Positions 1 through 25,598 of a stretch of 25,598 nt of DNA are shown here, in pieces. Source of the DNA: a virus; the IMG/VR virus record IMGVR_UViG_3300046007_013221, positions 1 through 25,598 of that record. One strand, given 5' to 3'. How positions within the stretch are numbered: the stretch's first letter is position 1; each line of letters opens with the position of its first letter. The position numbers were made by a program, and so were the translations under genes. Below the pieces are notes generated by a model. The model was not told the origin of the DNA. It was given only the letters and a program-made list of their open reading frames with translations, and ran no database searches.

Positions 1-97
1 GAATATTCAGTTCAGGCAATTTTACTGCTTCCTGAATTGAATTATCTACAGAGGGAATGTCCTTCTTAAAATATTCTGAAGGTTTTTTAAGCACCAC
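1..97 (-). CDS. N-terminal fragment of an unidentified leftward phage gene
   Basis: The minus strand is open from a stop near 110 to the window edge. Two consecutive GTG codons (95-97 and 92-94) are the only plausible starts, giving M-V-L-K-K-P-S-E-Y-F-K-K-D-I-P followed by about 17 more residues. There is no ATG in the open stretch and only a weak AGG ribosome site. A late-type promoter motif (AATAAATA) lies 25 bases upstream of the first GTG, as expected for a late, possibly structural, gene. The composition looks like real coding sequence, but I do not recognise the family and most of the protein lies outside the window. Confidence 0.45.
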   Translation of the reverse strand, partial: MVLKKPSEYFKKDIPSVDNSIQEAVKLPELNI

Positions 98-121
98 TAT
101 TACAACAACCTAGATATGAAG

Positions 122-129
122 TATTTATT
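122..129 (-). promoter_or_regulatory. T4-type late promoter motif (AATAAATA)
   Basis: The minus strand reads AATAAATA, one base from the T4 late consensus TATAAATA, 25 bases before the GTG start of the truncated gene. The position fits a short late leader. Such octamers also arise by chance in AT-rich DNA, so placement is the main support. Confidence 0.4.
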
Positions 130-170
130 ATACACCAAAACCCTAAATAATTAAAACTGATTCTCCCTAT

Positions 171-362
171 ATGCCAAGGGAATGGAACACTCCCAAACGG
201 GAACCTTGGAACGCACCAATACATAATATCTTAAAAGCAATAGACAATCACACTCAAGAGTACTTCAAGAGTGGTGATAAGTGGCATTTAGAAAAAGCAG
301 ATATGTTAAGACAATATCTTACAGAACTTAAAACTTGGATTCATAAATCAGAAGGAAGATGA
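171..362 (+). CDS. Small conserved cyanophage protein, function unknown
   Basis: A 63-residue hydrophilic protein rich in Trp, Lys and Glu, with no membrane segment or Cys motif. It begins MPREWNTPKREPWNAP and continues into what look like two amphipathic helices (HNILKAIDNHTQEYF, then KADMLRQYLTELKTWIHK). I recall similar short proteins in cyanomyovirus genomes but know no function. It is the first gene of a short rightward group and its TGA overlaps the ATG of a possible 55-codon ORF at 359. No Shine-Dalgarno sequence is visible. A partial late-like CTAAATA lies about 20 bases upstream. Existence is well supported by composition; function is not. Confidence 0.75.
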   Translation: MPREWNTPKREPWNAPIHNILKAIDNHTQEYFKSGDKWHLEKADMLRQYLTELKTWIHKSEGR

Positions 363-526
363 AAAAAATTTTTCTTATTGGATTATTAGTTATTAGATTA
401 ATTTCCAATGATGGAGTATTTCTAAATGCCAGAAGAATCCCCCCAAAAAGACAACCAACAGAAGTCTTCAGATTCATCCGAAGACCAGCAAAAAAAGGAA
501 AAAAGAAAGGCGAACCTTTTAGATAA
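359..526 (+). CDS. Possible 55-aa overlapping ORF (doubtful)
   Basis: ATG at 359-361 overlaps the TGA of the 63-aa gene (ATGA), which would allow coupled translation. The product starts with a hydrophobic stretch (MKKIFLIGLLVIRLI) and ends in a very basic Arg/Lys/Pro tail. From base 426 it shares DNA with the membrane protein gene in another frame, and the basic tail may be only a shadow of that gene's Lys/Gln/Ser-rich N terminus. It lacks a lipobox Cys, so it is not an obvious outer spanin. Listed because of the coupling and hydrophobic N terminus, not because of any family match. Confidence 0.25.
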   Translation: MKKIFLIGLLVIRLISNDGVFLNARRIPPKRQPTEVFRFIRRPAKKGKKKGEPFR

Positions 527-746
527 ATTAATTGCTTCTTTAGTTATTGGAACCTTATGTTACATTGGAATTACATTCATAAATTGTAATTTTATGATTC
601 CAGGTTCAATGGAAAGAGCAGACGCATTAGGAGGATTAGTAAATCCCCCACCCTTAGATTGCAAAGAATCTGAGAGCAGGGGATATAATGCTTTATTTAC
701 TTTATTTACTGCATTACTTGGACTAAAAGCAAAGATGGATGATTAA
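426..746 (+). CDS. Small membrane protein next to lysis genes, function unknown
   Basis: A 106-residue protein with a charged, Gln/Ser/Glu/Lys-rich N terminus (1-30), a clear membrane helix at about 31-52, a loop containing NPPPLDC, and a second weaker hydrophobic segment at about 88-101. GGAG about nine bases upstream supports the ATG. Its TAA overlaps the stop of the converging lysozyme gene. Two hydrophobic segments and proximity to lysozyme and C39-like peptidase make a holin-like role possible. However, it lies on the opposite strand from those enzymes and I see no diagnostic holin motif, so this is only inference. Confidence 0.7.
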   Translation: MPEESPQKDNQQKSSDSSEDQQKKEKRKANLLDKLIASLVIGTLCYIGITFINCNFMIPGSMERADALGGLVNPPPLDCKESESRGYNALFTLFTALLGLKAKMDD

Positions 747-1219
747 GACTTCCACAAGTCCCCTTCTGCTTTTCTTCTTCTTGCCAGTCCTGCCTCCACA
801 TTAGAACCAGGATTTCTATAAAGATGCAAGGCATCAGGCACTTTATTCCATTCCTTATTCTTCAAGACTTTTGTAATAGTATTGAAGTTAGGACCACCAT
901 AAAAACCTGCACCAAGATTATATGCAAAAGAAAGTAAAGCCCCTCTTTGGTTGTCATTCATCTCACTCCAGTAAGGTATTTTTTGTAGCGAAGGAAGAAA
1001 TCTATTTTCAATATCAAAAACTAAAAGTCTATCTGCATATTCTTGAGTAATTCTTTTTCCTATCTTAAATGGTTGTCCATTAAAATCTTTAATGCTTCCC
1101 CAACCAATAGTAATTGGCAATCCTCCCGTCAATGGATCTGGATAAGCATTTAAGTGACAACCCTCAAACTCCTTTATTAATTCAATGCCAACTAACGGAA
1201 CGATATTGTTAGTTGGCAT
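743..1219 (-). CDS. Phage lysozyme (endolysin), GH24 family
   Basis: A 158-residue muramidase expected to cleave the MurNAc-GlcNAc bond of host peptidoglycan at lysis. The GH24 catalytic triad is visible as E19 (in IKEFEG), D28 (in YPDPLTGG) and T37 (in PITIGWG). The C terminus has the usual GLARRRKAEGDLW ending. Length matches small phage lysozymes, and there is no signal peptide, so export would depend on a holin. ATG at 1217-1219 starts two bases after the TAG stop of the C39-like peptidase, so the two are probably co-transcribed from the late promoter at 1945-1952. The stop shares bases with the stop of the rightward membrane protein gene. Confidence 0.92.
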   Translation of the reverse strand: MPTNNIVPLVGIELIKEFEGCHLNAYPDPLTGGLPITIGWGSIKDFNGQPFKIGKRITQEYADRLLVFDIENRFLPSLQKIPYWSEMNDNQRGALLSFAYNLGAGFYGGPNFNTITKVLKNKEWNKVPDALHLYRNPGSNVEAGLARRRKAEGDLWKS

Positions 1220-1221
1220 TT

Positions 1222-1920
1222 CTACTTTTTTACATCAAATAATCTTCCCCACCCATCATTACCTTTAGGACACCATCTACGAGAAAGGTCATTTCTCTTA
1301 TAAACAGCACCTTTACCATTAGTTACTGCACCAGTATAACCATCGTTGAGTGATCCATAAGGATCATTTACGATATAATCTCCACTAGAAGTTTTGCCAA
1401 TCACAACTACCATATGTCCTCCCGTGGGGTTAGATAAAGGACCACGATGAAGAATACCAATAACAACAGGTCTATCATCGGCAAGCTCTCTATCAAGATC
1501 AGCAAAAGTAAGGCCGTAGGAAAAACTGGATTTAATACCGTATGACGCAAGAACCTTGGTCTGAACCAAGTGATCAGTTGTGTCACCGATCGAGAAAACT
1601 TTTTGTACATAGGCATCATCGCCTTTAGATCCTTTTAGTGTACCAGGTTTGAAATACTCAAGGCACATCGCACAAGCAGATGAGTTGCAAGTTCTATTTG
1701 CATCTCTATAATTATCTGTTTGAGGATAAAAAGGAACTGGTAAAATATTTGCTTGGGGTTTGTCTTCTTTAGTTCTAAAAATTCTCACCCAGTTAGCATC
1801 ATCTTGCATCAATTCTTGAGATTTTAAAAGCAAATCTTTTTCAAATTGCTCTACTGCAGCAACATGCTTTGGATTTTTCTCATCGTAGAATTTAAAAAAG
1901 TTATGAAGATCTATAAGCAT
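1222..1920 (-). CDS. C39-like cysteine peptidase, probable second lytic enzyme
   Basis: A 232-residue protein whose C-terminal half resembles the papain-like Peptidase_C39_2 fold: candidate nucleophile C78 (RTCNSSACAM), then H169 (PTGGHMVVVIG) and D186 (YIVNDPYG). The N-terminal 60 residues are helical and hydrophilic, without signal peptide. It lies directly upstream of the lysozyme with a two-base gap, so peptide-bond cleavage in peptidoglycan is the likely job; processing of a virion protein is an alternative. The frame stays open to a TTG at 1932, but the late promoter at 1945-1952 would leave almost no leader for that codon, so I prefer ATG 1918-1920. No strong ribosome site is seen at either. 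Confidence 0.8.
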   Translation of the reverse strand: MLIDLHNFFKFYDEKNPKHVAAVEQFEKDLLLKSQELMQDDANWVRIFRTKEDKPQANILPVPFYPQTDNYRDANRTCNSSACAMCLEYFKPGTLKGSKGDDAYVQKVFSIGDTTDHLVQTKVLASYGIKSSFSYGLTFADLDRELADDRPVVIGILHRGPLSNPTGGHMVVVIGKTSSGDYIVNDPYGSLNDGYTGAVTNGKGAVYKRNDLSRRWCPKGNDGWGRLFDVKK

Positions 1921-1944
1921 TATAGTACCCAAACCAGATAAAAT

Positions 1945-1952
1945 TATTTATT
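1945..1952 (-). promoter_or_regulatory. Late promoter for the lysis cassette (AATAAATA)
   Basis: The minus strand reads AATAAATA (T4 late consensus TATAAATA) right after the terminator of the upstream operon and about 25 bases before the ATG of the C39-like peptidase. Late expression of lytic enzymes is expected in T4-like phages. Confidence 0.55.
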
Positions 1953-1977
1953 AAAAAAGGAGGGTTAATTCCCTCCT
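1953..1977 (-). terminator. Rho-independent terminator of the peroxiredoxin operon
   Basis: On the minus strand a 7-bp GC-rich stem (AGGAGGG / CCCTCCT, loop AATTAA) is followed by six T residues. It lies 11 bases past the peroxiredoxin stop, ending the leftward redox operon before the lysis cassette. Confidence 0.85.
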
Positions 1978-1987
1978 CATTTCAATA

Positions 1988-2491
1988 TTAACTTTTCAAA
2001 TAAGAAAGGATAGTCTCTGGATTAGTTACTTCATAAGGATCAGTATCTGCATTATCACGTTTTCCTGCTTCAACAAAAAGTTTTTCAATAATACCATTAT
2101 CTACAACTGCAGCATAACGCCAAGACCTTTCACCAAAACCAAGATTAGATTTAGTAACAAGCATCCCCATAGATCGCGTAAAATAAGCATTACCATCAGG
2201 AATAAGTTTTACCTTTTCAATTCCTTGATCTTTTGCCCAGGCATTCATCACAAACCCATCATTAACAGAGACGCAGTAAATAGCGTCGATGCCGTTACCA
2301 ATAAAGTCGTCATATTTCTCTTCGAATCCAGGTAGCTGATAGGCACTGCAAGTAGGAGTGAAAGCACCAGGCAGACTAAAAATGACCACACGATTCCCAT
2401 CGAAAAGTTCTTTTGATGTACGATTTACAAATTCACCATTCTCACGAAATACAAATTCCACCTGGGGAATTTCATATCCTTCTGCTCTCAT
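1988..2491 (-). CDS. Plant-type peroxiredoxin II (Prx5 family)
   Basis: A thiol peroxidase expected to reduce H2O2 and alkyl hydroperoxides using a thiol donor, in the host cytoplasm. From the preferred start (167 aa), the peroxidatic Cys is C48 in PGAFTPTCS. A second Cys, C73 in IYCVSVNDGFVMNAW, lies 25 residues later, the spacing of the resolving Cys of plant-type Prx II, so an atypical 2-Cys mechanism is likely. An upstream ATG (2501-2503) overlaps the preceding Hli stop, but the perfect GGAGGT at 2496-2501 sits at the right distance only for ATG 2489-2491. Last gene of the redox operon, followed by a terminator. Likely acquired from a cyanobacterium. Confidence 0.9.
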   Translation of the reverse strand: MRAEGYEIPQVEFVFRENGEFVNRTSKELFDGNRVVIFSLPGAFTPTCSAYQLPGFEEKYDDFIGNGIDAIYCVSVNDGFVMNAWAKDQGIEKVKLIPDGNAYFTRSMGMLVTKSNLGFGERSWRYAAVVDNGIIEKLFVEAGKRDNADTDPYEVTNPETILSYLKS

Positions 2492-2495
2492 AGAA

Positions 2496-2501
2496 ACCTC
2501 C
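2496..2501 (-). promoter_or_regulatory. Perfect Shine-Dalgarno deciding the peroxiredoxin start
   Basis: GGAGGT on the minus strand, four bases before ATG 2489-2491. It overlaps the alternative upstream ATG, which therefore cannot use it. Most neighbours lack so strong a site, suggesting high translation of peroxiredoxin. Confidence 0.7.
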
Positions 2502-2502
2502 A

Positions 2503-2622
2503 TCAGAAAATTCCAGGAATTACTTGTCCGGTAGTAAGATAAGTCCCCACAGCAATTACAAATCCAAGCATTGCCAGTCGCCCATTCCAGCGTTCTGCGG
2601 TTTCAGTAAAAATTTTATTCAT
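2503..2622 (-). CDS. hli: Short high-light-inducible protein (39 aa)
   Basis: A 39-residue single-helix Hli. The chlorophyll-binding motif is clear: AERWNGRLAMLGF (E10, N13, R15, M18), then a hydrophobic helix and the typical Hli ending TTGQVIPGIF. Hli proteins bind chlorophyll and carotenoid in thylakoids and dissipate excess energy or stabilise photosystem assembly. It has a minimal N terminus of about eight residues. The ribosome site AAGGAG lies seven bases before ATG 2620-2622. Its start overlaps the stop of the 70-aa gene (ATGA), and its TGA overlaps the first possible ATG of peroxiredoxin. It is a second hli in the same operon as the one at 3221-3415. Confidence 0.93.
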   Translation of the reverse strand: MNKIFTETAERWNGRLAMLGFVIAVGTYLTTGQVIPGIF

Positions 2623-2831
2623 TTCTTTTCTCCTTGATAAGGGTGTTGTTGTTTAAGTTCTGGGTTTAGATTACAAACCATTTTTTCTTTGATAGGTTTA
2701 ATTACAATAAACTTATCATTTTTAAGAGTGCCTGCGATCTTAACTTCTAGTTCTACATCTCGATCCCAGACACCAATATCAACCAACTCCTGAAGGGCAA
2801 GAGCGAATTGCCCCAACATTCCAGCACTCAC
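2619..2831 (-). CDS. Small soluble protein between ferredoxin and Hli, unknown
   Basis: A 70-residue protein, mixed alpha/beta by eye, no membrane segment, one Cys, Lys-rich C-terminal half ending HPYQGEKK. The frame opens at GTG 2829-2831, overlapping the ferredoxin stop (GTGA); GGAA eight bases upstream gives a modest ribosome site. ATG 2817-2819 ([12 protein letters not shown]) is a possible alternative four codons later. Its stop overlaps the start of the 39-aa Hli. Translation is thus tightly coupled to ferredoxin and Hli, which suggests a role in the same redox/photosynthesis response. I recognise no domain. Confidence 0.7.
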
Positions 2832-3121
2832 AGGTTCTCTTCCTGTTCAGTCAAGATGACACAATCGCTGGTGGGGTAAGCGACGCAGGTAAGAACCCAT
2901 CCTTCTGCCATTTGTTCATCATCAAGGAATGATTGCTCCTCGTTATCAACTGTGCCGCTAATCAGTTTACCAGCACAGGCAGAGCAAGCACCAGCACGAC
3001 AAGACGAAGGAAGGTCTACGCCAGCAAATTCAGCGGCGTCAAGAATATATTGATCATCAGGGCACTCAATGGTGGTTTCAGTGCCATCAGGGGATTGAAG
3101 GGTAACGTTATAGGTTGCCAT
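2828..3121 (-). CDS. petF: Plant-type [2Fe-2S] ferredoxin
   Basis: A 97-residue soluble electron carrier normally reduced by photosystem I and used by FNR, thioredoxin reductase, bilin reductases and similar enzymes. All four cluster ligands are present with standard spacing: C41, C46, C49 ([13 protein letters not shown]) and C79 (VLTCVAYP). Length and the acidic surface match cyanobacterial PetF. The ATG overlaps the TAA of the 28-aa membrane peptide (TAATG), and the stop overlaps the next gene (GTGA). petF is known in some cyanomyoviruses. Here it could feed electrons to peroxiredoxin-linked or phage-encoded reductive reactions, or compensate for host ferredoxin loss; that role is inferred. 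Confidence 0.95.
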
Positions 3122-3207
3122 TAGTAAGTTTCACAAAGTTTTTCTACAGATGCTGCCAACAATACGAAGAAGGCAACGGATGTTATTGTAAATAAAATTT
3201 CAGTCAT
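3121..3207 (-). CDS. 28-aa single-helix membrane peptide in the hli-petF operon
   Basis: A very short gene read directly from the sequence: product starts [20 protein letters not shown] and ends VEKLCETY. The first 20 residues form one membrane helix, with a short polar, Cys-containing tail. It starts 13 bases after the Hli stop, and its TAA overlaps the ferredoxin ATG. Size and topology recall the small single-helix subunits of photosystems and cytochrome b6f, but I cannot match it to one (it does not resemble PetN, PsbN or PsaJ). A photosynthetic-membrane accessory peptide is the best guess from context. Confidence 0.7.
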
Positions 3208-3220
3208 TGTCAATCAATTA

Positions 3221-3415
3221 TCAGAAGATTCCGAAGAAAAAGTTGCCAGTGATAGCATAAGAAATGATCCCAGCAACAAAACCGACCATAGCCCAACGTC
3301 CATTGGTGCGCTCCTTTACTTCATTGGGAGACAGCATCCCATAGTTTTCATAGTACATTGCAGGCTCTTTTGCCCACATATTTTGCTGTCCGTGCTCATT
3401 AGTCGTTACAGTCAT
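3221..3415 (-). CDS. hli: High-light-inducible protein (64 aa)
   Basis: A 64-residue Hli with a 30-residue polar N-terminal region and one membrane helix. The chlorophyll-binding signature is ERTNGRWAMVGF (E35, N38, R40, M43), followed by VAGIISYAITGNFFFGIF, a typical phage/picocyanobacterial Hli ending. It is the first gene of the redox operon. A consensus sigma70 promoter at 3442-3470 puts the transcription start about 20 bases before the ATG, so the leader is very short and carries a perfect inverted repeat. Early expression by host RNA polymerase is likely. Expected location is the thylakoid membrane, protecting photosystem II during infection. Confidence 0.95.
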   Translation of the reverse strand: MTVTTNEHGQQNMWAKEPAMYYENYGMLSPNEVKERTNGRWAMVGFVAGIISYAITGNFFFGIF

Positions 3416-3421
3416 TATGAT

Positions 3422-3437
3422 TTGTAAAGATTTACAA
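3422..3437. repeat. Perfect inverted repeat at the hli transcription start
   Basis: TTGTAAA-GA-TTTACAA, two perfect 7-base arms, lies between the -10 box and the hli ATG and covers the predicted start site (about 3435). It could be a repressor operator or a 5'-end mRNA hairpin. No known regulator is implied by the sequence. Confidence 0.55.
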
Positions 3438-3441
3438 CAAT

Positions 3442-3470
3442 AGTATATATGAAAAAAGAGGGTCTGTCAA
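3442..3470 (-). promoter_or_regulatory. Consensus sigma70 promoter for the hli-petF-prx operon
   Basis: On the minus strand TTGACA (3465-3470), a 17-base spacer, and TATACT (3442-3447). The match to the bacterial consensus is nearly perfect, so recognition by host polymerase early in infection is likely. The -35 box lies inside the hairpin of the porin terminator. Confidence 0.8.
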
Positions 3471-3479
3471 GACCCTCTT
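3452..3479 (-). terminator. Rho-independent terminator after the porin gene
   Basis: Perfect 10-bp stem AAGAGGGTCT / AGACCCTCTT with a 4-base loop, followed on the minus strand by T6. It lies 28 bases past the porin stop. The same DNA contains the -35 element of the next promoter. Confidence 0.88.
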
Positions 3480-3506
3480 AATGTTTTGTTTAGATTTGCT
3501 GACTCA

Positions 3507-4973
3507 TCAGAACTTGAATGTGGTCTGGATTACACCGCCCCAATTAGAGGAGTTATTTACAAGACGCTGATTGTCGCTTGCATAGAAGATTGCAGGAGTG
3601 ACACTAATATTGTCAGATACTTGATACTTGTAGAAGAATTCAAGCATCGTTGCTTTCTCAAGATCTTCACCAGTAGGTGCCTGACCGATAGCAACACCAG
3701 CAGAGTTACCATCAACAAATACATCTTCCCACTGAAGACCAGCAAACCAAGACTGACTATTGGTAGCATCGCTGGGAGTACCACTTACAGTATTCCATCC
3801 ATAACCAGCAGAGATGGAAGGTGCCCAACCAGATTGGGTAGGTTGCCAGTATGCGTTGATAGCATAACCGTTAGAGGTTTGACCAGGAACCAGAGCACCA
3901 GAAGCACCGTTCAGACCGTTGTAGGTACGAACACGGGTGCCTTCAGTACCATAACGGTAACCAAATGCAGCACCCCAGTTAGTGCCACGATAACCGACTT
4001 GTGCCAGAGTGTTTAGAGCACCTGAACGATCAAACTCACCAGTGGAACTATCAGCACCATTTTGTGCCACATAGTTTACACCAGCAACAAGACCTTTCTT
4101 GCCATACTGAACACCAAAACCCGAACCAGTTGCCTTGTTATAAACACCAGGAGCACCTGCTACTTGGAAGAAGTCAAGAATATTTGACTTGTAGGCAGTA
4201 GGAATCCAAGCCATTTCAGTGTTACGTACCAGAGCACCAGCAGTCAGGGTAGTGCTACCATTGAATACGGGGAACTGATAGAACAGACGATCAATAACTA
4301 CGTTGTTGCCAACTTCACTAGAAGTATCATCTGCTTTATCCAGTTTGAAGATTGAAGAACTGGAACCAAAAGGATTGCTACTGAAGTTAGCAGAACGCAG
4401 ACGAGTGCGAAGCAAATCTTTTCCAGTGAATGAAGTATCCAGGTTCAGTCGCAGATCGTAATTGAATGCGGTACGAGTGATATCACCATCTTTGGTTTGG
4501 TAATCATCAACACCACCGATCACGAAGTTTGCTTCACCACGCAGTTTGGTAGTGGTAGAGAACTGTTGTGCCTCAAGTGTAGTAACTTGTGCTTCCAGTT
4601 TATCTACACGACCACGAAGAACAGCAAGTTCTTGTGCAAATTCTGCCTGAAGACGCTTCAGTTCATCGGTAACTTCAGTCACACGATCAAGGCAAGCATT
4701 CAGAAGTGCTGCTGCCTCATAACGGGTCATCGCTTTACCACCACCAAAGGTGCCGTTAGGATAACCAGCAACGCAACCATAACGCTCTACGAGGTTGCTG
4801 AGTGCCTGATATGCCCAATCGGTAGGTTGAACATCAGAGAATTGAGTAACGCTTGTAACCTGCTCAGAAGAGTATTGGTTGACTGCTGCCATATTCAGAT
4901 CTGCGGCATTCGCAGCAACAGGAGCAACCATTCCCAGAGCAACAGGTGCAAGCATCAGTTGTTTGAGTTTCAT
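3507..4973 (-). CDS. Cyanobacterial-type outer-membrane porin (SLH + OprB-like barrel)
   Basis: A 488-residue porin of the type dominating picocyanobacterial outer membranes. A signal peptide at 1-23 (Lys-rich start, cleavage after AANA) precedes an SLH domain at about 45-97 (FSDVQPTDWAYQAL, then TRYEAAALLNACLDR) that anchors to the cell wall. A heptad-like coiled coil follows at about 100-137 (LKRLQAEFAQELAVLRGRVD). Residues 145-488 form an OprB-like beta-barrel region ending in TTFKF, the C-terminal Phe signature for outer-membrane insertion. No ribosome site is evident. It has its own promoter (5045-5079) and terminator. GC content is visibly higher than in neighbours, suggesting capture from a host. 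It may alter nutrient entry or receptor display in infected cells. Confidence 0.92.
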   Translation of the reverse strand: MKLKQLMLAPVALGMVAPVAANAADLNMAAVNQYSSEQVTSVTQFSDVQPTDWAYQALSNLVERYGCVAGYPNGTFGGGKAMTRYEAAALLNACLDRVTEVTDELKRLQAEFAQELAVLRGRVDKLEAQVTTLEAQQFSTTTKLRGEANFVIGGVDDYQTKDGDITRTAFNYDLRLNLDTSFTGKDLLRTRLRSANFSSNPFGSSSSIFKLDKADDTSSEVGNNVVIDRLFYQFPVFNGSTTLTAGALVRNTEMAWIPTAYKSNILDFFQVAGAPGVYNKATGSGFGVQYGKKGLVAGVNYVAQNGADSSTGEFDRSGALNTLAQVGYRGTNWGAAFGYRYGTEGTRVRTYNGLNGASGALVPGQTSNGYAINAYWQPTQSGWAPSISAGYGWNTVSGTPSDATNSQSWFAGLQWEDVFVDGNSAGVAIGQAPTGEDLEKATMLEFFYKYQVSDNISVTPAIFYASDNQRLVNNSSNWGGVIQTTFKF

Positions 4974-5044
4974 AAAAATTTGTTTTTAGTACTAAACGAC
5001 AGTTTTGTAACTTTGCAAATAGTTGCGGCATCGTCACATCACGG

Positions 5045-5079
5045 TATTTATCTTAACAGTTTCTTTGGGATTATGTCAA
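5045..5079 (-). promoter_or_regulatory. Porin promoter, sigma70-like with an overlapping late motif
   Basis: On the minus strand TTGACA (5074-5079), 18-base spacer, TAAGAT (5050-5055). Overlapping the -10 is GATAAATA (5045-5052), one base from the T4 late octamer. The leader to the porin ATG would be about 70 bases. The -35 overlaps the stop codon of the upstream glycosyltransferase gene. Confidence 0.55.
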
Positions 5080-5873
5080 GTATTTTGCTGTACCGAAGAG
5101 TTTTCAGTTATTCTACCAAGATAAGGATCATAATTCATATAATCTTTAATATCAATTTGAGCACCTTGCTGTTGCCAATAATTCAATAATGCATCATGAG
5201 GTGCTTTATGAAAGATTCCAAGATGTTCTGGATGAATCGCAGAACCCATTTCAAGATTATAAAGAAAAAGAGGAATAGTGTAAGTTTTACCAGTTTCTAG
5301 GATAGTATCTTCTGATACTGCTCGCGGTTTTACACCGTTATCAAGTTTATACTTATCCCCACGAATATGGTGTTTCATCATTTTTGCCGCATGATGACGA
5401 CTAATCAAATAAATTGCTGCAGAAAAATCATTAATAAACTTTAAATGCAATTTAACATGAATATCTCCAGTACAAATTGTAGTTAATTGAACACAATCCC
5501 AATCGTAAGGAACTTCAGCAAAAAAATCCGTCCAGGTAAAATTCCAATATTTTACAATATCAAAATTCACATCATCCTCAAGGATGAGGCAATAATCATC
5601 ATCACTATTCTCATAAAAATGCTTAATTGCCTTTAGATGGGACATACAGCATCCCAATTCATTTTGACTTACATTATCAGGAATTCTACCTTTCAAATAA
5701 AGAGACACATCATCATCTCTTCCATCATACCCAGAGATACGAATATGATTTTCAATTTCCCAATACTTAAATTGATTTTCCATATACTCCCGACGATGAG
5801 TATCTGCATCAAGATTGATCCAGTAAATATATGGAATACCGTTAAGTTTATATACTGATTTATTCCTGTCCAT
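5076..5873 (-). CDS. Glycosyltransferase family 25 (LPS-type)
   Basis: A 265-residue GT25 enzyme, the family that adds galactose or glucose to lipooligosaccharides. Landmarks in order: YWINLDADTHRREYM near the N terminus (family motif INLD..RR), NELGCCMSH at 71-79, and the metal-binding acidic motif LILEDDVNF (E99-D100-D101). The C-terminal region has the expected late SEDTILE acidic motif. Last gene of the long sugar cluster; its start lies inside the end of the preceding glycosyltransferase gene (14-base overlap). Acts on the cytoplasmic side of the membrane. Acceptor and donor cannot be told from sequence. Confidence 0.87.
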   Translation of the reverse strand: MDRNKSVYKLNGIPYIYWINLDADTHRREYMENQFKYWEIENHIRISGYDGRDDDVSLYLKGRIPDNVSQNELGCCMSHLKAIKHFYENSDDDYCLILEDDVNFDIVKYWNFTWTDFFAEVPYDWDCVQLTTICTGDIHVKLHLKFINDFSAAIYLISRHHAAKMMKHHIRGDKYKLDNGVKPRAVSEDTILETGKTYTIPLFLYNLEMGSAIHPEHLGIFHKAPHDALLNYWQQQGAQIDIKDYMNYDPYLGRITENSSVQQNT

Positions 5874-6825
5874 TGATTATCTTTTTTATATAAGGAAGAT
5901 GATATGATTGGAGGATATTTTTCCAATCAAAAGTTTGAGAATACTTTAAAATATTTTCTCTATTTTGTAAAGATATTTCCCTATTTTGAATTATACATTT
6001 TTCAACATATTCAATATCTTCAATTTTATTTTCAGGAATAACCGTAATGTACTCTTTAGAAAGATCTAAATTTGCAGTTGACCATTCCGAAATGACGAGT
6101 CCTAGTCCAGCAGATAATGCTTCCATACAAACTAGAGGATGTGCTTCACCATCAGAAAGAAGAACTAAATTACCATACTCAGTAAGGTTTTGATAGAGTT
6201 TTTCTTTAGTCCATTCGCCAAGATAATTTTTTGAATTCTCATCAAATCTTCCGTTAGCAGTAGAGTCAATATTTCCTGCATAATAAAGTGAATCAATATT
6301 TTGAAATAACCATTGACGTTTTCTATGATCCACTTTAGCTAGATAAATGCTTCGGTCTCCATGTTTTGGGGATAATGTTTTTCTAAATTTATTAAAGTTA
6401 ACTCCATTAGGAGTAACAAAAAGTTTTTCCTGAGGTATGTTGGAAACTGTTTTATAAACTTCATTAATGCCTTCAGAAAGACCAAAAACATTTGGTTTAA
6501 TTTGCCCAAACAAATCAAAAACCCGATGCTTATATGGGCCCATTTTACCTGGTTGCTCAATATAAGCAAAATGCGTTGTTACTGCACATGGATACTGAAT
6601 ATAAGGAACTAAGAATACATAGTCATCATATTGAATATGAACAAAATCAGGAGTAAACTGATTAATTAAATTAATAATTTCTCGTAGATCTGTTGTATTG
6701 ATGATTTGAACTTCATGTCCCAATTCTTTTAGGGACAGATACATATCCCAAACTACCATCTCTACAGCACCCCACCCAGTCGGTGGTATTTGAGTATATC
6801 CTGGACCAATAATTGTTATTTTCAT
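5860..6825 (-). CDS. GT4-like glycosyltransferase (copy A of a tandem pair)
   Basis: A 321-residue GT-B fold retaining glycosyltransferase. The N-terminal half has MKITIIGPGYTQIPPTGWGA (glycine-rich acceptor domain, GWGAVE at 17-22). The C-terminal half has TPNGVNFNKF at 138-147, a basic donor-phosphate motif KVDHRKRQ at 164-171, and E227-x7-E235 in DGEAHPLVCMEALSAG, the classical nucleotide-sugar motif. It is about 50 residues shorter than many GT4 enzymes. Paralogue of the gene directly upstream (6822-7790), with shared IGPG, GWGAVE, RSIYLAK, NYLGEW and LLSDGE motifs. Starts overlap by 4 bases (ATGA-type coupling). Sugar specificity unknown. Confidence 0.85.
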   Translation of the reverse strand: MKITIIGPGYTQIPPTGWGAVEMVVWDMYLSLKELGHEVQIINTTDLREIINLINQFTPDFVHIQYDDYVFLVPYIQYPCAVTTHFAYIEQPGKMGPYKHRVFDLFGQIKPNVFGLSEGINEVYKTVSNIPQEKLFVTPNGVNFNKFRKTLSPKHGDRSIYLAKVDHRKRQWLFQNIDSLYYAGNIDSTANGRFDENSKNYLGEWTKEKLYQNLTEYGNLVLLSDGEAHPLVCMEALSAGLGLVISEWSTANLDLSKEYITVIPENKIEDIEYVEKCIIQNREISLQNRENILKYSQTFDWKNILQSYHLPYIKKIINGQE

Positions 6826-7790
6826 AGTAAATCTTTTATATTTTTCTCATAGATTCTAACAAGTTTTTCCCAAGACCAATTCTCTACTCCATATTCGCGG
6901 ATCTTATCTCTCATTGTTAATGAAATATCTCTATTCTCCTTTATTTTTCTCTCAACATAATCAAGATCTTCCCACTTATCATCGTCAATAATAGTTACAA
7001 AAGGAAGAGATGGGTCTAATTCGTGAGATGCCCATTTGGAAACAACTACTCCAAGACCAGCCATGAATGCCTCTTTAATAACAAGAGGGGAACCATTCTC
7101 ACCGTCAGACAATAGTATTAGGTTTGCATAATCAGTAAGATGGTTCAGTTTATAATCATGTTCCCACTCACCAAGATAGTTGGGATGATTTTTTTTAAAT
7201 GGAGTTGATGTTGTAAAGTGACCTACGAAATCAATACTATTAATTGTTTGATAGATATACTGTCGTTTTCTAAGTTCAATCTTTGCAAGATAAATCGATC
7301 TATCTGGAATTAGGCAATCAATGTTAAAATTGATTTCCTTATGATTAGCTCCATTCTTACAAATACGAAGAAATTTTGGATCAGCTCCAGCAGATAAAAA
7401 AGCATTATAGTCTTTCTCAGAAATACAAAAATTATAATACTTCTTATTATTCGTTAAAAACTCAAATACAGGAGCATATCCATACATTTTATGAATTTCT
7501 GGCCTTTCAATATAAGCATGATGACTACTTATTGATATTTTTGCTTTTGGTTGAACTTTACTAACTCTATCCAGTATTGGATAAAACATATCATAATGGA
7601 GATGAATAAAATCATATTCATCTTTTTTAAGTTCATCAATAATATCATCATAATCTGGAGTATTAATAATAGTTCCAGTATGTCCTAGTTCACCTAGTTC
7701 TTTTGCATACTCCCATACTAAAATTTCAACTGCCCCCCATCCATTGGGAGGGATTGGCAAAATACCAGGACCAATAAATGCTATATTCAT
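6822..7790 (-). CDS. GT4-like glycosyltransferase (copy B of a tandem pair)
   Basis: A 322-residue paralogue of the following gene, same length and domain order: MNIAFIGPGILPIPPNGWGA at the N terminus, CKNGANHKEINF in place of the PNGV motif, KIELRKRQYIY as the basic motif at 170-180, and an acidic region DGENGSPLVIKEAFMAGLG. Here the two Glu are separated by eight residues (E231, E240), not seven as in copy A, so nucleotide-sugar binding may differ. Likely acts in the same glycan pathway with a different donor or linkage. Separated by nine bases from the GT6 gene upstream. Confidence 0.84.
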   Translation of the reverse strand: MNIAFIGPGILPIPPNGWGAVEILVWEYAKELGELGHTGTIINTPDYDDIIDELKKDEYDFIHLHYDMFYPILDRVSKVQPKAKISISSHHAYIERPEIHKMYGYAPVFEFLTNNKKYYNFCISEKDYNAFLSAGADPKFLRICKNGANHKEINFNIDCLIPDRSIYLAKIELRKRQYIYQTINSIDFVGHFTTSTPFKKNHPNYLGEWEHDYKLNHLTDYANLILLSDGENGSPLVIKEAFMAGLGVVVSKWASHELDPSLPFVTIIDDDKWEDLDYVERKIKENRDISLTMRDKIREYGVENWSWEKLVRIYEKNIKDLL

Positions 7791-7799
7791 TTTGTTAAA

Positions 7800-8528
7800 T
7801 CACCACTCGTTGTTTCCTAAAGACTTATTATTTTTTACCAAATGAACTATTTTCTTGGGGAAATTACAATAATTTTCAAAAAGTTCAGGGAAAGCAAAGG
7901 AGGGATGTAAAGTTTTAGTTTCCTCCCTGTGCATTAAAAACCACTTGTTCATATAACTTTCTTCATAGTATCTTGCCTGAACTCCATTATTAACATCATC
8001 CTTTGTCCAATTATCAATCTCCCTCATCATATCAAATACATAAGGAATTTTTCCTCCCCATAAACACCCTTGCCAATAGATATCCATATCCAGAATATCT
8101 TTGACACACGCATTTGATTCTGGATTAATATCGTAACATCCTGGGTATTGATCATGAGGGCCAAATCCAACAAAGTGACACGGATGATGAACTCCAATAT
8201 ACTTCTTAGTTTCATCAAAAACTTCATCATATTCAATTTTATCGTAGACTTTCATATCAGCATCAACTGATAACATCCATTGACAATCTTGAACAAAATC
8301 TTCTATCTTTAAAATTTCCTCAAATGTCATATTAAATGTTGTAGGAAATCCATAATCTGGGATTTTCATAGTAACAACATTTGATGGCGAATTGATTAAT
8401 TCGCCATCAGTAAAAATAAAATACTTTTTTTCTACATTCGGTAAAAAGTTTTCTTCGAGAGAAAAATACCACGCGGGAAGAAACTCAATATATTTCTGAG
8501 TTCCCCAAAAAGTTAGGGCTATTTTCAT
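7800..8528 (-). CDS. GT6-family (ABO blood-group-type) glycosyltransferase
   Basis: A 242-residue protein resembling family 6 retaining alpha-1,3-Gal/GalNAc transferases. Motifs in family order: YFIFTDGE at about 36-43, a metal-binding DxD as D89-A90-D91 (WMLSVDADMKV), HHP then GCYDINPESNACV at 130-142, YWQGCLWGGK at 151-160, and YYEESYMNKWFLMHR, where E190 matches the catalytic Glu of the vertebrate HDESHLNKY motif. It is catalytic-domain only, without the N-terminal anchor of vertebrate members. Many bacterial GT6 proteins replace DxD by NxN, whereas this one keeps DxD; I recall the same for a GT6 in cyanophage P-SSM2. Vertebrate GT6 enzymes act on galactose, often fucosylated, and fucosylation genes lie nearby. 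Confidence 0.85.
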   Translation of the reverse strand: MKIALTFWGTQKYIEFLPAWYFSLEENFLPNVEKKYFIFTDGELINSPSNVVTMKIPDYGFPTTFNMTFEEILKIEDFVQDCQWMLSVDADMKVYDKIEYDEVFDETKKYIGVHHPCHFVGFGPHDQYPGCYDINPESNACVKDILDMDIYWQGCLWGGKIPYVFDMMREIDNWTKDDVNNGVQARYYEESYMNKWFLMHREETKTLHPSFAFPELFENYCNFPKKIVHLVKNNKSLGNNEW

Positions 8529-9313
8529 ATCAATTTATGTCTAGGAAACCAATCGAAATTTTTACAAACTCTAGAATTTTCTACATGCAAATATGTTTTC
8601 AATTCTTTTTGATTAAATTTTAACAATAAACTACCATTTGAACAAATTATACTTATAATTTCTTTAATTGTCAAACTTTGAGATCCCACAATAAACATTT
8701 GATGTTTTATAATGTTTTCTTTTTCAAGACATTTAAGAATTAAATCAACTAAATCATCTATATGAATAATATCAACTCTTGTATCCAAATTTGTATAAAT
8801 CTCTGTTACATTATCAGTATTCAAATTTTTAATTAATTTATCCACTAGTCCATTAATCCTAGTATCTTTAATACACTTTGCACCCCAAACATTAGAAACT
8901 CTAAATGTAACCGTATCACAGTCCAAATCTTTCAAAATATTTTCAACAAGAAGTTTTGTTTCTCCATATAAAGTTGTTGGCTTTGGTGGCATTTCTTCAG
9001 TTACAGTCCTCTCATATCCTTTATAAAAATCCCCAGCCGAAGAAAGAAAAATAATTTTTCCGTTTGGATTTTTTTGTAGGTAATAATCAAAAAGTTTTTT
9101 ACTATTAATTACATCATTCTTTAATGACTCCTCCAAACAACTATAATTAGTTCTAGTTGTAGAAGACCAAGCTAAATGAATTAAACATGATTTTTCATGA
9201 GATTCAAAAACATCTTTCACCTCATCCCGATAAGATACTTTTTTAATAGGACCCTTATAAATTTCACAAAATTTAGTGCCTATTAATCCATTTGCACCGG
9301 TAACATAAATCAT
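8525..9313 (-). CDS. NAD(P)-dependent sugar epimerase/dehydratase (extended SDR)
   Basis: A 262-residue extended short-chain dehydrogenase. The Rossmann motif TGANGLIG is at residues 5-12 and the catalytic Y116-x3-K120 is in LYGETK. SSAGDFY supplies the usual catalytic Ser region, and VDIIHIDDLVDLIL is the conserved substrate-domain motif. It probably interconverts or dehydrates a nucleotide sugar, but substrate cannot be assigned. The frame is open to a TTG at 9328, but ATG 9311-9313 overlaps the preceding stop (ATGA) and starts immediately before the Rossmann strand, so it is preferred. Its stop overlaps the GT6 start. Confidence 0.82.
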   Translation of the reverse strand: MIYVTGANGLIGTKFCEIYKGPIKKVSYRDEVKDVFESHEKSCLIHLAWSSTTRTNYSCLEESLKNDVINSKKLFDYYLQKNPNGKIIFLSSAGDFYKGYERTVTEEMPPKPTTLYGETKLLVENILKDLDCDTVTFRVSNVWGAKCIKDTRINGLVDKLIKNLNTDNVTEIYTNLDTRVDIIHIDDLVDLILKCLEKENIIKHQMFIVGSQSLTIKEIISIICSNGSLLLKFNQKELKTYLHVENSRVCKNFDWFPRHKLI

Positions 9314-10137
9314 TCTACTACAATCCAATTTTTAGGAAGAATATCACAAGTATTTAAATGCGAATTATTTGGGCCAAACCATTTTTTAGGGTTCGGACTA
9401 TAAACTGTTTTATTTACGTTTTTAGAAAGCCATGCGCCCCACCAAGAAAAAGATGAATTGGCAATAATAAAATCAGTACAAAGACTCATCAAACAAAGAT
9501 CAATATATCCAGAATTTTTTTCGGATATCAAAAACCTATCACTAGAAAATATTTCTTGATTTTTACACCATTCTGTATCATCAGAAAAAACAATCACCGG
9601 AAGGTCTGCGGAAAAATTAGATAAAGTCTTTTCATAATATTCTAAATTAAGATTAGTATGATTTTCTGAATTTGTCAAATAATCAGTTCTTCTAACATGC
9701 AAGGATATGATCCTATCACTAGAAATAGAATCGATCATTTCTTTGCATGAATTTAATATTTCACTTTTAAATGTAAAGTCTTTTCGTATAGTATCCTCAA
9801 CATTCTTAAAGTATTTTTCTGTCTGGAAAAACCCATACAAGGAAACCCAATTGGGACAATTATTAAATAGGTTTTCATTGAAGTTATGGTTATCTTCAGA
9901 AACAATAGGTCTGTTTTGATCTATGAACTGAATATTTAAAGCAGACACACTACCCATCTCAAAACAATCAAAAAGTTCAGTTCTTAGCATATTACCAATT
10001 CCATCATTAACTGAATCAGTATAATATGGAAGACAAAAATTACAATCTCTATTATGTGATATACCCCTCAAAGCCGCATATTGAAACATTTGGTTTCCCA
10101 AACGTCCAAGTCTTCCTAAGTGATTAAAACCTATCAT
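9310..10137 (-). CDS. GT11 fucosyltransferase (alpha-1,2 type)
   Basis: A 275-residue inverting GT11 enzyme expected to transfer L-fucose from GDP-fucose to a galactose-containing acceptor. Motifs: LGNQMFQYAAL at 13-23, the GDP-fucose-binding HVRRTDYL at 147-154, VFSDDTEWC at 183-191, and IANSSFSWWGAWLS at 225-238, then PKKWFG near the C terminus. All four GT11 signature regions are intact and length is normal for bacterial members. Four-base overlaps with both neighbours. It sits near a GDP-fucose-synthase-like reductase and a GT6 gene, as if making a blood-group-like branch. Confidence 0.92.
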   Translation of the reverse strand: MIGFNHLGRLGRLGNQMFQYAALRGISHNRDCNFCLPYYTDSVNDGIGNMLRTELFDCFEMGSVSALNIQFIDQNRPIVSEDNHNFNENLFNNCPNWVSLYGFFQTEKYFKNVEDTIRKDFTFKSEILNSCKEMIDSISSDRIISLHVRRTDYLTNSENHTNLNLEYYEKTLSNFSADLPVIVFSDDTEWCKNQEIFSSDRFLISEKNSGYIDLCLMSLCTDFIIANSSFSWWGAWLSKNVNKTVYSPNPKKWFGPNNSHLNTCDILPKNWIVVE

Positions 10138-10943
10138 TTTGCAAGCTCCTGTATAAATTCATAATCCCGATGTAAATTTGCATAATTCTCAAATGCTAAG
10201 AAAAGATCTAGATGATTTTTGTAAACATACGCCATAGCGTTTTGCTCATTGTTTATCACATTATTGGATATCATTTTTTTCTGCAATACATCATCTATTA
10301 AATTACAGAACTTAGTTAGAACTTGACCACCACCACCCCAAAGACCTGCCATAACCCATGTTCTTGCATCCCAAAAATATTCTTCTGTACACACATCTGC
10401 ATTAACAAGATCAGGATAATAAGACATTGATGTTTGAATTATAACTTTGTCCTTATTTTCATTCATTGAATATAATCCATTTTTTGATGGGTAATGATTA
10501 TTAAGATCATCACTATCAAAAAATCTAGAAAGACCAGCATCCATCCACATAAAAAGATCTGTATTAAAGTAATTTTCTTTGATTACTTTTTTAACCCATT
10601 GAAATTTAGAAAATATAATTACATTATACAATGGATTTTTACATTCAACTCTATTGGGAGCACCAATCTTATTTTTAAAATCTACAGACTCTAAAATTGC
10701 TTTTATTTTTTCATTTAGAAAGTAGTACGGAACTTCATCAATTTCTTGTTCCACAATTTTTGTAGGGAGATTATTTCGATATTTCTCAACAAATGAAACT
10801 AAACTCTTGGAGACAAAGATTACCATTGGAGATGGAATCTTCAAAGTTTGAGAGAACCAAGAAAGATACTCATCGAAAGTTCTGCCATCCCCATTAGTCT
10901 CTCGGTTTATATCATATAGTGCAGTAACTAAAGTGATAGACAT
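10134..10943 (-). CDS. HtrL/YibB-like protein, probable glycosyltransferase
   Basis: A 269-residue protein resembling the HtrL/YibB/WlaTC family found in LPS and capsule loci. It begins MSITLVTALYDINRE, carries FMWMDAGLSRFF at 131-142 (the conserved W-x-D-x-G motif, likely metal/nucleotide-sugar binding) and VMAGLWGGGG near 197-206, then a C-terminal NEQNAMAYVY segment resembling the late acidic motif of GT-A enzymes. No signal peptide or membrane segment. Five bases downstream of the fucose-synthase-like gene and overlapping the GT11 start. A glycosyltransferase role is inferred from fold-like motifs and context; the sugar is unknown. Confidence 0.75.
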   Translation of the reverse strand: MSITLVTALYDINRETNGDGRTFDEYLSWFSQTLKIPSPMVIFVSKSLVSFVEKYRNNLPTKIVEQEIDEVPYYFLNEKIKAILESVDFKNKIGAPNRVECKNPLYNVIIFSKFQWVKKVIKENYFNTDLFMWMDAGLSRFFDSDDLNNHYPSKNGLYSMNENKDKVIIQTSMSYYPDLVNADVCTEEYFWDARTWVMAGLWGGGGQVLTKFCNLIDDVLQKKMISNNVINNEQNAMAYVYKNHLDLFLAFENYANLHRDYEFIQELAK

Positions 10944-10948
10944 AAAAT

Positions 10949-11839
10949 TTAAATATCAATTTTTATAGTATTTTTATACCAATCTATTGTTTTCTTTATT
11001 CCCATTCGAAGGTCTGTAAAGGTAAAATCGCCAATAATGCTTTTTAGTTTTGTATTATCGACGATTTTTACTTGTTCACCAATTACTTTATTAGAATCAA
11101 AGATAACGTTATTCTTAAAATCAAGATTTTCCATGATAGCATCAACAATATCTAAAATTGAAATTGACTTATCAGATGAAACAATTATTGGATCTTTTAT
11201 ATCTTTATTAAAAATAATCTCATCTAAGATTTGATTTAGATCTTCAACATACAAATAATTACGAAAAACTTTTCCATTACCGTAAAGATGAACGTCGGTA
11301 TTTTCCTGAATTGCTTTATAAAAACGATAAATCAAATTATGTATGACTGTTCCATCTTGATGAAATTTACCATAAGGACCATAAGTATTACCAAGATATA
11401 TTGACTTATAATTTAAATCATAGTCTAATTGATATGCTTTACAAAGACCAACACATATTTTTTTAGAGTATGCATACCCAAAAATATTTTCGTTGACTTC
11501 CCCATGTATTGATTTTTCAGTAAATGGTGAAGGGTGATTGGGATCAAAAGAGGTGATGGTAGAAAGCATTAATAAATTTTCTACACCAGTTTCTCTACAT
11601 GCTTTAATAATATTAAGATCGCTTATTATATTATTCTCAATATATTGACTGTGGTTTTTTAACATCTCAACAGCAGATCCATGTTTTGATGCTGTATGAA
11701 TTACCGTCGTTGGGGAATATTTTTTGAAAGATTGTATGACGGAATTATAATCCGTAAGATCACAATCAAATCTAGATAACTTCACATCAGAAGAGATATT
11801 ACTTCCAATAAATCCATTACCACCAGTTAAGAGTTTCAT
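10949..11839 (-). CDS. GDP-L-fucose synthase-like epimerase/reductase
   Basis: A 296-residue extended SDR similar in pattern to GDP-4-keto-6-deoxymannose epimerase/reductase (Fcl/WcaG). It has GGNGFIG at 6-12, the triad Ser region MLSTITSF, Y122-x3-K126 (GYAYSKK), IYLGNTYGPYGKFH at 147-160 (Fcl-type NLYGP..NFH), and FRNYLYVEDL, the R-x-FLYVDD region. The nearby GT11 enzymes would need GDP-fucose. The partner Gmd (GDP-mannose dehydratase) is not in this window, so the host or another phage locus would have to supply it. Other 6-deoxy-sugar reductases remain possible. Four-base overlap with the gene upstream. Confidence 0.75.
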   Translation of the reverse strand: MKLLTGGNGFIGSNISSDVKLSRFDCDLTDYNSVIQSFKKYSPTTVIHTASKHGSAVEMLKNHSQYIENNIISDLNIIKACRETGVENLLMLSTITSFDPNHPSPFTEKSIHGEVNENIFGYAYSKKICVGLCKAYQLDYDLNYKSIYLGNTYGPYGKFHQDGTVIHNLIYRFYKAIQENTDVHLYGNGKVFRNYLYVEDLNQILDEIIFNKDIKDPIIVSSDKSISILDIVDAIMENLDFKNNVIFDSNKVIGEQVKIVDNTKLKSIIGDFTFTDLRMGIKKTIDWYKNTIKIDI

Positions 11840-12555
11840 TTATTTTTTATTGCAATGTATCTGTCTTCATCATCAACCCACAAATTGGGTCCTTTTTCTG
11901 TTGGTATTAAATCACCAGTCCAAGGATAGTATATTTCACTTGCATTTGAAAGAAATGCTGCCCACCAACAATATGTTGAAGGAGTTAAAAGAATTTTATT
12001 GGCAGACATAATCAAAGCAAATTGTTCTAGGATGGAATATTTGGCTTTGATAACCTCAACACCCAAAGAATTCATGAAATCAAAAAATGGATCATCAAAC
12101 GTATCAGTACAAAGAATAATTCTATTATAACTCACTTTTTCAAAAACTTCAATAAAAAATTCTTTAGGTGGGCACATTGAAGTTGGATACCCATTCCACC
12201 CTCTACGAATTGAAACCACGAAGTCATCAGGCAAAACTTCAATTGGGGAATTAACATCTAATTGAAACCATTCTTTAACTTTTTGTTTATGATTTTTAAT
12301 ATACTCATAACGTTGAACATAACCAGACATTTCAATTCTGCAGTTAGAATCTATTTCTTCCAGATTAATATAATGTCCATGAATGGTAATAACTGGTTCA
12401 GAAAAAACATTCCCATCGATTTTTTCCAAGGTTTTTGGAAATCCAGGAATTGAATAGCAATCTAACTTTAGATTATTTTCTTCAGCAATTACGCGAGAAA
12501 AAGCGTATTGCCACATATTATTACCAAGAGTACCTAACCTGTTTACTTGAATCAT
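11836..12555 (-). CDS. Divergent GT11-like fucosyltransferase
   Basis: A 239-residue protein with the GT11 plan in shorter, altered form: LGTLGNNMWQYAFSR at 7-21 (family LGNQMFQYA), VSIRRGWNGYP at 114-124 in the place of HxRRxDY, ILCTDTFDDPFF near 147-158, and LTPSTYCWWAAFLS at 190-203 (family ANSSFSWWGAWL). The usual His before RR is Ile and the Asp after it is replaced by Gly/Trp, so donor binding may differ from true fucosyltransferases. Start overlaps the Ugd-like stop by one base (TAATG). Likely a glycosyltransferase; fucose specificity is uncertain. Confidence 0.72.
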   Translation of the reverse strand: MIQVNRLGTLGNNMWQYAFSRVIAEENNLKLDCYSIPGFPKTLEKIDGNVFSEPVITIHGHYINLEEIDSNCRIEMSGYVQRYEYIKNHKQKVKEWFQLDVNSPIEVLPDDFVVSIRRGWNGYPTSMCPPKEFFIEVFEKVSYNRIILCTDTFDDPFFDFMNSLGVEVIKAKYSILEQFALIMSANKILLTPSTYCWWAAFLSNASEIYYPWTGDLIPTEKGPNLWVDDEDRYIAIKNK

Positions 12556-13331
12556 TACTTCCGATCACGATGAACACCATTCAGTTGATTTATAAACTTG
12601 ACTAGTGGACTTTGAGAAAATTGCTCCAATTCATAATTATCCTTAATGAAGCAGTGACCTCCCCAACCAAATTCACCATCCCATCCAGGAACTTGAGTGT
12701 GTGATGTTCCAATACGCTCATCCATTCCAGTCATCAATCTAAATTCATCAAATGTTGAATTGCAACCAAGATCTTGATGAATCTTATAAAGTTCATTATA
12801 AACTGTTACTTTTGTTGCTAGGAAGAAATTTTCTGCATATTTAATTAGAGCGGCGGTACGAATATCGGTGATGCCAACTCTATCATTATTCAATTTACTC
12901 AAACGAGAAACAAATATGTCAGCAACAATTCTCGCTGCTTCTTTTTCGCCACCAATAATACAGAAGTTTTGATTTTGAAACTTTTCAATATTATGAAGAG
13001 AATCAAGATATTCTGGACTATGAAGAACTCTAATATTTTGATACTTCTTCTCAGCAGAATGATAATAATCTGGAGTAGAAGTTGATTTGCAACATATTGG
13101 AGTGTTGTTTCCAATATGTACATTTACCTGAGCAAGGATCATGTCCAACAAACCATAATTATTGCCCTTAGGAGTATCTACACATACAAATACTACATCA
13201 AACTTTTCACCTTCATAATTAGAAATAACATCATCGCTTAATTTAGGGTCAATAATTACTTTCTCTTCATCAGAAAATATAGAAGCCACAGCTGATCCAA
13301 CATATCCGTGCCCAACAATCATTACTTTCAT
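12555..13331 (-). CDS. Short UDP-glucose/GDP-mannose dehydrogenase-like protein
   Basis: A 258-residue member of the nucleotide-sugar 6-dehydrogenase superfamily. N-terminal NAD motif VGHGYVG at 6-12, HSPEYLD at 104-110, the central-helix Lys (K164 in LIKYAENFFLATK), and the catalytic Cys C227 in WGGHCFIKDN are present. It ends about 30 residues after the Cys, whereas full enzymes have roughly 390-440 residues with a C-terminal nucleotide-binding domain. It might be a natural minimal form, use a different substrate, or be a degenerate copy. A fuller relative lies at 18480-19646 in the same cluster. Forms dehydrogenated sugar such as a uronic acid if active. Confidence 0.78.
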   Translation of the reverse strand: MKVMIVGHGYVGSAVASIFSDEEKVIIDPKLSDDVISNYEGEKFDVVFVCVDTPKGNNYGLLDMILAQVNVHIGNNTPICCKSTSTPDYYHSAEKKYQNIRVLHSPEYLDSLHNIEKFQNQNFCIIGGEKEAARIVADIFVSRLSKLNNDRVGITDIRTAALIKYAENFFLATKVTVYNELYKIHQDLGCNSTFDEFRLMTGMDERIGTSHTQVPGWDGEFGWGGHCFIKDNYELEQFSQSPLVKFINQLNGVHRDRK

Positions 13332-13344
13332 TTTTACTTTCCAG

Positions 13345-13965
13345 TTACTTTAAACTCCAATTTTCCCAAACCCATTGATAATTCCAATCTTGTTTATGAG
13401 TCTTAGAAAACTCTTCACGTATTCTTTCCAAAGATTCTTCTGATCCAGGTGGTTCTGGATGAAATTGGATTTGAAAATTTTTGATTTTTTTAGTATACCC
13501 ATTATCGAAGATGTTTTCAATAATTTCATACTCTGCACCTTCAACATTAATCTTAAGCAAATCAATTACATCCAAATTCAACTCTTTATAGACTTCATGA
13601 AAGGATTTGATTTTAACAATACTTATATCTTTATTGTCACTTTCACTATATTTTTTTACATTCGCTAGAGAAGACCCATCATTTGAATAAAAGAATTCTA
13701 CATCAGAAGTCTGATTAGAAATTCCATAATCAAAGACTCTTATTTTTTCATTGTCTTTGAACCTTTCATTAATCATATTGTAAAAAGGGGCATATGGTTC
13801 AAAGACATATACATTACAATTGAACTTACTGTAGATATTGTTGGCAAAATCGCCATGATATCCACCAAGATCAAGAACTACAGAATCTTCGTTCAGAGGA
13901 TAGTCCAACCTTAAAGTATAATCACCGTTGTCACTAAACCAACGATCAACATCAAAAAATACCAT
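13345..13965 (-). CDS. FkbM-type SAM-dependent methyltransferase
   Basis: A 206-residue methyltransferase with VVLDLGGYHGDF at 29-40 (SAM glycine loop), VYVFEPYAPF at 52-61 (acidic ribose-binding residue) and LLKINVEGAEYEIIENI at 136-151, the hallmark FkbM motif. FkbM enzymes O-methylate sugars and polyketides and are common in LPS loci. The frame opens at TTG 13968, but ATG 13963-13965 overlaps the TGA of the upstream gene by one base and is preferred. Probably methylates a residue of the phage-directed glycan; target unknown. Confidence 0.85.
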   Translation of the reverse strand: MVFFDVDRWFSDNGDYTLRLDYPLNEDSVVLDLGGYHGDFANNIYSKFNCNVYVFEPYAPFYNMINERFKDNEKIRVFDYGISNQTSDVEFFYSNDGSSLANVKKYSESDNKDISIVKIKSFHEVYKELNLDVIDLLKINVEGAEYEIIENIFDNGYTKKIKNFQIQFHPEPPGSEESLERIREEFSKTHKQDWNYQWVWENWSLK

Positions 13966-14834
13966 CAATCTTCCCTCGTCAATAGAACGTGTTTTCCTTT
14001 ATTAGAATCATATTGAAGATAATCAACATCTTTATATAATTCATTTTCATCAATTTGATAGTTGACCCAATCACCAAAATAAGGTCTCTCAACATCAATA
14101 ATTCCAGCAATTGCATCAATAGCAGATCCAACATCAAGAAAAACTGCGTCTTTATATTTTTTCAGTCTATGAATAAGACCAGACTTAACATGACCCATAC
14201 CCATCAAGAAAATTTTAGAAGTTGATTTTTCTAACTGTTCTCCTACTATTTTTTCTGTAAGATCAATGTCATCACATGCAAATTTTTGAGGAAGAGAAAT
14301 ATAATCTTCGAATTTTTCTATCCCAAGATAATCTTGATATTGGGGTGCTTCGATGATATTTTGAATGATATTGATTTTAGAATCAGCTCCAATTAAACCA
14401 ATTTTTCCAGCAAAAGTTTTCAATAACCATTTATTAGAAACTAAACCATATCCATATTCTGCGGGAAAATCAATAGAAGTATTTGGAATTACTTCATTAA
14501 ATGAAGAAATATTTTCTGGATATATCTCGCAGGTATAATAATCACATTTTCTACATCCATCTACAAAACTTTGATGGTCTATATCTTCATACCCTTTACT
14601 TAAGGCTCTACGTCCAGGTGTCGCACTACCAACAGATTGCTTTTTAAGGAAAAAATAATCACCATCACCAAACTTATAAAAAGTTTTAGATTCGTTACTT
14701 TCAACTAAATTAACTAGAAGTGATTTAAATTCTTCCAATTTTGTTTGGAAATTTGGATAGGCATCTGGGTTAGAAAAACACGGATTTCTATCTAAATTAA
14801 TTGTTCCTTCTATCTTATAAAGATCCAAATACAT
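13965..14834 (-). CDS. GT-D-like glycosyltransferase (DUF1792-type), putative
   Basis: A 289-residue protein with features of the GT-D glycosyltransferase fold. FYKFGDGDYFF at 52-62 resembles the FGDGE acidic donor/metal motif. GKIGLIGADSK in the middle and KIFLMGMGHVKSGL followed by VFLDVGSAIDA near residues 207-240 resemble the Rossmann-like half (IGAGP...LDIGH in known members). Ends in a Lys/Asp-rich tail. No membrane segment. One base separates it from the aminotransferase gene, and its TGA overlaps the FkbM start. Family call is by pattern only, so confidence is moderate; transferred sugar unknown. Confidence 0.6.
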   Translation of the reverse strand: MYLDLYKIEGTINLDRNPCFSNPDAYPNFQTKLEEFKSLLVNLVESNESKTFYKFGDGDYFFLKKQSVGSATPGRRALSKGYEDIDHQSFVDGCRKCDYYTCEIYPENISSFNEVIPNTSIDFPAEYGYGLVSNKWLLKTFAGKIGLIGADSKINIIQNIIEAPQYQDYLGIEKFEDYISLPQKFACDDIDLTEKIVGEQLEKSTSKIFLMGMGHVKSGLIHRLKKYKDAVFLDVGSAIDAIAGIIDVERPYFGDWVNYQIDENELYKDVDYLQYDSNKGKHVLLTRED

Positions 14835-14835
14835 A

Positions 14836-16008
14836 TCAGTCCTCCGTTACAGCAACACCATGATAAACGGCAGTTTTTCCATCATAAGAAGAAATGCCAT
14901 GCTTACCATAGTATTCCTTTACCCAATAAATGACATAATCAATATCTTCCTGAGTCATTCCAGGATGACAGGGAAGACTAAGTAATTTTCTCCATTCACG
15001 ATCAGCAACTTGATAATCACGATTCTGTTTTACAATACTATACTTATGCAGTGGTTTAAAGTGAACACTGGTATGAATCTTCTTATCTGCAAGATAATCA
15101 ATCATATCATCACGCTCAGCAGAAGGAACACGAGCACAATAGTACTGAACAGTTTCTGACCAGGGAGGAGTGCGAATTAAACCTTCAAGACCTTCATTAT
15201 AACACTTTTGAATATGGCGCCGCCATTCAAGATGTTTAGGAAGTTTCTTCATTTGTTCCAAGCAAATCGCTGCCTGAAGATCAATCATATAACACTTATA
15301 ACCAAGAACATCTACCTCATAATCCCAAGAATATCCAGGTTTACCCGTAAAACCATCATCTTTACGAACACGAGAATAAGTACTACTAATACCCAACCAA
15401 GTCATTGGAACCAACTTCTCATAAAGATCCTTATCATTTGTAGTGATCATTCCACCATCACCACATGGCATAGTTTTCACTGCCTGAAATGACCACACAG
15501 CAACGTCTCCTTTTGCTCCAGCGCCAGGAGTGTAGCAACTATGAGCACAATCTTCTAGGATTAAACCATCATAGAACTTACGGATTTCATCAATCGGTGC
15601 CGGAACACCAGCATGATTTACGGCAATAATCGCTTTTGTATCTGAACGAAGATTTTTTCTGACATCTTCTGGGTCCAAACAAAGAGTGTCATCCAAAACA
15701 TCAACGATATTGGAAGTGCAATTATTCCATAGAGGAACAACAGCAGTTGTCATAAAAGAAATAGTAGGATTGATAATATCACAATCTTTAATTCCAAGTG
15801 CTTTAAGAACTAGATCCTGCCCACTTGTTGCACTATTAACTGCAATAGCATACTTTGCCCCAACTAGTTCTGCAAATTTTTTTTCAAACTCTGCAACTTT
15901 TGGACCTTTACCCCACCACCCACTTTCAATTGATTCTCTTATAGAATTAAGTTCCTCTTCTCCACCAACAGGACGAAGAACTGGAAGCATAGTATCACGA
16001 ATTTTCAT
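14836..16008 (-). CDS. DegT/DnrJ/EryC1/StrS-family sugar aminotransferase
   Basis: A 390-residue PLP-dependent enzyme that converts a keto nucleotide sugar to an amino sugar. N-terminal SGWWGKGPKVAEFEKKFA is the usual DegT opening, NSATSGQDL binds PLP phosphate, LEDCAHS contains the PLP-contacting D153, and SFQAVKTMPCGDGGMI holds the Schiff-base lysine K178. Length is normal. GGAG eight bases before the ATG is a good ribosome site. DNA looks less AT-rich than the flanking glycosyltransferases. It implies at least one amino sugar in the glycan. Some DegT members act as sugar dehydratases, but those replace the Lys by His, so transamination is expected here. Confidence 0.92.
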   Translation of the reverse strand: MKIRDTMLPVLRPVGGEEELNSIRESIESGWWGKGPKVAEFEKKFAELVGAKYAIAVNSATSGQDLVLKALGIKDCDIINPTISFMTTAVVPLWNNCTSNIVDVLDDTLCLDPEDVRKNLRSDTKAIIAVNHAGVPAPIDEIRKFYDGLILEDCAHSCYTPGAGAKGDVAVWSFQAVKTMPCGDGGMITTNDKDLYEKLVPMTWLGISSTYSRVRKDDGFTGKPGYSWDYEVDVLGYKCYMIDLQAAICLEQMKKLPKHLEWRRHIQKCYNEGLEGLIRTPPWSETVQYYCARVPSAERDDMIDYLADKKIHTSVHFKPLHKYSIVKQNRDYQVADREWRKLLSLPCHPGMTQEDIDYVIYWVKEYYGKHGISSYDGKTAVYHGVAVTED

Positions 16009-16011
16009 TTA

Positions 16012-16680
16012 TCAATCTCCAATTTTATACAAAACGTGGTCAATAAGGCTATTATTTATTGTTTCCACCACTTCATAATTATCTGTAATTTTTGGCAATT
16101 TTAACTCTATCCATTTAGGTTCAGTAATTATAACATAACGAGAAATCTTTGGCAAAGTATCAAACAGTTTTTTTATTTCTAAACTTTGATGATCATTTCC
16201 ATGTAAAAAATTTAAAATAGAAACGCAATCAAAAAGAGGTTCATTGTATTCATCAAAAAAATCTCCAAATGTTTTGATGTTTCCTACATATCCATATTTT
16301 TGATTTTCAAAGTTTCTTTTAAAAATTTCTTCGGATCCTCTTAAACAATTTTCTCTTGGGTCAATTCCAACAGAGAATATTTCTTTTTTATTGCATAGAA
16401 AAGAGAAATGATTAGTTGCACATCCTATATCTAAATTTGACTTGATTTTATGTTTTAAAAATATGTCAACAACACCATTCCAAAGGTTCCATCTAGTTTT
16501 TCTTGCATATTCATCATTTAAATAATAATTTGTAATATTTTCATCTTCAAAATAATCTACACAATTTGCGTGCCATCTAATATCGCTATTATTTGAGTGC
16601 CAGTCAGAAATTTGAGAAATTTGATTATAAGAATATTTTTCAAATTCACTCATTACCTTAAACAGAAAGTCTTTATTCAT
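16012..16680 (-). CDS. Class I SAM-dependent methyltransferase, putative
   Basis: A 222-residue protein with a Rossmann-type SAM-binding core: SNLDIGCATNHFSFL at 81-95 (motif I) and VGIDPREN at 104-111 (acidic end of strand 2), then FDCVSILNFLHGNDH as motif IV-like and YVIITEPKWIELKLP. The first 75 residues are helical and aromatic-rich (NLWNGVVDIF) and may recognise substrate. No family-specific signature lets me name the acceptor. Gaps to the neighbouring genes are three bases on both sides. Together with the FkbM and 19649-20431 genes it gives the cluster three candidate methyltransferases. Confidence 0.75.
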   Translation of the reverse strand: MNKDFLFKVMSEFEKYSYNQISQISDWHSNNSDIRWHANCVDYFEDENITNYYLNDEYARKTRWNLWNGVVDIFLKHKIKSNLDIGCATNHFSFLCNKKEIFSVGIDPRENCLRGSEEIFKRNFENQKYGYVGNIKTFGDFFDEYNEPLFDCVSILNFLHGNDHQSLEIKKLFDTLPKISRYVIITEPKWIELKLPKITDNYEVVETINNSLIDHVLYKIGD

Positions 16681-16683
16681 AAT

Positions 16684-17382
16684 TCAACAAAAATGAAAAT
16701 TATTGATATCTAAAGGATTACCACTCCTCTCCCAATCGTTACGGATTAATCCCAACCAATTTAATAATTCATAGTTGATATTTTTTTCTTTAACAAAATC
16801 AAAAAGATTAACCTCCGAAGAAATGTGTTTTTCAGAAAGTTCATTTAACCGATTCATACTGTAATCAGAATAATCTTTCATTAAAGAAGATTTCATAGAA
16901 AAATATGTGTCATTAAAATTATTTCTCTCGTTACAGCGAACAATTCCATTCAAATAAACATGATCGTTTTGAACCATTATGGCATCATATTTTGTTTGTT
17001 CTGTTTTTTCAAAAGCATATGGACATGTCCACATTCTCCTACCAGTAACATAAGAAATATTGTTATAATTTTCTAAATCTATTTCTTGAAGGGCTTTATA
17101 TAGCATTAAAATCTCACCACATCCTTTATTTTTCTTACCAATATTATCATCACTTCCGAGAGAAATAATTTCCAAATCACTAAAATATTCTCTTACTTCA
17201 AGATTTTGTATTTCTTCTGGATGGTTAATAGTATTTTCACAAACTATAAGATTAAAAGAATCTGGTATGATTCTTTTAATCTGTTTGATGCAATTATAAT
17301 ATTCTACTTCCCTTTGAGAACAAACATTAGAATTTAATTGTTGTGGACGAATAGAACAAAATACAAGTGCTAAGTTTTTCAT
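16684..17382 (-). CDS. Unidentified cluster protein, possible glycosyltransferase
   Basis: A 232-residue soluble protein I do not recognise. It begins MKNLALVFCSIRPQQ, like the first strand of a GT-A or Rossmann fold. The middle has KGCGEILMLYKAL, then ISYVTGRRMWTCPYAFE, and later DHVYLNGIVRCNERNNFNDT, a pattern reminiscent of nucleotide-sugar transferases (strand, acceptor loop), but without an obvious DxD. It is rich in Asn and Tyr. Two bases follow the GDP-mannose-epimerase-like stop, and it precedes a methyltransferase, so it surely belongs to the glycan operon. Function is inferred from position only. Confidence 0.65.
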   Translation of the reverse strand: MKNLALVFCSIRPQQLNSNVCSQREVEYYNCIKQIKRIIPDSFNLIVCENTINHPEEIQNLEVREYFSDLEIISLGSDDNIGKKNKGCGEILMLYKALQEIDLENYNNISYVTGRRMWTCPYAFEKTEQTKYDAIMVQNDHVYLNGIVRCNERNNFNDTYFSMKSSLMKDYSDYSMNRLNELSEKHISSEVNLFDFVKEKNINYELLNWLGLIRNDWERSGNPLDINNFHFC

Positions 17383-17384
17383 AA

Positions 17385-18440
17385 TTATTTTACTAAAGTT
17401 GAATCAATTTGTTCTTTAATCCAAGCATATGTTTTTGAAATTCCTTCTTCCAGTGATTGAGAATAGTCCCATCCAAGTTCTTTACGGATCAAATCATTGT
17501 TGGAATTACGACCTCGAACACCCAAAGGTCCATCGATATGGTTTTTTTGAATAGTTTTTCCAGCAACCCTAGCAGCAGTTTCTACAAGTTGATTGATAGA
17601 CACCATTTCTTCAGAACCAATATTAACTGGTCCAATAAACTCTGACTCCATCATTCTACGGGTTGCTTCAATACATTCATCAATGTACAAGAAGGAACGA
17701 GTTTGTAATCCATCTCCCCACACTTCAATGGTTCCACCTTCTTTAGGGAGATACGCTACTTTACGACAGATTGCTGCTGGTGATTTTTCTCTACCCCCTT
17801 CCCAAGTTCCTTCTGGTCCAAAGATATTATGATACCTAGCAACCCGAACAGGGATCCCATAATTACGATGATAAGCGAAAAACAACCGCTCTGAGAACAA
17901 TTTCTCCCAACCATATTCAGAATCGGGTGCTGCGGGATATGCTGATTCTTCACGGCAATCAGGATTATCTGGATCAAGTTGTTTGTACTCTGGATACATG
18001 CAGGCAGAGCTAGAATAAAAGATTTTTGTTTTGTTTACTCCTTTAAAGTCATTCAGTTGACGTTGTGCCTCAAGAACATTCAGATTAATAGATGCAGAAT
18101 TATGCATAATATCTGCATCATTCTCGCCAGTAAATACAAACCCTGCTCCGCCCATATCAGCAGCAAACTGATAGACTTCATCAAAGGTATCAATATACCT
18201 TGATGGGACAAAATTATAAAAATTGCGATAAGGACCTTTATACTGAAGAACCCTCTCAACAAAAGTTGGATCCCTCAGGTCACCTTGAATAAATTCATGT
18301 GCTTCTGTTTCAGAAAATTCCGGATGCTTTAAATCAACACCACGAACCCAATATCCTTCCGATCGTAGTCGTTTAATCATGTGATTTCCTATAAAACCAC
18401 CAGCACCAAGAACCAGTGCTGTTTTTTTATAATCACTCAT
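17385..18440 (-). CDS. GDP-mannose 3,5-epimerase-like enzyme
   Basis: A 351-residue extended SDR closely matching the plant/bacterial GME pattern: GAGGFIG at 12-18, DEVYQFAADMGGAGFV at 87-102, SSACMYPE at 144-151 with active-site C147, Y176-x3-K180 (EYGWEK), YHNIFGPEGTWEGGREKSPA with K219, WGDGLQTRSFLYIDEC at 241-256, and GVRGRNSNNDLI near the C terminus. Both acid/base residues of GME (the Cys and the second Lys) are present. GME converts GDP-mannose to GDP-L-galactose and GDP-L-gulose. AAGGAGAA upstream is a good ribosome site, and the 39-base gap before it is the widest in the cluster. Less AT-rich than its neighbours. Confidence 0.9.
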   Translation of the reverse strand: MSDYKKTALVLGAGGFIGNHMIKRLRSEGYWVRGVDLKHPEFSETEAHEFIQGDLRDPTFVERVLQYKGPYRNFYNFVPSRYIDTFDEVYQFAADMGGAGFVFTGENDADIMHNSASINLNVLEAQRQLNDFKGVNKTKIFYSSSACMYPEYKQLDPDNPDCREESAYPAAPDSEYGWEKLFSERLFFAYHRNYGIPVRVARYHNIFGPEGTWEGGREKSPAAICRKVAYLPKEGGTIEVWGDGLQTRSFLYIDECIEATRRMMESEFIGPVNIGSEEMVSINQLVETAARVAGKTIQKNHIDGPLGVRGRNSNNDLIRKELGWDYSQSLEEGISKTYAWIKEQIDSTLVK

Positions 18441-18479
18441 TTAAGTTCTCCTTTTATTTACAAAATATAATAATATTTT

Positions 18480-19646
18480 TTACAGATTTACAACAAATAC
18501 GGGGTCAATAATATATTTTATATCATCTACAAATCTAACCCTATCACCATATTTATCGATCAAATAATCACATACTTGAGGAATAATCTTTTTATCATTG
18601 AGAATATAGACAATATTTCCTCTATCCAATAAATCAGTACAAAGACGATATTGTTGACTTTCAGTAATAATATCGGTTCCTTTTTTATAAGTTATATATT
18701 CAAAATAAAAAGGTTTATTGTCTTTATTGATTTTTTCATAATAATCACAAATAAAGGTTGCGTGCTGATTATTAATCTCATCAGTGACTGTTCCTAGATT
18801 ATATTCTAAACCAACTTTCTTTGCAAAGGCAGCAAATGATCTATTATCTCTTGGAAGACAGGGACCACCATAACCAAATCCATATTTGAGATATTTTCTT
18901 CCAATTCTACTATCAGTTCCAATAGAATTTAATACTGATGTGACTTCATCACCACATCCAGAATGATGTAGAATGTCTCCCAACATATTTGCATAACTAA
19001 TTTTTGTTGTTAAGAAGCAATTAATTGCTATTTTAGTAATTTCTGCTGCAGTTGTTGACATTGTACATACAATTGCACGGGTTGTCTGAATTTTTTCATA
19101 CAACTTTCTCATATTAGAAACAATTAGATCTGTCTGATCAGAATGGTCTATTCCCAATAGAACCATATCAGCAGTACGTAAATCATTAATTATAGATCCC
19201 TGAGCAATAAATTCTGGATTATAAAGAACTTTTATTTTTGATGGGAGATGCTTTTTAAATTTATCACAATCTCCAGGGTTTACAGTGCATCCAACTACAA
19301 AATACTTTTTTGTTGAAATGTTTTCAACTTCTTTTTTAATATCTTCTATAACATCCCAGACATAAGAAATATCATAAGATCCATCTTCAAGAGAAGGAGT
19401 TGATACTAATGTATAAATTAAATCACATTCACGAATAACTTCTTTGTTGTCAGTAGTTGCTCTAAAATTTTTAGCAGTCCTAAGAATATTTTCTACCTCA
19501 GGTTCATTTGTAATAATTTTACGATTGTTTAAATCATTAATATAATCTTCTCTAATATCAGAGACTAATACATCGTATCCTGCTGCTTCACACAAAAGTG
19601 CGAAACAAATTCCAAGTCTACCTGCACCAATTACTCCTATTTTCAT
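18480..19646 (-). CDS. UDP-glucose/GDP-mannose 6-dehydrogenase family protein
   Basis: A 388-residue nucleotide-sugar dehydrogenase expected to oxidise UDP-glucose, GDP-mannose or a relative twice to the uronic acid using NAD. N-terminal VIGAGRLGICFA at 5-16, YNPEFIAQGS at 142-151, ITKIAINCFLTTKISYAN at 203-220 with K205, and the catalytic Cys C263 in YGFGYGGPCLPRDN are all there. A C-terminal domain of about 110 residues (IVYILNDKKIIPQVCDYL) is retained, unlike the short homologue at 12555-13331. Two bases separate it from the upstream methyltransferase. The exact nucleotide sugar cannot be read from the sequence. Confidence 0.88.
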   Translation of the reverse strand: MKIGVIGAGRLGICFALLCEAAGYDVLVSDIREDYINDLNNRKIITNEPEVENILRTAKNFRATTDNKEVIRECDLIYTLVSTPSLEDGSYDISYVWDVIEDIKKEVENISTKKYFVVGCTVNPGDCDKFKKHLPSKIKVLYNPEFIAQGSIINDLRTADMVLLGIDHSDQTDLIVSNMRKLYEKIQTTRAIVCTMSTTAAEITKIAINCFLTTKISYANMLGDILHHSGCGDEVTSVLNSIGTDSRIGRKYLKYGFGYGGPCLPRDNRSFAAFAKKVGLEYNLGTVTDEINNQHATFICDYYEKINKDNKPFYFEYITYKKGTDIITESQQYRLCTDLLDRGNIVYILNDKKIIPQVCDYLIDKYGDRVRFVDDIKYIIDPVFVVNL

Positions 19647-19648
19647 AA

Positions 19649-20431
19649 TTATTCCTTTTTAATTTTAGATGTAATCAATAAATGCCATCCAAGTTTTTTT
19701 TCAAGAATTTTAAACATTTCATCAGGCATTACTTCAAACCAAGGTTGTTTTATATATTCTCCCCTTTTATAAGGTTCAATTTGATATGGAAAAATATGAT
19801 CTTTTTGAATACTTATAATTTCAAAGTCATCGCCCAAAAGATCTTTAACTTCATCTTCAGTGTATGTATATGCAATAGGACATCCATATTGTGCTTCTGG
19901 TTGATCCAATCCAGAACCAATCATATAATTTTTCCATGAATTAGAAGAATAAAGCATCATTTTAAATACTCCATTCTTGTGAAGATACTTTTTTACTTCA
20001 TTTATTACTTTTTGTGGATTGGGTGTATGATGAATTACTCCCCAAGAATAAATTAAATCAAATTTTTCTTCTGGAAGAAAATCAGATAAATTTTCAGCAT
20101 TCCCTTCATAAAAATTCCCATTTAAATTATAAACTTCAAATCTTTTTTTTGCAAGGTCTAAACTTTCTTTAGACAATTCAATACCAGTATAATCTGCACC
20201 ATAACGAGCAAAATTAATTCCAGCAGTTGCCAAACCACATCCAATCTCAAGAACTTTTTTTCCATTCCAAAGATTAAATTCAGAAAAAGATTTAATATGA
20301 GGTTCTACAAAAAATTTCTTTTTTTCTACCTCATCGAAATATTCTTTAGTTCCAACTTCTCTTTTAGAATGTCTTATGTTACAAGGGCGATTATCCCAAA
20401 AATCTTTTACTTCAGTAATTGATGCTGTCAT
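19649..20431 (-). CDS. Class I SAM-dependent methyltransferase (UbiE/COQ5-like)
   Basis: A 260-residue methyltransferase. It has an N-terminal KDFWDNRPCNIRHS segment often seen at the start of small-molecule methyltransferases in sugar clusters, motif I KVLEIGCGLATAG at 59-71, YTGIELSKESLDLA at 81-94, and motif IV FDLIYSWGVIHHTPNP at 124-139. The C-terminal part contains a Tyr/Pro-rich segment. The gene overlaps the nadE-like stop by four bases. Substrate unknown; a sugar or a lipid-linked intermediate is likely from context. Confidence 0.85.
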   Translation of the reverse strand: MTASITEVKDFWDNRPCNIRHSKREVGTKEYFDEVEKKKFFVEPHIKSFSEFNLWNGKKVLEIGCGLATAGINFARYGADYTGIELSKESLDLAKKRFEVYNLNGNFYEGNAENLSDFLPEEKFDLIYSWGVIHHTPNPQKVINEVKKYLHKNGVFKMMLYSSNSWKNYMIGSGLDQPEAQYGCPIAYTYTEDEVKDLLGDDFEIISIQKDHIFPYQIEPYKRGEYIKQPWFEVMPDEMFKILEKKLGWHLLITSKIKKE

Positions 20432-21201
20432 AATTTAAATGTAGGAATAGAAATCATTTTATGCTTATTTTGATTATTAAATTTTTTATATATTTGAATG
20501 GCATTGATTTGCTCCTCACTCAGGAACATTGGATCTTCATTTATCCCCTTTTCCATAACCCACTCAAGCATTTCATACGAAGTTCCAATTTGGTCTTCAT
20601 CTGTTCTTCCATCATCCCAAAGACCATCAGTTGGTTTTGCCTCGATAATTCGTTGGTCTATTCCCAATGATTTACCAAGTTGCCACACCTCAGTCTTATA
20701 AAGATCTGCAATAGGAGCAATATCTACGCCACCATCACCATATTTAGTATAAAATCCTATACCATAATCTTCAACTTTATTTCCAGTTCCCACAACAATA
20801 CCACCAACAGATGCGGCAATTTGATAAAGAGTTACCATACGAAGACGAGAACGAGTATTAGCAAGAGCATGAGAATTTATACTAAATTCACCTATCTCAT
20901 TTTTAAAAGATTCAAATACTTCCGAAAGATTATACTTCTGAACTATTACATTGCTAAAATTTTTTTGTAGATATTCTAAATGTAAATTAGAAAGATTTTC
21001 ATGTTCTTCTTTCTGGTGGATAGGCATACCTAATGCATAAACAGGCAATCCTGTTTTAGCAGAAAGTATTGAAGAAACAGCAGAATCAATTCCTCCAGAA
21101 ACACCAATTACAAATGCATTTATACTGTTAGTAACAGTATAATCATACATCCAATCAATAATATCTGTAGATAATTTTTTATAATCAGAAATCCTGTTCA
21201 T
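20428..21201 (-). CDS. nadE: NH3-dependent NAD synthetase-like enzyme
   Basis: A 257-residue N-type ATP pyrophosphatase. SGGIDSA at 35-41 binds ATP phosphates, GTGNKVEDYGIGFYTKYGDG at 138-157 is the deamido-NAD/ATP lid region typical of NadE, and KPTDGLWDDGRTDEDQIG at 189-206 matches the NadE loop. It lacks a glutaminase domain, so ammonia would be the nitrogen donor. It would amidate nicotinate adenine dinucleotide to NAD. In this cluster it could replenish NAD for the many NAD-dependent sugar enzymes, or have been recruited to amidate a uronic acid; the NadE-specific loops favour the first. Four-base overlaps on both sides. Confidence 0.85.
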   Translation of the reverse strand: MNRISDYKKLSTDIIDWMYDYTVTNSINAFVIGVSGGIDSAVSSILSAKTGLPVYALGMPIHQKEEHENLSNLHLEYLQKNFSNVIVQKYNLSEVFESFKNEIGEFSINSHALANTRSRLRMVTLYQIAASVGGIVVGTGNKVEDYGIGFYTKYGDGGVDIAPIADLYKTEVWQLGKSLGIDQRIIEAKPTDGLWDDGRTDEDQIGTSYEMLEWVMEKGINEDPMFLSEEQINAIQIYKKFNNQNKHKMISIPTFKL

Positions 21202-22901
21202 TTTTTAATGAATAATAAATTTTCAACAACAATAAAGTCCAATTCAGTATTTTCCAACACATGAAATGCATCTTCAACCGTAGTTAGTATGGGTTTCCCC
21301 CTAATATTAAAAGATGTATTCATAATCATAGCAGGATATTGTCTATTAGACAACTCTGTTAAGATTTCATAAAACAAGGAATGTTGTTCTTTAGTTACTG
21401 TTTGAAGTCTTGCAGTTCCATCCTCGTGAGTAATTGAGGGAAATACACTTTTATACTCTTCTTTTACTGTTGGCGCAAAACTCATATACTCAGATGAATA
21501 TGCATTATCAAAATATAAATCTTTATCTTCTTCTCTACAAACCGGAGCAAAGGGTCTAAACCATTCTCTAAATTTTACCTTAGAATTAATAATATCTTTC
21601 ATATCCGAAATAGAAGGATCGCAAATAATACTTCTATTTCCCAATGCTCTAGGACCAACTTCAGAATATCCTGCAATTATTCCACCAATCTTTCCACCTT
21701 TAATTAAATCAACTATTCTAGGAATTGTAGCATATTCAACTCTATCTTGATATTGTTGATAATAATATGGTATTTTATCTCTATCTAAAATATCAAATCC
21801 ACAATAAGGAGACAAATTAATTTCCAAAGTTTGATAATAAGTAAAATGCCCCAGAGATAAACCACAATCATTTGGGTTTGGTGGAATATACAACTTCAAT
21901 CCCTTTGATTCTAAGTATTCTTTCAACTTTTGATTGAAGATAACATTTAAAGCACATCCACCAGAAAATACCAAATCCAAATTATACTTTTCAATATATG
22001 GTTTTATAAGCGAGAAACATAAATTCTCAAACACATATTGATTTGTTGCAGCCAAATCATAAGAATCTTGTCCACTGAAGCAATCAGTAAAAAGTTCTAC
22101 TCCCATTTCTTTAGACATTTGTTCTACAGCGGGTCCTTGATACGACCAATGAACTAATGGATGCTGCCTATAAAATTTTTCTATTGGGGAAACCCATTCT
22201 GGTCTAACTTTACCATAAGCAGAAAGACCCATTATTTTACCTGCATATGCTAAAGAAGATTTTTGATCTGGATCACCATTATTTCCCTTGGTTATTTCTT
22301 TAACAAAGTGCCCAAAATATCCATAAATTCCAGGATCAAATATAAACGGATTATTTCCAAAATTTACATGCCCTAAAGTAATAAACTCTTCTTTAGAGAA
22401 AAAATATACACTATAACTTCTCAATGACATTTCACTAAGAGTTTGATAATCCATCCCCCCAGCATCAAGTGACATTACAAGACATTCTTTACCAAATCCA
22501 CTCTGGAAATATGCTCCAGCGCAATGAGACATATGATGCCCCATTCTAAAAAATTGTGATTTGGGGAAATATTTTAGAAGAAAAGTTATATCACAATTAT
22601 CTAATTCACTATGTAATATTATTTCTGGTTCTTCATTTAAGTGAATTTTTAAATAAGTTAAAAATTCATGTCTACATTTATCGTCTATAGAATGATTTGC
22701 CCCATCAAGTTCTGCCTGTTTTTTAAACGCAGCATATCTTTTTTTACAAAATCGCTCCAATTCAAATATTCTTATATCTCCATTTTTATCTATAAAAGTG
22801 AAAGAAGAATCGTGACATCCATTAATTGCTAAAACTTTTTTACTGGCTAAAAAGGTTTTTAATTCTTTTGGTTTCAAAAATAGATCGCTATGGGCATTCA
22901 T
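21198..22901 (-). CDS. NodU/CmcH-type carbamoyltransferase
   Basis: A 567-residue O-carbamoyltransferase that moves carbamoyl from carbamoyl phosphate, through carbamoyl-AMP, to a hydroxyl of a sugar. The N-terminal Kae1-like domain has INGCHDSS near 26-33 and metal-binding GHHMSHCAGAYFQSG at 121-135, MSLDAGGMDY at 143-152 and FSGGCALNVIFNQ at 312-324. The C-terminal YrdC-like part has SEVGPRALGNRSIICDP at 413-429, REWFRPFAPV and NTSFNIRGKPI. It is complete in length and motifs. First gene of the long sugar operon. The leader carries no convincing promoter or ribosome site, though a terminator hairpin isolates it from the right-hand genes. Confidence 0.93.
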   Translation of the reverse strand: MNAHSDLFLKPKELKTFLASKKVLAINGCHDSSFTFIDKNGDIRIFELERFCKKRYAAFKKQAELDGANHSIDDKCRHEFLTYLKIHLNEEPEIILHSELDNCDITFLLKYFPKSQFFRMGHHMSHCAGAYFQSGFGKECLVMSLDAGGMDYQTLSEMSLRSYSVYFFSKEEFITLGHVNFGNNPFIFDPGIYGYFGHFVKEITKGNNGDPDQKSSLAYAGKIMGLSAYGKVRPEWVSPIEKFYRQHPLVHWSYQGPAVEQMSKEMGVELFTDCFSGQDSYDLAATNQYVFENLCFSLIKPYIEKYNLDLVFSGGCALNVIFNQKLKEYLESKGLKLYIPPNPNDCGLSLGHFTYYQTLEINLSPYCGFDILDRDKIPYYYQQYQDRVEYATIPRIVDLIKGGKIGGIIAGYSEVGPRALGNRSIICDPSISDMKDIINSKVKFREWFRPFAPVCREEDKDLYFDNAYSSEYMSFAPTVKEEYKSVFPSITHEDGTARLQTVTKEQHSLFYEILTELSNRQYPAMIMNTSFNIRGKPILTTVEDAFHVLENTELDFIVVENLLFIKK

Positions 22902-22937
22902 TAGATTAAATAAGACAATATTTTTTATGTATATAAA

Positions 22938-22968
22938 AAAAATATGAGTTATTTAAACTCATATTTTT
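22938..22968. terminator. Bidirectional-looking terminator hairpin
   Basis: A 13-bp stem (core ATATGAGTT / AACTCATAT, flanked by A5 and T5) with a 5-base loop. On the minus strand it runs into an eight-T tract, fitting termination of the 75-aa membrane protein gene upstream of the sugar cluster. The plus side also ends in T5, but no rightward gene needs it. Confidence 0.75.
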
Positions 22969-22996
22969 ACAATTAGAATTTTTGTAAGATGAGGGA

Positions 22997-23224
22997 TCAA
23001 GAAACTAAAAAAAGTTGCATGAGTTTTGATATTTCACTAAACCCAAAAAATGCACATAAAAATAACACATCCCAAAGCTTAAGTTTAATAGCAAAAGGAA
23101 TTGTGAGTAATCCTCCAATAACTTTTATCATCAAACCATATTTAAAATCTCCCCATAACATAGTTTGATAACCAATCATGAGGAGAATATTTCCAATCCA
23201 ACGAAGAAGATCCGATTTATGCAT
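22997..23224 (-). CDS. Small polytopic membrane protein, function unknown
   Basis: A 75-residue hydrophobic protein with about three membrane segments (roughly 8-24, 29-47 and 51-70) broken by short charged loops (WGDFKYG, KLKLWD). It begins MHKSDLLRWIGNILLMIGYQ. The frame is open to a TTG at 23242, but ATG 23222-23224 follows a GGGGGA purine run about seven bases upstream and is preferred. A terminator follows. I recall similar short membrane proteins in cyanomyoviruses, without function. No catalytic motif. Confidence 0.7.
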   Translation of the reverse strand: MHKSDLLRWIGNILLMIGYQTMLWGDFKYGLMIKVIGGLLTIPFAIKLKLWDVLFLCAFFGFSEISKLMQLFLVS

Positions 23225-23276
23225 AATTGGATCCCCCACCAATTAGTACTGTTAAAGTCCATCCGTGACTATTTAC

Positions 23277-23492
23277 TCATGCAACTTCAACTGATTCAAG
23301 GTCTTGGTATACATATTCCATAAGCATTTCATAGTCGTCCAAAGGATCACCGGAAAATACTACACCTTCACTTTCGTAGTAACGACGAACCTTTTTATAA
23401 AGTTTTGGATTCTTTACATCAAGGTAGAAATCACCATTTGCTGCACCACGAAGGGTTTGAACATCTTTCTTGAATTTTGCTGTGAGAGTCAT
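23277..23492 (-). CDS. Small conserved cyanophage protein, function unknown
   Basis: A 71-residue soluble protein with a basic N-terminal half (MTLTAKFKKDVQTLRGAAN, KNPKLYKKVRRYYESEG) and a strongly acidic C-terminal half (GDPLDDYEMLMEYVYQDLE). It is probably two or three helices with no Cys or membrane part. The pattern is familiar from T4-like cyanophages, but no function is known to me. It has a near-perfect sigma70 promoter (23515-23543), so it is likely expressed early by host polymerase, with a leader of about 16 bases. Confidence 0.8.
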   Translation of the reverse strand: MTLTAKFKKDVQTLRGAANGDFYLDVKNPKLYKKVRRYYESEGVVFSGDPLDDYEMLMEYVYQDLESVEVA

Positions 23493-23514
23493 TGTTTTAA
23501 ATGTTGACCTTAGT

Positions 23515-23543
23515 ATTATAAAGGATTGACTTTAAGAAGTCAA
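23515..23543 (-). promoter_or_regulatory. Near-perfect sigma70 promoter with embedded inverted repeat
   Basis: On the minus strand TTGACT (23538-23543), 17-base spacer, TATAAT (23515-23520). A perfect inverted repeat TGACTT-TAAG-AAGTCA (23527-23542) covers the -35 box and part of the spacer. It could be an operator, or a weak terminator for the upstream antitoxin-like gene. Confidence 0.8.
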
Positions 23544-23553
23544 GGTGGACAGT

Positions 23554-23784
23554 TCAAGAACCTTCTTCGTGATTGGTATATATATTTACCAATTCATCAC
23601 CTACTGTTGATTCTATTGCATACTTTATAGTTTCATTATATGGAACTATCACTGCATTTTTTGCGCCATCAACAATAATAAATGATTCACCATTTTCTAC
23701 TCTTTCTATCAGAGTATCAAAATTCGATTGAAATTCTTCGACTGTAAATTTTTGGAGATCTGAAAGTTCTGAATACATTTTCAT
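23554..23784 (-). CDS. Phd/YefM-like antitoxin-type protein
   Basis: A 76-residue protein resembling the N-terminal DNA-binding part of Phd/YefM antitoxins: KFTVEEFQSNFDTLIERVENGESFIIVDG gives the usual strand, helix, then E-x-G-E-x-hydrophobic motif, followed by KNAVIVPYNE. Its C-terminal tail of about 20 acidic residues could be the toxin-neutralising part. No toxin gene is adjacent: a tRNA lies upstream and an unrelated 71-aa gene downstream. So it may counter a host toxin, or be a phage regulator built on this fold. No Shine-Dalgarno is visible; ATG 23776-23778 is an alternative two codons later. Confidence 0.7.
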   Translation of the reverse strand: MKMYSELSDLQKFTVEEFQSNFDTLIERVENGESFIIVDGAKNAVIVPYNETIKYAIESTVGDELVNIYTNHEEGS

Positions 23785-23802
23785 AAAGTAAGATTTTATG
23801 AG

Positions 23803-23876
23803 TCGGGCATAAAGGATTTGAACCTTTGACCTTTCCGCCCCAAACGGAACGCGCTACCAAACTGCGCTAATGCCCG
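23803..23876 (-). tRNA. tRNA-Pro (TGG)
   Basis: A 74-base cloverleaf: acceptor CGGGCAT/ATGCCCG, D arm GCGC..GCGC, anticodon stem TTCCG/CGGAA with loop TTTGGGG (anticodon TGG), T arm AAAGG-TTCAAAT-CCTTT, discriminator A, no encoded CCA. It reads CCA proline codons, favoured by AT-rich phage genes. Its 5' end overlaps the end of a 41-codon gene. Confidence 0.96.
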
Positions 23877-23992
23877 ATGTTTTTATTTTGATGCACAATC
23901 ATTATACCCATTGCAGGTCCAAGTGTCAAGAGACAACCAATAACAAACAATGACCATTGATGGGTTAAAAGATATTCTACAATTTTTATCAT
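23867..23992 (-). CDS. 41-aa single-helix membrane protein ending inside tRNA-Pro
   Basis: A short gene read directly: product begins MIKIVEYLLTHQWSLFVIGC, with a membrane helix at about 13-35 and a polar tail ending HQNKNIGH. ATG 23990-23992 overlaps the TGA of the S/T-rich late gene (ATGA), indicating coupled translation. The last three codons and stop lie in the 5' acceptor/D region of tRNA-Pro, so tRNA processing would cut the mRNA's 3' end. No homologue recognised; function unknown. Confidence 0.6.
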   Translation of the reverse strand: MIKIVEYLLTHQWSLFVIGCLLTLGPAMGIMIVHQNKNIGH

Positions 23993-24495
23993 ACAACAGA
24001 AACTGTTAATGTTCCACCTTTAGACCAAACAAAAGCAGTCCTTGAAGAGTAATCATATATTAAACTCCATTTTCTTGGATTTAAAGTATAAGTAGCACCA
24101 TTACCTATTTGTGCCCAAGTTTCACCACTAAACATTATGTCATTGTAAAAACCAACACTCCATATATCCATGCTTCTACCTGAGGAAGGATATTGCCCAG
24201 GAGTTGCCGTACTAGACCTCCAGGTTACATAACTATCGGAATTAGCATCAGCTAAAGTAGTAGGAACTCCTCCATTAGTAGTAGAATGACTAGAAAATCC
24301 GTTCATAACATTCCTAATCTGTGAGGTAGACGGAACAGTAAAATTACCTGAAGTATTGGTAGGACAAGTAATTGGAAATGATGTAATTGGAGAAGTAGGA
24401 ATATTTCTTATTGGAGTTGCATCACCAACTGTAAAATTTACATTCCAAGCAAATCCTTCAGCGGGAGAAGACACAGATAAAGTTATAGTTGCCAT
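23989..24495 (-). CDS. S/T-rich late protein, possible virion or fibre-associated
   Basis: A 168-residue protein dominated by Ser, Thr, Gly, Asn and Pro, with beta-strand-like alternation (MATITLSVSSPAEGFAWNVN at the start, SKGGTLTVSVV at the end) and aromatic residues in RKWSLIYDYSS. No signal peptide, membrane helix or catalytic motif. Composition resembles phage decoration or fibre-type domains. An exact T4 late promoter octamer (24521-24528) lies 25 bases upstream of the ATG, supporting a late and probably structural product. Two Met-initiated small membrane genes flank it. I recognise no family, so the virion role is inference from promoter and composition. Confidence 0.7.
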   Translation of the reverse strand: MATITLSVSSPAEGFAWNVNFTVGDATPIRNIPTSPITSFPITCPTNTSGNFTVPSTSQIRNVMNGFSSHSTTNGGVPTTLADANSDSYVTWRSSTATPGQYPSSGRSMDIWSVGFYNDIMFSGETWAQIGNGATYTLNPRKWSLIYDYSSRTAFVWSKGGTLTVSVV

Positions 24496-24519
24496 AATAT
24501 TTCAATTAATTTATTTTGT

Positions 24520-24609
24520 TTATTTATAATAAGAGTGAGTAAGTCCCCAGAAAATAAAAAAACCAATAATACTAAAAGTAATTATAGCGTTATATATTGT
24601 TTTAGACAT
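24520..24609 (-). CDS. 29-aa single-helix membrane peptide
   Basis: A very short gene: product starts MSKTIYNAIITFSIIGFFIF and ends WGLTHSYYK, one membrane helix (about 8-22) with a basic end. ATG 24607-24609 follows the 67-aa gene's stop by four bases. Its last codons coincide with the late promoter of the next gene. Too short for family assignment; coding is supported by hydrophobic pattern and close packing only. Confidence 0.5.
   Translation of the reverse strand: MSKTIYNAIITFSIIGFFIFWGLTHSYYK
24521..24528 (-). promoter_or_regulatory. Exact T4-type late promoter (TATAAATA)
   Basis: The minus strand has a perfect TATAAATA, 25 bases before the ATG of the S/T-rich gene, predicting a leader of about 20 bases. 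It is the best late-promoter match in the window and is embedded in the end of the 29-aa gene. Confidence 0.75.
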
Positions 24610-24613
24610 TTTT

Positions 24614-24817
24614 TCAATTTAATGTGATTTTCATCCAAGAAAATAGTGGAGGAATAACTCCAACTAATCTCAAAAGTCCCTCAGCAAATAAAGCAAGAAC
24701 CACCCAACCGACGCACATACTAATGATAGAAGCATTACGGTTGTGTCGTCGTATTGCTGCATCAATCATCTCCTGAACTTCTGTACGACTCACAAATTCA
24801 TCATAAGAATCCATCAT
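24614..24817 (-). CDS. Small membrane protein with charged N terminus, unknown
   Basis: A 67-residue protein: a charged helical N terminus (MMDSYDEFVSRTEVQEMIDA, then AIRRHNRNAS), one membrane segment at about 31-54 (MCVGWVVLALFAEGLLRLVG) and a short C-terminal hydrophobic stretch. The first two codons are both ATG; M1 overlaps the stop of the 49-aa gene (ATGA), so translation is coupled. One Cys in the membrane segment. It might be a small membrane-tethered adaptor; no family recognised. Confidence 0.65.
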   Translation of the reverse strand: MMDSYDEFVSRTEVQEMIDAAIRRHNRNASIISMCVGWVVLALFAEGLLRLVGVIPPLFSWMKITLN

Positions 24818-24963
24818 TTTTCATCGCCAAGAAACTTTGCAAGAGGATCTCTTCTAGTTTTAACAATTTCAACTGCTCTCTTATAGAACATATTATCTGT
24901 ATTACCAGACTCCTCAAAGGTTGCCTTGATCTTCACCCAATTATTATAGGTGTGCTGATCCAT
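24814..24963 (-). CDS. 49-aa conserved-looking cyanophage protein, unknown
   Basis: A short soluble protein read directly: begins MDQHTYNNWVKIKATFEESG, continues NTDNMFYKRAVEIVKTRRDP and ends LAKFLGDEK. It is a mix of basic and acidic residues with likely helices and no Cys or membrane part. Start ATG 24961-24963. The stop overlaps the start of the 67-aa membrane gene. Composition and codon use look convincingly coding, and I recall closely similar short proteins in T4-like cyanophages. Function unknown. The 124 bases upstream, to tRNA-Ser, hold only a hairpin and no gene that I can see. Confidence 0.7.
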   Translation of the reverse strand: MDQHTYNNWVKIKATFEESGNTDNMFYKRAVEIVKTRRDPLAKFLGDEK

Positions 24964-25087
24964 TTTTTTCTATTCGTAGTACTACTATATACTAATCATA
25001 GAATTTTAAACGTCATCTAAATGTCAGTGTTTTGTAACACTAATATACAGAAACCGAAAGAAAGTATTAAATTTGTATTCTATGTAA

Positions 25088-25171
25088 CGGAAAGGGTGGG
25101 ATTCGAACCCACGGTGCTACTAACACGCTTGTTTTCAAGACAAGTTCCTTAAACCACTCGGACACCTTTCC
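25088..25171 (-). tRNA. tRNA-Ser (TGA)
   Basis: An 84-base class II tRNA: acceptor GGAAAGG/CCTTTCC, D arm TCC..GGA, anticodon stem CTTGT/ACAAG with loop CTTGAAA (anticodon TGA), long variable arm (CGTGTTAGTAGCACCG), T arm TGGG-TTCGAAT-CCCA, discriminator G as expected for Ser. No encoded CCA. Reads TCA serine codons. Confidence 0.96.
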
Positions 25172-25176
25172 AAATT

Positions 25177-25193
25177 AAGTCCTTAGCGGACTT
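25177..25193 (-). other. Hairpin holding the stop codon of the CxxC gene
   Basis: AAGTCC-TTAGC-GGACTT, a 6-bp perfect stem with a 5-base loop. The TAA of the 83-aa gene lies in the loop. The following minus-strand bases (AATTTGG) are not a proper T tract, so it may protect or process the mRNA end before tRNA-Ser rather than terminate. Confidence 0.4.
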
Positions 25194-25434
25194 CAAAATC
25201 AAGTCGTCTCACTTTACGTTGACGACGTGCTTCTTGCCAAGCAATATCTTGAGAAGTCAGCACACTTTTGTTTTGATTTTCTTTTAGAGAGTTTAGCATA
25301 ACAATTCGAGATAAGTCAAGTGCCGAAATCTTGTCTCCACGAATTGTTGCCATATTGGGACATCCACACGTTACCGTTTTTGATGGATGTCCTAGTAATT
25401 CTTTATTACAATCTTTGCATCTTATTGACAACAT
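25183..25434 (-). CDS. Cyanophage protein with CxxC/CxC zinc-ribbon-like N terminus
   Basis: An 83-residue protein. The N terminus MLSIRCKDCNKELLGHPSK followed by TVTCGCPN has C6, C9, C23 and C25, a CxxC...CxC set that could bind zinc. The middle is ISALDLSRIVMLNSL, and the C terminus WQEARRQRKVRRLDFEVR is strongly basic. I recall proteins of this plan in many T4-like cyanophages, function unknown; nucleic-acid binding is a reasonable guess from zinc site plus basic tail. ATG 25432-25434 with an AGGG purine site upstream, and a late-type promoter motif about 36 bases before the ATG. Lies between tRNA-Val and tRNA-Ser. Confidence 0.8.
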   Translation of the reverse strand: MLSIRCKDCNKELLGHPSKTVTCGCPNMATIRGDKISALDLSRIVMLNSLKENQNKSVLTSQDIAWQEARRQRKVRRLDFEVR

Positions 25435-25469
25435 TATTTTAAACCCTATTCATTCTCATCAATATAATT

Positions 25470-25477
25470 TATTTATT
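25470..25477 (-). promoter_or_regulatory. Possible late promoter motif (AATAAATA)
   Basis: The minus strand reads AATAAATA 35 bases before the ATG of the CxxC protein and immediately after tRNA-Val. One base from the T4 late consensus; could also be chance in AT-rich DNA. Confidence 0.4.
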
Positions 25478-25478
25478 A

Positions 25479-25550
25479 TGGGCAATATCGGATTCGAACC
25501 AATGACTTACTGCTTGTAAGGCAGCCACTCTACCGCTGAGTTAATCGCCC
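25479..25550 (-). tRNA. tRNA-Val (TAC)
   Basis: A 72-base cloverleaf: acceptor GGGCGAT/ATTGCCC (one G-T pair), D arm ACTC..GAGT, anticodon stem GCTGC/GCAGT with loop CTTACAA (anticodon TAC), T arm ATTGG-TTCGAAT-CCGAT, discriminator A, no encoded CCA. Reads GTA valine codons. Confidence 0.95.
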
Positions 25551-25598
25551 TTGATGAGTAGTGAGTGCCCACCACTCGCGGAAGACACTCTCCGCAAC

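Follow-up and report, generated by a model that had tools for sequence, protein, structure and literature searches.

Large sugar-gene clusters have been described in several T4-like cyanophages, such as the LPS gene clusters of P-SSM2, S-SSM7 and S-SM2, for which the choice between function and stuffer DNA was left undecided (Sullivan et al. 2010, PMC3037559), and the set reported for the T4-like cyanophage S-SCSM1, which includes GMD, GDP-L-fucose synthase, GME and an alpha-1,2-fucosyltransferase (PMC9602691); the GT6 genes of two cyanophages were also noted previously (PMC3961637). Cyanophage sugar clusters of this kind are already known (P-SSM2, S-SSM7, S-SCSM1), and what is added here are dN/dS values that bear against stuffer DNA, a block swap, gene modules, and the GME/GMD supply together with the rarity of GME in hosts. 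The window, meaning the whole stretch of 25,598 bases analysed here, is a fragment of a T4-like cyanophage (Kyanoviridae) genome in which sugar-nucleotide and glycosyltransferase genes form a block close to tRNAs and hli genes, as is typical of Kyanoviridae LPS/glycan clusters. As a kind of locus, not gene by gene, it resembles the big P-SSM2, S-SSM7 and S-SM2 clusters, which likewise lie near hli genes and tRNAs and have co-occurring gene sets, whereas selection and exchange were measured for the window (compare PMC3037559); in contrast to S-SCSM1, it has GME without GMD, plus GT6, NadE-Ugd, DegT and carbamoyltransferase modules. The isolates Bellamy, SynMITS9220M01, Sf-FS3, P-TIM68 and S-SRM01 have their clusters at the equivalent place, after tRNA, Phd and small ORFs and before porin, hli or PstS, with GT25 last and GME or GMD near the front, whereas their interiors contain heptose, phosphatase and aldolase genes or GMD-Fcl where the window has the DegT/GT-D/HtrL set. 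Chance was ruled out, because isolated cyanophages and hundreds of viral contigs carry homologous clusters at this genomic position.

The cluster (5076–22901) comprises 20 tightly packed ORFs, as listed in Table 1, whose neighbours overlap or are separated by small gaps, the biggest being 39 bp between GME and Ugd; the leftward 20-gene layout of the initial annotation was recovered in full, with every ORF present on the minus strand. Families were assigned by Pfam, PHROG and NCBIfam profile matches, which yielded GT25, two GT4-like, GT6, GT11 (one strong, one weak) and HtrL/YibB transferases, together with FkbM, DegT, two Ugd-family proteins, NadE, a carbamoyltransferase, two more SAM methyltransferases and three SDRs. 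The families first proposed were retrieved, the Fcl-like call in weakened form, and the seven or more glycosyltransferase types anticipated can be counted as nine probable glycosyltransferases, including the GT-A-fold ORF232.

Table 1. Features of the cluster and its flanks in the window.
Feature	Position	Strand	Basis
SLH+OprB porin gene, right flank of locus	3507..4973	-	
GT25 glycosyltransferase (phrog_2835), last gene	5076..5873	-	profile matches
GT4-like glycosyltransferase (phrog_33732)	5860..6825	-	profile matches
Exchanged block, 14 genes	5874..17405	-	unrelated in relatives with 93–95% identical flanks
GT4-like glycosyltransferase, second copy	6822..7790	-	phrog_33732, E 3e-80
GT6 glycosyltransferase (ABO-transferase family)	7800..8528	-	family match; DxD and catalytic Glu
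SDR, epimerase-like, between GT11 and GT6	8525..9328	-	profile match
GT11 (alpha-1,2-fucosyltransferase family)	9310..10137	-	profile matches
HtrL/YibB family, probable glycosyltransferase	10134..10943	-	PF09612, E 3e-21
GDP-fucose synthase-family SDR without epimerase Cys/His	10949..11839	-	score and alignment
Divergent GT11-like protein	11836..12555	-	weak matches
Short UDPG/GDP-mannose dehydrogenase-family protein without C-terminal domain	12555..13331	-	profile match
FkbM methyltransferase	13345..13968	-	profile match
GT-D / TagA-WecG-like glycosyltransferase	13965..14834	-	AlphaFold2 and Foldseek; PF03808 weak
DegT/PseC/ArnB-family sugar aminotransferase	14836..16008	-	profile matches
SAM methyltransferase	16012..16680	-	matches below Pfam cut-offs only
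Orphan (ORF232), GT-A-like fold, probable glycosyltransferase	16684..17382	-	AlphaFold2 and Foldseek
GDP-mannose 3,5-epimerase (GME)	17385..18440	-	sequence match; catalytic residues
Nucleotide-sugar dehydrogenase (Ugd family)	18480..19646	-	catalytic Lys/Asn/Cys/Asp present
SAM methyltransferase (phrog_22502)	19649..20431	-	profile matches
NH3-dependent NAD synthetase homologue (NadE)	20428..21201	-	profile matches
NodU-type carbamoyltransferase, first gene	21198..22901	-	profile matches
Hairpin then T-run, terminator-like, just before cluster	22935..22966	-	z -3.5
Sigma-70-like promoter match TTGACT-17-TATAAT, upstream	23515..23543	-	consensus match only
Phd-like antitoxin and tRNA-Pro, conserved left locus boundary in related phages	23554..23876	-	

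Four of the less certain members were characterized by fold or alignment. ORF232 gave no family match; its AlphaFold2 model (pLDDT 86) adopts a GT-A fold, matched by Foldseek to GT-A enzymes including BoGT6a (TM 0.5–0.6), and it is a probable glycosyltransferase on this model. The earlier GT-D-like guess agrees with the AlphaFold2 model of that protein (pLDDT 91), whose best Foldseek matches are DUF1792 GT-D (E 6e-4, TM about 0.5) and the comparably close TagA, with PF03808 weakly matched in 24/25 members; profile searches against PDB sequences yielded no match for this protein or ORF232, for which the folds alone were informative. By score the Fcl-like protein is a member of the GDP-fucose synthase family, reaching 125 bits with the human enzyme; in the alignment, however, Ile replaces the epimerase Cys and Tyr the His, which weakens the Fcl annotation; since both residues are gone, it is probably no working Fcl. 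The short Ugd-family protein was considered as a pseudogene, a possibility rejected because its closest relatives are equally short (255–266 aa) and also lack the C-terminal dehydrogenase domain, so that it represents a conserved short form.

The initial annotation saw no polymerase, flippase or initiating transferase, and this absence extends beyond the window, in which no flippase, polymerase/ligase or initiating transferase of a complete O-antigen or capsule locus was found. None of 15 related phage records, of which five are complete isolate genomes and ten are related contigs, matched Wzy_C/WaaL (PF04932), Wzx (PF01943), Bac_transf (PF02397) or the WecA/MraY-type family (PF00953, PNPT), while the control genomes did. 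The full O-antigen set next door that would contradict the original interpretation was accordingly found neither in the window nor in these records, and these negatives support a cluster that decorates glycans and brings no assembly machinery of its own. That the cluster forms a full O-antigen or capsule system with phage genes beyond the fragment, as might be imagined from a window that is only part of a larger genome and from a related phage having more sugar genes elsewhere (e.g., a 774-aa FkbM-GT-GT25 fusion), is very unlikely in view of the searches for these four families.

The cluster appears instead, with a probability of roughly 0.6, to remodel a host-surface glycan during infection, presumably as a serotype-like phage cassette altering the infected cell surface, most likely the LPS O-chain or its outer part; we know of no experiment tying any such cluster to an LPS change. 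For this scheme we infer the substrates, pathway order, acceptor, timing and benefit; the decorated acceptor may also be a lipid carrier, as first proposed, or a virion protein. The phage GME would turn host GDP-mannose into GDP-L-galactose (and L-gulose), and other phage enzymes would provide one oxidised sugar and possibly one that is aminated; the nine glycosyltransferases would add the residues, with caps from the methyl- and carbamoyltransferases, while the host would supply lipid carrier, flippase, polymerase and ligase. GT11 would probably take the GME product, after which GT6 would add an adjoining residue, as in the ABO blood-group pathway, and the altered surface would act as a barrier to rival phages or grazers. 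If true, the surface of infected picocyanobacteria is specified by the virus before they lyse, which would affect superinfection and possibly grazing.

For the epimerase, the original "GME-like" label can be made firmer: the protein scores 292 bits to Arabidopsis GME versus no more than 87 bits to every other solved SDR, giving strong sequence support for the GDP-mannose 3,5-epimerase family, and the GME Cys, Tyr, two Lys and Arg are present in 182/182 phage relatives. It shares the catalytic Cys, Lys, YxxxK and Arg and a strong sequence match with plant and bacterial GME (PMC6678494), and differs from the plant enzyme in extra residues in its N-terminal half and in being phage-borne, with a predicted activity as a source of GDP-L-galactose/L-gulose. 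The strong GT11 has the family match and the HxRRxD motif (HVRRTD in the window; 315/388 relatives), and the DxD and catalytic Glu of GT6 occur in 161/161 phage relatives, the DxD being kept as in the mammalian metal-dependent enzymes and unlike the metal-independent BoGT6a (PMC3961637); the specificities of both are predicted from family membership. Among the 62 nonredundant clusters with both boundaries present, 61 carry GT11, and 54 of those 61 carry GME and/or GMD (GME only 28, GMD only 20, both 6), such that the GDP-sugar that probably feeds GT11 usually comes from GME or GMD. Strict mutual exclusion was rejected by the 6/62 complete clusters with both, and a tendency of the two to substitute for one another was observed at loci with GT11 and GT6 (Fisher p = 0.001, with remaining anchor bias). 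GME, GT11 and GT6 are successive genes in Bellamy and SynMITS9220M01, and the GME-GT11-GT6 prediction names both a sugar, L-galactose, and isolates carrying the genes.

On the host side, GDP-mannose pyrophosphorylase exceeded the cut-off in 108/121 sampled Prochlorococcus/Synechococcus family genomes, indicating that GDP-mannose is available. GME was found in 2/121 (both already among genomes known to carry it) and GT6 in 1/121, versus GMD in 35/61, which suggests that most hosts would not usually have the phage sugar; phage-type NadE was found in 0/121 in a search run without a positive control. The virus probably infects Synechococcus-type cyanobacteria.

The cluster interior has been swapped. 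In the relatives G001 and G002, flanks 93–95% identical to the window enclose an entirely different interior, with the right edge of the swapped block at the GT25 ATG and the left edge inside GME; GT25 itself is 97–98% identical in amino acids, yet the DNA upstream of it is unrelated. No other near-identical pair with swapped interiors was found among the 62 complete clusters, so the swap stands as one case in two relatives. Exchange between conserved edges is consistent with selection for diverse surfaces. An exchangeable interior between conserved edges is also a feature of bacterial O-antigen loci and seroconverting temperate phages, with a surface glycan change as the outcome, which for the window is a proposal; the window differs from them in having no flippase, polymerase or initiating transferase and in belonging to a lytic-type phage. 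Three modules travel together, namely NadE-Ugd, GT11-GT6 and ORF232-DegT-GTD: NadE lies within 4 kb of the Ugd corresponding to 18480..19646 in 59/59 loci, the phrog_22502 methyltransferase near NadE in 12/12, GT11 near GT6 in 88/96 GT6 loci, the epimerase-like SDR near GT6 in all 26 GT6 loci possessing it, DegT near the GT-D gene in 36/37, and the GT4-like gene adjacent to GT25 (phrog_33732) within 4 kb of GT25 in 76/89.

An alternative is that virion proteins, such as collagen-like tail fibres, are glycosylated, with GT25 behaving like the collagen/lysyl-hydroxylase type glucosyltransferases; soluble glycosyltransferases without lipid-pathway genes would be fitting for this. At other sites in its genome, G002 has tail-fibre repeats of the collagen-like G-x-Q type as well as proteins resembling 2OG-Fe(II) hydroxylases, and a hydroxylase adjoins GT25 in Sf-FS3; with the four query sequences used, however, just one of 133 loci has a hydroxylase homologue less than 1.5 kb from GT25, and the proposed prolyl-hydroxylase/GT25 link was rejected on this count. 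A set of nine glycosyltransferases with many tailoring enzymes, exchanged in one piece, is also more like surface-polysaccharide loci than a protein O-glycosylation set, and no late-type ATAAATA motif lies ahead of the cluster. Virion glycosylation is consequently considered unlikely.

Purifying selection was observed throughout the genes that could be compared. dN/dS against the closest relative was about 0.04–0.33 where computable, similar to the flanking porin and lysozyme, and in low-divergence pairs (pS 0.08–0.19) it was 0.06 for Ugd, 0.07 for MT_c, 0.09 for Carb and 0.19 for NadE; disrupted frames were few, and the cluster genes are intact and selectively maintained. Most of the extra length of the largest cyanophage genomes consists of large clusters (PMC3037559). 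The possibility, raised in that paper, that the genes have no function and merely fill the head during headful packaging of larger genomes is hardly credible against dN/dS far below 1, few broken frames, conserved module linkage and the invariant GME and GT6 catalytic residues, and it was rejected on dN/dS and active-site conservation. These results argue that the clusters of large cyanophages do something, a question left open in print in 2010.

The NadE homologue belongs to its family and has the ATP-binding SGGxDS motif, and its conserved GTxN...E...YTKYGDGG region argues for NAD synthesis, while the complete Ugd-NadE linkage leaves open amide formation. A more specific version of the surface-glycan reading can be put forward, doubtful as it is, in which most hosts would be unable to make the phage glycan: an ABO-like branch where GT11, acting ahead of GT6, would add L-galactose from the phage GME and not L-fucose, together with a hexuronamide from the linked GME/Ugd/NadE set (the NadE-like protein amidating a nucleotide-uronic acid), with the serotype switched by swapping the GME-to-GT25 block. 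T4-like phages such as T4 glucosylate their DNA, and with glycosyltransferases this numerous the sugars might be destined for phage DNA (nucleotide hypermodification) or a small molecule; this is highly improbable, as the window has no recognisable gene for a hydroxymethylase or another base-modifying enzyme, and a branched oligosaccharide would better suit the methyl/carbamoyl capping, the varied glycosyltransferase families and the GDP-L-sugar synthesis.

Promoter signals were sought by consensus scans. ATAAATA occurs 13–72 bases ahead of the porin, C39 peptidase, o168 and o83, without statistical excess of the motif. The terminator-like hairpin before the cluster, missing in the relative L064, could halt read-through from an upstream promoter.

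The window is a complete IMG/VR entry of 25,598 bases and only a fragment of a phage genome, which the genes in its flanks, as listed in the table, assign to a T4-like cyanophage; at the DNA level it matches phages of Synechococcus, among them S-SRM01 and DSL-LC03. Its cluster comprises 20 leftward ORFs with a G+C content of ~30%, bounded by the porin and the tRNA-Pro side. As cyanophage sugar clusters have already been described, with host-surface alteration proposed (PMC3037559, PMC9602691), the cluster belongs to a known kind of locus, and comparable genes occur in pelagiphages (PMC7029224). The equivalent site holds a sugar cluster with GT25 as last gene in Bellamy, Sf-FS3, SynMITS9220M01, S-SRM01 and P-TIM68. 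A selection test, a precise swap and module statistics were not met for such clusters in the open-access literature searched, and since the search was limited to open-access papers, no priority is claimed for them. The phage-encoded porin adjoining the cluster shows 96–97% protein identity in relatives, with G+C falling from 45% to 31% at the border. The Phd-like antitoxin has no evident toxin partner and occupies the same site beside tRNA-Pro in related phages.

Features of the window and their positions
Feature	Position	Location
SLH/OprB porin	3507-4973	flank
Sugar cluster	5076-22901 (minus)	
GT25	5076-5873	cluster, last gene
Short nucleotide-sugar dehydrogenase (short Ugd)	12555-13331	cluster
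GT-D-like gene (GTD)	13965-14834	cluster
ORF232	16684-17382	cluster
GDP-mannose 3,5-epimerase (GME)	17385-18440	cluster
Ugd	18480-19646	cluster
NadE	20428-21201	cluster
Phd-like antitoxin	23554-23784	flank
tRNA-Val, tRNA-Ser, tRNA-Pro		flanks
Small chlorophyll-binding (hli-like) protein		flanks
Ferredoxin; peroxiredoxin		flanks
C39-like peptidase; phage lysozyme		flanks

Nearly all gene names of the initial annotation were borne out by Pfam, PHROGs and NCBIfam; the Fcl-like name was weakened, as this Fcl-family SDR lacks the Cys and His that carry out epimerisation in the GDP-fucose synthase family. GT6, most similar to human ABO transferases, has its DxD intact, as Ugd has its catalytic Lys, Asn, Cys and Asp; GME scores 292 bits against the Arabidopsis enzyme, with the catalytic residues (named after PMC6678494) kept. 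The short Ugd, whose relatives are equally short (~255–266 aa), is conserved, with catalytic residues present and the C-terminal nucleotide-binding domain absent. Structural modelling suggests a GT-A transferase-like fold for ORF232 and a GT-D/TagA-like fold for GTD, bringing the probable glycosyltransferases to nine.

Fixed modules across loci were shown by tblastn of the window proteins in 385 loci (269 nonredundant), collected via anchors, so that the following are linkage and not population frequencies: NadE within 4 kb of Ugd (59/59), the methyltransferase at 19649 close to NadE (12/12), ORF232-DegT-GTD (32/32 and 36/37), GT11 close to GT6 (88/96) and GT4 close to GT25 (76/89). Bellamy and SynMITS9220M01 carry GME, GT11 and GT6 as three genes in a row. 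The Nei-Gojobori dN/dS of each gene against its closest relatives was 0.04–0.33 wherever computable, synonymous sites being saturated for GT11b and the GT-D gene; low-divergence partners, free of saturation, gave 0.06 for Ugd, 0.07 for MT_c, 0.09 for the carbamoyltransferase and 0.19 for NadE. Active-site residues were invariant in 182/182 GME and 161/161 GT6 relatives. Stuffer DNA has been proposed as a possibility for such genes (PMC3037559), and the low dN/dS together with the invariant active sites speaks against it.

Two related contigs, G001 and G002, share 93–95% identity with the window at 17406-25598 and 2794/3321-5873, and their sequence is unrelated to it over 5874-17405. The right edge of the swap is exactly the GT25 ATG, while at the left edge identity falls within GME from about 98–100% to 51%. 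The 7.6 kb replacement in G002 holds methyltransferase-like, transferase-like and heptose-type genes (named by eye). No further near-identical pair with a swapped interior was found among 62 complete clusters. Elsewhere, G002 encodes a protein of 774 aa that combines regions resembling FkbM and GT25 (L468:16273-18597), a second GT25 for that genome, and, upstream of psbD/psbA, a collagen-like tail-fibre gene with two 2OG-Fe(II) oxygenase-like genes (L468:4261-9797, by eye).

The early proposal of decoration without an own assembly set was supported, as four assembly/initiation families gave no match in 15 related records, with control genomes matching; decoration of a pre-existing host-made structure is therefore most likely. 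Weak hints on expression timing come from a sigma-70-like promoter match upstream of the cluster, a terminator-like hairpin ahead of its first gene (missing in one relative), and ATAAATA, the late-gene mark in T4-like cyanophages, which precedes the porin, C39 peptidase, o168 and o83 and was not found ahead of the cluster in the same scan. Enzyme families and the order of GME, GT11 and GT6 suggest an ABO-pathway-like branch, in which L-galactose would replace L-fucose; BoGT6a acts on 2'-fucosyl-lactose (PMC3961637).

GT11 was present in 61 of the 62 clusters having both boundaries (28 with GME only, 20 with GMD only, 6 with both, 7 with neither), and the sole cluster lacking it carries GME. 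Ugd never occurred without GME among the 62 complete clusters listed, and GME was present in 8/33 complete clusters when those fetched by GME or NadE and reference genomes were left out. True GMD was found in S-SRM01 and two contigs, and was absent from the four isolates that carry GME. Across picocyanobacterial genomes sampled at family level, the cut-off was exceeded by ManC in 108/121, by GMD in 35/61, by GME in 2/121 (both previously known carriers) and by GT6 in 1/121. The Prochlorococcus host contigs L387, L388 and L390 carry GME, showing that it is shared by some hosts. The L387 copy adjoins a Ugd homologue (L387:11181-13220) with a fused C-terminal domain resembling a 2OG-dioxygenase (second domain by eye). 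Contigs L389 and L386 are assigned to Rhodobacteraceae and Euryarchaeota MAGs, apparently through misbinning of cyanophage DNA.

Follow-up and report, generated by a model that had tools for sequence, protein, structure and literature searches.

What does a glycosyltransferase of family GT6 do in a phage? Textbooks use the ABO enzymes to show how a few residues set donor specificity, and the GT6s described so far differ mainly in whether they use Gal or GalNAc. The gene considered here lies in IMG/VR virus record IMGVR_UViG_3300046007_013221, a 25,598-base stretch of DNA that was analysed whole and that we call the window. Its neighbouring genes (those for a high-light-inducible protein, a ferredoxin, a peroxiredoxin and a porin, together with a glycan cluster) and its nearest relatives suggest that the source virus is a Kyanoviridae cyanophage. 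Nearly all named genes, including those for GT6, GT11 and the SDR enzyme between them, are on the minus strand. The original prediction was of an unusual ABO-type GT6 with an intact DxD motif, near GT11 and Fcl-like genes that hinted at a blood-group-like fucosylated structure.

Table 1. Features of the window around the GT6 gene and its glycan cluster.
Feature	Positions	Strand	Remarks
Peroxiredoxin, ferredoxin and high-light-inducible protein genes	1988-2503 and 2828-3415		Beside the glycan cluster; arrangement common to DSL-LC02 and DSL-LC03
SLH-domain OprB-type porin	3507-4973		In a phage; matches S-SRM01 porins
GT25 glycosyltransferase	5076-5873	minus	Downstream of GT6
GT4-like glycosyltransferase	5860-6825	minus	Downstream of GT6
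GT4-like glycosyltransferase	6822-7790	minus	Downstream of GT6
GT6-family glycosyltransferase	7800-8528	minus	242 aa; DAD 89-91, E190, K232; loop Y187-Y188-E189-E190; T68 where others have Arg
SDR nucleotide-sugar enzyme ("EpiB")	8525-9313	minus	GANGLIG, SS and YGETK motifs intact
GT11-family transferase (alpha-1,2-fucosyltransferase family)	9310-10137	minus	Pfam PF01531, 96.5 bits; PHROG 2644; HVRRTD motif intact
HtrL/YibB family protein	10134-10943		Directly upstream of GT11, 4 bp overlap
SDR resembling GDP-L-fucose synthase ("EpiA")	10949-11839	minus	Without Cys (STC) and His (GHV)
Second, weak GT11-like gene	11836-12555	minus	Pfam 25.9 bits, cut-off 23.9; no HxRRxD motif
Rest of glycan/nucleotide-sugar cluster	12555-22901	minus	Two UDP-Glc/GDP-Man dehydrogenase-like genes, FkbM and other methyltransferases, DegT aminotransferase (PLP Lys present), NAD synthase, carbamoyltransferase
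GDP-mannose 3,5-epimerase-like gene	17385-18440	minus	PDB GME, E 6e-86
Carbamoyltransferase and NAD synthase	21198-22901 and 20428-21201		Upstream end of the cluster
Three tRNA genes (Pro, Ser, Val)	within 23802-25550		Beside the cluster

The predicted open reading frame is present, exactly at 7800-8528 on the minus strand. Its product matched Pfam Glyco_transf_6 (PF03414) over residues 2-217 (E 1.1e-13, 51.1 bits, cut-off 25) and PHROG 3317, a glycosyltransferase group (252 bits); against NCBIfam Gltr_6 it scored 130 bits, below the strict cut-off of 250. Among solved chains it matched human GTA/GTB with E about 1e-14 and BoGT6a of Bacteroides ovatus with E 6e-8. An AlphaFold model (pLDDT 91.2, pTM 0.88), superposed as had been proposed, had a GT6 fold: its best PDB match was BoGT6a (PDB 4ayj, 4cj8; TM 0.86-0.88), followed by human GTA/GTB (TM about 0.8-0.85). 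The best viral fold match, outside the window, was BFVD A0A5J6VM96 from a Megaviridae environmental sample, a 958-aa protein with a GT6 domain. D89-A90-D91 and E190 stand at the residue numbers predicted for them and, with K232, align with the DxD or NxN motif, the catalytic Glu and the C-terminal Lys described as features of the family (PMC3961637). By alignment the DAD lies over the NAN of BoGT6a and the DVD of GTB, which would put it at the metal site. Family and fold confirm the product as a genuine GT6 enzyme, and it is predicted to be a metal-dependent retaining alpha-transferase. BoGT6a resembles it in fold, in stemless size and in catalytic Glu and Lys, but is metal-independent, keeps Arg73 and the WHDE loop, and makes A-antigen-like products (PMC3961637). 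Human GTA/GTB share the GT-A fold, the DxD and the catalytic Glu; the window protein, about 22% identical to them, differs in the WHDE loop and at positions 266-268 (QGC in the window), and has no membrane stem.

How unusual is such an enzyme in a phage? A tblastn search placed GT6 in 71 phage records, mostly of cyanophages and many already annotated "glycosyltransferase family 6", and two cyanophages with GT6 were in print by 2014 (PMC3961637). When 264 viral GT6 reading frames were dereplicated at 95% identity, all 154 representatives carried DxD (117 DAD, 35 DVD, 2 DID), which rules out rarity of the motif; 85 bacterial GT6 proteins included 57 with NAN and 19 with DAD. DxD is the rule for cyanophage GT6, and a phage GT6 with DxD is, as such, not new. 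The original prediction was right about the phage context and the motif and overstated their rarity. The known cyanophage members (PHROG 3317; S-CAM9, S-PRM1, Bellamy, ACG-2014f, P-SSM2) share with the window the family, the DxD, the catalytic Glu and a glycan cluster with GT11. In a quick tree of 135 rows, which included 11 of the 24 representatives of the subclade described below, a single branch separated the NxN GT6s from the rest (SH-aLRT 93), and the cyanophage GT6s split into two separate groups, a main group and the P-SSM2 type. The window GT6 is 47% identical to the S-CAM9 protein and 28% to that of P-SSM2, which belongs to a separate phage clade. GT6 was found in 11 of 386 Cyanobacteriota genomes, only one of them belonging to the 182 that carry Photo_RC (psbA-type) genes; because GT6 is nearly absent from these Photo_RC-bearing genomes, a common host source of cyanophage GT6 is unlikely. 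The single GT6 among the 182 is at L423:9314-10000 (G259).

What sets the window GT6 apart is its sugar pocket. It belongs to a subclade with 24 representatives, set apart by one branch of SH-aLRT 100, in which the loop reads [WYF][YFH]EE; bacterial and other phage GT6s have WHDE. Measured against residues present in at least 75% of the others (81 + 48 other phage representatives and 85 bacterial proteins), the subclade is changed at columns 61, 65, 66, 68, 184, 185 and 187-189. T68 and E189 are fixed in 24/24 representatives, where the others have Arg (94-100%) and Asp (100%), and the Arg, Trp, His and Asp of the contact positions are present in 91-100% of other phage and bacterial GT6s; the known cyanophage members listed above keep WHDE and the Arg. 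Unchanged in the subclade are T10 (uracil), Y13 (diphosphate), P62, H115, G154, G158, E190 (catalysis), N194 and K232 (leaving group), as well as the metal residues. By alignment, at about 22% identity and set by the strings W-P-x-N-T-L-x-R and W-H-D-E, the changed columns include the equivalents of BoGT6a Trp66, Thr70, Leu71, Arg73, Trp189, His190 and Asp191. In its complex, BoGT6a touches the donor O3' with Arg73 NH2, a phosphate with Trp66, and the sugar with Trp189, His190, Asp191 and residue 192 (PMC3961637, table 2). The window protein has Phe for Trp66, Thr for Arg73, Tyr for both Trp189 and His190, and Glu for Asp191, and the ABO-type contacts (Arg73 and Trp-His-Asp 189-191) are accordingly missing from T68, Y187, Y188 and E189. 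On this comparison the "ABO-type" function first ascribed to the gene looks doubtful, and the pattern is that of an altered sugar pocket in what would otherwise be a working GT6 enzyme. Replacement of strictly conserved residues could also mean a decaying gene that has lost its function; with two of the replacements identical throughout the subclade, catalytic residues and open frame kept, and a neighbouring gene coupled in all members, we consider decay very improbable.

The coupled neighbour lies directly upstream. The GT11, SDR and GT6 genes of the window overlap by 4 bp each if the SDR starts at the in-frame ATG at 9313, a start inferred from the sequence within a longest frame of 8525-9328. 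Between GT11 and GT6, directly upstream of the subclade GT6, there was an SDR in 20/24 cases and an E1/RfbH-type 3-dehydrase plus SDR in 4/24. The 127 other viral GT6s had an SDR or RfbH-type gene directly upstream in 3 cases and GT11 there in 65, and many of the known cyanophage loci have GT11 directly upstream with no SDR between. All six out-of-sample subclade members had an upstream nucleotide-sugar enzyme (SDR in 4, RfbH type in 2), and 8 of 11 new canonical GT6s had GT11 directly upstream. Likewise, the 36 orthologues of the window SDR that scored above 300 bits were all found directly upstream of this same subclade. One further member, L388, surfaced in a control scan directed at something other than GT6; considered as an SDR without a variant GT6, it proved on reading of the locus to have one just downstream. 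Against this pattern, L270 carries an SDR between GT11 and a GT6 of the canonical kind. RfbH itself is not exclusive to the subclade: genes like it turn up in other places beside different neighbours, and it is only their coupling to GT6 that is specific to the subclade. The Fisher value for the upstream-gene association, 6e-25, counts related sequences and is not a probability of independent events. Because the subclade has a single origin, the residue change and the gene order count as one evolutionary association, though two enzyme types occupy the slot. The novelty of the locus lies in the sugar-pocket variant with its coupled upstream gene; it is otherwise of a known kind.

Which sugar would such upstream enzymes make? 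The RfbH-type neighbours match E1 (CDP-6-deoxy-L-threo-D-glycero-4-hexulose-3-dehydrase, PDB 3bcx) with E 8e-67, including the SFYPAHH and a Cys-rich stretch; as in E1, His replaces the PLP Lys. Against NCBIfam RfbH the gene scored 372 bits, just below the cut-off of 423. E1 strips the C3-OH from an NDP-4-keto-6-deoxyhexose, and such 3-dehydratases differ from aminotransferases chiefly in having His where those have Lys (PMC8987622). An Arg that binds O3' would be superfluous for a donor lacking O3, and removal of the C3-OH fits the loss of the O3' contact. No RfbH was seen in the 25,598-base window, where the SDR on its own may be a reductase of a 4-keto-6-deoxy sugar or else a 4-epimerase. 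Its highest-scoring models are those of 4-epimerases (galE 53 bits, far below cut-off), its nearest solved relative is UDP-glucose 4-epimerase, and it might supply ordinary UDP-Gal.

That relative brings in a more conventional explanation, an ordinary ABO-like enzyme that moves Gal or GalNAc from a UDP-sugar onto Fuc(or L-Gal)-alpha1,2-Gal made by GT11, with the SDR as the 4-epimerase supplying UDP-Gal/UDP-GalNAc. The GT6 family with its DxD, Glu and Lys agrees with it, and both BoGT6a and WbnI of E. coli O86 act on Fuc-alpha1,2-Gal (PMC3961637, PMC4202792). So does gene position: GT11 was the next gene upstream of GT6 in 41/108 phage loci, canonical and variant, against 6.7 expected if randomly placed (loci were chosen in order of similarity to the query, best first and 80 per scan, and this and the other locus counts describe the sample, not all cyanophages), and it lay within 3 kb of 51/85 bacterial GT6 proteins, for 31 of them no more than 200 bp away. 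Subclade-wide replacement of the sugar-contacting Arg, His and Asp, which other phage GT6s keep, and the 3-dehydrase that part of the subclade has in the same slot both count against it, and we rate this explanation as unlikely. The adjacency itself supports sequential action of GT11 and GT6, as in E. coli O86, where WbwK (GT11) and WbnI (GT6) act in turn from one surface-glycan locus to give blood-group B (PMC4202792). The O86 pair puts Gal on Fuc-alpha1,2-Gal; in the phage subclade an SDR joins the pair and the GT6 pocket is altered.

Mere proximity of GT11 does not prove blood-group chemistry: in a GT25-anchored control, 35/45 cyanophage clusters without GT6 still carried GT11, and only adjacency, not presence, carries weight. 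Nor is the first sugar necessarily fucose. Epimerization by GDP-L-fucose synthase depends on a catalytic Cys and a catalytic His. The "Fcl-like" gene, 10949-11839, has GDP-L-fucose synthase as its nearest relative, yet the STC and GHV of the human enzyme align with STI and GTV in its product; the His compared is that of GHV, and a phage Fcl in L064 reads GPN at GPH. With both catalytic residues absent we rejected the gene as a GDP-L-fucose synthase, and it probably encodes another NDP-sugar enzyme. A clear GDP-mannose 4,6-dehydratase (GMD) was not found among the reading frames searched in this 25.6 kb contig, whereas some other cyanophages, DSL-LC03 among them, carry GMD, GDP-fucose synthase, GT11 and GT6 as consecutive genes. 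The GDP-mannose 3,5-epimerase-like gene might provide GDP-L-galactose, which GT11 enzymes are able to take as donor (PMC11987014), and its strong match makes L-galactose as likely as fucose for the window GT11. The nearby genes first predicted are real as a GT11 and an SDR, though probably not as Fcl, and a blood-group-like fucosylated structure keeps its GT11 neighbour while being weakened by the replaced sugar contacts, the SDR between GT11 and GT6 and an "Fcl-like" gene that is probably not a GDP-fucose synthase.

On balance we lean towards a retaining, metal-dependent GT6 whose donor sugar, probably a deoxyhexose, comes from the upstream enzyme and is attached beside a GT11-added residue on a surface glycan. 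GT6 is the last gene of a coupled GT11-SDR-GT6 cassette in a phage surface-glycan cluster; the SDR would finish an NDP-sugar, probably a 6-deoxy- or 3,6-dideoxyhexose, and GT6 would transfer it alpha-wise next to the L-sugar placed by GT11. The product would be a host or virion glycan with a branch like that of the A/B antigens but ending in a different sugar. More tentative, and in our estimate short of an even chance, is the proposal that the subclade, seen so far only in cyanophage-type contigs, is a GT6 subfamily whose donor has switched from UDP-Gal/GalNAc to a 3,6-dideoxy- or 6-deoxyhexose nucleotide from the upstream-encoded enzyme, giving deoxy-sugar-capped, A/B-antigen-like branched ends. 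No dideoxy-sugar GT6 was found in the literature searched. If true, a natural GT6 subclade with replaced sugar contacts and its presumed donor gene attached would show the fold re-aimed at another sugar, and the SDR and GT6 make a testable gene pair. The favoured reading also predicts cyanophage-written sugars at the surface of the cell or virion, the place that decides host recognition and superinfection.

The upstream enzyme could instead serve the other transferase. Sitting between GT11 and GT6 and overlapping or abutting both, the SDR (or RfbH plus SDR) might make the donor for GT11, and the GT6 change would then reflect a new acceptor, not a new donor; WHDE-loop residues do touch the acceptor side in BoGT6a as well (PMC3961637). 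The SDR family, however, tracks the GT6 subclade and not GT11, which is common to most clusters; Arg73 of BoGT6a contacts the donor; and a dedicated GT11 enzyme (ColD-like), where present, sits upstream of GT11. We think this assignment improbable. In the same phages ColD-like genes lay directly upstream of GT11 in 21/27 cases, which suggests that these GT11 neighbours are phage colitosyltransferases. E. coli O55 WbgN, a GT11 colitosyltransferase, accepts GDP-colitose, a dideoxy L-sugar donor, as well as GDP-fucose and GDP-L-galactose (PMC11987014). With ColD placed before such a GT11, the order of donor enzyme and then its transferase, as we propose for SDR and GT6, has a chemically sensible parallel; WbgN sets a precedent for a deoxy-sugar donor in a pair of this kind, and does so for the GT11 partner, not for GT6.

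The ColD-like 3-dehydrase genes directly upstream of GT11, in which His again stands for the PLP Lys, are at L050:3985-6026 and 20 other loci. E1-type dehydrases need an electron donor, and the ferredoxin near the glycan cluster could matter for them.
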